A stretch of 30,085 nt of DNA from a virus, in the IMG/VR virus record IMGVR_UViG_3300031775_000025, positions 1-30,085 of that record. One strand, 5' to 3'. Below the pieces are notes generated by a model. That model did not search any database. It had not been told where the DNA came from and was given only the letters and a program-made list of their open reading frames with translations. The translations under genes were made by a program, and so were the position numbers. Within the stretch, counting starts at the first letter, position 1; each line of letters starts with the position of its first letter. This document shows positions 1 through 30,085 of the stretch, piece by piece.

Positions 1-1793
1 TTCATAGCTTCTATTATCTGAGTAGCTAATACAGCAGGTGCTTCAGGCCTAATAACTATACCTGCACCTTGCTGATTTAAAGCTGGAAGAACTTCTGCAC
101 CTATTCTTTGTAGTTTCGTTAACTTAGAAGTGTTACTATTATCTCCTATATCAAGGAGAATCTCTACATCCATCTTAGATGGTAGTGCGTTCATATCTAC
201 GGTTTTTTGAAGACCATTCATACTATAAGACACTTTACGTTTCATGTTCTTATGCATAGTCTCGTAGACTCCAGCAATCAACCGCTTAAAACCAGTTTCA
301 GCAAAACGCCGCGCAATATGTTGAATACGCTTCTGGGCTGCTGATTGGACAGCGGCAAACTTTTGTTCTGAATTTCCTGAAACATATAAAGTATCATTTA
401 GACCTTGTACAGTCTTACTCATACCCGTTGCTTGCTCTTTAATAGTTTGTAAGTGTTCTAATAAAGGAACAGTACCGGTTGATATTGTTTCAGGTGGTAA
501 AGTAGAAACAGCTGCTTGAGGATTCCCGTTAGTAGGTATAATCTGCTTAGGCTTCATATTCTGAAGAGCAGAAAAGTCTACTACGTTAGGATCAGCTAGC
601 TTTGGAGCGTAGTTAGTTAGGTAAGTATTTTCTACAAAACCTCTAAGTATTGCTGTAGATGCTAAGGTTGAACTTCTAGTAAAGTCAGCCATAGATAAAC
701 CATAAAATTCAAATGGTATATCTATAGGAACAATTGAAGCTAATGGTATTTCATCCACATCATCTTCATAAATGATATGATTACCTATAGTCATTATGTG
801 TTTTAATTCAGCAATACCATCTCCATCTCTGTCTACTTCAATCCAGCATTCAGTTACATTCACATTGATATTTGCTTCTAATGGTATCTCATGTTGTTCA
901 ACAGATCCTTGCCAATACTCTTGTCCTGTTACAGCCTTTCTAGCTGCTACGTCTTGAGAATATTTTGCTGATCCCAACCATGAGGTGTCGTTCATATTTT
1001 CAAAATCTATATCTTCTGCTACATCTGGATAGTATTTTCTTATCTCAGATCTAGACATTTGAGTTTGTATTCCTACAAATTGAGCATCAGCTATATCTGT
1101 AGATTCTCTTGAAATTCTAAAATTTTCTGGTGGAACTAATTCTAATTTTACTTTAGATTTATCTATTTTCTTTCTTACTCGTACATTAATGTATATTAAT
1201 TCTACTTCATCGTCAGAAGCTTCTTCAGTCTCAACGGGCTTATTTATAAAATTCAACTCACCAATTACTTCTGAGTTTTCATCAGATAGTATTTCATCAA
1301 GCTTTAACTGGGTTATTTCTTCATAATCTTCAAATACATAATCGTAATCTTCTATATAGTCCCATCTGCATACAGCATTCTTCCAAAGCAAAGAAGATTT
1401 AATCCAGGAAGATAAAAACTCCCATCCATTGTTTTTTCTAAAGATACAGTAATTAACTATATCACTTGCATCCTTAGCGGATTTGTAAGCTCCAGGACTA
1501 TCATCATATGGCACAAACCTTGCTAATCTATGATTAGATAAAAATAAATCAGAAAGTATTGCAGTATAAGCTTCTATTACTTCTGTAGTAGAAGTATCTA
1601 CAATTGTTGAAACTCCTTGAGGAGATAGGTGATCCGCCGCTACACCTGCATATTCGTATGTTGATTTCAATCTTTCTCTAGCGAGATCCGAACTATTTAG
1701 GAAATCTCCAGTACTACTTTGAACACCTTGCTCAATCATATTAATAAGCTGTTCATCAGTTACTGATTCTTTATACCCATAACTCTTAGCCAT
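1..1793 (-). CDS. Portal (head-tail connector) protein, C-terminus outside window
   Basis: The frame is open from an ATG at 1793 to the left edge, giving at least 597 residues. A GGGAGG ribosome-binding site lies at 1803-1808. The protein begins MAKSYGYKESVTDEQL. A C-terminal stretch (MSKTVQGLNDTLYVSGNSEQ, then AAQKRIQHIARRFAETGFKR) is of the kind I know from portal proteins of marine podoviruses. Portals form the dodecameric ring through which DNA enters and leaves the capsid and to which the tail attaches. Size and position downstream of terminase, lysis and packaging genes fit. Its start overlaps the stop of the 53-residue gene upstream (TAATG), suggesting coupled translation. The call is by remembered family resemblance, not a search. 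Confidence 0.8.
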   Translation of the reverse strand, partial: MAKSYGYKESVTDEQLINMIEQGVQSSTGDFLNSSDLARERLKSTYEYAGVAADHLSPQGVSTIVDTSTTEVIEAYTAILSDLFLSNHRLARFVPYDDSPGAYKSAKDASDIVNYCIFRKNNGWEFLSSWIKSSLLWKNAVCRWDYIEDYDYVFEDYEEITQLKLDEILSDENSEVIGELNFINKPVETEEASDDEVELIYINVRVRKKIDKSKVKLELVPPENFRISRESTDIADAQFVGIQTQMSRSEIRKYYPDVAEDIDFENMNDTSWLGSAKYSQDVAARKAVTGQEYWQGSVEQHEIPLEANINVNVTECWIEVDRDGDGIAELKHIMTIGNHIIYEDDVDEIPLASIVPIDIPFEFYGLSMADFTRSSTLASTAILRGFVENTYLTNYAPKLADPNVVDFSALQNMKPKQIIPTNGNPQAAVSTLPPETISTGTVPLLEHLQTIKEQATGMSKTVQGLNDTLYVSGNSEQKFAAVQSAAQKRIQHIARRFAETGFKRLIAGVYETMHKNMKRKVSYSMNGLQKTVDMNALPSKMDVEILLDIGDNSNTSKLTKLQRIGAEVLPALNQQGAGIVIRPEAPAVLATQIIEAM

Positions 1794-1954
1794 TAATATT
1801 TACCTCCCATAGGAGAATATATCTTAGCTGCTTTTTCTAAGTCTATACTAGTGTATTCTCCGGGTCGCGATAGTACCCGAGGTTCTTTTTCTTTATCTTC
1901 TTTTTTAGGTTGTTTATCAGCAACCTTCTGAATATATCTTTCTTCTTCTGACAT
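1793..1954 (-). CDS. Small charged hypothetical protein (53 aa)
   Basis: ATG at 1954 is preceded by GGAGCGGATC; the stop overlaps the portal start as TAATG. The product (MSEEERYIQKVADKQPKKED at the N-terminus) is rich in Lys and Glu in its first half, with no membrane segment or recognised domain. Position directly before the portal, with 1-nt overlap, points to a late gene translated together with the portal, perhaps a minor virion or assembly factor. Function unknown. Confidence 0.7.
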   Translation of the reverse strand: MSEEERYIQKVADKQPKKEDKEKEPRVLSRPGEYTSIDLEKAAKIYSPMGGKY

Positions 1955-1973
1955 GATCCGCTCCTGGGTTCAA

Positions 1974-2444
1974 TCAAACAATTAACTCGAAATGTGGTCC
2001 ATCAATAAAAGGTCTACGACCTTCTGATCTTCTTAAATCTATATATGCATTCATGGCATCTTCGGAAGTAGCAGGATAATCTCTAATGTCACCCTCAGAC
2101 CACGCAGCTCCCCATTTAATAGCTGTTCCAAATTCTTGTGCAGCAGCTTTCATTGCATCGCATATATCATCATATACGTTTAACTCCCAACAAGCAGCTC
2201 CATCTACATAAGCCATAAGATCTACGGCATGAGAAAAGCCATCGTCTTGCTTTAAGTGTTTCGAGTTCATAGTTTTAGATCTTCCAGCATCAAATAGTTT
2301 TTGCTGTTCTTCTAATGTTCTAACCCCGAACGTAACTCCAAAGTCTACTTTAGTTACTTTTATAGCGTATTTTACAACGTCCACCATATTAGGATGTACA
2401 TCAACTAGTTTTTGAAATGATCGTTGAGATAAATTAAATGCCAT
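1974..2444 (-). CDS. M15-type peptidoglycan peptidase (endolysin)
   Basis: 156 residues. It has the hallmarks of the VanY/M15C D-Ala-D-Ala carboxypeptidase/L-Ala-D-Glu endopeptidase fold: FGVRTLEEQQKLFDAGRSKT in the N-terminal half, SKHLKQDDGFSHAVDLMAYV with the zinc-binding HxxxxD-type segment, and GPHFEL near the C-terminus supplying the last metal ligand. There is no signal peptide, so it would act from the cytoplasm after holin-type pores open. Start ATG at 2444 follows AAAGGAAATAAT. The EF-hand membrane protein at 2666-2983 is a plausible lysis partner. A second wall enzyme of another family lies at 4636-5061. Confidence 0.85.
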   Translation of the reverse strand: MAFNLSQRSFQKLVDVHPNMVDVVKYAIKVTKVDFGVTFGVRTLEEQQKLFDAGRSKTMNSKHLKQDDGFSHAVDLMAYVDGAACWELNVYDDICDAMKAAAQEFGTAIKWGAAWSEGDIRDYPATSEDAMNAYIDLRRSEGRRPFIDGPHFELIV

Positions 2445-2455
2445 ATTATTTCCTT

Positions 2456-2656
2456 TTAAGCTTTATTTGGATTATCTTTTGTAGGAAGACCGAAGAGCCA
2501 AGGTATATTAAAACCACTTTTCTTCTTCTTTTTTAAAGGCTTCATAGCTATTTGACCTTGCTTTTGAGCATCAGTCATTGAATATGCTGTTCCTCCAGCT
2601 TGTCTATAAGCTACTACTTTATTTTTTCTTGCTGTATTCTTAGTACTCTTGGGCAT
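2456..2656 (-). CDS. Small basic hypothetical protein (66 aa)
   Basis: ATG at 2656 follows GGAGAGTATA. The product is strongly basic, with a run of five lysines in KPLKKKKKSGFNIPW and a Lys/Arg-rich N-terminus (MPKSTKNTARKNKV). No membrane span or recognised domain. It lies between the candidate holin and the endolysin in the late operon. It could be a nucleic-acid-binding or virion protein; function unknown. Confidence 0.65.
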   Translation of the reverse strand: MPKSTKNTARKNKVVAYRQAGGTAYSMTDAQKQGQIAMKPLKKKKKSGFNIPWLFGLPTKDNPNKA

Positions 2657-2665
2657 TATACTCTC

Positions 2666-2983
2666 CTATTTCCTGCTCATCCAAGCAGTTGCTCCCATAT
2701 ATGCGCCTACTATACCTGCGCCACTAATATAAAATAAATTACTAATATCTGCTAATGCGGCTATCCTATCTAAAGGCATGATAAACATTACCACCGTGAA
2801 CGCACCCATTCCGATAAGTGTCCAAGTGGCCATTCGTCTTTGTGCACGCTGTTTCCGTAAATTATGTTCGACTTCCTTAATCTCTTTAACATGCCGGAGT
2901 TCTTCATCTGTAACGACTCCGTCTCCATCTTCATCATACTCGTTATACTTGCTACCTTTTTGTAAGGATTTCGTATCTTCCAC
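2666..2983 (-). CDS. EF-hand protein with two membrane segments; candidate holin
   Basis: 105 residues from a GTG start at 2983 (RBS TTGAGGT, 7-nt spacing). Residues about 17-28 form a textbook EF-hand calcium loop, DEDGDGVVTDEE (D1, D3, D5, G6, V8, E12). A basic helix follows (KEVEHNLRKQRAQRR), then two hydrophobic segments (TLIGMGAFTVVMFIMP and ISNLFYISGAGIVGAYMGA), ending in RK. Two membrane spans with a basic C-terminus, next to the endolysin, is a typical holin setting; the calcium-binding N-terminus is the odd part. The alternative is a membrane-bound virion or host-interaction protein. The holin role is inferred from context only. Confidence 0.7.
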   Translation of the reverse strand: MEDTKSLQKGSKYNEYDEDGDGVVTDEELRHVKEIKEVEHNLRKQRAQRRMATWTLIGMGAFTVVMFIMPLDRIAALADISNLFYISGAGIVGAYMGATAWMSRK

Positions 2984-2993
2984 ATTCTTTACC

Positions 2994-3410
2994 TCAATTT
3001 AGATTTTTAGGTTCAACAGAAAACTCTAGATCCATATCTTCCAAAGCCTTCTGCAATTGTTCATCTGTCATATCAGAAGTCTGAGTGACTTGAGTTATGT
3101 CTTGTCTTTGTAGCTTTGGAGCTTCAAACTCAGCTAATACTGTAGCTAGTCTAGTAGCTTCATCCATATCTTCTGCAGCAAGAGCCTTAGTCATTGCTAT
3201 CCGAAGTACGTCTAATGCGGCTGGGGCATCGTCTTTCACCTCGTCCTTTAAAGCCTTCCAATCGTTAAGTGTTAACTTTAAAGCTTCTCGCGCTTCTTTA
3301 TTAGCTTTACGCGCTATTACCGAATTTTTTTGGCCGGCGCGCGCACCTTCACGAGTGAAGGGGCGCAGGTTCTTTAGTGAGTTTGGATGTGAATTACCGT
3401 CTCTACTCAT
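2994..3410 (-). CDS. Possible terminase small subunit / DNA-packaging protein
   Basis: The ATG at 3410 (MSRDGNSHPNSLKNL) has the good RBS GAGGGA; the open frame extends upstream to a GTG but that part overlaps another gene. About 138 residues. The N-terminal half is basic (NLRPFTREGARAGQKNSVIA, then KANKEAREALK) and the rest is helical, with an acidic C-terminus. This basic Ser/Gly/Lys entry followed by helices is common in phage small terminase subunits, and the gene lies in the packaging/lysis part of the late operon. No diagnostic motif is visible, so the call is tentative. Confidence 0.5.
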   Translation of the reverse strand: MSRDGNSHPNSLKNLRPFTREGARAGQKNSVIARKANKEAREALKLTLNDWKALKDEVKDDAPAALDVLRIAMTKALAAEDMDEATRLATVLAEFEAPKLQRQDITQVTQTSDMTDEQLQKALEDMDLEFSVEPKNLN

Positions 3411-3411
3411 A

Positions 3412-3543
3412 TCATAATCCCTCGTAATCGTGCTTACCATTACCGTATATGTTTTTAATATCACAATCACAGGCTTCACAGCATTGTCTATTTAATAATG
3501 CGCACCAAATCCTGTTTAAATAGTGCTTTATATTACTTATCAT
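3412..3543 (-). CDS. Cysteine-rich mini-protein (43 aa)
   Basis: ATG at 3543 is preceded by AGGGAGT and overlaps the stop of the upstream gene as TAATG; its own stop lies just before the next start at 3410. The product contains IWCALLNRQCCEACDCD, five cysteines within about 13 residues, followed by a charged tail. The Cys cluster could bind zinc or form disulfides. Tight spacing on both sides supports it as a real gene. Function unknown. Confidence 0.6.
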   Translation of the reverse strand: MISNIKHYLNRIWCALLNRQCCEACDCDIKNIYGNGKHDYEGL

Positions 3544-3680
3544 TACATACTCCCTAGATGTAAAGTGACAGAAACAGTCTGTAATACTACTAAAACTAGT
3601 ATCTCAACTGCTATTATCGTGTGGTACACTGTCCACAGTATTGGGAATTTTCTGTCATTTAACTTGTTGTTCTCCTTCAT
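3543..3680 (-). CDS. Single-span membrane mini-protein (45 aa)
   Basis: ATG at 3680 follows GAGAGGAAGG. The product has a charged N-terminus (MKENNKLNDRKF) and one hydrophobic span (TIIAVEILVLVVLQTVSVTL). It overlaps the upstream 34-residue gene by 26 nt and is coupled by TAATG to the Cys-rich gene downstream. A small single-span protein in a lysis/packaging region may be a spanin-like or holin-regulating factor, but nothing in the sequence proves this. Confidence 0.55.
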   Translation of the reverse strand: MKENNKLNDRKFPILWTVYHTIIAVEILVLVVLQTVSVTLHLGSM

Positions 3681-3759
3681 GCGCTTCCTTCCTCTCAGGA
3701 TCTACGTTTAAAATTTTACATAACAATTCAATGTACTTTTGAAATTGTTCTTCATCCAT
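3655..3759 (-). CDS. Hypothetical mini-protein (34 aa)
   Basis: ATG at 3759 with upstream GGAACGGGT. The product MDEEQFQKYIELLCKILNVD and its charged tail look like a short amphipathic helix. It is the first reading frame after the promoter-like motif at 3782-3796. Function unknown; the small size limits certainty. Confidence 0.45.
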   Translation of the reverse strand: MDEEQFQKYIELLCKILNVDPERKEAHEGEQQVK

Positions 3760-3781
3760 ACCCGTTCCTTATCAATAAATT

Positions 3782-3796
3782 CTCTAATAGGGGACA
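3782..3796 (-). promoter_or_regulatory. Candidate T7-class promoter, copy 1
   Basis: Read on the minus strand this is TGTCCCCTATTAGAG, identical to the plus-strand copy at 8809-8823 and one base different from the minus-strand copy at 6870-6884. All copies point in the direction of the genes that follow. The CTATTAGAG part resembles the initiation region of T7/SP6 promoters (CTATAGGGAG, CTATAGAAG). It overlaps the end of thyX and lies 23 bp before the next late gene start (3759). Promoter function is inferred. Confidence 0.5.
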
Positions 3797-4407
3797 GGTC
3801 TCAAATACTTCCAAGAAATTGGAAATTTATATTCACAAGACTTATTAATCTTCATTACTATATCTCTTGTTTCTTCTTGAGCATCAGACTTTAAGCGTAA
3901 GCTACACACCCTAGAAAACGAATATAAGTTCCCTGACCAGTACCACTCAGTCATCATGTTCTGAGGTAATATCATTCTGGCCATCTCGGGAGCAATACCT
4001 TCATTTAAAAGGTTCTTATACGTTTGTTTTATATACTCTAACGTACCGGATATATCGTACTCTACAGTTTCTTTACTAGAGCCTTGCTTTATATTCTTAG
4101 CTCTCTTACGCCACACTCTTGGAATATAAAACTCAGGTTCATCATCTACATACCTTCTAGATACTTCGTTCCATACCAGGCCTACTTGGTGTTTAACTAG
4201 TTGCCTTGCAACAAAGATTGGAGCTTTTATTTTAAACTGTATAAAGGTATGAGCAAACGGACTCCAATGCTCGTGATCAGCTAGATACTTAATTAGTTTC
4301 TCATCACTCTCATCAAAGTCTGTTTTATATTTAGCAAAAGAAACTCTTGCTGCATTTACTACCGTTAAGTCCGTTCCGGCTACTTCCATTACTTGTACTG
4401 ATGTCAT
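3784..4407 (-). CDS. thyX: Flavin-dependent thymidylate synthase ThyX
   Basis: 207 residues. ThyX makes dTMP from dUMP with methylene-tetrahydrofolate, FAD and NADPH, releasing tetrahydrofolate, so no dihydrofolate reductase is needed. The ThyX signature region is visible as VKHQVGLVWNEVSRRY (family pattern RHRxxSxNExSxRY, here with Lys-His-Gln at the first three positions). Preceding HWSPFAHTFIQFKIKAPIFV and C-terminal RLKSDAQEETRDIV also fit the family. Its start overlaps the upstream gene stop (ATGA). It sits in the late, structural operon, while dCMP deaminase, which makes its substrate dUMP, is in the early block at 20665. Confidence 0.92.
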   Translation of the reverse strand: MTSVQVMEVAGTDLTVVNAARVSFAKYKTDFDESDEKLIKYLADHEHWSPFAHTFIQFKIKAPIFVARQLVKHQVGLVWNEVSRRYVDDEPEFYIPRVWRKRAKNIKQGSSKETVEYDISGTLEYIKQTYKNLLNEGIAPEMARMILPQNMMTEWYWSGNLYSFSRVCSLRLKSDAQEETRDIVMKINKSCEYKFPISWKYLRPVPY

Positions 4408-4634
4408 GCACGCACATCTATACTTCTCTGGTATTTTAAAGAATCCAGCATATAAAACATTTGGTTTTTCATATAGTTCTGCATCATTAGCATATAATAT
4501 ATAGCCTTCATGGACTCCCAGTACTCGTGGTTTTCTCTAGCAGTATCTTGTGCTCTAGTATTTATTTGATTACTATTTTCTACTCTATTATGATAAGTAT
4601 TTATATACTGATTTGTTACAGTATTTATTTGCAT
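4404..4634 (-). CDS. Asn/Met-rich hypothetical protein (76 aa)
   Basis: ATG at 4634 follows GGGAGAAATAAA. The N-terminal half is rich in Asn, Gln and Thr (MQINTVTNQYINTYHNRVEN), the second half in Met and Tyr (YYMLMMQNYMKNQMFYMLDS). It overlaps thyX by 4 nt (ATGA). No domain recognised. It lies among late genes and could be a minor structural protein; function unknown. Confidence 0.65.
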   Translation of the reverse strand: MQINTVTNQYINTYHNRVENSNQINTRAQDTARENHEYWESMKAIYYMLMMQNYMKNQMFYMLDSLKYQRSIDVRA

Positions 4635-4635
4635 T

Positions 4636-5061
4636 TTATTTCTCCCATCTATAGAATATATGCTTATCTATCCTAGTTGTTCTTGTTTTTGTTTTAGCCC
4701 ACGCGGGTCTTACATAACTTGCGTGGTAGTGAGTAGCTCCATCGGTTACGTCTAAATTAATACTTTCACCCATTATTATAGATGCGTACCTTATAGCATT
4801 ACCCCACTCTTTACTCTTTTTTCTAGGCTCATCGCTCTTACCATCACAGTACCAACTGAACTGGCATTTTCCTATTACTACCTTTCCGTTTTTATATGTT
4901 AAACCCTGCTTTACAACCTCACATATTGTGTTAGGGTATCTATGATCTTCTACTCGATTCATTACTACTTGAGCTACTGCGAATTGCCCAAGCATCGATT
5001 GGTTCTTTGCCTCGTGATATATATTAGTAGCCATACACATTAGTGCTGTTTCTAGTATCAT
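4636..5061 (-). CDS. SleB/CwlJ-type cell wall hydrolase (Hydrolase_2)
   Basis: 141 residues from the ATG at 5061, which overlaps the terminase stop as ATGA; an upstream GTG lies inside the RBS (GAGGTGG) and is less likely. Family landmarks: NIYHEAKNQSMLGQFAVAQV with the catalytic-type Glu, VVMNRVEDHRYPNTICEVV, CQFSWYCDG, and C-terminal THYHASYVRPAWAKT ... HIFYRW. SleB-family enzymes cleave peptidoglycan glycan strands. In phages they serve as tail or virion lysins or as endolysins. Position directly after terminase, apart from the M15 enzyme, would fit a virion-associated role, but this is inference. Confidence 0.88.
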   Translation of the reverse strand: MILETALMCMATNIYHEAKNQSMLGQFAVAQVVMNRVEDHRYPNTICEVVKQGLTYKNGKVVIGKCQFSWYCDGKSDEPRKKSKEWGNAIRYASIIMGESINLDVTDGATHYHASYVRPAWAKTKTRTTRIDKHIFYRWEK

Positions 5062-6701
5062 ATCCACCTCGTATTATCTGTAGGGGCCGAATCAAATCTC
5101 TGATTCCAGGGCACCTTATTTGTTGTTATACGATCATAGTGAGAGCGCAGAACCTCTAATCCAATAGCAAGAGACATTACGTAATCATCATAACACCCAG
5201 GTCCTGCTTCTGCTTTCCCATTATCGTTTACTATATAATCTTTAAGCTCCTGTATAATTTCTATACTAGGTATATAGATGTCGTAGTTTTCTATAGCACT
5301 TTTTAGGTTTCCTATAATTGTGGGTCTAGTAGCTGAAGTAGTTCTAAACCCTAATCTCTCTCCTTCTTCTTTACTTACATTAGCTATCTTTGTTTGCTTA
5401 TATAGGTTTACATACCCCATATCATCTAGCTTCTGTAGGGTAGCGATACCCATTGAGTTAGATTCTACAGCAAGCAAAGCATTGTTATAGTATCTTCCGA
5501 GATAAAATAAAAAATCTCCGAATTTACTAGGATCTATTCTATTATTTCTATATGCAGCTACTACTTCACGGTTTTCGTTTAATACTATAGCAGCAGAAAA
5601 ATCTTTCCCTACTCCGAGAGCAACATCAGCACCTATAACATATCCTGTATCGTGATTAGGGTATGCATAGATTTCAATATCACCCTCGCTAGTAGTTTCA
5701 AAGAATTTAGAATCTAAGTCTAGTTTCATCTTCTTTAAGTAAGGTACTGGTTCAAGGTCTTGTAGTTTCTTTAAATCGAATACACTACTACCGCTTACTA
5801 AGAACGCTTCCTCAGAATTACTCGGATACTCCTGGACAAACTTCCTTTCACCCGACTCAGCAATCTTGAGACGACGCCAATATAGCTGATCAAAGTCCAG
5901 TCCATGCTCATCCACGAGTTTAAGCTCTGCCTCAGTAGGTTCAAAGGTTTCAGGAGCTTCTCTCCTATATTCAGAAGTGATATACCAAGGTAGAAATATA
6001 GGTATATACTCAGACTCACCTTTAATATAACCTCTTTCACTTTGTTTCCAAAGCCTATAAAACTCTCCCTTAGCACCGTTGGCAGTAGACTCAAGGATAA
6101 CCTCGGTACCATCAGCTTGAGAGATACCTTGGAATAGTCCGGCGAGAATCTTCTCGTCAAAAGTCCAAAAGGCCACCTCACTAAGGTGAGCAATAGTAGG
6201 GGTAGTTCCACGACCAGCTTCCGGAGAACCAGCAGTATATAATCTATAACCCGCATTATTATGTTCAAATTTAATCTCCTTTGCGTTTGATGCTATTAAA
6301 GGAGGTTTGAATTCTTTTTCCATCTTATCTATTAAGTTTTTGCTCATATTAAATAGAGCATCAGAAGTAGCACTGTCATGAGCCATCACCACCGATCTTG
6401 CATTAGGGGTGAAGTAACTCTTCCATGCAGTGCGAGCAGTACAATAGGTAGAGATTCCTTGTTGACGAGCTTTTAAGATAAGTGCTCGTACTCTACCTTT
6501 TTCTTTTAGTTGTTGTTCTAGTTGTCTATTGATTTCCTGTTGAGCTTCATTAAAGATAAAAGGAGAAAATCCCTTAGCAGCATCTTTTGTTATTATTTTT
6601 ACTTGTTCAGTAGCGAATCTTTCAAAATTAGTCTCATATTCCTCTAAGAGCTTTCTTCTTCTTGCTTCTTTGATGAGGGCGAGTTTTCGCTTATTGTCCA
6701 T
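5058..6701 (-). CDS. terL: Terminase large subunit
   Basis: 547 residues from the ATG at 6701 (RBS GGGG in TTGGGGTATATT); the frame also has a TTG four codons upstream, without a better RBS. ATPase domain: KARQQGIST at residues 77-85 is the adenine/Walker A region, and HLSEVAFW is the Walker B region with its catalytic Glu. Nuclease domain in the C-terminal third: VIGADVALGVGKDFSAAIV with an RNase H-fold Asp, and DDYVMSLAI near the end. It packages DNA through the portal. The middle of the gene (about 5820-6240) is noticeably richer in GC than its ends. Confidence 0.93.
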   Translation of the reverse strand: MDNKRKLALIKEARRRKLLEEYETNFERFATEQVKIITKDAAKGFSPFIFNEAQQEINRQLEQQLKEKGRVRALILKARQQGISTYCTARTAWKSYFTPNARSVVMAHDSATSDALFNMSKNLIDKMEKEFKPPLIASNAKEIKFEHNNAGYRLYTAGSPEAGRGTTPTIAHLSEVAFWTFDEKILAGLFQGISQADGTEVILESTANGAKGEFYRLWKQSERGYIKGESEYIPIFLPWYITSEYRREAPETFEPTEAELKLVDEHGLDFDQLYWRRLKIAESGERKFVQEYPSNSEEAFLVSGSSVFDLKKLQDLEPVPYLKKMKLDLDSKFFETTSEGDIEIYAYPNHDTGYVIGADVALGVGKDFSAAIVLNENREVVAAYRNNRIDPSKFGDFLFYLGRYYNNALLAVESNSMGIATLQKLDDMGYVNLYKQTKIANVSKEEGERLGFRTTSATRPTIIGNLKSAIENYDIYIPSIEIIQELKDYIVNDNGKAEAGPGCYDDYVMSLAIGLEVLRSHYDRITTNKVPWNQRFDSAPTDNTRWI

Positions 6702-6835
6702 AATATACCCCAATAGTTAGCAGCAACACTATCTCTAACATCATTATGCTTAGTACTATGTCCATAATTTTTCCTTTTTATCCACTCAATTACACTTTTC
6801 CCTACGTCATCGCAGGGATCGTTGTAGAGAATCAT
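6644..6835 (-). CDS. Hypothetical protein (63 aa), first late gene
   Basis: ATG at 6835 has the best ribosome-binding site of the region (AGGAGGT, 3-nt gap), directly downstream of the promoter-like motif at 6870-6884. The product starts MILYNDPCDDVGKSVIEWIK and ends in a Ser/Glu/Lys-rich tail. It overlaps the terminase gene by 58 nt, which is long for a phage operon, so the tail may be dispensable. No domain recognised. Confidence 0.5.
   Translation of the reverse strand: MILYNDPCDDVGKSVIEWIKRKNYGHSTKHNDVRDSVAANYWGILWTISENSPSSKKQEEESS
6691..6765 (-). CDS. Possible 24-aa hydrophobic peptide
   Basis: ATG at 6765 with upstream AAAAGGAAAAATT; stop at 6691 inside the terminase start region. The peptide is nearly all hydrophobic (core VLSIMMLEIVLLLTIGVYYG), like other tiny membrane peptides in this genome. 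It overlaps both the 63-residue frame and the first codons of terminase, so it may be a leader affecting terminase translation or simply chance. Confidence 0.3.
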   Translation of the reverse strand: MDIVLSIMMLEIVLLLTIGVYYGQ

Positions 6836-6844
6836 TGTACCTCC

Positions 6845-6861
6845 TGGTTAAAATTTAACCA
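6845..6861. promoter_or_regulatory. 17-bp palindrome, candidate operator or leader hairpin
   Basis: TGGTTAAAATTTAACCA reads as two 8-bp arms around one base. It lies between the promoter-like motif at 6870-6884 and the RBS of the first late gene, exactly where a repressor or a leader hairpin would act. The AT-rich arms would make a weak RNA hairpin, so protein binding to DNA is equally likely. Confidence 0.4.
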
Positions 6862-6869
6862 ATTGTTAT

Positions 6870-6884
6870 CTCTACTAGGGGACA
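6870..6884 (-). promoter_or_regulatory. Candidate T7-class late promoter, copy 2
   Basis: On the minus strand this reads TGTCCCCTAGTAGAG, one base from the copies at 3782-3796 and 8809-8823. It lies 35 bp before the first late gene (start 6835) and points into the late operon. It is the natural candidate for the main late promoter read by the T7-like RNA polymerase encoded at 21435-23798. Function inferred from repetition, orientation and position. Confidence 0.55.
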
Positions 6885-6965
6885 CTTCCTTAAGAAGAAA
6901 CTTAAAAAAATAATATATATATATACACCCCAAATAATTCCAATACCCCCCTTCTTCCCCTTATC

Positions 6966-6998
6966 AATTTCACATAAAGTGAAATTACTAATAATATT
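6966..6998 (+). promoter_or_regulatory. Hairpin element H0 (stem 8, loop ATAAA, then CTAATAATATT)
   Basis: Stem AATTTCAC (6966-6973), loop ATAAA, stem GTGAAATT (6979-6986), one base, then CTAATAATATT (6988-6998). It is the first of eight elements with this geometry and precedes the first early gene (7067) in the divergent control region. Between it and the gene, CTCTTC/GAAGAG and GTCC/GGAC can pair to give a structured leader. It ends no gene, so a terminator is not needed here; a hairpin promoter of the N4 type fits better. Confidence 0.6.
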
Positions 6999-7066
6999 CA
7001 CTTCTCTTCATCCGCGTCCCGACAGAAAGGACCGGAAGGAAGAGTCCAACTAAAAAGGAGATTGTT

Positions 7067-7495
7067 ATGGAAATTTGTGAATCTGCAATGGTTAATGATA
7101 TCACATACGTGGTAAAGTTAACTGGTCTGTTGAACGAACAGGCTCATGGTGACAACGATGGTAGTTACTTGGGCGATGGCTGTGCTTGGAGGTTTAAACA
7201 CAGTCGGGAGTTCGTGGTCAAGGACTGTAAGACGGCTCAGGATGCGGTGGCGTTTGTAATCGCGCTTGGGTTGGAGAATAGCATTGTCTTGAAGGAGTGG
7301 CCATACAAGGTCATGGCTTGGGACCAATGGTATTCGGATCTCGTTCATCAGGAACAAGAGCTGGTGGTGGACGGTTACGATGACGCTAAAGGTAAGACGG
7401 AGTATCAGGCTGGTAAGGCCAGGTACGTCTCGCCTAAGGACGTCAGGGCTTCTAAGGCTGAGATGGCAGCTAAGGAAGCTAAGTATGGTCTCTGA
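7067..7495 (+). CDS. Hypothetical early protein (142 aa)
   Basis: ATG at 7067 follows AAGGAGATTGTT. The product is soluble and mixed-charge (MEICESAMVNDITYVVKLTG at the start), with a Lys/Ala-rich helical C-terminus (DVRASKAEMAAKEAKYGL). No family recognised. It is the first early gene on the plus strand, behind hairpin H0, so it is likely made soon after infection and may act on host functions. Its base composition is clearly richer in G and C than that of genes downstream of 9.9 kb. Confidence 0.75.
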   Translation: MEICESAMVNDITYVVKLTGLLNEQAHGDNDGSYLGDGCAWRFKHSREFVVKDCKTAQDAVAFVIALGLENSIVLKEWPYKVMAWDQWYSDLVHQEQELVVDGYDDAKGKTEYQAGKARYVSPKDVRASKAEMAAKEAKYGL

Positions 7496-7508
7496 GGAAG
7501 GGATCGGT

Positions 7509-7539
7509 AGGAGTGGCTGGGAAACTGGCCATTCCTTTT
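7509..7539 (+). terminator. Probable intrinsic terminator
   Basis: AGGAGTGGC (7509-7517) pairs with GCCATTCCT (7528-7536), nine pairs including one G-T, closed by a 10-nt loop and followed by a short T run (7536-7539). It lies between the first early gene and the next small gene. The T run is short, so termination may be partial. Confidence 0.5.
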
Positions 7540-7566
7540 ATCAATCATTTAAAATAGGAGGTAATG

Positions 7567-7698
7567 ATGGAAGGATTTGTAAGTTGGATGTATAGCCCGG
7601 AGGTGTACGGTGCGGTAATGGTAAGCGGTGGAATGGGAGCAGGGTTCCTGGTGGTAGTCGCGTATTGTTACTGGTTGTCTGGTGGGTTTAAGTTATAG
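7567..7698 (+). CDS. Membrane mini-protein (43 aa)
   Basis: ATG at 7567 is spaced correctly from AGGAGG; another ATG directly before it is too close. The product MEGFVSWMYSPEVYGAVMVS is followed by a Gly/Val-rich span (GMGAGFLVVVAYCYWLSG) and ends FKL. One membrane segment is likely. It sits between a terminator-like hairpin and hairpin element H1. Function unknown; early membrane peptides in phages often alter the host envelope, which is only a possibility here. Confidence 0.65.
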   Translation: MEGFVSWMYSPEVYGAVMVSGGMGAGFLVVVAYCYWLSGGFKL

Positions 7699-7703
7699 GA
7701 AGG

Positions 7704-7735
7704 AAAGGCACATAAAGTGCCTTTTCTAATAATAT
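7704..7735 (+). promoter_or_regulatory. Hairpin element H1
   Basis: Stem AAAGGCAC (7704-7711), loop ATAAA, stem GTGCCTTT (7717-7724), T, then CTAATAATAT (7726-7735). Same geometry as H0. The stem differs from H0 at several positions, yet all eight pairs are kept. The T-rich right arm could also terminate transcription from upstream. Confidence 0.6.
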
Positions 7736-7738
7736 GTT

Positions 7739-7823
7739 CTTCTACGGTAGGTGTAGAAGGCATTATAACCTAGTCGTCGTCTTGGTGTCGACTGACTAGG
7801 CGTCTCTGTGGCAATTCGGCCAC
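7739..7823 (+). promoter_or_regulatory. Structured leader with three successive hairpins
   Basis: Between H1 and the gene at 7844 three hairpins follow each other: CTTCTAC/GTAGAAG (7739-7745 with 7753-7759); CCTAGTC plus GTCG pairing with CGAC and GACTAGG (7769-7800, one bulged T); and GTGGC/GCCAC (7808-7812 with 7819-7823). No reading frame explains this stretch. The RBS (GGAGGT) lies just downstream. A regulatory leader or a small stable RNA is possible. Confidence 0.5.
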
Positions 7824-7843
7824 CAACACTTAGGAGGTGTGAT

Positions 7844-8203
7844 ATGGAGACATGTTGGATGGAGGGGATGATTGCCTCTCAGGCTATTCGCGAACTGATG
7901 TTCGAGGATGGTAAGTTGCGCTCTGAAGCTGGCGTGTACAAGGCTGTACTGGATCGTTATGGTCCTCAGTCAGACCCTGATTCTATCAGGAAGTACGTCA
8001 GGAGGAAGTATGCCAATTGGATTGGTTACTTTCAGACGATGGAGGCCAATTCAAGAGATCCCAGCTGGTCGCTGATGGCTGGTAACGTTTGGGGTCCGGA
8101 GGAGTTTAAGAAGCTCTGTCCTGATTGGCAAGGAGTGTTGGAGTTGCTCGATAGGTGGTATTGTGGCGACGAGGACGATGATGACTGGGACGATAGGTCT
8201 TAG
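7844..8203 (+). CDS. Hypothetical early protein (119 aa), acidic C-terminus
   Basis: ATG at 7844 follows TAGGAGGTGTGAT. The product begins METCWMEGMIASQAIRELMF. Its middle part, SIRKYVRRKYANWIGYFQTM, is basic and helical and could bind nucleic acid, and it ends in a strongly acidic tail (CGDEDDDDWDDRS). Acidic tails of this kind occur in DNA mimics and polymerase-binding phage proteins, but no family is recognised. It is bracketed by hairpin elements H1 (with its long leader) and H2. Confidence 0.7.
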   Translation: METCWMEGMIASQAIRELMFEDGKLRSEAGVYKAVLDRYGPQSDPDSIRKYVRRKYANWIGYFQTMEANSRDPSWSLMAGNVWGPEEFKKLCPDWQGVLELLDRWYCGDEDDDDWDDRS

Positions 8204-8218
8204 TGATCCGCTAATAGG

Positions 8219-8251
8219 GAAGGCACATTAAGTGCCTTCTCTAATAATATT
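8219..8251 (+). promoter_or_regulatory. Hairpin element H2
   Basis: Stem GAAGGCAC (8219-8226), loop ATTAA (the only loop variant), stem GTGCCTTC (8232-8239), T, then CTAATAATATT (8241-8251). It lies 15 nt after the stop of the upstream gene and 18 nt before the start of the next. Confidence 0.6.
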
Positions 8252-8269
8252 CTAATCAAGGAGGATTAA

Positions 8270-8464
8270 ATCAAAAGGATATTTAGAATTAGCTACACAC
8301 TAGTGGAAGAGGATGACACCTTAACCACGGTGGAAAGGCAATTCGAAGACGAGAAGGAGTACGATAAACTGTGCTCCGAAGTCTGGCGAATGCCTAACCT
8401 GGGAGATGTCTATATGGCATCGATCCCGGTAGATCACCCATCGGCTAAAGAGCCGTTTGGATGA
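8270..8464 (+). CDS. Hypothetical protein (64 aa) with apparent ATC start codon
   Basis: The frame from 8270 to a TGA at 8464 is preceded by a perfect RBS (AAGGAGG, 5-nt gap), but the codon at the start position is ATC. An in-frame TAA stands immediately upstream, and the first GTG is 11 codons in, without an RBS. The product reads KRIFRISYTLVEEDDTLTTV then an acidic helical part and ends EPFG; it looks like a normal small protein. It lies between hairpins H2 and H3 like its neighbours. Either ATC initiates, or an ATG was lost by mutation or sequencing error. Confidence 0.55.
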   Translation: MKRIFRISYTLVEEDDTLTTVERQFEDEKEYDKLCSEVWRMPNLGDVYMASIPVDHPSAKEPFG

Positions 8465-8477
8465 TACTTATCCGGGG

Positions 8478-8510
8478 GAGGGCACATAAAGTGCCCTCTC
8501 TAATAATATT
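8478..8510 (+). promoter_or_regulatory. Hairpin element H3
   Basis: Stem GAGGGCAC (8478-8485), loop ATAAA, stem GTGCCCTC (8491-8498), T, then CTAATAATATT (8500-8510). It differs from H2 by a paired substitution in the stem (A-T to G-C), a compensatory change. Confidence 0.6.
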
Positions 8511-8538
8511 TTAATCTCTCAAAAATAGGAGGATCATT

Positions 8539-8670
8539 ATGACCCATGAAGAGATATTTGACTACGCACTTTCAGTGTATAACATAGCCTTAGGTGTTGA
8601 TGAAGTGATCAACATTGTCTCTAATGATCTGAGTGTAGATCATTATTGTAGACATAGGTCTATGTGTTAA
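8539..8670 (+). CDS. Hypothetical mini-protein (43 aa)
   Basis: ATG at 8539 follows TAGGAGGATCATT. The product (MTHEEIFDYALSVYNIALGV at the start, ending HRSMC) looks like a short helical, mostly acidic protein with a His/Cys/Arg-rich end. It lies between H3 and the terminator at 8685. Function unknown. Confidence 0.6.
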   Translation: MTHEEIFDYALSVYNIALGVDEVINIVSNDLSVDHYCRHRSMC

Positions 8671-8684
8671 AGATTGTACGAAGG

Positions 8685-8711
8685 GAGGGCCCATAAAGGG
8701 CCCTCTTTTTT
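8685..8711 (+). terminator. Intrinsic terminator built on hairpin element H4
   Basis: Stem GAGGGCCC (8685-8692), loop ATAAA, stem GGGCCCTC (8698-8705), directly followed by six T (8706-8711). Loop and stem length match the other H elements, but the CTAATAATATT tail is replaced by the T run, so this copy looks like a true rho-independent terminator closing the 7.07-8.67 kb early gene group. Confidence 0.75.
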
Positions 8712-8720
8712 ACAAAAGAA

Positions 8721-8785
8721 CCGGACTTATACCGACCGACTAATCATTTGGGTGTATAACCGTCTGCGTGGCCTGTAGAATCCGG
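8721..8785 (+). other. Non-coding stretch with nested stems
   Basis: The 328 nt from 8671 to 8998 hold no gene. In its first half CCGGA (8721-8725) can pair with TCCGG (8781-8785), enclosing TTATAC (8727-8732) paired with GTATAA (8754-8759). It begins right after the H4 terminator and precedes a promoter-like motif. It may be the end of a small RNA or chance pairing; the stems are short. Confidence 0.3.
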
Positions 8786-8808
8786 AAGTTTTCAGTGAAA
8801 AATCCCAC

Positions 8809-8823
8809 TGTCCCCTATTAGAG
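8809..8823 (+). promoter_or_regulatory. Candidate T7-class promoter, copy 3 (plus strand)
   Basis: TGTCCCCTATTAGAG, identical to the minus-strand copy at 3782-3796. It lies in the gene-free stretch after the H4 terminator and points toward the SSB/replication genes. It is the only copy on the plus strand in this window and could drive middle genes by the phage T7-like RNA polymerase. Confidence 0.5.
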
Positions 8824-8892
8824 GAAGGGGTTGCGGGGCCCTGTATACCTCTATATATACTAAGAGTATGCCAATTGGATGATTTTCATGGT

Positions 8893-8922
8893 AGTCAGGT
8901 GTCTCTCAAAGGCCACCTGGCT
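8893..8922 (+). promoter_or_regulatory. 9-bp leader hairpin
   Basis: AGTCAGGTG (8893-8901) pairs with CACCTGGCT (8914-8922) through nine pairs including one G-T, with a 12-nt loop. It is downstream of the promoter-like motif at 8809 and upstream of hairpin H5, thus in the leader of any transcript from that promoter. Role unknown. Confidence 0.4.
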
Positions 8923-8948
8923 AAAGGGTACAGTATGGCCACATGAGG

Positions 8949-8981
8949 AGCGAGAGATAAACTCTCGCTGCTAATAATATT
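8949..8981 (+). promoter_or_regulatory. Hairpin element H5
   Basis: Stem AGCGAGAG (8949-8956), loop ATAAA, stem CTCTCGCT (8962-8969), G, then CTAATAATATT (8971-8981). The stem sequence is almost wholly different from H0-H4, yet loop, spacer length and downstream box are the same. It precedes the gene at 8999. Confidence 0.65.
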
Positions 8982-8998
8982 AATTTGAAAGGTATACT

Positions 8999-9154
8999 AT
9001 GTTATCATTTCTCGACACTGTATTGCTATGTGTGGATATCATTAATGGTATCTTGTTAGCATGTTTGTTAGTAATTATTATATTCTTTATTCCTATCTTT
9101 TGGGAAGATGTTGTGTTCTTTATGCAACATTTAATGCGTCCTAGTGGCGCGTGA
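8999..9154 (+). CDS. Membrane mini-protein (51 aa)
   Basis: ATG at 8999 after GAAAGGTATACT. The product is very hydrophobic (MLSFLDTVLLCVDIINGILL, then LLVIIIFFIPIFW), probably one long or two short membrane spans, with a polar end (MQHLMRPSGA). Its TGA stop lies inside hairpin element H6, so translation of this gene would disturb that hairpin. Function unknown. Confidence 0.6.
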   Translation: MLSFLDTVLLCVDIINGILLACLLVIIIFFIPIFWEDVVFFMQHLMRPSGA

Positions 9155-9178
9155 TAAACACGCGCTGCTAATAATATA
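9146..9178 (+). promoter_or_regulatory. Hairpin element H6
   Basis: Stem GGCGCGTG (9146-9153) with CACGCGCT (9159-9166; outer pair G-T), loop ATAAA, G, then CTAATAATATA (9168-9178). It lies 33 nt before the SSB gene and overlaps the stop codon of the gene before it. Confidence 0.65.
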
Positions 9179-9210
9179 TTATCTTTTAACCAACTATAAA
9201 GGAGTTTCTC

Positions 9211-9705
9211 GTGAGTACATATCCTCGTTCTATAATCTTAAAAGATCTTACAGCTAAGTTTTGTCGTATCTCAGGTACTGACGCACCCGTTAACCCATTC
9301 GGTTCTAAGCAATGGGAAATGGTGATTCAGACTTCTGATGCTGACAAAGTTCAAGAGCTTAAAGATCTAGGTCTCAACGTCAAGCAAGATAAAGAAGACG
9401 AAAAGACCTTCAACGTTAACCTGAAGCGCAAAGGTATTAAAGCCGACGGCAACCCTAACGCACCAGTGAAAATCGTAGACTCTAAGTTACAGCCTTTAGA
9501 GGGCAATAACATTGGTAACGGATCCAAAGTTAATGTCAACTTGTGGCAGTATGAGTACGAAGCACCTGGTCGCAAAGGTGTAGCCACTTCGCTTACTGCA
9601 GTGCAAGTCGTAGAGCTCGTAGAGTATACGCCAACTGCTGGATTTGAAGTCGTCGGTGAAGCACCTGCTGAAGCAAAAGCTGAAGAACAAGAGTTGCCAT
9701 TCTAA
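9211..9705 (+). CDS. Single-stranded DNA-binding protein, T7 gp2.5-like
   Basis: 164 residues from a GTG start at 9211 (RBS AAGGAG). The body has an OB-fold-like pattern of short strands (KVNVNLWQYEYEAPGRKGVA, VQVVELVEYTP) and a DFNV-type core (KTFNVNLKRKGIKADGNPNA). The C-terminus is an acidic tail ending EEQELPF, the typical hydrophobic-ended tail through which T7 gp2.5 contacts DNA polymerase and primase-helicase. Those partners are encoded at 15669 and 19065. Its stop overlaps the next start (TAATG). Confidence rests on size, tail and context. Confidence 0.8.
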   Translation: MSTYPRSIILKDLTAKFCRISGTDAPVNPFGSKQWEMVIQTSDADKVQELKDLGLNVKQDKEDEKTFNVNLKRKGIKADGNPNAPVKIVDSKLQPLEGNNIGNGSKVNVNLWQYEYEAPGRKGVATSLTAVQVVELVEYTPTAGFEVVGEAPAEAKAEEQELPF

Positions 9706-9776
9706 TGTCTGTCTCGTTCTTTATAGTCCTTGGGGTCGTAATAATCGGCCTCATTGTGCTTCAAGAAAGACACTAA
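9705..9776 (+). CDS. Tiny membrane peptide (23 aa), coupled to SSB
   Basis: Starts at the ATG of TAATG overlapping the SSB stop, ends in a second TAATG. The product is one membrane span (FFIVLGVVIIGLIVLQ) with the charged end ERH. Absence of its own RBS and exact stop-start overlaps imply translation by re-initiation after SSB. No family recognised. Confidence 0.5.
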   Translation: MSVSFFIVLGVVIIGLIVLQERH

Positions 9777-9841
9777 TGTTTACCATAACAATCCTCCTGC
9801 TCTTGGTCCTTGTGGTGCTTGTTGGCGTACGTTTGTACTAG
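9776..9841 (+). CDS. Tiny membrane peptide (21 aa)
   Basis: Second link of the TAATG chain after SSB. Product MFTITILLLLVLVVLVGVRL plus Tyr: almost pure Leu/Val/Ile. Its base composition (many CTC, CTT, GTG, CTG) differs from AT-rich neighbours. Together with the 23-residue peptide it may form a two-part membrane unit; function unknown. Confidence 0.45.
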   Translation: MFTITILLLLVLVVLVGVRLY

Positions 9842-9921
9842 TCAACGAGTGTCAGAAGGACCGGGAGTTTAAAAAAGAAACACCGTCATTAACCGTATTA
9901 TTGTGCTAATAGGAGTTTACT

Positions 9922-10128
9922 ATGATTCATGCAATAATTCTAATATGCTCTCTCAATTCTGATTGTTATTATATTTCAGATAATTGGGGACCTTATAATA
10001 CAATAGATAATTGTCTTTATCGTACTATTACGATGCATAAAGACGCAACCAATTTATTACCAAAGTACAAATCTATTTCTTCCCATTGTACTACAAGTAA
10101 ATTCATGACAAAAGGAGATAACGCATGA
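9922..10128 (+). CDS. Hypothetical protein (68 aa), possible exported
   Basis: ATG at 9922 after TAGGAGTTTACT. A short hydrophobic start (MIHAIILICSL) followed by a Cys-containing polar part (NSDCYYISDNWGPYNTIDNC and SSHCTT) suggests a secreted or membrane-anchored protein with disulfides. It opens a tightly packed operon: its stop overlaps the next start (ATGA). The 80-nt gap before it contains a motif (CAGAAGGACCGGGAG) also found in near-identical form at 7023. Confidence 0.6.
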   Translation: MIHAIILICSLNSDCYYISDNWGPYNTIDNCLYRTITMHKDATNLLPKYKSISSHCTTSKFMTKGDNA

Positions 10129-10574
10129 ATCGTAATTTAGTATATTTCCCAGCTGTCAGAATAGCCATGAAGAAAACTACTGACGAACTCGATCGTCTCA
10201 TGGAAGAAGCCAGTAAAGACAATAATGCAGCAGCTTTAGAAGCCTATCAAACCGCTTTTGCGCTGCTCAGAGAAGGTATCTTAAGAGTAGAAAACCAAGG
10301 CCATTCTAAATTTCATGTAGAAGTAGATGAAGCCTTAGAAGAAATCTTAAAGAGAGGAAGATCCAAGTATATTACTATGCATGCAAATAAAATGATGAGA
10401 CTTTGTAAAGACGCATTTGATGAAACTTGTATTAAACTTGCAACTGAAATAATAGAAATGCTTAAAGAAAAAGGGGTTTCTAAAGAAACTTTAAATGATA
10501 ACTATGTTGATATATATGAAGCAGCTTGTTATCAAGTTAAAGAAGTTTATAACGCAAAAGGAATAGATGTATGA
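10125..10574 (+). CDS. Hypothetical helical protein (149 aa)
   Basis: ATG at 10125 overlaps the previous stop; its own stop overlaps the next start (10571). The product is largely helical and charged (TTDELDRLMEEASKDNNAAA, EVDEALEEILKRGRS, LATEIIEMLKEKG). No domain recognised. Being in the middle of the early operon next to DUF3310, it may be a regulatory or nucleotide-metabolism accessory protein, but nothing proves it. Confidence 0.7.
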   Translation: MNRNLVYFPAVRIAMKKTTDELDRLMEEASKDNNAAALEAYQTAFALLREGILRVENQGHSKFHVEVDEALEEILKRGRSKYITMHANKMMRLCKDAFDETCIKLATEIIEMLKEKGVSKETLNDNYVDIYEAACYQVKEVYNAKGIDV

Positions 10575-10855
10575 AAATAGGTGATAAATTAGCAAAAGAC
10601 TTTATGACCATAGACGAGTTGCTTGTCAACAGTCCACCTCATTACAAGCAAGGAGACGTTGAGTGTATTGAGGCAATTAAGTCTGCCTGTGGTGCAGAGT
10701 ATCAAGGCTACCTACAAGGTAACATCATGAAATACATCTGGCGTTACCGTGCAAAAGGTCAATCAATAAATGATCTTAAGAAAGCTCAATGGTATCTGAA
10801 AGAACTTATCGTTGATGAACAAAACCGTTTAACGTTTGAAGAGGAAACTCCATGA
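10571..10855 (+). CDS. DUF3310 protein
   Basis: 94 residues. The segment HYKQGDVECIEAIKSACG, then YLQGNIMKYIWRYRAKG and DLKKAQWYLKELI, is the characteristic DUF3310 pattern (HY..G..ECI, G N..KYI.R...K....DL.KA..YL..L) found across phages, often near DNA metabolism genes. Its molecular role is not established to my knowledge. Start and stop overlap the neighbours by 4 nt each, so it is part of the translationally coupled early operon. Confidence 0.88.
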   Translation: MKIGDKLAKDFMTIDELLVNSPPHYKQGDVECIEAIKSACGAEYQGYLQGNIMKYIWRYRAKGQSINDLKKAQWYLKELIVDEQNRLTFEEETP

Positions 10856-11076
10856 CTGAAGAAGATTTTAATTTAATAAAAAAAGATGCCTCAGATAAAA
10901 CTTCAAAAGTCCCTTATAAATCAATGACTTATCCTGTTGATGAATGGGGAAGACTAGGCGGACTATTTAGTTTAGCTGATGTACCTATAGCAAAATACGT
11001 ACGATATCAAGATTTAAGTGAAAATGATCAAAAGAAAATAGATCGTCAATATGAAGCAGGAGCCTTAAATGCCTAG
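10852..11076 (+). CDS. Hypothetical protein (74 aa)
   Basis: ATG overlaps the DUF3310 stop (ATGA). Soluble, charged (MTEEDFNLIKKDASDKTSKV; later LSENDQKKIDRQYEAGALNA). No domain recognised. Overlaps the next gene by 8 nt. Confidence 0.6.
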   Translation: MTEEDFNLIKKDASDKTSKVPYKSMTYPVDEWGRLGGLFSLADVPIAKYVRYQDLSENDQKKIDRQYEAGALNA

Positions 11077-11263
11077 AAATCTTACAAAAAGTTATAAGAA
11101 AGAGTGTTTTGAGTTTCTTGACGAACTTCGAGCAAGTGGCGAATGTAATATGTTCGGAGCCTGTAGTTATCTAGTAGATGATTTTAATTTAGAAAAGAAA
11201 GATGCCGTTTCGTGTTTACAGGAATGGATGAACAACAAAAGAGAAGAGGAACTTGTAGAATGA
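11069..11263 (+). CDS. Small conserved-type phage protein (64 aa)
   Basis: The pattern ELRASGECNMFGACSYLVDD followed by FNLEKKDAVSCLQEWM resembles a small helical protein that I have seen in many phages (NMFGA..YL...F.L....A...L..WM), whose function is unknown to me. ATG at 11069 overlaps the previous gene by 8 nt; the stop overlaps the next start (ATGA). Confidence 0.7.
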   Translation: MPRNLTKSYKKECFEFLDELRASGECNMFGACSYLVDDFNLEKKDAVSCLQEWMNNKREEELVE

Positions 11264-11562
11264 AAAAATCAGATACAGCATTAGCACGATGGACCAAAGA
11301 AAGATCACCTTTCAGCGGTTATAAGTTTACTGTGACTAACAGAGAAGACCCAGCTTTATTAAGATTAAAAGAAGTTGTTAAGAAATCTAATAAAGAATAC
11401 GCATGGGGTCATAAATTAAGAGTTTCGTTAATGGGTAGAGGTCCAAGAACTAGATGGGCTAGAATAGAAGGTAAACACCCAAGAGCTTATGATTCTTATT
11501 TACCTTTAGATAAAGCTACGCATTATGATGTATATGTAAACGAAGCACCTAAATATGCTTGA
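11260..11562 (+). CDS. Hypothetical basic protein (100 aa)
   Basis: The ATG at 11260 (MKKSDTALARW) overlaps the previous stop and is preferred to an upstream in-frame ATG that lies inside the previous gene. The product is basic (KLRVSLMGRGPRTRWARIEG) and may bind nucleic acid. No family recognised. Its last codons overlap the tiny gene at 11555. Confidence 0.65.
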   Translation: MKKSDTALARWTKERSPFSGYKFTVTNREDPALLRLKEVVKKSNKEYAWGHKLRVSLMGRGPRTRWARIEGKHPRAYDSYLPLDKATHYDVYVNEAPKYA

Positions 11563-11647
11563 GACAATACTAATAAGCTTTGCAGGTGGCGCAGCCATAA
11601 TGTATATCATTTGGTACGTTGCCGATAAAATCAGTAAGTTACCTTAA
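11555..11647 (+). CDS. Membrane mini-protein (30 aa)
   Basis: ATG at 11555 within the end of the previous gene. The product MLETILISFAGGAAIMYIIW then YVADKISKLP has one membrane span and a basic end. It is the last gene of the run before the structured gap at 11648-11833. Confidence 0.5.
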   Translation: MLETILISFAGGAAIMYIIWYVADKISKLP

Positions 11648-11693
11648 CAAATAGAATACTCGCCCAGTACAACGCCTTCATAGCGCGATAGTG

Positions 11694-11811
11694 AGATAAA
11701 TGGTAAGACATTTTAGGGTTTATCTGATGTGGCGATCAGACGAGTTTATATAGCCTCAGATGAGGTAAGTAATTTGATAAAGGAGTTACTTGCAAGAGTA
11801 GTCTGAGGCTA
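11694..11811 (+). ncRNA. Structured non-coding region, candidate regulatory RNA
   Basis: Three helices follow one another in this gene-free gap: AGATAAA/TTTATCT (11694-11700 with 11719-11725), TCTGAT/ATCAGA (11723-11728 with 11735-11740, overlapping the first by 3 nt, so the two may alternate), and a long arm TAGCCTCAGA/TCTGAGGCTA (11751-11760 with 11802-11811) enclosing AAGTAA/TTACTT (11767-11772 with 11786-11791). The inner loop holds AAAGGAG, a ribosome-binding-like sequence with no start codon after it. The next gene starts at 11834. It could be a leader switch, a processed small RNA or a protein-binding site. No known RNA family is recognised. Confidence 0.55.
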
Positions 11812-11833
11812 ACTTTACTTAATGGAGAATGAT

Positions 11834-12079
11834 ATGAGTGTAGATAACACAACAACCCAAGAAGACGATAAATTTGTATATGTAAAACCTGACGGAGGAG
11901 AGATCTGGTGCTATGGTAGCATTGTCTTTGATAGTAATTTCGAAGTATGCTGTGATGATGAGGAATTCGATGGAGTAGTAGTAGATTGTGAGGGTGATAA
12001 GTACAATACATGGGATAAAGTATGTAAGTATCTAATGGAAAATTACCGATCTGATTTGGAGCAAATATCAACATGTTAA
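11834..12079 (+). CDS. Hypothetical acidic protein (81 aa)
   Basis: ATG at 11834 is preferred because GGAG stands 6 nt before it; the earlier in-frame ATG at 11822 has no RBS. The product is acidic and Cys-containing (EVCCDDEEFDGVVVDCEGD). It follows the structured region 11694-11811, so its expression may be controlled there. No domain recognised. Overlaps the next gene by 7 nt. Confidence 0.6.
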   Translation: MSVDNTTTQEDDKFVYVKPDGGEIWCYGSIVFDSNFEVCCDDEEFDGVVVDCEGDKYNTWDKVCKYLMENYRSDLEQISTC

Positions 12080-12297
12080 GTCCAATAGAACCCATACATA
12101 CTCGTATTCAAGAAGTTGTTAGTAATCTATATGACGAAGAACATGATCCTTTTGCGATAGCGGGCGTAATGCTCGCTATTGCTATTCAATTATATCGTAC
12201 TCAAGAAATGAAATGGGATGGTATTAAAAAGTTATTAGATGAAATTCATAAGACTAGTATTAAATCAGAAGAACACATTAGGAGGACAATGCATTGA
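12073..12297 (+). CDS. Hypothetical helical protein (74 aa)
   Basis: ATG at 12073 (GGAG 11 nt upstream, a long gap). Helical with a hydrophobic middle (PFAIAGVMLAIAIQLYRTQE). Ends overlapping the TTG start of the DUF1599 gene. Function unknown. Confidence 0.6.
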   Translation: MLSPIEPIHTRIQEVVSNLYDEEHDPFAIAGVMLAIAIQLYRTQEMKWDGIKKLLDEIHKTSIKSEEHIRRTMH

Positions 12298-12629
12298 ATA
12301 AAGAAAGTTATTTACCAGATGCAATACAGATACTTGATCAATGTAAAACCTTAATGGAAAAGAAAGGTAAGGATTATCAAGGAGGATCTGTTTGTGATGA
12401 AGATTATTATCCTCATGGATGGAAATCGTTTGACACTATGTTAACAACTAAGGTGCTTAGGTTTAGATCTGTAATGGAACAAAAAGGCGATGTTAACTTC
12501 GACACAGCGGAAGATTGCCTTATAGACCTCATTAATTACTCTGCTAGAGCTATTGTATACATAAACCGACATAACCGACATAGCACAAAAGGGCCTGATG
12601 AATCAGACTTGCCGTATAATGGCGCATAA
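12294..12629 (+). CDS. DUF1599 (nucleotide modification associated domain 1) protein
   Basis: 111 residues from a TTG start at 12294 (AGGAGG eight nt upstream; stop of the previous gene overlaps). The pattern KKGKDYQGGS, HGWKSFDTMLTTKVLRFRSV and DTAEDCLIDLINYSARAIVY matches DUF1599, an all-helical family that comparative work has linked to modified-nucleotide pathways in phages (Nmad1). Its presence 170 nt before a dCMP hydroxymethylase gene strengthens that link here. The reaction is not known. Confidence 0.8.
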   Translation: MNKESYLPDAIQILDQCKTLMEKKGKDYQGGSVCDEDYYPHGWKSFDTMLTTKVLRFRSVMEQKGDVNFDTAEDCLIDLINYSARAIVYINRHNRHSTKGPDESDLPYNGA

Positions 12630-12819
12630 ATGGGTAGTAATGTTTGAACCCTTCGATGACGAAGGCTTTGAATACGTAAGAATAGGTAAAGTCTGGGATA
12701 TGAATACACCTATTAAAGTGTTTACTAACAGAGATGAAGCCGAAAAAGAAAAACGTAGATGGAATACCGGCGTTGTAACTGAATGGAGAAATGAAGATGT
12801 TAACTACGAGGAACATTAG
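12619..12819 (+). CDS. Hypothetical protein (66 aa)
   Basis: The product MAHKWVVMFEPFDDEGFEYV with VFTNRDEAEKEKRRWNT looks like a compact alpha/beta protein. The start at 12619 overlaps the previous gene by 11 nt; an alternative ATG lies at 12598. Neither has a strong RBS, so the start is uncertain. It overlaps the hydroxymethylase start by 23 nt. Function unknown. Confidence 0.6.
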   Translation: MAHKWVVMFEPFDDEGFEYVRIGKVWDMNTPIKVFTNRDEAEKEKRRWNTGVVTEWRNEDVNYEEH

Positions 12820-13525
12820 AGACAGATTTATTGATAAATTTAAAGATCAAGACTTTGAAGAAGATGGTAACATAGAAGTACTAGGCGCAAGTTTTATAGC
12901 TGATGAAGAAAGTATCTTTGGAACACCTAATGCAAAGTATCAGCAAGCTGAAGTTATTTGGTATAACAGCCAAAGTTGTAACACCGACAAGCTGAGAGAT
13001 ATTTATGGTAAAGTACCAGCCATTTGGGAACATGTTGCTAATACTAGAGGTAGTGTTAACTCGAATTACGGTCACTTAATCTTTTCAGCTCTAAACGGTA
13101 GCCAATATGAGAATGCTCATAGAGAATTAAAGAGAAACCCTGATTCTCGTAGAGCAACTATGATATATCAACACCCAGACATGCATCAGAGACACAGAGA
13201 GCATGGTAAGGATGACTTTGTGTGCACAAATGCTGTAACATACTATAATAAGTTAGGCATACTTCACGCTGTAGTACAGATGCGCTCGAATGATGTTGTA
13301 TTTGGGTACATTAATGACTATTATTGGCAATTTAAAGTATTAGAGCGGTTAGCTGGTGACTTAGAACTAGAAGTCGGAGGAATTTTATGGCAAGCTCAGA
13401 GTTTACATATGTATCCTCGTCATTTTAAGTTAATCGAAGACTATTTACATATTGAAGGGCTTCGTATAGAAAAGGCAAAGCCTGTAGACTATGCGGTAGA
13501 AGATATAGGAGCTCATAATGAATAA
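12797..13525 (+). CDS. Deoxycytidylate (dCMP) hydroxymethylase, T4 gp42-like
   Basis: 242 residues from the ATG at 12797 (GGAG 8 nt upstream; another ATG at 12791 is too close); T4 gp42 has 246. It transfers a one-carbon unit from methylene-tetrahydrofolate to dCMP, giving 5-hydroxymethyl-dCMP. As far as I remember gp42, long stretches match: IEVLGASFIADEESIFG, RGSVNSNYG, NPDSRRATMIY, DDFVCTNAVTYY and MRSNDVVFGYINDYYW. Cys143 corresponds to catalytic Cys148, and Asp174 to Asp179, which selects cytosine over uracil; thymidylate synthases have Asn there. So it is the hydroxymethylase, not ThyA. A thymidylate synthase (ThyX) is encoded separately. Confidence 0.92.
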   Translation: MLTTRNIRDRFIDKFKDQDFEEDGNIEVLGASFIADEESIFGTPNAKYQQAEVIWYNSQSCNTDKLRDIYGKVPAIWEHVANTRGSVNSNYGHLIFSALNGSQYENAHRELKRNPDSRRATMIYQHPDMHQRHREHGKDDFVCTNAVTYYNKLGILHAVVQMRSNDVVFGYINDYYWQFKVLERLAGDLELEVGGILWQAQSLHMYPRHFKLIEDYLHIEGLRIEKAKPVDYAVEDIGAHNE

Positions 13526-13589
13526 TCAACAAAATATGTTACTTACTTTAGGCTTAATAATAGCCTTAACATTAGCATTTGTACTATGA
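13518..13589 (+). CDS. Tiny membrane peptide (23 aa)
   Basis: ATG at 13518 overlaps the end of the hydroxymethylase gene by 8 nt; its TGA overlaps the next ATG (ATGA). Product MNNQQNMLLTLGLIIALTLA then FVL: polar start, one span. Likely translated by coupling; function unknown. Confidence 0.5.
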   Translation: MNNQQNMLLTLGLIIALTLAFVL

Positions 13590-13828
13590 AGATAACGCCT
13601 AAGTACGACAAATCATGGTACATTAAGTGGGTGTCGAGCTGTATACTACTAGTAGCTATGTCGCTTACTTCTATCGGTGGACTAGAACCATTTAATATAA
13701 TGCTTCACCTAATAGGAGTAACCGGCTGGCTAATAGTAGGAATGTTATGGCATGACCGAGCCTTAATATTTATTAATGGAATAGCAATCTTTATATTTCT
13801 ATCAGGAATTTTAAAGTTTTATTTATAG
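13586..13828 (+). CDS. Membrane protein (80 aa), three spans
   Basis: Begins MKITPKYDKSWYIKWVSSCI and has three hydrophobic stretches (CILLVAMSLTSIGG, IMLHLIGVTGWLIVGMLW, ALIFINGIAIFIFLSGIL). The motif KSWYIKWVSS ... GW.IVGMLWHDRAL recalls a small membrane family (perhaps DUF6552) seen in marine phages and bacteria; this assignment is from memory and tentative. Start coupled to the tiny peptide before it. Confidence 0.65.
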   Translation: MKITPKYDKSWYIKWVSSCILLVAMSLTSIGGLEPFNIMLHLIGVTGWLIVGMLWHDRALIFINGIAIFIFLSGILKFYL

Positions 13829-13836
13829 GAGATACA

Positions 13837-14052
13837 ATGCCTCATCACTTTCCAATTTGGATGAACACGAATAAAAAAGATATGGGATTTACCGACATGG
13901 CTGACATTGATTTGAATGTTGGTTTCAGTCGACATAACTCTCATCATATAGGTAACATAAGAGTTACGCAAGAAGTAATTGATAAAAACACTAGAAGATT
14001 TAGACTATACGTAGACGATAAACTAATGTCAACTAAACATATAGAAAGGTAG
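13837..14052 (+). CDS. Hypothetical protein (71 aa)
   Basis: ATG at 13837 after TAGGAGATACA. The product MPHHFPIWMNTNKKDMGFTD is His-rich in its middle (GFSRHNSHHIGNIRV) and ends basic. No domain recognised. Lies 3 nt before the methyltransferase gene. Confidence 0.6.
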   Translation: MPHHFPIWMNTNKKDMGFTDMADIDLNVGFSRHNSHHIGNIRVTQEVIDKNTRRFRLYVDDKLMSTKHIER

Positions 14053-14055
14053 AAC

Positions 14056-14904
14056 ATGGCAAACGCTAGAGGAAAAGAAATAGATAATACGCATTTAAGT
14101 ATAGATCAAGCAGAAGCTAGAGGTTTTATACATAGAGACTATATAGCTCACTGCTTACGATGGACTAAGATAGCTAAAGATCTAAACCTTGGTGGTAAGT
14201 ATAAAGAAGCCGACATAATAGATGTAGGTTGTGGTAAAGATATGCCGTTAGCTAGAATGCTAATGACAAATCGTATGGCACCAAGAAGATATTTAGGTGT
14301 TGAGTATAATAAGATGGAACTACCATCTATGTTTGATAATACAACCTTCAAACCTGAGTTAATGCAAGATGTAAACTTTGTAACAACCGACATTATGGAA
14401 GATAGCTTTAACGTTAGTGTTTGTCTTGAAGTGCTTGAGCACGTTGAACCATCAATGGCTATTATGATACTTGATCAAATAAGTAATGTCGTAGTACAAG
14501 ATGGTATATGTTACTTCTCAACACCGTGCTTTGATGAGAAAGTGGGAGCAGCTAAGAACCACGTAAATGAAATGACTTACCGAGCATTTGGTGCTTTATT
14601 AGAAGCAAGAGGCTTTCAAATACTAGATCATTATGGTACGTTTGCTTCACAAAAAGATTACAAACACCACCTTGATGGTGATATGAACTCTATATTCTCA
14701 AAGCTTAGTGAGTATTACGATACAAACTATCTTGCAACTATATTTGCACCGTTATATCCTAGTAAATCAAGAAACGTACTATGGAAATGTGCTAACCGAC
14801 AAAACAATGACTTCAATAGAAGGTTTACCGTAATTAACGAGATAGGTGGTAGGTTAGGATCTTCTGAAAAGGCAGGAGAATTACGTTTTGCCGCAGGATA
14901 CTGA
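14056..14904 (+). CDS. Class I SAM-dependent methyltransferase
   Basis: 282 residues. SAM-binding motif I is IIDVGCGKD (residues 54-62); a later acidic strand VTTDIMEDSFNVSVCLEVLE and HVEP give motif post-II and motif IV-like segments. The overall pattern (DVGCG, CLEVLEHV, CYFSTPC) is that of small-molecule or sugar methyltransferases rather than DNA methylases: there is no DPPY or PCQ motif. The substrate is unknown. Its place between the hydroxymethylase and the MazG-like gene makes a modified base, nucleotide or host metabolite possible, by context only. Confidence 0.8.
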   Translation: MANARGKEIDNTHLSIDQAEARGFIHRDYIAHCLRWTKIAKDLNLGGKYKEADIIDVGCGKDMPLARMLMTNRMAPRRYLGVEYNKMELPSMFDNTTFKPELMQDVNFVTTDIMEDSFNVSVCLEVLEHVEPSMAIMILDQISNVVVQDGICYFSTPCFDEKVGAAKNHVNEMTYRAFGALLEARGFQILDHYGTFASQKDYKHHLDGDMNSIFSKLSEYYDTNYLATIFAPLYPSKSRNVLWKCANRQNNDFNRRFTVINEIGGRLGSSEKAGELRFAAGY

Positions 14905-14956
14905 GCCCGAAAGATATTATGAATGGATGTTATGGAAATTAAAACAGGAGAAAGAT

Positions 14957-15424
14957 ATGAATGCTAAATGGTCTGAAATAGATAGTGATACTAACTGGGC
15001 TAAAGATATTAATAATATGCACCTCAAGTTTGGGGTGCATGACTGGGTTAAGACTAGAATAAAAGAAAAAGACTTCTATTCTTTGCACGAGTTCTTACAG
15101 TTTAGAATGAGATTTCTAGATGAAGAGCTACACGAAACCAAAGAAGCAATAAAACACCGACATGCAGACGATATTGTTGATGGCTTAATAGACCTATGTG
15201 TTGTTGCTATTGGCACGTTAGATATGATGGGTGTAGATGCTAATAGATCATGGAACCGAGTCCACCGTGCTAATATGGCTAAACATATAGGCCAAAAGGA
15301 TTCCAGACCTAATGATCTTGGGCTGCCTGATTTAGTAAAGCCTGATGATTGGATGGCACCTGATCATACAGATAACATCGGAATTACAGAAAAGTTTTTG
15401 AGAAAAGACTATGAACCGAAGTAA
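14957..15424 (+). CDS. MazG-like nucleotide pyrophosphohydrolase
   Basis: 155 residues from the ATG at 14957, which has AGGAG six nt upstream; the frame continues upstream to a TTG at 14888. The all-alpha NTP-pyrophosphatase signature is visible: EELHE at residues 56-60 and DDIVDGLIDL at 71-80, whose acidic residues bind Mg. Such enzymes cleave (d)NTPs to monophosphates. Next to a dCMP hydroxymethylase it could supply dCMP from dCTP and keep unmodified dCTP out of DNA, the role that gp56 plays in T4. Substrate choice is inference. A short inverted repeat at 15017-15040 lies inside the gene. Confidence 0.78.
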   Translation: MNAKWSEIDSDTNWAKDINNMHLKFGVHDWVKTRIKEKDFYSLHEFLQFRMRFLDEELHETKEAIKHRHADDIVDGLIDLCVVAIGTLDMMGVDANRSWNRVHRANMAKHIGQKDSRPNDLGLPDLVKPDDWMAPDHTDNIGITEKFLRKDYEPK

Positions 15425-15608
15425 ATTAATGAATCATGTCAGTCACTTAGATGAAGAAGTTAAGGAACTTAGTAGTCGAAGAGAAGTCTTATTGAAAGAG
15501 AAAAATCTTGCAGCAATTTTTATTTATGATACCTCTATTAAGTTATTAGAGAGTAGAATAACAGAATGTAAAGCTGAGTTAGATAAAGACCGACATGAGG
15601 AAGAGTGA
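15411..15608 (+). CDS. Coiled-coil mini-protein (65 aa)
   Basis: ATG at 15411 overlaps the MazG-like gene by 14 nt. Mostly heptad-like and charged (HLDEEVKELSSRREVLLKEK ... SRITECKAELDKD), so a short coiled coil is likely. Last gene before hairpin H7 and the DNA polymerase. Function unknown. Confidence 0.65.
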   Translation: MNRSKLMNHVSHLDEEVKELSSRREVLLKEKNLAAIFIYDTSIKLLESRITECKAELDKDRHEEE

Positions 15609-15620
15609 GAGTTTATTAAA

Positions 15621-15653
15621 GGCGCGGGATAAACCCGCGCCGCTAAAAATATA
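15621..15653 (+). promoter_or_regulatory. Hairpin element H7
   Basis: Stem GGCGCGGG (15621-15628), loop ATAAA, stem CCCGCGCC (15634-15641), G, then CTAAAAATATA (15643-15653). Same geometry as H0-H6, 6.5 kb away from them, and directly before the DNA polymerase gene. A GC-only stem in an AT-rich surrounding shows that the stem, not its sequence, is kept. Confidence 0.65.
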
Positions 15654-15668
15654 TTTGAAAGGAACTAT

Positions 15669-17531
15669 ATGCAATTAGTATTTGACATAGAAACTGATGG
15701 CTTTCTAGAAGACATGACAGTTTGTCACGTTCTTGTATGCCAAGACGCTGTTACTAAGAAAGTATATACTTATACAGACCAACCCAATGATACACCTATT
15801 AAAGTAGGGTTAGACTTAATGTCTAAAGCCGAAGCATTAATAGGCCACAACATTATTGGATTTGACTTAATGGGTCTTGAAAAGTTATATGGATGGAAAC
15901 CATCTGAACATACCGTCTTGATAGACACCTGGGTTATGAGCCAAACACTACAGTTTAACCGACCACATAAACATGGTCTTGCTGGTTGGGGTAATCATTT
16001 AGGGTTTAAGAAAATGGATAATTCTGAATGGGCAGCTGATGGGTTTAAGACATACGACCCAAAGATGATTGAGTATTGTATACAAGACGTAAAACTTAAT
16101 ACAAAAGTATACGAAGTCTTATTAGCCGAGCTACATAAGGCTGTTGAAACTAACCCTTTAATTAAGAAAGGATTAAGAGTTGAGCATGATGTAGCTGTAT
16201 TTGAGTCTATGGTACGTAAAAAAGGCTGGATGTTTGATTTACATAAAGCTAAAGAAAATATCGGACTTATGTCAAAACATATGTCTAAGATAGAATCTAT
16301 TATTGAACCAAAGTTAGGTGAGACTAGAGTATTCTTAGATAAAGCACCGAAGACTGCTAAGTATACTAAAGCAGGATTTTATACAGCAACTACTGCTAGA
16401 ATATTATCCGAGTATTTAGATAAGAAAGTAATAGGTGAAGATGCCTTATCCGATAATCCACCTATAAAACCTGGTGAAGAGTTCCAAAGATCTGCTATGG
16501 AGAAAGTTACTCTTAGTAATATGGATCACGTTAAAGAATGGTTAAAGACTATTGGTTGGAAACCAGATGATTGGAACGTAAAGAAAGGACAACATGGACA
16601 ATGGATTCGTACAGGTCCTAAGCTTACGTCTACTTCTCTTGCTAAACTAGGTAGACAAGGTAAGCTTATTGATAGATACTATACTATTAAGAACCGTAAA
16701 GCAACCATTGAATCATGGTTAGAAAGGATAGAGTTAGATGATAAGTCAGGGGAATATCGTCTTCATGGAAGGATGTTTACTATTGGGACTCCTTCTTTTA
16801 GATGCCGTCATGAGGTTATCGTTAATCTTCCAGCCGTTAATGCGCCGTATGGTAGGATGCTTAGGGAATTATTCATCGCTGAGCACGGTTATAGGGTTGT
16901 CGGTGCGGATAGTGCTGGTAATCAACTGCGTGGATTATGTCATTACGTGGGAGATAAATCCTACACAGAGTTGGTGGTTAATGGGGATCAACATTCAAGG
17001 AATGCTACTGTTCTTGGTTGCAGCCGCAGCATCGCTAAGTCTTTTCTATACGCTATTCTCTTTGGTGCAGGAGACGCTAAACTCGGTCAAGCTCTTACTG
17101 GGGTTAGCAGCGCGCCTAAAGGTAAAGAGGCACGGCAAAAGTTCATGGCGAATTTACCTGGATTTGGAACGCTAGTAGATAAACTTAAAGGAGTATTTAA
17201 TCATTATGGTTGTATACCAGGCCTTGATGGTCGTAAGATCTATGCAAGATCTGATTATCAGGTATTAAACTATTTACTACAGACCACTGAAGGTATTACT
17301 TGTAAATCTGCTTTGAGTTATGCTATGAATAAGATTAAAGAGGAAAAGCTTGATGCTTATCCTGCTATATTCTATCATGATGAACAAGCTTGGATAGCAA
17401 GTGATAAAGACTCTCACCGTGTGGGAGAGATCCTACAAGAATCCTTTCGTGAAGCACCAAAATGGTTTGGTGTTGAGTGTATGGATGGTGGTGACTATGT
17501 AATAGGCAACTCATACGCGGAGGTACACTAA
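15669..17531 (+). CDS. DNA polymerase, family A (T7 gp5-like)
   Basis: 620 residues. Exonuclease domain: FDIETDG (Asp6, Glu8), LIGHNIIGFDLMGLEKLYGW, and YCIQDVKLN. Polymerase domain: motif A at Asp414 (ADSAGNQLRGL), O-helix RSIAKSFLYAILFGAG (Arg453, Lys457, Tyr461, matching T7 Arg518, Lys522, Tyr526), and motif C HDE at 570-572. In motif A, Gln419 stands where nearly all family A enzymes have Glu (T7 Glu480), the ribose-excluding steric gate residue. A segment at about 16740-17170, coding for motif A and the O-helix, is richer in GC than both ends of the gene. ATG after GAAAGGAACTAT; hairpin H7 lies upstream. Confidence 0.95.
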   Translation: MQLVFDIETDGFLEDMTVCHVLVCQDAVTKKVYTYTDQPNDTPIKVGLDLMSKAEALIGHNIIGFDLMGLEKLYGWKPSEHTVLIDTWVMSQTLQFNRPHKHGLAGWGNHLGFKKMDNSEWAADGFKTYDPKMIEYCIQDVKLNTKVYEVLLAELHKAVETNPLIKKGLRVEHDVAVFESMVRKKGWMFDLHKAKENIGLMSKHMSKIESIIEPKLGETRVFLDKAPKTAKYTKAGFYTATTARILSEYLDKKVIGEDALSDNPPIKPGEEFQRSAMEKVTLSNMDHVKEWLKTIGWKPDDWNVKKGQHGQWIRTGPKLTSTSLAKLGRQGKLIDRYYTIKNRKATIESWLERIELDDKSGEYRLHGRMFTIGTPSFRCRHEVIVNLPAVNAPYGRMLRELFIAEHGYRVVGADSAGNQLRGLCHYVGDKSYTELVVNGDQHSRNATVLGCSRSIAKSFLYAILFGAGDAKLGQALTGVSSAPKGKEARQKFMANLPGFGTLVDKLKGVFNHYGCIPGLDGRKIYARSDYQVLNYLLQTTEGITCKSALSYAMNKIKEEKLDAYPAIFYHDEQAWIASDKDSHRVGEILQESFREAPKWFGVECMDGGDYVIGNSYAEVH

Positions 17532-17950
17532 TGAATACGTGGGTAGAGGTATATTATAACCTACATAAGAAAACCTTTTCAGTAAGACACGCAGGTAGAG
17601 TATGGTTTCATACTAACGTATTGACCTTACGTAATTGTAAGTTTGCAGTACAACCTGCTGGTCGAGCAAAGGTTCTTAAAGAAAAGAAAAAGAATGTACA
17701 TGCTTTTATAAGAGGGTTCTTTGTTAGAGGTGACGATCACACTAACCATAGAATGCTTCATGCTGATCAAGCAATGTATAACCCGTATAAAACTTCTACA
17801 TTTGTAGATGTAGGTACGGGTGAACCAGTATACAAGGCTGACATGGTATACTTAAATAACTGTTGGCCAAGACCGGAGATCTATTATGAAAATTACAAAT
17901 TCTATGGGACCTCGTCTGATAAACCCTATAGCGCAAGCAATGCTGCGTAA
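17531..17950 (+). CDS. Hypothetical protein (139 aa) next to DNA polymerase
   Basis: Start overlaps the polymerase stop by one base (TAATG). A conserved-looking basic N-terminal part (VYYNLHKKTFSVRHAGRVW, then FAVQPAGRAKVLKEKKKNVH) is of a type I know beside replication genes in marine phages, without known function. The acidic/aromatic end (RPEIYYENYKFYG) overlaps the next small gene. It may assist the polymerase; this is context only. Confidence 0.72.
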   Translation: MNTWVEVYYNLHKKTFSVRHAGRVWFHTNVLTLRNCKFAVQPAGRAKVLKEKKKNVHAFIRGFFVRGDDHTNHRMLHADQAMYNPYKTSTFVDVGTGEPVYKADMVYLNNCWPRPEIYYENYKFYGTSSDKPYSASNAA

Positions 17951-18038
17951 TAGGAAAGCCAAACAGGTTATACCTAATAAGAAAAAGTATAACCGCAAAC
18001 GAGATAAAGGAAAGGGAAAAAATGAAACTATTTCTTGA
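17886..18038 (+). CDS. Highly basic mini-protein (50 aa)
   Basis: ATG at 17886 with GGAG eight nt upstream. The product is dominated by Lys and Arg (AMLRNRKAKQVIPNKKKYNR then KRDKGKGKNETIS) and starts MKITNSMGPRLINPIAQ. Overlaps the previous gene by 65 nt and the exonuclease start by 17 nt. Such basic peptides between polymerase and exonuclease are familiar in podoviruses; a nucleic-acid-binding role is likely but unproven. Confidence 0.6.
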   Translation: MKITNSMGPRLINPIAQAMLRNRKAKQVIPNKKKYNRKRDKGKGKNETIS

Positions 18039-18837
18039 TGCCGATAGTATTATGTTTAAAGCTGCTTGTACTCAAGACAGTAAGTATGATACTCGAGTAG
18101 TTACTCGTAAAATAGTAGAAGATTCTATTGCCGATTGTTTTGCAGATGAAACCTATGTAGCAGTAAAGGGTAAGAATAACTTTAGATATAATGTATACTC
18201 AGGCTATAAATCTTCACGTAAAGATAAGCTTGATGAAGATCTAAAGAAAAAGCTTAATGATTCTTATAACTACTTATTAGATAAGTGGCAAGCTGTTCCT
18301 GCTGATGGTATGGAAGCTGATGATCTAGTTTCTATATGGGCTTATGAAGCAAGAGCTGCTGAAGAAGACTTTGTTATCGGTCATATTGATAAAGACATAA
18401 ATCAAATAGCTGGTAACCACTATAACTATAATAAGAAGAATGTTTACTTTGTTAATGATGAACAAGCTGATATGAATTTCTGTATCCAACTTCTTATTGG
18501 AGACTCAGGAGACGATATACCTAAAGTTAAAAGAGGCTTTGGTATTAAGACTGCTGAGAAAGCTTTAGCCGATACTACCTATGATAACCGTATGGATACT
18601 GTAGTAGATATATGGAAAAGACTATATGGTAGAGGATGGGAGAAGCAACTTAACATGATTGGTAATCTAATCTATATGAAACGAACTTGGGATTTAGAGG
18701 AGTGGAACTATGAAGATCGTTATACCGGGAAAGCCGATGTCAGCAAACCGAATGGAAGGGATACGAGCGATACGGACAAAGGACGGAAGGAACTTCACGC
18801 AGACGTACCCGACGAAGGAGTACAAGGAGTTTCTTGA
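18022..18837 (+). CDS. 5'-3' exonuclease (FEN/T7 gp6-like)
   Basis: 271 residues. Metal-binding segments in order: LFLDADS at the N-terminus, ADGMEADDLVSIWA in the middle, HIDKDINQIAG, and IGDSGDDIPKVKRGFGIKTA, the helix-hairpin-helix region of the family. It removes RNA primers and resects DNA ends. RBS GGAAAGGGAAAAA before ATG 18022. The last about 40 residues (from RYTGKADVSKPNGRD on) are read from DNA that also codes for the start of RusA in another frame, and look unlike the rest of the family; the domain proper ends near EEWNYED. Confidence 0.88.
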   Translation: MKLFLDADSIMFKAACTQDSKYDTRVVTRKIVEDSIADCFADETYVAVKGKNNFRYNVYSGYKSSRKDKLDEDLKKKLNDSYNYLLDKWQAVPADGMEADDLVSIWAYEARAAEEDFVIGHIDKDINQIAGNHYNYNKKNVYFVNDEQADMNFCIQLLIGDSGDDIPKVKRGFGIKTAEKALADTTYDNRMDTVVDIWKRLYGRGWEKQLNMIGNLIYMKRTWDLEEWNYEDRYTGKADVSKPNGRDTSDTDKGRKELHADVPDEGVQGVS

Positions 18838-19090
18838 ACGCTTCACTGAAGCAACAAGTGAATTGAGTTGGCAGTTTGAAAAGACTGCCGACATCAAAAT
18901 AACTTTTAATGTATCCTTTAGCAATCGAGCATCTGATTTAGATAATATACTTAAACCGACATTAGATGCTATACAAAAAGTTTTCGATTGGAATGATAAA
19001 TATTGTTATGAAATCGCCGCATACAAAACACTTGTAAAGAAAGGCGAAGAAAGATTGGAGATAAATGTTGAAGAAATTAATAGACAATAG
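18710..19090 (+). CDS. rusA: RusA-family Holliday junction resolvase
   Basis: 126 residues. N-terminus MKIVIPGKPMSANRM is the usual RusA opening; the catalytic segment DLDNILKPTLDAIQ at 76-89 supplies Asp76, Asp78 and Lys82, and Asp96 is probably the third acid. It cuts branched DNA such as Holliday junctions, useful before packaging; T7 uses gp3 for this. The start lies 128 nt inside the exonuclease frame, with RBS GAGGAGTGG 4 nt upstream of the ATG. Overlaps the primase start by 26 nt. Confidence 0.88.
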   Translation: MKIVIPGKPMSANRMEGIRAIRTKDGRNFTQTYPTKEYKEFLERFTEATSELSWQFEKTADIKITFNVSFSNRASDLDNILKPTLDAIQKVFDWNDKYCYEIAAYKTLVKKGEERLEINVEEINRQ

Positions 19091-20678
19091 TAGATATGAA
19101 TGCCCGGATTGTGGTAGCTCAGATGGATTAATGCATGATCCAAGTGATGATCATACATATTGTTTTGCATGTAAAAAGTATAAAGAAAAAGTAGAAGGAG
19201 TAACGAGTAATGACAAACCCAATGCCGATACAATTAATAACGGACAACCTGATATCGCCGATATTCATAACTATCCTAGTCTTGGTATTACTAGTCGCAA
19301 TATTTCAGCGAATGTAACTAGTTGGTTCGGTGTAAAGACTCACCAATATAATAATAAACCAGCACACTTTTATCCTTATGGAGATGATTGTTATAAAATA
19401 AGAATCTTACCTAAGGACTTTAGACTATTAGGTAAACCAAGAAAATTATTTGGTCAAGATAAGTTTAACAATGGTAAGATGCTTGTAATAACTGAAGGCG
19501 AGCTTGATGCGTTAGCTGTAGCTCAGGCGATGATTGATACTAAGAATACTATATACCCTGTAGTATCTATTCCTTCTGCTAATCAATTAAGTTTACTGTT
19601 AGAAAATAGAGATTGGCTTCGAAGATTCGATGAAGTAATTCTATGGTTTGATAATGATGAAGCCGGTCAAGCAGCTATAAAACAAGCAGCTAAAATAATT
19701 GGTTTCGATAAAGTAAAAGTTATAGAAACAGAAGATAAAGATGCTTGTGATTTATACACAACTAAAGGATCTAAAGGAGTAACCAATGCTATATGGGGTG
19801 CTCATAAGTATAACCCAGCTGGTATTCTAACTGGTGAAAAAGTATGGGATAAGTTTATGGAGAGACAGACAACTCAGTCTATCCCTTATCCTGATTGTCT
19901 AACCGGTCTCAATGATAAACTGAAAGGTATGAGACATGGAGAGATAACCTTGTTTACTAGTGGTACAGGTTCAGGTAAATCTACCGTAATTAAAGAGATT
20001 ATATGGCACTTACTTTCTACTACTAAAGAAAGAACCGGCCTCATATCTCTTGAAGAAAGTGTAGGTGATACTGCTGAGAAACTTATTGGTATGAGTATTA
20101 ATAAGAGAATTGGTGGAGATCTTATTGTATCTAAAACCGAAATGAGAGAAGGCTTTGATAAAGTATTTAAGGACGAACGCCTTGTCTTATTAGACCACCA
20201 AGGCTCTGTTGAAGATAGTTCTTTAATAGATAAGATAGAGTACATGGCTCTTATGGGATGCAAGTATCTATTCTTAGATCATATAACTATTGCTGTGTCT
20301 GAAGGTAACGATGGCCTAACAGGTAATGCAGCAGTCGATAAGGTTATGTCTGATCTACTTAAGATAGTTAAGAAGCATAACATCTGGCTAGGTATTGTAA
20401 GTCACTTACGTAAAGCAGGAGATGGTAAAGCATTTGAAGAAGGCAACATGGCTTCCATTGATGATATCAAAGGTAGTGGTAGTATCAAACAAATATCATT
20501 TGATATTATAGCTTTCTCAAGGAATCTTGTAGCTGAAACTATTAATGAACGTAATAAGATTTCTTTTACTGTGCTTAAATCTAGATTCACAGGTTTAACT
20601 GGACCAGCCGGAGTTAGTATATATGATACTAATACTGGTAGATTAGAGAAAGGAGAGTCAGGCTTTGACATTATCTAA
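19065..20678 (+). CDS. Bifunctional primase-helicase (T7 gp4-like)
   Basis: 537 residues (T7 gp4 has 566). Zinc finger with Cys13, Cys16, Cys33 and Cys36 (CPDCGSSDGL ... YCFAC); TOPRIM primase motifs VITEGELDALA and VILWFDNDEAG; hexameric helicase Walker A GTGSGKST at 300-307, then a Walker B-like segment YLFLDHITIA and SHLRKAGDG. It unwinds the fork and makes primers for the polymerase at 15669. ATG after GGAGATAA, inside the end of rusA. The stop overlaps the dCMP deaminase start. Confidence 0.95.
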   Translation: MLKKLIDNSRYECPDCGSSDGLMHDPSDDHTYCFACKKYKEKVEGVTSNDKPNADTINNGQPDIADIHNYPSLGITSRNISANVTSWFGVKTHQYNNKPAHFYPYGDDCYKIRILPKDFRLLGKPRKLFGQDKFNNGKMLVITEGELDALAVAQAMIDTKNTIYPVVSIPSANQLSLLLENRDWLRRFDEVILWFDNDEAGQAAIKQAAKIIGFDKVKVIETEDKDACDLYTTKGSKGVTNAIWGAHKYNPAGILTGEKVWDKFMERQTTQSIPYPDCLTGLNDKLKGMRHGEITLFTSGTGSGKSTVIKEIIWHLLSTTKERTGLISLEESVGDTAEKLIGMSINKRIGGDLIVSKTEMREGFDKVFKDERLVLLDHQGSVEDSSLIDKIEYMALMGCKYLFLDHITIAVSEGNDGLTGNAAVDKVMSDLLKIVKKHNIWLGIVSHLRKAGDGKAFEEGNMASIDDIKGSGSIKQISFDIIAFSRNLVAETINERNKISFTVLKSRFTGLTGPAGVSIYDTNTGRLEKGESGFDII

Positions 20679-21105
20679 GAACGATAAAATGTATCTTGAG
20701 ATAGCTCAGATAATATCTGAAAGATCTAGAGATAAACTATATAAAGTTGGCGCGCTAATAGCTAAGGGTAATAATATCCTTAGCTACGGCTGGAATGGTA
20801 CGCCTCATGGTATGGATAACGAAACCCGTAACCACGATGCTACCACTAAATGGGAGTTAGTTCATGCTGAAACAAACGCAATAGCTAAATTAGCTGCCTC
20901 AACTTCTTCTTCTCTTGGTGCAACGCTATACTTAACACATTCACCTTGTAAAGATTGCACTAAACTTATACTACAATCTGGAATAAAGAGATTAGTATAC
21001 AAAAAGCTATATGAATCTTGGATCAATGGTGAAAGAATACCACAGATTGATGCATTACATTTACTACAAGATAATGGAGTGGAAGTTGCGCAATATAGAG
21101 ATTAG
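20665..21105 (+). CDS. dCMP deaminase
   Basis: 146 residues from a TTG start at 20665 (AGGAGAG upstream). Zinc and proton-transfer signature: HAE at 67-69 and PCKDC at 94-98. It converts dCMP to dUMP, the substrate for ThyX (3784-4407). It therefore competes with the hydroxymethylase at 12797 for dCMP. T4 has the same enzyme pair. Overlaps the helicase end by 14 nt. Within the gene GCTAAGG/CCTTAGC can pair, probably by chance. Confidence 0.93.
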   Translation: MTLSKNDKMYLEIAQIISERSRDKLYKVGALIAKGNNILSYGWNGTPHGMDNETRNHDATTKWELVHAETNAIAKLAASTSSSLGATLYLTHSPCKDCTKLILQSGIKRLVYKKLYESWINGERIPQIDALHLLQDNGVEVAQYRD

Positions 21106-21544
21106 GGAAAACACTAATGAAGTAGTGAGGTACCCTGAAGATATGTATTGTGTTTACTTCCATAAAGATCCTGATAGTGATAACGTAATATATGTAGGTA
21201 AAGGTACCTTACACAGAGCATACCAAATAACTAATCGTAGTTACGATCACCATGTTTGGTTGTTAGATAAACTAGGTAATCATACGATTCAAGATATAGT
21301 AGTAATCAAAGGCGGTCAGATGACCGACAAAGAAGCTACTGTAGTAGAATCTCATGAAATTAAATGTTGCTTAAGGCGTGGGTCTGACTTATTTAATGTC
21401 ACACATAACCCGTTCCGCAAAACTAGGAGAGAGAATGCAGAATGTAATAGAGTATTTAGAACAGAAAATTATCAGTACACCTCAGAGGTGGGCAGTAAGG
21501 CTGGTGAACGAACACAAGTTAGAACCAAAGAGAGTCGTGTATGA
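21086..21544 (+). CDS. GIY-YIG domain protein (possible endonuclease)
   Basis: Start at TTG 21086 (GGAG six nt upstream) overlaps the deaminase end; other starts are possible. About 152 residues. The GIY-YIG elements are MYCVYFHKDPDSDNVIYVGK, then the Arg in HRAYQ and the Glu in VESHEIKC, which carry the catalytic Arg and metal-binding Glu. Such domains occur in homing and free-standing nucleases, or as degenerate phage domains. The last about 36 residues are read from DNA that also codes for the start of the RNA polymerase. Lying between two core genes, it may be a mobile, homing-type insertion. Confidence 0.7.
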   Translation: MRNIEIRENTNEVVRYPEDMYCVYFHKDPDSDNVIYVGKGTLHRAYQITNRSYDHHVWLLDKLGNHTIQDIVVIKGGQMTDKEATVVESHEIKCCLRRGSDLFNVTHNPFRKTRRENAECNRVFRTENYQYTSEVGSKAGERTQVRTKESRV

Positions 21545-23798
21545 TGCATTAACTATATTACAATACCATTTTAGAAAGACTTCAACATCTGAATCAGCAA
21601 CATGTAAACTTACAGCAGCTTCAGTAGCTATTGGTAAGAACGTGTTGCTTCAGAAAGGAGTTGAGTTAGGATTTAGAGCCGATGTAACAGTCGGCGACCT
21701 AATTCTTGAAGCATTCTATGAATGTAAGTATATTAAAATAGTTAGAGCTCCTACTGAAGCTCAAATAAAGTGGGAAGCAAACCCAGTAGGTAAGAAACCT
21801 TTTAGTCGTGCTCCATATATGATTGAGACTTCTGAAAAATGGTTAAACATTGGGTCGCTTCCTGACCAAGTAGTTAACGAGCTTATACAAAACACTTCAT
21901 TCAAGAAGATTAAGCGTATAAGTAGACTGTTTCAAGACAATGGATACCCGGTCATTAAGCATTGGGGATATGATAGAGACGAAGATTTCAAGCTACTACT
22001 TGAAGAACCTTTCGTTGACGCTATCAATAAGCTACAACGTACAGCTTGGACCATTGATGCTGATATATTAGAGGCTGTACAGAAAAACAAACGGAAGTTT
22101 GTTAGTGAAACCTTAAAAGTATCTGATAAGACAGGTAAGAATTACCGTTACTGTATCTTCGGTAATAATAAAGAGTTAGAGAGTAAAGACTTATACTGGA
22201 ATGGAGTTGTCTTCAAACCTGAGTTAGGTAATAAGTCTCTTGAGAAAAAGTATTATGGTGAACTTAGACGATTGACTAATAAGTTACGTAATAAACCTAA
22301 CAAGAAGCCGTTACATACTATGCAAGGTAAATATGATGAAGCGGCTACTCATTGGAATGCTAAGTTAGTATTACTTAAAAACCGTAGTAAGTTTGATGCG
22401 TATAATATGACTATCCAAAAGGCTGAAGCCTTGAAGGATAAAATCTTCTTTCAATATATCGATGCAGATTATAGGGGGAGATTGTATTATCGTGAATCAT
22501 ATCTAAACTATCAAGGTAAAGATATGGAACGGGGGTTATTAAAGTTTGCTCAAGCAAAACCAATAACCGAGGAAGGGTTATATTACTTTGCTGTACATAC
22601 AGCGTGTAGTTATAACCAATCGTATTCAATCGATAATATACCAGAGTGGTGTGAAGCCGATTATAAATCAGCGTTAGAAGATGAAGGTCTTACGGATATC
22701 TCTGTAGATAAGATGACCATTGATGACCGAGTTAAATGGGTCGTCAACAACGAAGACTTCATCAGAAATACGTGGGTTAATCGAACTATCCATGAGAAAG
22801 CTGAGAAACCTGTAGGTTTTCTTGCCTGTTGTAAGGCGTGGTGTAAGTTATGGGATCAAGAGTCTGAAGATGGTGTACACTACATCGATCTTCCTGTTCC
22901 TATTGATGGTTCTAATAATGGTTGGCAGCATTTAGCTGCTATATCTAAGGACGAAAAGGCTGGAGAGTTAGTCGGCTTGGTTAAAACCGATATACCGAAA
23001 GACTTTTACGTGCAAACAGCTAAAGCTTTGATATCCCGTGTGCCTGACTGGTTCGCGCAGAGAGCCATGCCTATGAAACACATAAGGAAAGGTATATCGA
23101 AGCGCGGAGCGATGACTAGAGCGTACTCTGCTGGCCACCTAGCCATAGCTTTGAACATGTATGCTGACTGTTATGCCGAAGGATTCCATAGTAAGTACGA
23201 TATTACTATGTCTGACTGTAATGATTTAGCTTATCAACTAATAAAAGCTATTGATGAGGTCTGTCCGGGTCCGTTAGAGACTATGAGCTACCTTCAAGCA
23301 ATAGCAAACCATATTATTGCTGAGCTAAAGGAACCAGTAGTCGATTGGATAACTCCATCTGGCTTTCCAGTACGATACGAAAACTACGTAATGGAAGACG
23401 TCAAGTGGAAGAGTTGGATCTCTGATATGAGGATCCAGCACGTAGGTAAGGAACACCGGTTGGTATACGGTAAAAAGATACCTAGTCCAGGTGGCTTTGC
23501 CTCAGGTATTAGTCCAAACTTTATTCATAGTATGGACGCAGCTCATATGGCTCTGATTATCCATCACTGGGACGGAGACTTTGCTGCAATTCATGACTCA
23601 TTTTCTACTCACGCTTGTGATGTAGCTAGCTTATTAGGTTTAACTAAGGAAGTGTTCATTAAAATGTACGATCATGATGATTTCTATAAGCACATAGCTG
23701 ATATGCTATTGTTTGAACCTGATAACTTTAATTACAATTACAAATTAGGAGATCTAAATATAGAAGGAATAGCTGATAGTGACTATTTCTTCTCATAG
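21435..23798 (+). CDS. T7-like single-subunit RNA polymerase
   Basis: 787 residues from ATG 21435 (RBS AGGAGAGAGA); the frame extends upstream without a better start. Motif A DGSNNGWQHLAAISKDE with Asp491; motif B KRGAMTRAYSAG with Tyr564; ISPNFIHSMDAAH; motif C AIHDSFSTH with Asp721. These match T7 Asp537, Lys631/Tyr639 and His811/Asp812. It would transcribe phage genes from its own promoters; TGTCCCCTATTAGAG (three copies) is the best candidate. In T7 the polymerase gene is early and near one end; here it is the second-last gene of the early block. Confidence 0.96.
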   Translation: MQNVIEYLEQKIISTPQRWAVRLVNEHKLEPKRVVYDALTILQYHFRKTSTSESATCKLTAASVAIGKNVLLQKGVELGFRADVTVGDLILEAFYECKYIKIVRAPTEAQIKWEANPVGKKPFSRAPYMIETSEKWLNIGSLPDQVVNELIQNTSFKKIKRISRLFQDNGYPVIKHWGYDRDEDFKLLLEEPFVDAINKLQRTAWTIDADILEAVQKNKRKFVSETLKVSDKTGKNYRYCIFGNNKELESKDLYWNGVVFKPELGNKSLEKKYYGELRRLTNKLRNKPNKKPLHTMQGKYDEAATHWNAKLVLLKNRSKFDAYNMTIQKAEALKDKIFFQYIDADYRGRLYYRESYLNYQGKDMERGLLKFAQAKPITEEGLYYFAVHTACSYNQSYSIDNIPEWCEADYKSALEDEGLTDISVDKMTIDDRVKWVVNNEDFIRNTWVNRTIHEKAEKPVGFLACCKAWCKLWDQESEDGVHYIDLPVPIDGSNNGWQHLAAISKDEKAGELVGLVKTDIPKDFYVQTAKALISRVPDWFAQRAMPMKHIRKGISKRGAMTRAYSAGHLAIALNMYADCYAEGFHSKYDITMSDCNDLAYQLIKAIDEVCPGPLETMSYLQAIANHIIAELKEPVVDWITPSGFPVRYENYVMEDVKWKSWISDMRIQHVGKEHRLVYGKKIPSPGGFASGISPNFIHSMDAAHMALIIHHWDGDFAAIHDSFSTHACDVASLLGLTKEVFIKMYDHDDFYKHIADMLLFEPDNFNYNYKLGDLNIEGIADSDYFFS

Positions 23799-23802
23799 GT
23801 AA

Positions 23803-23988
23803 ATGAGTATGATTAAAATAAAACCAGACGGTAAGATAGGTATAGATGAAGAAGATATTGCTTTCATATATAAATATGGTATCGTATTTCTTAATGGCAA
23901 TGAGATACATTACTCTCAAAGCTTTATAAAGAGATACGTAGAGCAAAATAACTTACAACATCTATACCACCACGATATATGTGGTTAA
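23803..23988 (+). CDS. Hypothetical protein (61 aa), last early gene
   Basis: ATG at 23803, 5 nt after the polymerase stop, with a weak RBS (TAGGTAA). The product MSMIKIKPDGKIGIDEEDIA is a compact beta-type sequence ending HHDICG. It ends directly at the stop of the convergent large late gene. Function unknown. Confidence 0.6.
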   Translation: MSMIKIKPDGKIGIDEEDIAFIYKYGIVFLNGNEIHYSQSFIKRYVEQNNLQHLYHHDICG

Positions 23989-23996
23989 TTACATAT
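23977..23996. terminator. Convergent gene junction with weak inverted repeat
   Basis: The stop codons of the early (23986-23988) and late (23989-23991) strands abut with no spacer. ATATGT (23977-23982) and ACATAT (23991-23996) could form a 6-bp AT-rich hairpin in either direction. There is no GC-rich stem and no T run, so a strong terminator is not visible and read-through in both directions is possible. Confidence 0.3.
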
Positions 23997-26900
23997 CTAT
24001 TTGAAGCTTACGGAAGTCCTTAGCGGCTTCCATAAGTTTCTTTTTAGCTTTACCGACATCTTCAATTGTTTTATAGTTACGTGAAAGGACGTTTAGTCCA
24101 GTGTTTTTTGGTTTAATCTTTTGGTGCTTCCACTTATTTGTTTTAGGATCTTGAACTGGTTCAGCTCCAACTCCTTCGACTCCTAGTATATTATCAAAGA
24201 GTCTTAACAAGTTATTACCAGAAAGCTCTTTTACTTGCTTACCTTTCATACTATTAGCTTTTGGTAAAAGATTAGCAGCAAGTCCTTCAGCTCTAACTCT
24301 TTTCTTCCACTCATAAGACTTTACTGGTTCTCCTCGCTCTCTAGGAGGGTGATCCATAGTATCATATAGTGTTGTAACTAAATTCTCTTCACTAAACAAA
24401 TTAGTTTCTGTATCATTGAGTAACCAGTAAAAACCTCTATACTCATTATCCATATTAATATCGACTTTAGTATCCCCAATATTTCTAAGCTTGGTTCTAA
24501 ACCTTTGTATAGCTCCGGGTGTCCAGTCTTCCATTAGACTGTTGACGTAAGAATACTCTTCGATAACATTCCACCAATTATCATTAGCAAGTTCTCTTGC
24601 TTTCCTAGCTCCTCTTAAATCTGTCTTTACGGCATCCATAATAGGTAGCATATATTGTCTGTTCATCTTAGCCCACGATGCACCAGTAAACATTCGGTTC
24701 ATCCATGCACCATCGATACCTTGTATAACAGCCGGTATAATTCTGCCTCTACCCCAGCCACCAGGCTTGCCTTTTCTTACAGCACTTCCTGAAGGTTGTG
24801 ATTCATATAAAGGTACTGCTCCAGCTCTTTTTACTGGAGAATCTTTACCAAACATAACTCCTGTGTTTCCATGAATATCATCTCTCATCATAGTACTTCT
24901 AGCACCGATATAATTATCAACACCAATAGCATTCTTAACTTTCATAACTTCATCGGATAGCATAGCAACTACGTTGTTAGCTCTAAGTAGTTGACCAACT
25001 TGTACAACTCCAGGATCTAATTCAGCATCAATAGCATCTGCTAGTATGTTATGTAAGTAATCCGCAACAATGTCTTCTCTTGTTGGAATTACCATTCCTT
25101 TAGTTGCAGCAATCTTTTTATCTACAACAGCTCCAACCTGTTTACTGTTTATAATTTGTCGTATCTTAACAGAAGAAGGGCCAATAAATATAGTATCGAT
25201 TATAGCTTTTCTTAAGTTTTTTAATAACTGCCCATAAGCTAAAGTCATAGGAGGCTTTTTAAGAAAATTATCTCTATCTTTTAAAGCTAACTTTAATATC
25301 TTATTCATACTAGAAGCTATATCAGTATTACGCGAAAAGTTTTGAGCATATATTTGACCATTTTCTTCCATAAAATAGTTCATAGCATCTCGAATATCGC
25401 CAGCTTGAAGATCAGGTTCTGTCTCTGCTCCTTGGTATAGGTCAGCTACAGGTATACTATCTAAATTTTTAGTAGCACCAGCCTTTCTTAATACTCCAGC
25501 TCTAAATGCAGCCTTCATAGAACCTAATTGCATTAAATTACTAGCAGGTCCGTGAGTTTTACCATCAAATTCTATACCTATATTACTTTGAAATGATGTA
25601 TTAGATTTCTTAGCTTGTTCAAATTTAAATAACTCATGAGCAGCTTCGATAAGCTGTAATCCTTCTAATTCTTCACCAATAGCTTTCTTTTTTAAGTTAC
25701 CAGATATATTTAATCTAGGTATTGAAGCTAATTCAGGAGGTATACTAATACCTTTAGAAGTCATCCCAATCTTTTTCATTGATTCTAAAGACTTTTGATC
25801 TTGATCAGAGTCTAATAAGCTTTCAGATATAGATTTACCGTCTTGGATATAGCTCGCAAACTTACCATGGTTAGGACTATTCCATTCAGCGTCAAAAGCA
25901 GCAACCCTATTTTCAGGTAATAGCTTATCTGCTCCTGGTATAAAGTGTTTTGCCATTAGCTCTTTAAACATTAATGTTTCATCTGAGTTAACAGCATTAG
26001 GATTTACAGTTGGAGGATTTAACCCACCAGTTACAAATCTAATCCAAGGAATTAATTGAGGATTAAATCTAGTCTGAGTAAAGTGCATTCTAGTTTGAAG
26101 CTCTTGTACAGCTGGATCTAAATAATTAGCTTGATTACTATACTTTGCAATGGTGTTTAAAGTTTCTATAAATTTAGTAATCTGCTTTTCCATTTCAAAT
26201 TCAGGTTTATAATCAGTATTAGGATCATCTAATAATTTCTTATCTAATTCTCCTCTAAACGCTATCATTTTAGCAGGACCGATTTTTAATAGATCACCTA
26301 TTTCAGGAGGTCTAGTTGAATTCTTTAATCCAGTGAGTACTTCCATAGCTAATTGAACATATATTTTTCTTCTCAAAGGATCTACACCATGAGCAACACT
26401 GTTCATATTATCTCGAGCTTCCTCTACTTCTCTTATTTTTTGCTCAATAACAGAGGTAGTCTTAGCTTTTCTATATTTTTTAGATTCTCCTTCACCAGCC
26501 TCAGTTACCCGTTGTCTACGTCTAGGTATAGTAGAAGGTGGTATCTCGTAACCACTGAACACTTCAGGAGAAGATGCTTCAGCAGCAGCTAAAGCTGTAG
26601 CTCCTAATGGTGTAAGTTTAAATTGTACGTTCCTATCATCTAAAGAACCTCTATCAGAAGAATATAATTCAGGATTAGCTGCATGATACATTTCTTTAGC
26701 AGTAACACCTAACGTTTCAAACTGATCTGCTGTAACTCCGGCTTCAGTGTATTCATCAGTTGGTCTACCTTGCATAGCGTTCTGTTCTCGTTTCCAAGCT
26801 CTAAATATTTCTCGACCTAACTGCTGGTTTCCTATACCTCTTCTTAATACTCCTTCTTCTGTTGTAACTCGCTCTACTTCAGATAAAGCTTTTTCAGAAA

Positions 26901-27669
26901 AATCTTCTAAGCCTCCTTCTGCTTCAGTGTCTTGTTTTGCTGGTACATTATATTGATTTTGTAATATAAATTTTTCTGTAGCTAATCCCATTATTCTAGC
27001 AAACAAAGGATGCACTTGCATTTTAAACCCTTCATCCATTACTTGACCAGCATTAAATCCTTTGGGATCAAACAATATCCCTTTAACAGAGTTAGGATTT
27101 ATCTCTTGACCTGACATTGTACCAGCTTCTTCAGGAGTAGCTCCCATAATTATAGGTACACTTTGTGCTTCAGTAAGATAAGCTCCAGCAACTGTAGCTC
27201 CTGATTCTAGTTTAGAATGAAACATGGTTGTAAATCTATCAGATCTTTTTATTGATTCACCCATACCATCATTAGTATAATCTTCAAAGTCTAGTACGTC
27301 TTCTCGTATCTCACTAAAAGGTATTACTCTTTCTCTTTCTCTATTTTCTACAGCTTCATCTGCAAATATTCTAGAATCTGATTCTTCTATTATACTTCGA
27401 AACTTTTCTCTTTGTGCTATTTGAGAGTCCGATAATTCTCTACCTTTTTGTATATCAGGTATATCAAACTTAACAACAGGTGGTGGAGTAGAAGGTTGTT
27501 CTTGAAATAAGGTAGTAGGCTTTTGTGCTTCTAAAGAAACAGGGCCTCTTTCTTGAAGTCCTTCTATTGGTGTCTTAGGTCTAAGCCTTTCACCTAAAGC
27601 AGCTGAGGAAGCTTCGCGATCTTTTACCATCTCCATTAAACCACTTTGTGGATTTATTCTTATTGCCAT
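23989..27669 (-). CDS. Large virion-type protein with N4-vRNAP-like RNA polymerase motifs
   Basis: 1226 residues from ATG 27669 (GGAG in TTTGGAGAATAAT). The C-terminal half carries the T7/N4 single-subunit polymerase motifs in order: motif A IEFDGKTHGPASNLMQLG (Asp702), motif B RDNFLKKPPMTLAYG (Arg799, Lys804, Tyr812), a segment IQGIDGAWMNRMF (Asp986), and motif C PIMDAVKTD (Asp1012). Spacing A-B-C is 110 and 200 residues, compared with 102 and 173 in T7. WIRFVTGGLNP (Arg544) may be the TxxGR region. Motif C has Met instead of the usual His. The N-terminal 500 residues are charged and unrecognised. It follows an ejection-type protein in the late operon, as expected for a polymerase packaged in the virion and injected with the DNA. 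Confidence 0.72.
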   Translation of the reverse strand: MAIRINPQSGLMEMVKDREASSAALGERLRPKTPIEGLQERGPVSLEAQKPTTLFQEQPSTPPPVVKFDIPDIQKGRELSDSQIAQREKFRSIIEESDSRIFADEAVENRERERVIPFSEIREDVLDFEDYTNDGMGESIKRSDRFTTMFHSKLESGATVAGAYLTEAQSVPIIMGATPEEAGTMSGQEINPNSVKGILFDPKGFNAGQVMDEGFKMQVHPLFARIMGLATEKFILQNQYNVPAKQDTEAEGGLEDFSEKALSEVERVTTEEGVLRRGIGNQQLGREIFRAWKREQNAMQGRPTDEYTEAGVTADQFETLGVTAKEMYHAANPELYSSDRGSLDDRNVQFKLTPLGATALAAAEASSPEVFSGYEIPPSTIPRRRQRVTEAGEGESKKYRKAKTTSVIEQKIREVEEARDNMNSVAHGVDPLRRKIYVQLAMEVLTGLKNSTRPPEIGDLLKIGPAKMIAFRGELDKKLLDDPNTDYKPEFEMEKQITKFIETLNTIAKYSNQANYLDPAVQELQTRMHFTQTRFNPQLIPWIRFVTGGLNPPTVNPNAVNSDETLMFKELMAKHFIPGADKLLPENRVAAFDAEWNSPNHGKFASYIQDGKSISESLLDSDQDQKSLESMKKIGMTSKGISIPPELASIPRLNISGNLKKKAIGEELEGLQLIEAAHELFKFEQAKKSNTSFQSNIGIEFDGKTHGPASNLMQLGSMKAAFRAGVLRKAGATKNLDSIPVADLYQGAETEPDLQAGDIRDAMNYFMEENGQIYAQNFSRNTDIASSMNKILKLALKDRDNFLKKPPMTLAYGQLLKNLRKAIIDTIFIGPSSVKIRQIINSKQVGAVVDKKIAATKGMVIPTREDIVADYLHNILADAIDAELDPGVVQVGQLLRANNVVAMLSDEVMKVKNAIGVDNYIGARSTMMRDDIHGNTGVMFGKDSPVKRAGAVPLYESQPSGSAVRKGKPGGWGRGRIIPAVIQGIDGAWMNRMFTGASWAKMNRQYMLPIMDAVKTDLRGARKARELANDNWWNVIEEYSYVNSLMEDWTPGAIQRFRTKLRNIGDTKVDINMDNEYRGFYWLLNDTETNLFSEENLVTTLYDTMDHPPRERGEPVKSYEWKKRVRAEGLAANLLPKANSMKGKQVKELSGNNLLRLFDNILGVEGVGAEPVQDPKTNKWKHQKIKPKNTGLNVLSRNYKTIEDVGKAKKKLMEAAKDFRKLQIDM

Positions 27670-27670
27670 A

Positions 27671-30085
27671 TTATTCTCCAAAACCCCATTTATAAGATTG
27701 TTTATCTACTTGTTGGTGTATTACTTGCGCTATAGGCGTAATCTTAGTTAAGCTTTCAGCTGGTGCTTCTCCTAAAAGAACATTACCTCCTATGTTAGCC
27801 ATTCTTAATGCCTTACTGATCCCAGCAGATTCACTAGCTACAGTACCGAACGCCCAGCCAACAGTGGTTTGGTATCTCTTATCATACATAGGAAATACAA
27901 AGTCAATAGCTCTTTCACCTGTACCTAATAATCCACTTGCACCTACTCCTCGTCTAACATACTCTATACCTTTAAAATAAGGAGTAGTTTCTCCATACTT
28001 AAGTAAATCTTTTAAGTGTTGTGATACAAACCCCAACAAGATCATTGTAGAAACTGTAGCAAATACATTATACTTCATAGCAGGAGTACCACGTTTTGCC
28101 ATTTCAGCGTACATTTTAGGAATATGGTTAGCAGTAAATGTAGCTATAAAACCTTGGAACTGAGTAAACAACGCAAACCTAGGATCTTGAAAGATTAACG
28201 GTCTATTAGCTGATTGAGGTAATGCAACAGCTTCATTAACAAAATTAAATGTAGCATCATTTATCATTCGTTCCCAGTCTTGTCTCATTTCCTGGTTAGG
28301 TAATACTGTTTGCTCATCTCTAACAAATGTACTATGGTATCTAGCTAAAAACTCTGTATCTAATCCTAAATTTCTTAAAGCTTCTTCTGCTTCTCTTGAC
28401 TCATTTGTGTTTACTTCTGCTTGTCTAGCAGCTACCATTATAGATACTTTATCAGTGATATAATCTAAAGCTATAGAAGCTCTTGCAGCACGTGCAGCAT
28501 TAGTCCACTGTTGTAGTAAGATAGTTTTAAAATACATATCAAGTATTCTTTGATGCCATCTACCTGTTTCACTAACGCCTGTTGTATGAGCAGCACCAAC
28601 TTCCCAATCCATAAACCCTAGCTTTTTAGCTATTGCATGTCCACCTTCTCCTCTCATATGAGGTCTTGGTGAACCTGATAAAGTACCATAGAATCTATTT
28701 GCAGTATTCTTAAATTCATCTGCAAAAGATTTTGCTAAAGAGTTTATACTACCTTTCTTACCAAAAATCTGTTCTTGAGTTAATCCTTTACTTGTTAAAG
28801 CTAACTCAACAAAATTTGATATAGTGGCTAATGGTAATCCTGTAATTGTAGTAACAAACAAAATATTCTTTTGTGCAAACCTTAATATAGGAGGGATATC
28901 TCTCTTATAGTTACCTGATTCAGCATCAAAGTAATTCTTTAAATCAAAAGCAAGCTTGTTAACTCTTTTTCTTGCTTGATCAGCATTATAATTACCTGAA
29001 GCTACAAGCTCTTCTTCTATTTTATTTAAATTGTAATTAAGTTTTTCATTATTACTACCAACATATTCTTCTAATACTGTATATCTTATAGCAGATTTAG
29101 CTGCATTAGATATATTAGTGAATACATCTCTTTCCATAAACTGTTGAAACTCTGCTCTATCAGAAAGGTTTAATGTTCTTCCTCTATGCGATTGAGGTCT
29201 AAATGTAGTTCTATCAGTAACAGAAAATCCTCCACCAACTTGAAAATTAGAAGGTATATCAGCACCATCTATCTGTAATATAGCATCGGTGAGTTTAGTA
29301 GCAGCTTCAGGAGTTATTATTGTTTCGCCATTTTCGTTTTCTATCTTTGTTAACTCATGCTCAAATGCAGCTCTATTATTTTCTATAGCTAATTTATCTA
29401 AAGACTTATATCTTGATAAGTAATCTTGAACATAACCTAATTCTGAATTATGTTTAGATTGCATTTCATGTAAGTCATTACCTGTTTCTATTAGCTTTCT
29501 ATGAAAATTTCTAAACGCACGAGCTTGTGATCTTAACTCTGTAGGTAAATCAATATCCCAATTTATTTCTCTATTTTCTCTAGCTGCTGCTTCTCTAGCT
29601 GCTTCAAACGCTGTATAGTATTGTTCACTAAATTCTAATCTAGATTTACGTTTATCGTTTCTTCCAAACGCAGCAAGAAGTGATGACACATCTCCAAGCT
29701 TATGTCTTATTTCAGAAATTAAATTATGTTTTCTATTTTCATAGGACTGACCTGATGTAGATCTTTGTAAATTACCACCAACAGATTCAGCAAGAACTCT
29801 AGCTGTAGTAGAGCTTTCTTGTATTCCACCCATATTATCTGTTGCTTGTCTAGTTAAACCTCTCCATAAACCTGGTATACCTCTCCACCAATCTTTTGCA
29901 AGTTGTGGAACAGTTCGTTCTTCTTTACTAGCCTCATGCGCATCAACTCTATCATTTGCATCTAGCCCTCCTAACTCTGCTAACCTAGCTTCTGTTCTCT
30001 GTCTTGTAGCATTGCTTATTCTACGAGATAATCTAGCTCTTAGAGTTTCTATTTCCTGACGGTTTTGATCAGTAATAGCTTTAGT
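27671..30085 (-). CDS. Large internal virion (ejection) protein, N-terminus outside window
   Basis: The frame is open from the right edge to a stop at 27671, at least 804 residues; an internal ATG at 29833 has no RBS, and the frame continues upstream without a stop. Much of it is helical and charged. Hydrophobic stretches (FVTTITGLPLATISNFVELA, then AAARASIALD-type helices, and NVFATVSTMILLGFV near the C-terminus) suggest membrane insertion. This architecture is that of podovirus internal proteins that build the ejection channel, and of marine phage large polyvalent proteins. The stop precedes the next start by one base, so it is translated with the putative virion polymerase. Confidence 0.7.
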   Translation of the reverse strand, partial: TKAITDQNRQEIETLRARLSRRISNATRQRTEARLAELGGLDANDRVDAHEASKEERTVPQLAKDWWRGIPGLWRGLTRQATDNMGGIQESSTTARVLAESVGGNLQRSTSGQSYENRKHNLISEIRHKLGDVSSLLAAFGRNDKRKSRLEFSEQYYTAFEAAREAAARENREINWDIDLPTELRSQARAFRNFHRKLIETGNDLHEMQSKHNSELGYVQDYLSRYKSLDKLAIENNRAAFEHELTKIENENGETIITPEAATKLTDAILQIDGADIPSNFQVGGGFSVTDRTTFRPQSHRGRTLNLSDRAEFQQFMERDVFTNISNAAKSAIRYTVLEEYVGSNNEKLNYNLNKIEEELVASGNYNADQARKRVNKLAFDLKNYFDAESGNYKRDIPPILRFAQKNILFVTTITGLPLATISNFVELALTSKGLTQEQIFGKKGSINSLAKSFADEFKNTANRFYGTLSGSPRPHMRGEGGHAIAKKLGFMDWEVGAAHTTGVSETGRWHQRILDMYFKTILLQQWTNAARAARASIALDYITDKVSIMVAARQAEVNTNESREAEEALRNLGLDTEFLARYHSTFVRDEQTVLPNQEMRQDWERMINDATFNFVNEAVALPQSANRPLIFQDPRFALFTQFQGFIATFTANHIPKMYAEMAKRGTPAMKYNVFATVSTMILLGFVSQHLKDLLKYGETTPYFKGIEYVRRGVGASGLLGTGERAIDFVFPMYDKRYQTTVGWAFGTVASESAGISKALRMANIGGNVLLGEAPAESLTKITPIAQVIHQQVDKQSYKWGFGE

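Follow-up and report, generated by a model that had tools for sequence, protein, structure and literature searches.

The DNA analysed here, a 30,085-nt stretch referred to as the window, comes from a group of uncultured marine podophages that has Roseobacter phage CRP-7 as a relative, and it raises the question of which polymerase transcribes which of its genes. The first-pass annotation had proposed that an injected polymerase reads hairpins on the early strand and leads to a T7-like polymerase, which reads a linear motif and drives the late genes. A direct DNA match to the window was not found in cultured phages, and Rfam and tRNA scans gave no matches. The phage appears to use two polymerases of its own, probably a virion-carried one acting on DNA hairpins and a T7-like one acting on a fixed 16-base sequence; early genes are run in the fashion of N4 and late genes in that of T7. 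Judged from the sequences, we consider it very likely that the two form a cascade, probably independent of the host.

Seven hairpins precede early genes, all of them on the plus strand, as had been claimed. Their layout is constant: in 7 out of 7, a loop ATAAA or ATTAA is followed after exactly 9 nt by CTAATAATAT (CTAAAAATAT in the element whose loop starts at 15629). Element 1 (6966..6997, loop ATAAA at 6974-6978) stands ahead of ORF 7067, and is followed by elements 2 (7704..7735, loop 7712-7716), 3 (8219..8250, loop ATTAA at 8227-8231), 4 (8478..8509, loop 8486-8490) and 5 (8949..8980, loop 8957-8961). Element 6 (9147..9177, loop 9154-9158) lies ahead of the early gene for a gp2.5-like single-strand DNA-binding protein (SSB; 9211..9705, plus strand), and element 7 (15621..15652, loop 15629-15633) immediately 5' of the conserved gene for a family A DNA polymerase, polA (15669..17531, plus strand). 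The largest comparable hairpin family in 60 dinucleotide shuffles had a size of 1. Two-sided changes were found in 8/8 stem pairs, with 100% of the cells pairing. Short hairpins with a conserved loop at a fixed distance from the start are typical of N4-type promoters; in the window elements the fixed distance is that from loop to conserved block. The stems (7-10 bp) and loops (4-6 nt) differ from those of N4, which has 5-7 bp stems and 3-nt loops with a central purine. At the N4-equivalent start site, the 10th nucleotide after the loop, the window elements carry a pyrimidine (C); transcription may therefore really begin a few bases further on.

An eighth ATAAA hairpin (8685-8705, plus strand), overlooked by the first-pass annotation, ends in a T run and is probably a terminator (8685..8711), with a loop common to the promoter-type hairpins. 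Also overlooked was the fact that the hairpin family is phage-specific. The exact pattern of the window had no match in 31 relatives and CRP-7, which first suggested that the hairpins are not conserved; this idea was rejected when a de novo search yielded phage-specific families.

The candidate reader of the hairpins is encoded on the minus strand (23992..27669). Its fold, its ExDGxxxG motif and profile matches identify this cysteine-free, 1226-aa protein as a shortened N4-type virion RNA polymerase (vRNAP). PHROG 2206 ('virion RNA polymerase') matched 7 of the 16 members of the vRNAP group, with a best value of 4e-11. Profile-profile comparison (hhalign) with nine Schitoviridae vRNAPs gave a probability of 94.9 and an E-value of 4e-8 over 538 columns, as against a probability of 1.7 with the group's own T7-like RNAP, indicating homology to vRNAPs beyond that to generic T7-like RNAPs. 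The vRNAP alignment, used as an HMM query against PDB sequences, returned chance matches only. A fold search was needed for the structural link: the AF2 model (pLDDT 78.5) displayed the single-subunit RNAP fold and matched N4 mini-vRNAP-promoter complexes with a Z of about 21 over 764-788 residues. Motif A is invariant as EXDGXTHG, consistent with the ExDGxxxG signature that has been used for N4 vRNAPs (PMC10654107). Motifs A and C also keep their aspartates, and motif B its K/Y, without exception; a point against is that motif B lacks a conserved first arginine in the group. No match to the vRNAP was detected by tblastn in cultured phages or in bacterial genomes.

Cysteine was absent from 21 of 22 vRNAP sequences (the window and 20 of 21 relatives, some partial) and present once in the remaining one, i.e. 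1 in 25,932 residues versus about 15 per 1000 in the T7-like RNAP. The neighbouring ejection-type ORFs and N4 gp50 are also devoid of cysteine. The vRNAP gene sits in the late (minus-strand) block beside ejection-type genes. It adjoins the gene for a putative ejection or inner virion protein (27671..29833, minus strand; PHROG 6958/30152, virion structural protein), the frame of which runs off the window and which comprises 1364 aa in the relative G002. This anatomy suggests that the vRNAP is packaged in the virion and injected.

The second polymerase is a T7-like single-chain RNAP of 806 aa (21378..23798, plus strand; Pfam RNA_pol, 3.7e-53; PHROG 414, 5.7e-103), in which DxxGR and the catalytic motifs A, B and C can be read. 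PHROG 2166 ('N4-like RNA polymerase') matches part of it.

Natural replacements of the vRNAP among close relatives allowed the two polymerases to be matched with the two promoter classes. G013 and G005 share 99% identity in the T7-like RNAP and 100% in PolA versus 46% in the vRNAP, and their hairpins change from GCGCGCC-ATAAA-GGCGCGC to GCGCGAT-ATTC-ATCGCGC within near-identical flanks. Similarly, G002 and G015 (RNAP 99%, vRNAP 45% identical) differ by a loop change from ATAAA to ATAC; the hairpin element is unchanged between G002 and G027, whose vRNAPs are 75% identical. Loop divergence correlated with vRNAP divergence (Mantel r 0.68, p 0.005) and not with that of the T7-like RNAP (r 0.17, p 0.25), although the sample is small (nine genomes, about two to three independent switches). 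Backbone phylogeny is also reflected in the downstream part of the element (r 0.57 with RNAP), so that only the loop discriminates cleanly; the whole-element partial Mantel test being confounded by this downstream half, we relied on the loop result alone. The comparison supports the conclusion that the hairpin class follows the vRNAP rather than the T7-like RNAP, and the linear motif was unchanged wherever the latter is conserved, in keeping with the pairing originally put forward.

The linear motif had been noted at the late start, within the late block and once before middle genes. Both minus-strand copies were recovered: with one mismatch at 6870-6884 (TGTCCCCTAGTAGAGA, 6869..6884), where the late block begins, ahead of its first large gene, terL (terminase large subunit, 5058..6713, minus strand), and exactly at 3782-3796 (TGTCCCCTATTAGAGA, 3781..3796), overlapping the 3' end of a thyX-like gene. 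The sole early-strand copy is likewise exact (8809-8823; TGTCCCCTATTAGAGG, 8809..8824). A G-rich non-coding stretch of conserved position comes next, and this copy may therefore also serve a replication primer or a small RNA and not just middle genes. The window by itself was only suggestive, as its 3 matches at up to 3 mismatches were equalled in 9 of 100 shuffles. The relatives together yielded 66 different 60-nt contexts of the 16-mer TGTCYCCTATTAGAGA, their flanks being unrelated, against 0.0 chance matches per genome at 15/16 or better, which places the reality of the motif beyond doubt. Three near-complete relatives have four copies each: one on the early strand, one at the late start, one in the thyX/terL-portal gap and one ahead of the RNR-tail-ejection-vRNAP block. 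The last of these, a long way upstream of the vRNAP gene, is the fourth copy that had escaped the first reading.

The proposed order of events agrees with these positions. The cysteine-free, approximately 1,200-aa vRNAP, packaged with other cysteine-free ejection proteins, would enter the cell with the DNA. As anatomy and co-divergence suggest, it would initiate early RNA synthesis at hairpins of the single-strand type, where it would recognise the loop together with the loop-closing pairs; the start would fall about 10 nt past the loop, at the conserved AT block. After element 7, no further promoter can be recognised ahead of the co-directional gene run that opens with polA and closes with the T7-like RNAP. 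This RNAP would recognise the duplex motif TGTCYCCTATTAGAGA; since in near-complete relatives the motif also lies upstream of the run leading to the vRNAP gene, transcription by the second polymerase would supply the next virions with their vRNAP.

We considered the possibility that the early mRNAs are products of the host polymerase and that the hairpins act in them at the RNA level, as 5' stabilisers, attenuators or sites of RNase processing. The hairpins do occupy sense-strand positions 5' to early genes, would fold in RNA, and have a relative at 8685 that resembles a real terminator. Yet the fixed 9-nt spacing between loop and block, the conservation of the loop with free stem sequence and the lack of any Rfam match make this quite unlikely, and loop switches that track the vRNAP in near-identical genomes would not be expected of RNA stabilisers. 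Alternatively, host sigma-70 might drive the early genes from TAATAT, a -10-like box inside CTAATAATAT, the vRNAP-like protein being merely structural or involved in ejection. One match of the sigma-70 scan overlaps element 1, and a polymerase fold is by itself no proof of activity. However, sigma-70-like sites were not enriched over shuffles (28 vs 30.2), the AT block changes in relatives (TTTAAACA, TTTATAC, ATAGATAAAG) while the hairpin stays, and the catalytic residues of the vRNAP are invariant; we regard this explanation as very unlikely.

For the linear motif, N4 offers a precedent of another kind, its late genes being transcribed by host RNAP activated by N4SSB (PMC4496689), and an SSB is also encoded here. 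Use of the motif by host RNAP with a phage factor nevertheless seems unlikely to us, because the 16-nt motif forms a compact block with CTATTAGAGA at its end, shows no -35/-10 layout, and varies only slightly where the RNAP is 73-99% conserved. Its core is kept in CRP-7 although the RNAP there is 36% identical, and one CRP-7 copy immediately precedes the RNAP gene.

Like N4 and other Schitoviridae, this phage carries the gene for a homologous, cysteine-free vRNAP on its late strand; the gene converges with the early/replication strand, and other ejection-type genes come after it. As in N4, hairpins precede early genes, the start region lies about 10 nt after the loop, and the part that changes comprises the loop and loop-proximal pairs, presumably the recognised part (PMC4496689). 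There are, however, seven elements here versus three in N4, and late genes apparently depend on a phage polymerase instead of host sigma-70. The group's vRNAPs are 1172-1697 aa long, short of the giant length of about 2800-3800 aa (2842-3820 in Schitoviridae; PMC10654107). A second, T7-like polymerase made after the vRNAP is also encoded by N4 (RNAPII, gp15/gp16), but as a heterodimer that needs gp2 and uses short AT-rich sites (PMC4496689), in contrast with the single 806-aa chain and 16-nt motif found here. In these two hallmarks, the full-length vRNAP and the heterodimeric RNAPII, the phage thus departs from Schitoviridae. With Autographiviridae the phage shares a single-chain RNAP with intact motifs, though at only 25-28% identity. 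The T7 promoter is CACTATAGGGAGA, and the linear motif is likewise a compact duplex motif with CTAT ahead of a purine-rich start; unlike in T7, it would drive a few large operons, and the RNAP gene itself lies behind a vRNAP-type hairpin.

What is new here is the small vRNAP, the single-chain second RNAP with a duplex promoter for late genes, and polymerase-promoter pairs re-matched in nature. We think it somewhat probable that this marine lineage, outside Schitoviridae, relies on phage-encoded enzymes for all its transcription, and that the vRNAP/ejection cassette has been swapped among near-identical genomes, every hairpin promoter being re-specified to match. To our knowledge, detailed understanding of hairpin promoters of an injected polymerase comes essentially from N4. 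With a compact vRNAP of roughly one-third the length of N4's, and with many natural specificity variants in almost isogenic genomes, loop reading and polymerase-promoter co-evolution after swaps become directly testable. If the scheme is correct, near-identical relatives with swapped vRNAPs and different hairpins would form a natural library of matched, orthogonal pairs, with the constant T7-like pair as internal control; it also suggests a simpler, two-polymerase programme in which late genes need no host RNAP. Such short vRNAPs would escape surveys with a 2,500-aa cut-off, and the Schitoviridae survey did discard proteins below 2500 aa (PMC10654107).

The cultured relative CRP-7 (MK613349) has the same gene order (terL 56% identical) and cysteine-free gp33, gp34 and gp35. 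No hairpin family was found when looked for in CRP-7, and hhalign of the vRNAP profile against gp33 alone gave no support. The CRP-7 paper mentions only the ORF30 RNAP (PMC6918029). The CRP-7 form of the linear motif, TATAGTCCCCTATTAAAAGGA, shares the core GTCCCCTATTA and occurs at the late start, ahead of RNR and also on the early strand. As a cultured phage, CRP-7 opens part of the scheme to testing now. The gp33 protein, annotated as hypothetical and missed by the vRNAP profile, yet containing motif-like sequences, can be re-annotated.

The viral contig (30,085 nt) carries early and replication genes on its plus strand from 7067, including those for a gp2.5-like SSB (9211), a ThyA-type thymidylate synthase family protein (thyA-like, 12791-13525), polA (15669), an exonuclease (18022), a primase-helicase (19065), a dCMP deaminase (20665) and a T7-like RNA polymerase (RNAP; 21378-23798). 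The late genes are on the minus strand, at both ends of the contig: portal, endolysin, cell-wall hydrolase, terminase and thyX, a ThyX-type (Thy1) thymidylate synthase family gene (3784-4407), to the left, and a 1226-aa ORF (23992-27669) plus a gene for a virion-type protein to the right. Both types of thymidylate synthase family gene are present in this one phage. The closest cultured phage, Roseobacter phage CRP-7 (terL 56%, RNAP 36% identity), has the same gene layout. The divergent early/late junction lies inside the contig here (6800-7000), while the CRP-7 record has it at the ends of the genome, which suggests circular permutation or a different terminus. Other relatives were drawn from IMG/VR scans; three of them, G002, G005 and G019, are near-complete at 56-60 kb.

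Alone, the 1226-aa ORF gave one weak family match, to PHROG 2206 (virion RNA polymerase, 1.5e-4) at motif A, which became firm once relatives were added (7 of 16 family members, best 4.2e-11). Invariant residues are found in motif A (E700-x-DG-x-THG), motif B (LK-x-P-x-MTL-x-YG, with the K-to-Y spacing of 8 seen in T7 and N4) and motif C (QxxDGAWMN ... P-I-x-DA). Motif A matches ExDGxxxG, the recognition signature for N4-type virion RNA polymerases (vRNAPs; PMC10654107), the E of which is missing from the T7-like RNAP that the phage also encodes. When nine Schitoviridae vRNAP domains were combined into a profile, it aligned with the family over 538 columns (probability 94.9, E 4e-8), with an R-M...NPQ block falling at the position of TxxGR; the family profile scored a probability of 1.7 with the group's T7-like RNAP. 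The AF2 model (pLDDT 78.5, pTM 0.71) matched single-subunit RNAPs, the longest alignments being with N4 mini-vRNAP promoter complexes (764-788 residues, Z about 21), and T7 and mitochondrial RNAPs tied in Z with fewer residues aligned. Together, the fold and profile matches indicate a predicted single-subunit RNAP fold, assigned by sequence to the N4 vRNAP branch; the protein is a homologue, but its length is outside that of N4-type vRNAPs. The vRNAP of another relative (G010; L016:3897-8693, 1599 aa) has a weak NADAR domain match near its C-terminus (Pfam E 8e-4, below the cut-off).

The vRNAPs contain a single cysteine in a total of 25,932 residues, against about 15 per 1000 in the T7-like RNAPs. 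Cysteine is also absent from the G002 ORFs adjoining the vRNAP (1364, 990, 241, 226 and 185 aa), from full-length N4 gp50 and from CRP-7 gp33, gp34 and gp35; in LUZ7/LIT1 its lack has been tied to passage via the tail and periplasm (PMC3715699). The arrangement is also that of N4, with the vRNAP first on the minus strand, convergent with plus-strand genes, and then more virion proteins. We infer that the vRNAP is packaged in the particle. The three CRP-7 genes (MK613349) are adjacent and annotated as hypothetical (1235, 1368 and 1223 aa); position, the lack of cysteine and motif A/B/C-like stretches read by eye (EADARQSNAG, RGLVVAGLYG and IHDA) make gp33 a candidate vRNAP.

The first-pass annotation had described a hairpin family on the early strand, and seven such elements were found, all on the plus strand, each with an ATAAA or ATTAA loop separated by exactly 9 nt from CTAATAATAT or CTAAAAATAT. 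None of 60 shuffles gave a comparable family larger than 1. The stems showed two-sided covariation in 8 of 8 pairs, with 100% of cells paired, and folded as single-stranded DNA at -6 to -12.7 kcal/mol (z -3.9 to -6.4). They do not have the 3-nt loop of N4-type hairpin promoters. One more ATAAA hairpin, the eighth (8685-8705), continues into a run of T's and is a probable terminator.

Hairpin families differed phage by phage across the group contigs: ATAAA/ACAAG with a CTAATAATAT-type sequence in the window, X052, G002 and G031; ATTC/ATCC with TTTTTAAACA in G005; ATAC/ATTC with CCTTAATATA in G015, G033 and X063-X068; ATAAA with TTTATAC/TTTAAAC in G013 and G049; AGAA with ATAGATAAAG in G019; and further families besides. 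A hairpin of at least 7 perfect pairs stood just before polA in 13 of the 17 group contigs having the polA start; the four others, from one subclade, had none of at least 5 perfect pairs there, and no comparable element was found at the CRP-7 polA site. Since polA is conserved, this hairpin is one orthologous site per phage. Between G013 and G005 (RNAP 99%, polA 100%, vRNAP 46% identity) it changes from GCGCGCC-ATAAA-GGCGCGC to GCGCGAT-ATTC-ATCGCGC within nearly identical flanks, the loop and loop-proximal pairs being altered jointly. Likewise, the loop goes from ATAAA to ATAC between G002 and G015 (RNAP 99%, polA 96%, vRNAP 45%), while G002 and G027 (RNAP 99%, vRNAP 75%) have the element in common. 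Over nine genomes, loop distance correlated with vRNAP distance (Mantel r 0.68, p 0.005), also given RNAP distance (partial Mantel 0.68, p 0.007), and did not follow RNAP distance itself (r 0.17, p 0.25). The downstream half of the element tracked the backbone too. These comparisons indicate that the hairpins follow the vRNAP, a claim with few independent co-switching events behind it. The N4 polymerase contacts the loop, closing region and -8G of its promoter (PMC4496689), so that the positions altered between phages are those that would be expected to set specificity. Where the vRNAP gene reaches its 3' end, nucleotide identity drops steeply, from 91% to unalignable or 67% in G002/G015 (boundary G015:17197) and from 97% to 64-75% in G013/G005 (boundary G013:15415), and is back to 86% past the ejection genes in G002/G015. 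Such abrupt loss at a gene boundary is what would be expected if a vRNAP-ejection cassette had been exchanged.

All three previously noted copies of the linear motif were present, exact at 3782 (minus) and 8809 (plus) and with one mismatch at 6870 (minus). Across relatives, this motif had 66 distinct contexts, 16 conserved columns and unrelated flanks, and was near-constant where the T7-like RNAP was 73-99% identical, which points to a motif that follows this polymerase. The earlier matching of two polymerases with two promoter classes is thereby supported, the hairpin loops tracking the vRNAP (r 0.68) and the linear motif staying near-constant with the T7-like RNAP. G002, G005 and G019 each had four copies: upstream of terL, in the terL-portal gap, in the early region (plus strand) and upstream of a class II-type RNR gene (Pfam Ribonuc_red_lgC 5e-111). 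This fourth copy heads a run of RNR, a large tail-type gene, cysteine-free genes and, last, the vRNAP. The CRP-7 motif, TATAGTCCCCTATTAAAAGGA, has GTCCCCTATTA in common with the motif here. Its copies lie at the late start, ahead of the RNR gene and on the early strand, where one immediately precedes the RNAP gene; the two weaker ones, at 17-18 of 21, are less certain, since about 2 chance matches per genome occur at 15 or more of 21.

In the best-supported reading, based on anatomy, homology, covariation and co-divergence, the injected vRNAP would act at the hairpins to express the early genes, the hairpin before polA would serve the replication genes and the T7-like RNAP, and the latter would act at the linear motif to express the late genes, among them that of the vRNAP destined for the next particles. 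In this scheme injection, promoter use and the absence of host RNAP are, like packaging, inferred; sigma-70-like sites were not enriched in a scan. Early transcription would resemble that of N4 and late transcription that of T7. N4 RNAPII is a heterodimer, host RNAP serves the N4 late genes, and vRNAPs are nearly always accompanied by a heterodimeric RNAP (PMC4496689). We do not class the phage as a schitovirus, and a search of an incomplete literature library found no paper describing a vRNAP, or promoters of the hairpin type, in phages like CRP-7.

In nearly all relatives, a G-rich stretch (e.g. AGAGAGGGGGTTGTGGGGCCGG) comes after the plus-strand motif copy, together with AT-rich non-coding DNA (8809-8948 in the window; equivalents at G002 19117, G005 34478 and G019 13332), and the next hairpin element often follows immediately. 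This region is a candidate for a small RNA or for a replication origin primed by transcription.

Follow-up and report, generated by a model that had tools for sequence, protein, structure and literature searches.

Hairpin elements with a downstream box are predicted early promoters of a small N4-type virion RNA polymerase in uncultured marine phages

The stretch of DNA analyzed here (the window, 30,085 nt) is IMG/VR record IMGVR_UViG_3300031775_000025 of an uncultured marine phage. The record is partial, and relatives of 56 to 60 kb have an identical layout. The window harbors two RNA polymerase (RNAP) genes, one encoding a single T7-like RNAP chain and one a 1230-aa protein resembling virion RNA polymerases (vRNAPs), here called vP2 (Table 1). 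Stops in the relatives place the likely start of the T7-like RNAP at 21435, within a longer frame that opens at 21378; two in-frame stops in the relatives' genes thus fall upstream of the true start codon and not in the gene. vP3 is an open reading frame separate from vP2. The terminase operon is divergent from the early strand, and the hairpin element H0 lies between this operon and the first early gene.

Table 1. Features of the window, with coordinates in the 30,085-nt stretch
Feature	Position	Strand	Remarks
Second putative late-strand T7-like RNAP promoter, TGTCCCCTATTAGAG	3782..3796	-	Motif
Putative T7-like RNAP promoter, TGTCCCCTAGTAGAG	6870..6884	-	Heads late (terminase) strand
Hairpin promoter H0, AATTTCAC-ATAAA-GTGAAATT, spacer A, box CTAATAATATT	6966..6998	+	Predicted; heads early strand
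Hairpin promoter, AAAGGCAC-ATAAA-GTGCCTTT + CTAATAATATG	7704..7736	+	Predicted; before ORF 7808-8203 (ATG at 7844)
Hairpin promoter, GAAGGCAC-ATTAA-GTGCCTTC + CTAATAATATT	8219..8251	+	Predicted
Hairpin promoter, GAGGGCAC-ATAAA-GTGCCCTC + CTAATAATATT	8478..8510	+	Predicted
Intrinsic terminator with promoter-like loop, GAGGGCCC-ATAAA-GGGCCCTC-TTTTTT	8685..8711	+	T run; synteny with relatives' terminators
Putative T7-like RNAP promoter, TGTCCCCTATTAGAG	8809..8823	+	Early strand, directly after terminator 8685
Hairpin promoter, AGCGAGAG-ATAAA-CTCTCGCT + CTAATAATATT	8949..8981	+	Predicted
Hairpin promoter, GGCGCGTG-ATAAA-CACGCGCT + CTAATAATATA	9146..9178	+	Predicted; before 164-aa ORF 9211-9705
Hairpin promoter, GGCGCGGG-ATAAA-CCCGCGCC + CTAAAAATATA	15621..15653	+	Predicted; before DNA polymerase 15669-17531
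T7-like single-subunit RNA polymerase (putative middle/late polymerase)	21435..23798	+	phrog_414 E 5.7e-103; PF00940 E 3.7e-53; matches to solved T7/mitochondrial RNAPs
vP2, predicted N4-type virion RNA polymerase, 1230 aa	23989..27681	-	Late-strand module; profile, motif and fold comparisons
vP3, 804 aa or more, running off the window end	27671..30085	-	Inner virion/ejection-type protein adjoining vP2; phrog_6958 and phrog_30152, "virion structural protein"

Hairpins with an 8-bp stem, a loop of ATAAA or ATTAA and at least 7 of 8 Watson-Crick pairs occur eight times on the plus strand of the window and not at all on the minus strand, against a chance expectation of 0.03 (maximum, 1) in 200 dinucleotide shuffles. 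All eight elements listed in a first-pass annotation of this DNA were found again at the same coordinates, and its observation that none lies on the late strand was reproduced. It had further claimed that pairing is kept while the stems vary, and indeed each of the 64 stem cells is paired and every one of the eight pairs varies on both sides, with a covariation score that none of 500 shuffles reached. The outermost pair at 9146 is G-T. Folded as single-stranded DNA, the elements have predicted energies of -6 to -12.7 kcal/mol. Seven of the eight are accompanied by the box CTAATAATATT or a close variant (CTAAAAATAT at 15621), and each of the six exact copies of CTAATAATAT in the window lies 1 nt 3' of a family hairpin. 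The hairpins are situated about 30 to 140 nt upstream of start codons, and most come after a stop codon; H0 has no gene upstream.

The family extends over a genus of uncultured marine phages that are relatives of roseophage CRP-7, and its loops there have 5 nt (ATAAA or ACAAG) or 4 nt (ATNC or ARAA). The H0 site of G002, for example, reads AATTATAT-ATAAA-ATATAATT, and the 9146 site was compared across 39 relatives. A scan of IMG/VR with the exact loop-plus-box pattern gave at least 120 single matches; among the matches listed none had more than 6 of 8 stem pairs, and we read them as chance occurrences rather than family members, as no full hairpin was among them.

The element at 8685 differs from the others in that TTTTTT replaces the box, as the first-pass annotation had noted for this element only. 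The relatives L149, L156 and L152 carry at this position ordinary terminators with unrelated loops (such as GGAGGCTC-TCAAGG-GAGCCTTC-TTTTTT and ATAACCCC-TAAC-GGGGTTAT-TTTTTT). Because of these we dropped 8685 from the promoter family; its T run and the terminators of the relatives mark it as a terminator and not a promoter. Of the eight early promoters originally proposed, the seven boxed hairpins are thus supported, and the eighth is a terminator by synteny. The same evidence bears on whether the whole family might consist of terminators or attenuators between early genes. The position of most hairpins after a stop codon, the terminator at 8685 and a terminator-like flag for 8478 in a simple scan would fit, but seven of the eight lack a T run, H0 has no preceding gene, and the true terminators of the relatives have unrelated loops, which makes this highly improbable. 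A reading as host sigma-70-type promoters with TAATAAT as the -10 box is just as improbable: CTAATAATAT does resemble a -10 element, and H0 and 9146 overlap weak 9/12 sigma-70 matches, but such sites occur at shuffle level (28 found, 29.3 expected), the -35 region would be the freely varying stem, and the box changes between relatives (TTTTAAAACATAATAT, ACCTTAATATA) while the hairpin is kept. Both readings of the boxed hairpins were rejected on the promoter and terminator scan.

The first-pass annotation had also suggested an N4-like polymerase as the identity of the large virion protein, and profile, motif and fold comparisons bear this out: vP2 is a single-subunit RNA polymerase closest to N4 vRNAP, as judged from its sequence and its modeled structure. 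PHROG 2206 ("virion RNA polymerase") matches at motif A of vP2 (E 1.5e-4), the vP2 proteins of three of five relatives also match a PHROG of this name (best, 5.2e-6), and hhalign aligns vP2 with N4-type vRNAPs (E 3.2e-5, probability 73%). vP2 keeps the motifs around N4 R424, D559, K670/Y678 and D951, in the R531 region, motif A (D706, EFDGKTHGP), motif B (K808/Y816-G817, KKPPMTLAYG) and motif C (D1016, PIMDAVKTD). The R424, motif A, motif B and motif C regions are collinear in vP2 and the N4-type enzymes, and the catalytic motifs are invariant in 16 relatives and in register with N4-like vRNAPs. When an AlphaFold model of vP2 (pLDDT 77.5) was searched against the PDB, the five best matches were all N4 vRNAP (best E 4.6e-13). 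Against this assignment, mitochondrial and T7 RNAPs score only slightly lower in the fold search, and beyond the motifs vP2 resembles N4 vRNAP only weakly in sequence. Unlike the fold search, phmmer and hmmsearch comparisons of vP2 with the sequences in the PDB gave nothing useful, and tblastn against annotated phages gave no match. The position of vP2 within the late structural module, beside a virion protein, suggests that it is packaged in the virion and injected.

The T7-like RNAP could in principle be the enzyme that reads the hairpins, as promoters or promoter parts; it is encoded downstream of them on the same strand. A better candidate for its promoter is the motif TGTCYCCTAKTAGAG, which is constant across hairpin classes and occurs on both strands, also upstream of terminase. 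This constancy is expected if TGTCYCCTAKTAGAG is read by a conserved T7-like RNAP, and the motif is probably the promoter of that enzyme. The promoter family of the first-pass annotation is supported as regards the hairpins, with TGTCYCCTAKTAGAG as a likely second, constant one. Moreover, the gene for the T7-like RNAP lies late on the early strand, so that the enzyme would be absent when the first early genes start.

Natural exchanges between genomes separate the two polymerases. Nine genomes carry sequence at both the vP2 and the hairpin loci, and all nine have both; hairpins in phages lacking the large protein, which the first-pass annotation had named as counterevidence, were not encountered among them. 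Three pairs of genomes switch hairpin class where vP2 differs, while their T7-like RNAPs are 93 to 99% identical. G005 and G050 share 99% of the T7-like RNAP and 49% of vP2, and their flanking DNA is 94 to 97% identical as far as the vP2 gene reaches; at each of the three sites that can be compared (pol, mid and ssb), the two genomes have different loops and inner pairs (ATTC versus ATAAA), and at the pol site two inner pairs are altered on both arms with the outer stem unchanged. G001/G002 and G052 (RNAP, 99%; vP2, 46%) have loops of ACAAG/ATAAA versus ATAC/ATTC, and the window and G055 (RNAP, 93%; vP2, 45%) have ATAAA versus a long bulged hairpin. The window, G001/G002 and G045 share a common hairpin class and have vP2 proteins 66 to 75% identical, although the RNAP of the window is closer to that of G055. 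With RNAP held constant, promoter distance at the pol site correlates with vP2 distance (partial Mantel r 0.63, p 0.010, n = 9); the correlation with RNAP distance is weaker and borderline (r 0.45, p 0.07). The promoter conservation to be expected under near-identical T7-like RNAPs is not seen in the hairpins (G005/G050, G001-G002/G052): enzymes 98 to 99% identical coexist with loops and inner pairs that differ between the genomes at corresponding sites, and a role of the hairpins as T7-like RNAP promoters is accordingly very unlikely.

Polymerase and hairpins thus change together between otherwise near-identical phages, but loop class does not strictly track vP2. G005 and G052 both have AT-N-C loops with vP2 proteins only 37% identical, the window and G050 both have ATAAA with vP2 proteins 49% identical, and the ssb site of L266, L268, L272 and L275 has longer bulged hairpins. 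It also counts against the hairpins as vP2 promoters that no hairpin family was found in relatives with terminases 60 to 66% identical, though some of these have vP2 homologues; when distant relatives and CRP-7 were searched for loop families allowing shorter stems, no family of at least three members emerged. The joint switching with a polymerase gene also argues against the hairpins acting as RNA, whether as 5' leader stability elements, processing sites or constant-loop binding sites for a phage regulator. They do lie shortly before start codons, any read-through would transcribe them, and there is one weak Rfam match (cow-rumen-4, E 0.084, below gathering). An RNA role is nevertheless unlikely, as it would require an unseen promoter upstream of H0 and leaves an AT-rich box at a fixed distance outside the stem with no obvious function.

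The closest known system is that of N4 (Schitoviridae), whose vRNAP (gp50) is packaged in the virion and injected, and has large N-terminal and C-terminal parts around its polymerase domain. It uses the hairpin promoters P1 to P3, which have stems of at least 5 bp and a central purine in the loop, direct starts at a fixed distance downstream, and are active on single-stranded or supercoiled DNA. N4 early promoters are short DNA hairpins in which the loop is recognized and the outer stem only has to pair (PMC4496689, PMC12633501), with a 3-nt loop and a 7-bp stem (PMC4496689). The hairpins of the window are likewise short inverted repeats before early genes, with a constant loop and a free but paired outer stem, and vP2, like N4 vRNAP, is a large polymerase gene product of the late-strand virion module with a single-subunit RNAP fold and motif A (E-DG-T-GP), B and C regions. 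There are also clear differences. vP2 has 1230 aa, against about 3500 for N4 vRNAP, the stems here are 8 bp long and the loops 4 to 5 nt, against 5 to 7 bp and 3 nt in N4, the window has seven predicted promoters rather than three, an AT-rich box accompanies its hairpins, and its second polymerase is a single T7-like chain rather than the heterodimer gp15/gp16. Members of the Schitoviridae have three RNAP genes, encoding a vRNAP of about 3500 aa plus RNAP1 and RNAP2 (PMC7650795); the window phage, with a T7-like RNAP and vP2, does not show this set. Hairpin promoters of early genes were predicted from sequence in the Pseudomonas phages LUZ7, LIT1 and PEV2 (PMC3715699), true N4-like phages which, unlike the window, have stems of 4 to 5 nt, loops of 3 nt and three potential promoters. 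The T7-like phage RNAP family includes the second polymerase of the window, and TGTCYCCTAKTAGAG resembles its short duplex promoters; the hairpins, in contrast, do not follow the T7-like enzyme when polymerases are exchanged between genomes. The closest annotated isolate, Roseobacter phage CRP-7 (MK613349), has the gene order of the window (identity: terminase, 58%; portal, 57%; T7-like RNAP, about 36%) and a 1235-aa "hypothetical protein" at the vP2 position. No ATAAA or ATNC hairpin family was found in CRP-7, only two early hairpins with loop TGTAATG; hhalign gave no link between CRP-7 gp33 and vP2, although polymerase-like motifs are visible by eye.

Taken together, these comparisons of sequences and a modeled fold suggest, with a probability of about 0.83, that the seven hairpin-plus-box elements are early promoters for vP2. 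The packaged polymerase would enter the cell together with the DNA, supercoiling by host gyrase would extrude the 8-bp hairpins, and vP2 would recognize the loop and adjacent pairs, the lower stem needing only to pair. Transcription would start in the AT-rich box just downstream of the hairpin and yield the early proteins; further along the same strand, it would give rise to the T7-like RNAP, which would then use TGTCYCCTAKTAGAG promoters for the middle and late genes. Recognition by the polymerase may depend on unpaired bases positioned at a constant height above the box, provided by the loop or, in some relatives, by a bulge in a longer hairpin. The chances seem evenly balanced that this smaller virion polymerase from outside the Schitoviridae has a switchable hairpin code. 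Under such a code, vP2 and the recognized parts of every early promoter (the loop and inner pairs) would be exchanged jointly, as a specificity pair, whenever the late module is swapped by recombination, with no change in the T7-like polymerase or in the promoters that it uses.

Virion RNA polymerases of this kind, together with the DNA hairpins recognized by them, count as a characteristic of the N4 group (PMC7650795). On the best explanation of the sequences and the model, what is new here is an N4-type strategy in phages that are not Schitoviridae, with an enzyme of 1230 rather than 3500 aa. If true, this second lineage with a three-fold smaller enzyme would mean that the strategy can work without the 3500-aa protein of N4. 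Matched and mismatched polymerase-promoter pairs are already available in the natural swaps, which makes hairpin recognition directly testable; the swaps may also be a source of small orthogonal polymerases able to initiate on single-stranded templates.

All eight plus-strand hairpins claimed by the first-pass annotation (starting at 6966, 7704, 8219, 8478, 8685, 8949, 9146 and 15621) were found, and its report of no late-strand copies held: a window scan for ATAAA or ATTAA loops with at least 7 of 8 Watson-Crick stem pairs returned 8 on the plus strand and 0 on the minus strand, the chance level in shuffled windows being a mean of 0.03 and a maximum of 1. Each stem pair varies on both arms within the set, no cell is unpaired, and the covariation score was reached by 0 of 500 shuffles. 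The hairpins are computed to fold as single-stranded DNA, and all exact copies of CTAATAATAT in the window are found 1 nt downstream of a member of the set. Membership of the 8685 hairpin in the family did not stand; we read it as a terminator because a T run takes the place of the downstream AT-rich box, and because relatives carry ordinary terminators with different loops at this site. A copy of TGTCYCCTAKTAGAG lies shortly downstream, at 8809. Between this terminator and hairpin 8949, about 240 nt (8705-8948) lack a long ORF; the gap, kept in much of the genus, includes a putative plus-strand T7-like promoter and may represent an origin of replication or encode a non-coding RNA.

Two candidate readers of the hairpins are encoded in every genome, the T7-like RNAP and the large late-strand protein vP2. 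The first-pass annotation had proposed the latter as a putative virion polymerase, and profile, motif and AlphaFold-model comparisons, which place it closest to N4 vRNAP, identify it with good confidence as an RNA polymerase. The motif A part of vP2 hits PHROG 2206 (virion RNA polymerase), and the same is true of 3 of 5 relatives' proteins (best 5.2e-6); a profile comparison with eight N4-type vRNAPs gave an E value of 3.2e-5 (probability 73%), with an extended alignment collinear across 930 columns. The motifs in register there (Table) are invariant or nearly so among 16 relatives. Against the vP2 model, N4 vRNAP structures rank above every other PDB chain, with mitochondrial and T7 RNAPs coming next; the leading hits in a comparison with viral models are vRNAPs from N4-like phages. 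From its late-strand position adjoining an inner virion protein, we infer that vP2 is packaged in the virion.

Table. Features of the window and relatives.
Feature	Location or genomes	Strand	Remark
vP2	23989-27681	−	1230 aa
N4 R424 region, RM.....NPQ...R			in register, extended profile alignment
Motif A, E-DG-T-GP			in register, extended profile alignment
Motif B, K-P-T..YG			in register, extended profile alignment
Motif C, IP....G.DG..M ... D			in register, extended profile alignment
TGTCYCCTAKTAGAG	3782-3796	−	genus-conserved, T7-like RNAP promoter resemblance
TGTCYCCTAKTAGAG	6870-6884	−	genus-conserved, T7-like RNAP promoter resemblance
TGTCYCCTAKTAGAG	8809-8823	+	genus-conserved, T7-like RNAP promoter resemblance
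Loop ATAAA/ACAAG	window, G002, G013, G045, L149, L153 and others		first class
Loop ATAAA	G050		different box
Loop ATTC/ATCC/ATAC	G005, G052, L154, L157, L158		second class
Loop AGAA/AAAA	G047
Loop ATAA	G046		single site
Longer bulged hairpins	G055, L267, L272; also L266/L268
CRP-7 gp33	L132:17862-21566	−	polymerase-like motifs by eye
CRP-7 hairpins	L141:325-360, L141:1126-1155		early; loop TGTAATG

The window, a 30-kb IMG/VR virus record, has no annotated close kin; about 130 loci were retrieved with terminase, vP2 and ssb-like queries. The genus shares its gene order with Roseobacter phage CRP-7, a 58-kb podovirus infecting a marine Rhodobacteraceae strain (PMC6918029), in which, likewise, early/replication genes and a T7-like RNAP occupy one strand and structural genes the other. 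Hairpin sites are constant across the genus and loops are lineage specific. The first loop class comprises 45 distinct elements and the second 34 hits, some probably due to chance; early-strand and opposite-strand totals are 123 and 6 for the first and 80 and 7 for the second, overlapping contigs from one phage entering more than once. At the ssb or pol site (the latter preceding the DNA polymerase gene), L267, L272, L268 and G055 carry longer hairpins in place of the short loop, with a single-base bulge about 7 to 9 bp above the base, roughly the height of the loop in short forms.

Between genomes the T7-like RNAP changes little and vP2 varies, and sequence comparison indicates that recombination has split the two. 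Between the ssb region and the end of the RNAP gene, the DNA of genomes G005 and G050 matches at 94-97%, and identity then falls to 64-75% at the vP2 gene; their RNAPs are 99% and their vP2 proteins 49% identical (44% in a rougher first alignment). At their pol site, flanks, outer stem and box are almost identical, and the change, AGCGCGCC-ATAAA-GGCGCGCT versus AGCGCGAT-ATTC-ATCGCGCT, comprises the loop and two adjacent pairs on both arms; at the mid and ssb sites the loops differ and the inner pair is the same or has one change. Hairpin class also differs between G001/G002 and G052 (RNAP 99%, vP2 46%) and between the window and G055 (RNAP 93%, vP2 45%). The window's RNAP is nearer that of G055, yet its hairpin class is that of G001/G002 and G045, with vP2 66-75% identical. 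A partial Mantel test on a small sample (n = 9 genomes) gave r = 0.63 (p = 0.010) for vP2 and r = 0.45 (p = 0.07) for the RNAP, which favors vP2 as the hairpin partner. Similar loops reappear among distant vP2 types, and loop identity alone is therefore an imperfect label. Between near-identical genomes, identity drops sharply (G050, L289 ~3415; G052, L285 ~1197) exactly at the 3' end of the vP2 gene, which suggests that the late module was exchanged there repeatedly.

TGTCYCCTAKTAGAG is a candidate for the T7-like RNAP's own promoter. It lies on the late strand upstream of terminase in every tested genus member, sometimes with one mismatch (TGCCTCC), and as a single early-strand copy in most; longer records have at least one additional late site. 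Its distribution is independent of hairpin class. Some more distant relatives have variants such as GTCGGTTCCTAATAGGGA upstream of terminase.

By analogy with N4 (PMC4496689, PMC12633501), vP2 would be injected into the cell, gyrase action would extrude the hairpins, vP2 would recognize the loop and adjoining pairs, and transcription would start inside the AT-rich box. The analysis shows only three parts of this mechanism: the stems pair, the loop and box are constant, and the hairpins change along with vP2.

Our search of the open literature, with subscription papers and preprints mostly beyond reach, found no paper on such a system. Inspection by eye finds polymerase-like motifs in CRP-7 gp33 (MEADARQSNAGL, GLYGKTAQ and VDVIQGGDSTIM...VAIHDALIT), a cultured phage's protein that is probably vRNAP-like; hhalign found no link between it and vP2. 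The two CRP-7 hairpins, with different stems and a shared 7-nt loop, are possibly that phage's version of hairpin promoters. The window phage departs from N4 in the length of the stem, the size of the loop, the number of promoters and the size of the polymerase. The hairpin/polymerase system is of the N4 kind. The phage itself, however, is no schitovirus, since it lacks the 3500-aa vRNAP and two-gene second RNAP that define that group (PMC7650795).

Follow-up and report, generated by a model that had tools for sequence, protein, structure and literature searches.

The window analysed here is a 30,085-nucleotide stretch of a marine bacterial virus (IMG/VR record IMGVR_UViG_3300031775_000025). 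From the sequence alone, it had been read as carrying a candidate cytosine hypermodification cassette composed of a dCMP hydroxymethylase, a DUF1599 protein, a methyltransferase (MTase) and a MazG-like pyrophosphohydrolase. Open reading frame and domain checks bore out this description: the four genes lie where they had been placed, belong to the families named and all point in one direction (Table 1). The MazG and MTase genes overlap by 17 bp, and all four cassette genes are under purifying selection, with dN values of 0.04–0.32 against dS values which are either 0.25–1.8 or saturated. The window also encodes a dCMP deaminase and ThyX, neither of which featured in the sequence-only reading and both of which belong to the same nucleotide economy as the cassette.

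Table 1. Genes of the putative cassette and associated functions in the window.
Feature	Position	Strand	Evidence and remarks
ThyX flavin thymidylate synthase	3784..4407	-	Pfam PF02511 1.6e-46
DUF3310 protein	10571..10855	+	Pfam PF11753 4e-20, PHROG 236 3e-24
DUF1599/Nmad1-like protein	12294..12629	+	111 aa; TTG start; 4-bp overlap with upstream gene
dCMP 5-hydroxymethylase, T4 gp42 type	12791..13525	+	Homology; Cys143, Asp174
Small membrane protein DUF6552, weakly MtN3/SWEET-like	13586..13828	+	Pfam PF20189 4e-21
Class I SAM methyltransferase (MTase), phage-specific family; candidate hmC decorator	14056..14904	+	Methyltransf_23 E 1.5e-8
MazG-like NTP pyrophosphohydrolase, DR2231 type; candidate dCTP/dUTP-ase	14888..15424	+	PF01503 E 6e-10
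dCMP deaminase (pyrimidine supply)	20665..21105	+	Pfam PF00383 1e-21

The hydroxymethylase has a thymidylate synthase fold. Its best PDB matches are structures of T4 gp42 (1b49 and 6l18; phmmer E = 1.4e-53 for 1b49), it matches PHROG 160 at 7e-42, and it shares up to 48% identity with proteins of T-even-like phages over about 90% of its length. Both of the diagnostic residues picked out in the sequence-only reading, Cys143 and Asp174 (numbered with the ATG at 12797 as start), are present and align with T4 gp42. The catalytic cysteine (T4 Cys148) sits in the motif DFVCTN, while the aspartate in GYINDYYW (T4 Asp179) occupies the position of thymidylate synthase Asn177 and specifies dCMP. Loss of the catalytic residues in close relatives had been named as grounds for abandoning the idea; they are kept in all relatives, and the pair is found in 68 of 68 hydroxymethylases near an MTase, spanning three lineages. 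In published work, aspartate rather than asparagine at the specificity position marks contigs with modified cytosine, in which PF01503 is present too (PMC8670742). The predicted synthesis of 5-hydroxymethylcytosine (hmC) by this gene set is well supported by homology, by the diagnostic residues and by the conservation of the gene neighbourhood, as well as by experimental correlates from other work (PMC8670742; the restriction resistance of phage AXL3, PMC7504290).

The nearest solved relative of the MazG-like protein is DR2231 (profile E = 1e-17; structural Z = 10.0, 2.2 Å, 112 residues), itself MazG-like and crystallised with dUMP and dUMPNPP. In DR2231 the metal ligands lie in EExxE and in E79xxD82. 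Within the EExxE...DxxxD signature of the window protein, residues E79, E80, E83 (window numbering) and D102 are conserved; the position of DR2231 Glu79 is taken by Gly or Ala, and an invariant aspartate (D98) lies one residue earlier. This enzyme had been suggested as a stand-in for the dCTPase of T4. Its likeness to DR2231 makes such a role, and with it a specificity for dCTP, plausible, but no homology to the T-even enzyme itself was detected, a profile of five sequences giving no significant match to T2 gp56. The DUF1599 assignment is sub-threshold in Pfam (PF07659, E = 1e-3; 19.9 versus 25 bits) and clear in PHROGs (E = 4e-11). Its similarity to MazG is too weak (E = 0.07) for us to treat it as a homologue, although the two share a family in PHROG 18404. 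DUF1599 genes adjoin gp42-type hydroxymethylases in most relatives with full flanks, and Pelagibacter phage Kolga also has one beside its hydroxymethylase.

The MTase belongs to a family almost confined to phages, with 308 hits in IMG/VR versus 5 in approximately 85,000 prokaryotic genomes, the latter on short MAG contigs. Among 54 viral MTase loci with full flanks, which are non-independent samples, MazG lies beside the MTase in every case, a hydroxymethylase within 4 kb in 53 and a dCMP deaminase within 8 kb in 50. A P-loop kinase-like gene occurs at 40 of the 54, at many of them between MazG and the hydroxymethylase, and is missing in the clade of the window. Viewed from the other side, 43/53 full-flank loci with an AXL3-type hydroxymethylase carry the MTase. 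Three lineages of hydroxymethylase (gp42-like, AXL3-like and a GLGND type) are found near the MTase, and the partnership is kept across all of them and across two deep MTase subfamilies. The gp42-type clade of the window is nested among AXL3-type loci, indicating that the hydroxymethylase was swapped and the MTase stayed. Because the MTase sits with the same kind of enzyme in hundreds of viruses, it probably makes a further modified base.

Loci with other contents help to define what the MTase adds. L107, a close relative that shares Pol and RNAP with the window, carries the order DUF1599–hydroxymethylase–DUF6552–MazG with no MTase, which marks the MTase as an add-on to an hmC core. Homologues of DUF6552 lie just downstream of the hydroxymethylase at this locus and at gp42-type loci lacking the MTase, such as L133. 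In T2 the beta-glucosyltransferase gene abuts gp42, and a further locus (L114) has a match to DNA alpha-glucosyltransferase, which together suggest that this is a slot for decorating enzymes. By this analogy the MTase is a candidate for a conserved decorator, occupying the slot of the glucosyltransferase in T-even phages. The hydroxymethylation proposed in the sequence-only reading stands, and the later steps which it left open now have a candidate in the methyltransferase from its own list. Judged from sequence and neighbourhood, methyl decoration of hmC by this enzyme is probable.

Across the MTase alignment, E125xxE128H129 and N168H169xxE172 are invariant. Motif IV reads CLEVLEH; the (D/N/S)PP(Y/F/W) form typical of N4/N6 amino-methyltransferases is not found in the alignment, and motif IV contains no PC (SPPC) cysteine motif of the kind present in C5-cytosine methyltransferases and CmoX. 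A sequence STPC sits at strand 5, with its cysteine replaced by valine in several members. The EVxEH element is shared with the O-methyltransferases UbiG and Hen1 and aligns with EVIEHL of bacterial Hen1, while NHxxE was matched by eye to Hen1 DHRFEW, at a place where the program alignment put a gap. In Hen1, the metal ligands are ExxEH and a later histidine. Membership of the Hen1 family itself is ruled out (NCBIfam TIGR04074, 13.4 bits versus a cut-off of 340). The best structural neighbour is CmoM, the tRNA cmo5U34 methyltransferase (Z = 18.9/18.2, leading the next rows by about 2 Z), which methylates an oxygen on the C5 substituent of uridine; its substrate is different and identity is approximately 12–13%, making it a lead rather than a sign of membership. 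A shared methyltransferase fold proves no function. The lack of a DPPY or C5 cysteine motif, the Hen1-like EVxEH and NHxxE elements and CmoM as nearest fold together favour O-methylation. More tentatively, and at somewhat less than even chances, a phage-specific family of O-methyltransferases may cap hmC to form 5-methoxymethylcytosine across a widespread phage group. In the literature searched, which mostly lay outside subscription papers, we found no description of 5-methoxymethylcytosine as a DNA base and no paper describing the cassette. The MTase is acidic (pI = 5.9) and not obviously a DNA-binding protein.

We consider it rather probable that the cassette makes hmC and that the MTase then methylates it, with the hydroxyl oxygen as the most likely acceptor. 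The MazG-like enzyme would convert dCTP, and probably dUTP too, to the monophosphate, and the gp42-type enzyme would turn dCMP into 5-hydroxymethyl-dCMP. A host kinase or an unrecognised phage kinase would then raise this to the triphosphate, and the phage polymerase would insert it in place of dC, perhaps replacing cytosine completely, while dCMP deaminase and ThyX would maintain the supply of dTTP. Finally, the MTase would act on the hydroxymethylated cytosine, at either the nucleotide or the DNA level, most likely yielding the O-methyl ether 5-methoxymethylcytosine. In agreement with the sequence-only reading, domain searches of the window, which is a fragment, detect neither a gp1-like kinase nor a glycosyltransferase, and a wider search recovered none of the tested families in relatives, as far as fragmentary records allow. 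No DNMK, Cytidylate_kin or Thymidylate_kin domain (PF21448, PF02224 and PF02223) was found in the window clade and its relatives; for the gp1-type dNMP kinase PF21448 this covers the window and 7 related records, possibly fragments. Glycos_transf_1 (PF00534), the glycosyltransferase family scanned across them, had no match in 14 related records, and Carbam_trans_N (PF02543) had none in the same number, again possibly fragments. The DUF3310 protein, a weak candidate for the missing kinase, has the PHROGs annotation 'nucleotide kinase', which is to be read with the facts that the match covers only one domain of longer PHROG families and that this domain occurs in many PHROGs.

Of the competing explanations, the most serious keeps the hmC and changes the chemistry: the MTase might target another atom, such as N4 of hmC, or a group added earlier by another enzyme, so that the product is not methoxymethylcytosine. 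The extra kinase-like gene could fit this if it phosphorylated the hydroxymethyl group instead of a nucleotide, but its absence from the window clade and the lack of a DPPY-type motif make this unlikely. Slightly less likely still, hmC may be left undecorated, or be decorated by an unseen sugar enzyme, with the MTase serving in tRNA, mRNA-cap or small-molecule methylation. The families nearest to the MTase do include tRNA and RNA methyltransferases, L107 has the core alone, and the window is a fragment; against this, the MTase is nearly always accompanied by a cytosine-type hydroxymethylase and stays with it through a change of hydroxymethylase lineage, and 14 related records gave no glycosyl- or carbamoyltransferase match of the families scanned. 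We regard as very improbable a reading in which the gp42-like protein serves nucleotide supply only, as a thymidylate synthase-like or dUMP-type enzyme, and the phage DNA has ordinary bases. Thymidylate synthases do occur commonly in phages, and the homologue in Pseudoxanthomonas phage PW916 bears the GenBank name 'deoxyuridylate hydroxymethyltransferase', but every member has Asp, not Asn, at the specificity position, and the Asp type tracks modified cytosine (PMC8670742). With ThyX already in the window, the thymidylate synthase-fold gene need not make dTMP, and we rejected a true thymidylate synthase identity on the Asp and on the presence of ThyX.

Methylation of hmC would set this cassette apart from known systems. 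It shares with T4 and T2 (gp42, gp56, gp1 and alpha/beta-glucosyltransferases) a gp42-type dCMP hydroxymethylase, a pyrophosphohydrolase able in principle to clear dCTP and, by inference here, a decorator gene beside gp42 as in T2. It differs in having a MazG-like enzyme with no recognisable gp56, no gp1 that we could find, a methyltransferase in place of a glucosyltransferase, and a small phage backbone with a T7-like RNA polymerase and PolA. The MetaGPA contigs associated with 5-carbamoyloxymethylcytosine have the same Asp-type thymidylate synthase-fold enzyme, PF01503 and dCMP deaminase, combined there with a carbamoyltransferase (PMC8670742) and here with a methyltransferase. CmoX, which forms 5-carboxymethylcytosine, is likewise a SAM-type transferase that hypermodifies cytosine in phage and has links to the chemistry of tRNA modification, but is of the C5-cytosine methyltransferase type, with an SPPC motif, and acts on DNA (PMC12783734); the window MTase has no SPPC at that place, and hydroxymethylation here would occur on the nucleotide. 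Should the proposal be correct, capping hmC with a methyl group would offer a small and cheap alternative to glucosylation against restriction and hmC-targeting defences. Among phages with modified cytosine there is a large group in which the MTase is the gene most likely to carry the missing step, for which it offers a probable chemistry. That group includes Stenotrophomonas phage AXL3, an isolated phage whose DNA resists 35 of 37 restriction enzymes, with only AATT and TTAA cutters working (PMC7504290), a result which demonstrates an alteration of G or C but not its nature. AXL3 and PW916 have the same gene set, with MTase, MazG, (kinase), hydroxymethylase and dCMP deaminase in a row, on a different phage backbone and with another hydroxymethylase lineage, and the AXL3 MTase falls within the other of the two deep subfamilies, at approximately 29% identity to that of the window.

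The sequence-only reading had proposed a cytosine hypermodification cassette comprising a DUF1599 protein, a hydroxymethylase, a methyltransferase and a MazG-like enzyme; all four genes were found as described (see Table) and are under purifying selection, the DUF1599 match falling under the Pfam cut-off and being clear in PHROGs. The cassette is real, and our reading of it gives a specific, testable prediction. The 30,085-base IMG/VR record covers part of the genome of a small tailed phage that encodes a T7-like RNA polymerase, PolA and primase-helicase (portal and large terminase were assigned by eye from sequence), its closest named backbone relatives being Roseobacter phage CRP-7 (RNAP and Pol ~36%) and Pelagibacter phage Kolga (Pol 37%). 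The window also encodes dCMP deaminase and ThyX; no ThyX was seen in the ORF list of a 56-kb relative (G001), which carries a class II-like ribonucleotide reductase and an Hsp20 gene.

The methyltransferase is the most informative member of the cassette. Its relatives occur in only five of 50,697 phage records, representing four phages (podovirus ct3Et533, siphovirus ctUtU524, Stenotrophomonas phage AXL3 and Pseudoxanthomonas phage PW916), all with the gene order methyltransferase, MazG-type gene, kinase-like gene or unannotated ORF, cytosine-type hydroxymethylase and dCMP deaminase. A profile search of IMG/VR returned 308 relatives. Among 54 full-flank loci, MazG lies beside the methyltransferase in every case, a hydroxymethylase within 4 kb in 53, a dCMP deaminase within 8 kb in 50 and a kinase-like gene nearby in 40, although these loci are not independent samples. 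All five matches in 84,980 prokaryotic genomes are in MAG contigs; the cassette is complete in the three for which the available sequence spans the locus. One viral methyltransferase (in L002) is broken into two reading frames, by frameshift or assembly error.

The predicted methyltransferase model has a class I fold (pLDDT 88). In the alignment, motif IV (CLEVLEH) displays neither the DPPY motif of amino methyltransferases nor the PC motif of C5 methyltransferases. Its E(V)xEH element and a downstream NHxxE are invariant across both methyltransferase subfamilies; the former lines up with the O-methyltransferases UbiG and bacterial Hen1, while the latter, matched by eye, resembles DHRFEW of Hen1, in which the corresponding residues bind a metal that activates a hydroxyl. 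Among structural neighbours CmoM ranks first (Z 18.9 and 18.2; next 16.7); this enzyme methylates a tRNA uridine at an oxygen of its C5 substituent. These are leads, rather than proof, that the enzyme O-methylates the hydroxymethyl group. The protein is acidic, and its substrate could be either a nucleotide or DNA.

The window hydroxymethylase matches T4 gp42 (E 1e-53) and shares up to 48% identity with T-even-like phages. Its relatives all retain the catalytic Cys and the Asp that stands in for thymidylate synthase Asn177, and both are present in 68/68 hydroxymethylases close to this methyltransferase family. In an experimental metagenome study, this Asp set contigs with modified cytosine apart from unmodified ones, and the modified contigs had co-occurring thymidylate-synthase-fold, PF01503 and dCMP-deaminase genes (PMC8670742). 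The PW916 enzyme (OL960029.1) is annotated as a deoxyuridylate hydroxymethyltransferase, but its Asp points to dCMP as the probable substrate. In a tree of 122 methyltransferases, two deep subfamilies share the same neighbour genes, and the window clade (gp42-type hydroxymethylase; support 100/100) is nested among loci with AXL3-type hydroxymethylases, which argues that the hydroxymethylase was replaced during evolution while the methyltransferase stayed put. Two tree loci labelled gp42 by the better-scoring profile (L060 and L063) truly carry a third, GLGND type.

The methyltransferase is probably an optional decorator. One locus (L107), from a close relative of the window phage, shares the polymerases and gene order of the window, with DUF1599, hydroxymethylase, small membrane protein and MazG, and lacks it; the interval between DUF6552 and MazG forms a clean presence/absence pair with the window. 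Further gp42-type loci also lack it, some having sugar-related genes nearby; these include inositol-phosphate synthase and, near the gp42-type hydroxymethylase of the viral contig L114, a gene that matches the family of T4 DNA alpha-glucosyltransferase (PF11440). In phage T2, the beta-glucosyltransferase gene abuts gp42. These arrangements put the methyltransferase in the place where other phages have a hydroxymethyl-capping enzyme. Neither Glycos_transf_1 nor carbamoyltransferase matches were found in the window clade.

A 17-bp overlap joins the methyltransferase and MazG-like genes. By both sequence and structure, the nearest solved relative of the MazG-like enzyme is DR2231, which has crystal structures with dUMP and dUMPNPP. 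The phage enzyme keeps a conserved EExxE motif, whereas the second acidic pair is DxxxD rather than ExxD, and a candidate dCTP/dUTP-ase role is reasonable. Searches of the window clade, with the 56-kb relative among its members, detected no known dNMP, cytidylate or thymidylate kinase; if the pathway works, phosphorylation would fall to a host kinase, the window's DUF3310 protein or an unrecognised gene.

AXL3, which carries the five-gene set, has a methyltransferase ~29% identical to that of the window. Only 2/37 restriction enzymes cut its DNA, both with A/T-only sites (PMC7504290), which shows altered G or C, the base itself not being specified by the phenotype.

Other genes recur near hydroxymethylases. 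The small DUF6552 membrane protein, weakly MtN3/SWEET-like, lies directly downstream of gp42-type enzymes in distant phages. At loci without this methyltransferase, a C5-cytosine methylase-family gene lies ~5 kb from gp42-type hydroxymethylases (13 loci), and a cluster with weak GDSL-lipase matches, single-linkage and possibly over-merged, lies ~4 kb from both hydroxymethylase types (L215 and 20 other loci).

Table. Coordinates of cassette genes and compared features.
Feature	Window	Other loci
DUF1599 protein	12294-12629 (+)	
Hydroxymethylase	12791-13525 (+)	L012:3280-4098 (PW916)
DUF6552 protein	13586-13828 (+)	L133:6692-7024; L107:6041-6289
Methyltransferase	14056-14904 (+)	L002:9721-10985 (broken)
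MazG-like enzyme	14888-15424 (+)	
Interval without methyltransferase		L107:5320-6796
PF11440 match		L114:7917-9266
C5-cytosine methylase family (example)		L112:9154-10395
GDSL-lipase match		L215:2531-3640
Ribonucleotide reductase (G001)		L091:2921-4657
Hsp20 (G001)		L093:5793-6251

Follow-up and report, generated by a model that had tools for sequence, protein, structure and literature searches.

Phage N4 injects a giant RNA polymerase into its host. Injected polymerases of this kind are presented in PMC5512222 as confined to N4-like phages and as fused to other large domains, and a review (PMC4496689) infers that virion polymerases predate the split second polymerase of N4. The absence of cysteine is noted in PMC3715699 for the virion RNA polymerases of LUZ7, LIT1 and PEV2. 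A virion RNA polymerase (vRNAP) is guessed at for phage StenR_269 in PMC10747016, on the grounds of its size, its helical content and the fact that it has no cysteine. Outside Schitoviridae, an N4-like vRNAP is reported in PMC11654794 for the Poorviridae phage vB_PunP_Y3 (OR779980). A 10-kb gene in the Y3 record is labelled as a DdrB-like ParB protein; searching the Y3 genome with the N4 vRNAP profile gave nothing significant (E 0.5 for the best ORF), and no Y3 ORF was picked up by the T7-like profile. Here we describe a compact relative of the N4 enzyme encoded in the window, a stretch of 30,085 nucleotides of viral DNA (IMG/VR record IMGVR_UViG_3300031775_000025).

The gene is an unbroken frame of 1226 aa on the minus strand with its ATG at 27669; the plus strand of the same region is full of stops. 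The preliminary description of this DNA, which named no strand, had proposed a second single-subunit RNA polymerase akin to the N4 vRNAP, with Asp702, Tyr812 and Asp1012 as motif residues and a third as large as N4 gp50. The frame was recovered, as were all three residue numbers (Asp702 in IEFDG, Tyr812 in MTLAYG, Asp1012 in PIMDA) and the approximate size ratio, gp50 having about 3500 aa, and profile, HMM ranking and fold comparisons agree on the proposed kinship. A Pfam search of the protein gave no match, RNA_pol included, and a PDB sequence search returned chance matches only. No relatives were obtained by tblastn against GenBank phages, either with the window protein at E 0.01 or with the protein L005 at E 1, and none of 50 pattern matches in GTDB genomes was a relative. 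An alignment of five rows was too thin for comparing a profile with single sequences (0.8-1.7%). With a deeper alignment, the family of the window protein matched 15 Schitoviridae vRNAPs at 97.2% probability (E 4.1e-11, score 107.8, over 716 columns) as against 1.0% for the T7-like family. As controls, ten column shuffles and one reversal scored 15-22, the shuffles with E 0.28 or worse. Residues 1-212 and the last ~190 had no sequence match to N4 in the profile-profile comparison. An HMM built from the 15 Schitoviridae vRNAPs alone ranked ten proteins of the window family at the top of 349 ORFs from 12 genomes (nine at E 0.0053 or better and the tenth at 0.13; best other ORF, 0.21). The AF2 model (pLDDT 75.9, pTM 0.67) matches T7 RNAP 8dh5_E (Z 24.2) and N4 mini-vRNAP 3c46_A (Z 22.8); as modelled, the protein has the single-subunit right-hand RNA polymerase fold that had been anticipated. 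Together, these results place it in the N4 vRNAP catalytic family.

In the alignments, N4 R424, D559, K670, Y678 and D951, which we take to be the catalytic residues, correspond to R527, D702, K804, Y812 and D1012 of the window protein. The motifs are conserved in homologues: Lys804, Tyr812 and Asp1012 are invariant in the 21-row family, which takes in L026 (partial, misaligned at motif A) and the partial L003, L024 and L025. The Asp702 column holds D in 17 rows, a gap in three partial rows and H in the doubtful L026, and the Arg799 column R in 17, K in two, P in one and a gap in one. Motif A reads ExDGxTHG in 17/17 complete rows and ExDGx(T/N)(N/D)G in 15/15 N4-type rows. The counterparts of the five N4 residues are retained among window-type vRNAPs that are 36-65% identical to one another. 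Two weak points named at the outset are now settled. The Met that replaces His in motif C has a parallel in the N4 vRNAP, which itself has Phe (IFDG), other Schitoviridae vRNAPs having F, Y, W or H; and the unclear TxxGR segment is located by the alignment of N4 R424 with R527 within QTRMHFTQTRFNPQ.

Table 1. Coordinates of genes, codons and predicted signals in the window.
Feature	Position	Strand	Details
Linear T7-type promoter-like motif, inside leftward late operon	3780..3797	minus	3 mismatches
Linear T7-type promoter-like motif (GTGTCTCCTATTAGAGAT)	6868..6885	minus	2 mismatches; 32 nt before leftward ATG 6835
Predicted vRNAP promoter, divergent intergenic region	6966..7000	plus	AATTTCAC-ATAAA-GTGAAATT then CTAATAATAT
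Predicted vRNAP promoter	7704..7738	plus	AAAGGCAC-ATAAA-GTGCCTTT then CTAATAATAT
Predicted vRNAP promoter	8219..8253	plus	GAAGGCAC-ATTAA-GTGCCTTC then CTAATAATAT
Predicted vRNAP promoter, fits terminator pattern too	8478..8512	plus	GAGGGCAC-ATAAA-GTGCCCTC then CTAATAATAT
Hairpin without CTAATAATAT, T run after	8685..8719	plus	GAGGGCCC-ATAAA-GGGCCCTC
Weaker linear-motif copy, early region, rightward	8808..8825	plus	4 mismatches
Predicted vRNAP promoter	8949..8983	plus	AGCGAGAG-ATAAA-CTCTCGCT then CTAATAATAT
Predicted vRNAP promoter	9146..9180	plus	GCGCGTG-ATAAA-CACGCGC then CTAATAATAT
Predicted vRNAP promoter, ~28 nt before DNA polymerase gene	15621..15655	plus	GGCGCGGG-ATAAA-CCCGCGCC then CTAAAAATAT
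Undivided T7-like RNA polymerase gene, 787 aa	21435..23798	plus	Pfam RNA_pol E 3.5e-53
Compact N4-type vRNAP gene	23989..27669	minus	1226 aa, 0 Cys
Asp1012 codon, motif C, N4 D951 counterpart	24634..24636	minus	21/21 rows
Tyr812 codon, motif B, N4 Y678 counterpart	25234..25236	minus	21/21 rows
Lys804 codon, motif B, N4 K670 counterpart	25258..25260	minus	21/21 rows
Asp702 codon, motif A, N4 D559 counterpart (ExDGxTHGP)	25564..25566	minus	Profile and family alignment
Arg527 codon, TxxGR motif, N4 R424 counterpart	26089..26091	minus	Profile alignment; 17/17 covering rows
Next late-cluster gene upstream, cut by window end	27671..30085	minus	720 aa from ATG 29833, 0 Cys

The window protein contains no cysteine. 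Nor do 15/15 N4-type pieces and 20 of the 21 family rows, the other row having a single cysteine, whereas the neighbouring T7-like polymerase has 12. The vRNAP gene is the last of a cysteine-free late gene cluster that includes a transglycosylase protein, and N4 gp50 occupies the same genome position, being a leftward gene at the convergence point. The product of the next gene upstream matches a PHROG virion structural protein (3.6e-11) and is likely a second ejection protein. Because the protein lacks cysteine and is encoded at the end of a cysteine-free late cluster, as is the N4 vRNAP, the compact vRNAP is likely packaged and injected.

Convergent with the vRNAP gene lies that of the standard T7-like polymerase, whose earlier assignment is confirmed by Pfam (Table 1). 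It accompanies the window-type vRNAP in 10/10 sequences, and from one of these genomes to another the T7-like enzymes mostly share 75-95% identity. The view that the presence of both types is in itself unusual is not supported, N4 already having a vRNAP and the T7-like RNAPII according to PMC4496689. What is unusual instead is the compact stand-alone vRNAP, its undivided T7-like partner and their apparent occurrence outside Schitoviridae. Late genes are preceded by the linear motif GTGTCTCCTATTAGAGAT, which looks like a promoter of the T7-like polymerase. Sites of this type number 20, against a mean of 0.4 for 40 shuffled consensuses, a control that tests chance only since the consensus was derived from the same genomes as those counted; 19 of the 20 are intergenic and 10 lie 21-34 nt before a gene start. 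The weaker copy at 8808 has early-side equivalents in G002, G003, G006 and G008. A hairpin reading of GTGTCTCCTATTAGAGAT in the opposite orientation was rejected, as the stem is not kept (e.g. GTCCCC...GAGAA); this and the orientation relative to late genes led to the linear reading.

The early region contains eight hairpins of 7-8 bp in which the ATAAA-type loop stays constant and the stems covary throughout: 64/64 stem cells are paired, with double changes in 8/8 pairs (shuffles, 59.6%). In seven of the eight, CTAATAATAT or a one-base variant is found at a fixed distance downstream. When sites were picked by loop and downstream sequence alone (at most one mismatch), 7/7 had at least seven Watson-Crick pairs, and the inner seven pairs were free of any G-T. 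We read the early hairpins with their CTAATAATAT box as predicted vRNAP promoters; the 8685 hairpin is probably a terminator with the common loop. The inner stem and loop of the 15621 site recur in G002 and G004. Host sigma-70 promoters showed no clear excess between 6600 and 12100 (20 vs 15.0, sd 4.7, in shuffles).

In the relatives, which are fragments or of unknown completeness, the hairpin signal is uneven. Loop-sharing hairpins with stems of at least 7 bp were more numerous than in any of 30 shuffles for four of the 11 sequences (the window, G006, G007 and G008, the count in G008 resting partly on AT-rich hairpins that a filtered scan removes) and were not for G002, G003, G004, G005, G009, G010 and phage CRP-7. 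The filtered scan revealed four ACAAG-loop hairpins in G002, mostly with 6-bp stems; among the fragments, G004 and G005 gave one hairpin each and G009 and G010 none. Loops differ between genomes (ATAAA, ACAAG, ATTC, AGAA). The role of the CTAAT-like box as a start box is uncertain beyond the window, because its spacing departs from the window's 9 nt in G002, G003 and G007.

From these observations we infer packaging, injection, the pairing of each polymerase with its signal and an order of events, to which as a whole we assign a probability of about 0.72. The compact vRNAP would be a late product that enters the virion together with two further cysteine-free ejection proteins and reaches the cell before the DNA or along with it. 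It would then transcribe early genes from supercoil-extruded hairpins that have a lineage-specific loop (ATAAA here) and the fixed-distance initiation box CTAATAATAT. Early and middle products would include DNA polymerase and the undivided T7-like RNA polymerase, which would in turn transcribe the late operons, the vRNAP gene included, from linear GTGTCTCCTATTAGAGAT.

Given the same polymerase, the hairpins might instead act in RNA, where they would stabilise 5' UTRs, serve as processing sites or terminate transcription between early genes. Most of them do lie between genes of one direction, the 8685 hairpin is followed by six T, that at 8478 fits the terminator scan, and some relatives have GCGCGAT-loop-ATCGCGC followed by TTTTT. 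However, the 6966 hairpin is situated between divergent genes, neither of which ends there, and T runs are missing at 8949, 9146 and 15621. The fixed loop-to-box distance (7/7 sites) and the lack of G-T pairs in the inner stems of the stem-blind sites, which is what a need for folding of both DNA strands would predict, also argue against a role in RNA, which we consider unlikely. It is quite improbable that the hairpins serve the T7-like polymerase while the vRNAP uses other signals: the loops differ between genomes whose T7-like polymerases are mostly well conserved, a conserved linear T7-type motif is already present for that enzyme, and it is the divergence of the vRNAPs that is in keeping with drifting loops. 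Such a swap would nevertheless fit the middle-type position of the hairpin that precedes the DNA polymerase gene, and the two enzymes belong to one superfamily.

The protein itself could have lost RNA synthesis and survive, though of polymerase descent, in an ejection or structural role, given that its activity is predicted from sequence and model, that Met or Phe stands at the motif C His position and that its gene sits among ejection proteins. Yet the five counterparts of the N4 catalytic residues are retained at 36-65% overall identity, the N4 vRNAP has Phe at the same position, and early-region hairpins would have no user without an active vRNAP; we regard such a loss as highly improbable. 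A chance origin of the motifs, in an internal virion protein unrelated to polymerases, would agree with the Pfam and PDB results, but is barely conceivable in view of the profile match, HMM ranking and fold matches taken together.

One may tentatively suggest, at somewhat less than even odds, that this marine phage group does without the host RNA polymerase and relies for all its transcription on two phage-encoded enzymes, the compact injected one starting at lineage-specific DNA hairpins and yielding the undivided T7-like one, which would drive the late genes from linear promoters. The two-enzyme arrangement would then be a possible source of N4's giant vRNAP and split RNAPII, and the constant presence of an undivided T7-like polymerase beside the vRNAP fits the vRNAP-first inference of PMC4496689. 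A stand-alone vRNAP of one third the size shows which parts can be dropped and offers a tractable enzyme for studying the passage of a polymerase through a phage tail. The assignment of each polymerase to its promoter can be tested directly by means of the hairpin and linear motifs, and the loops, through their divergence, provide natural data on the joint change of a hairpin-reading polymerase and its signals.

The portal of the window is of SU10 type (E 9e-120) and also matches that of a cultured relative, Roseobacter phage CRP-7 (MK613349), with 57% identity in the portal and 36% in the T7-like polymerase. CRP-7 gp33 (1235 aa, cysteine-free, in the same place) has IQGGD...AIHDAL and GLYGK segments that resemble polymerase motifs by eye. 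It gave no significant profile match to the window, N4-type or T7-like families, even with the deeper alignment; the AF2 model of a CRP-7-type protein, from the gp33 relatives, reached pLDDT 37.7, and neither shared-loop hairpins nor the linear motif were found in the CRP-7 genome. The likeness to N4 gp50 extends from catalytic-domain homology with the five residues (N4 motif A, ExDGxTNGP) to the lack of cysteine, the leftward late gene at the convergence point and the hairpins before early genes. In contrast to gp50, the long N- and C-terminal domains are mostly gone, and the HExxH metallopeptidase motif usually carried by Schitoviridae vRNAPs is absent from the 1226-aa protein. Hairpin loops are 3 nt long and centred at -11 in N4, but 5 nt long in the window. 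The alignment does not reach the N4 loop-recognition element (K114, R119 and W129; PMC4496689), and hairpin recognition can therefore not be transferred residue by residue. Judged by the one hallmark compared, its SU10-type portal, the phage appears to lie outside Schitoviridae, unlike N4. Its T7-like polymerase resembles the second enzyme of N4, RNAPII (gp15-gp16), and T7 RNAP, but is one undivided chain where RNAPII is a heterodimer; and the late genes of the window appear to carry T7-type promoter motifs, those of N4 depending on the host RNA polymerase. In the open-access literature searched, no description of the protein family or of its predicted promoters was found. New here are a vRNAP that is compact and stands alone, a second polymerase in one undivided chain, their presence in what appears to be a non-N4 phage group, and the predicted promoters.

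The 1226-aa window protein had been proposed in the preliminary description to be related to the N4 virion RNA polymerase (vRNAP), and profile-profile comparison upheld this relationship. When the 21 rows of its family were compared by hhalign with 15 Schitoviridae vRNAP pieces, a probability of 97.2% (E 4.1e-11) was obtained over residues 213–1036 of the window protein and 141–975 of N4 mini-vRNAP. The controls, ten shuffles of the columns and one reversal, stayed at E 0.28–0.89, and the vRNAP family matched the T7-like family at 1.0% only. The aligned residue pairs (window/N4) include R527/R424, D702/D559, K804/K670, Y812/Y678 and D1012/D951. Motif A reads ExDGxTHG in 17/17 complete family rows and ExDGx(T/N)(N/D)G in all 15 N4-type rows; motif C is (M/F)DA in the window family and (F/Y/W/H)D(G/A) in Schitoviridae. 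The Met replacing the motif C His, previously regarded as a weak point, is no defect because this position itself varies in Schitoviridae. The PHROG virion RNA polymerase family was weakly matched by the window protein (E 1.5e-4) and by the homologue at locus L001 (E 2.8e-5).

An AF2 model of residues 190–1226, built from 18 alignment rows (mean pLDDT 75.9, pTM 0.67), likewise resembled single-subunit RNA polymerases. Each of the best 50 Foldseek matches listed belonged to this class (mitochondrial, T7, N4), and VIA-align superposed the model on T7 RNAP (Z 24.2, 587 residues, 5.6 Å) and on N4 mini-vRNAP with promoter (Z 22.8, 584 residues, 5.2 Å). The window protein almost certainly (about 95%) contains a catalytic domain of the N4 vRNAP type.

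Twenty-one loci of this protein were found in IMG/VR, with identities of 36–65% except for the near-identical fragment L003. The vRNAP gene is convergent with a T7-like polymerase frame of about 800 aa in the six loci looked at, and a search of 349 ORFs from 12 phage sequences found a single-ORF T7-like polymerase in 10/10 sequences with vRNAP (the window and nine relatives). A partial member (L026, 1–1266) keeps motifs B and C and differs in sequence at the expected motif A; a chimeric origin or divergence could account for this.

Organization of the window (virus record, 30,085 bases)
Feature	Position	Strand or direction	Remark
Leftward genes	3-6835	-	include SU10-type portal
GTGTCTCCTATTAGAGAT copy	3797-3780	leftward	
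GTGTCTCCTATTAGAGAT copy	6885-6868	leftward	
Rightward genes	~7067 to 23988	+	DNA polymerase A, Toprim/DnaB-type protein, T7-like RNA polymerase
GTGTCTCCTATTAGAGAT weak copy	8808-8825	rightward	
DNA polymerase A gene	15669	+	within rightward block
Toprim/DnaB-type protein gene	19065	+	within rightward block
T7-like RNA polymerase gene	21435-23798	+	within rightward block
Second leftward block	starts at 23989	-	after rightward genes
vRNAP gene	23989-27669	-	1226 aa, ATG 27669; first leftward gene from convergence point

The window vRNAP contains no cysteine, as do 20/21 family rows (L021 has one) and 15/15 N4-type pieces; the T7-like polymerase has 12. A paper on an N4-like phage describes cysteine absence as possibly required for passage (PMC3715699). 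At loci L002 and L004, the two genes upstream of vRNAP in the cluster are likewise large and cysteine-free, and the L002 999-aa protein has a transglycosylase domain (E 1.9e-5); the L005 protein examined in the same cluster has one cysteine. N4 gp50 occupies a matching genome position. Together, these features suggest that the window vRNAP is likely packaged in the virion and injected.

A scan of the window for perfect hairpins revealed a set of eight, each with a stem of 7–8 bp and a loop of 5 nt that reads ATAAA (ATTAA in one). All are on the plus strand; seven fall within 6966–9165, and the one at 15621 precedes the DNA polymerase gene. One loop is common to seven differing stems, and 30 dinucleotide shuffles reached at most two. 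The stems covary (64/64 cells paired, 8/8 pairs changed on both sides), and seven hairpins are followed, at constant distance from the loop, by CTAATAATAT (six exact, one CTAAAAATAT). Sites were also selected on loop and downstream sequence, disregarding the stem: all seven with no more than one mismatch had seven or more Watson-Crick pairs counted outward from the loop, and the two reverse-strand ones, at two mismatches, had no such stem. Folding z-scores as ssDNA were -4.2 to -6.7 for the window hairpins, and -1.5 and -2.9 for N4 hairpins at 557 and 4546, which we take, from position and structure, to be known N4 early promoters. We regard the hairpins as probable promoters of vRNAP. The eighth (8685–8719, +) keeps the ATAAA loop and has TTTTTT where the others have CTAATAATAT, which would suit a promoter hairpin that also serves as, or has become, a terminator. 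An open frame of ~63 codons (8272–8463, +) follows the hairpin at 8219 and a clear AGGAGG; no ATG, GTG or TTG start codon with a ribosome site was detected beside it, and an unusual start codon is possible.

In the relatives' sequences, which are fragments or of uncertain completeness, the loops were ACAAG (4) and ATAAA (1) in G002, ATAAA (4) in G007, ATTC (3, stem identical in all) in G003, AGAA (3) and AAAA (1) in G006, and one ATTC and one ATAC in G008; G004 and G005 have one hairpin each, and the same scan gave none in G009 and G010. The hairpins of G002, G003, G006 and G007 occupy the early side, in the stretch from the T7-like polymerase gene to the divergent boundary. In G002, G003 and G007 the spacing of a CTAAT-like box differs from that of the window. 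The T7-like polymerases are mostly 75–95% identical between genomes and the vRNAPs 36–65%; that loops vary despite similar T7-like polymerases argues that the faster-changing vRNAP, not the T7-like polymerase, would be their reader. Near the early boundary of G003, a 12-bp perfect hairpin (25712–25739, AAAAATAACCCC-GTTA-GGGGTTATTTTT) is probably a terminator.

The T7-like polymerase is assigned another predicted promoter, as which we read the linear motif GTGTCTCCTATTAGAGAT. At ≤3 mismatches it occurs 20 times in 9 of 11 sequences searched, and not in G007 or phage CRP-7; 40 shuffled consensuses gave a mean of 0.4 and a maximum of 3. The sites are intergenic in 19/20 cases, and 10/20 lie 21–34 nt before a gene start, chiefly of late genes. 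Its TATTA-GAGA core resembles the T7 promoter core. An inverted repeat, TGGTTAAAATTTAACCAATTGTTAT (window 6845–6868), separates the linear motif from the start of the first leftward gene and is kept in G002 and G008.

Among described phages, the cultured roseophage CRP-7 (MK613349) encodes at 17859–29367 three giant proteins, gp33, gp34 and gp35, each cysteine-free, gp35 with a Pesticin/lysozyme domain (E 3.6e-6). The CRP-7 paper reports one RNA polymerase, ORF30; gp33, hypothetical in the GenBank record, is possibly a vRNAP that has diverged strongly. The Poorviridae paper (PMC11654794) claims a vRNAP outside Schitoviridae; the N4 vRNAP profile gives no significant match in OR779980 (vB_PunP_Y3), including its 10-kb gene labelled DdrB-like ParB (24147–34412), which may be the protein counted there as vRNAP.

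The preliminary description held that two phage polymerase types would be unusual in themselves. This is not supported, because N4 already has both: its genes are transcribed by a vRNAP that it injects, by a heterodimer of T7-like type and by the host polymerase (PMC4496689). Late transcription independent of the host is plausible in the window phage, if only tentatively so. According to one study, N4-like virion polymerases occur in N4-like phages only and are (almost) always fused to metallopeptidase domains (PMC5512222). The window vRNAP carries no HExxH motif, and the window phage has an SU10-type portal.
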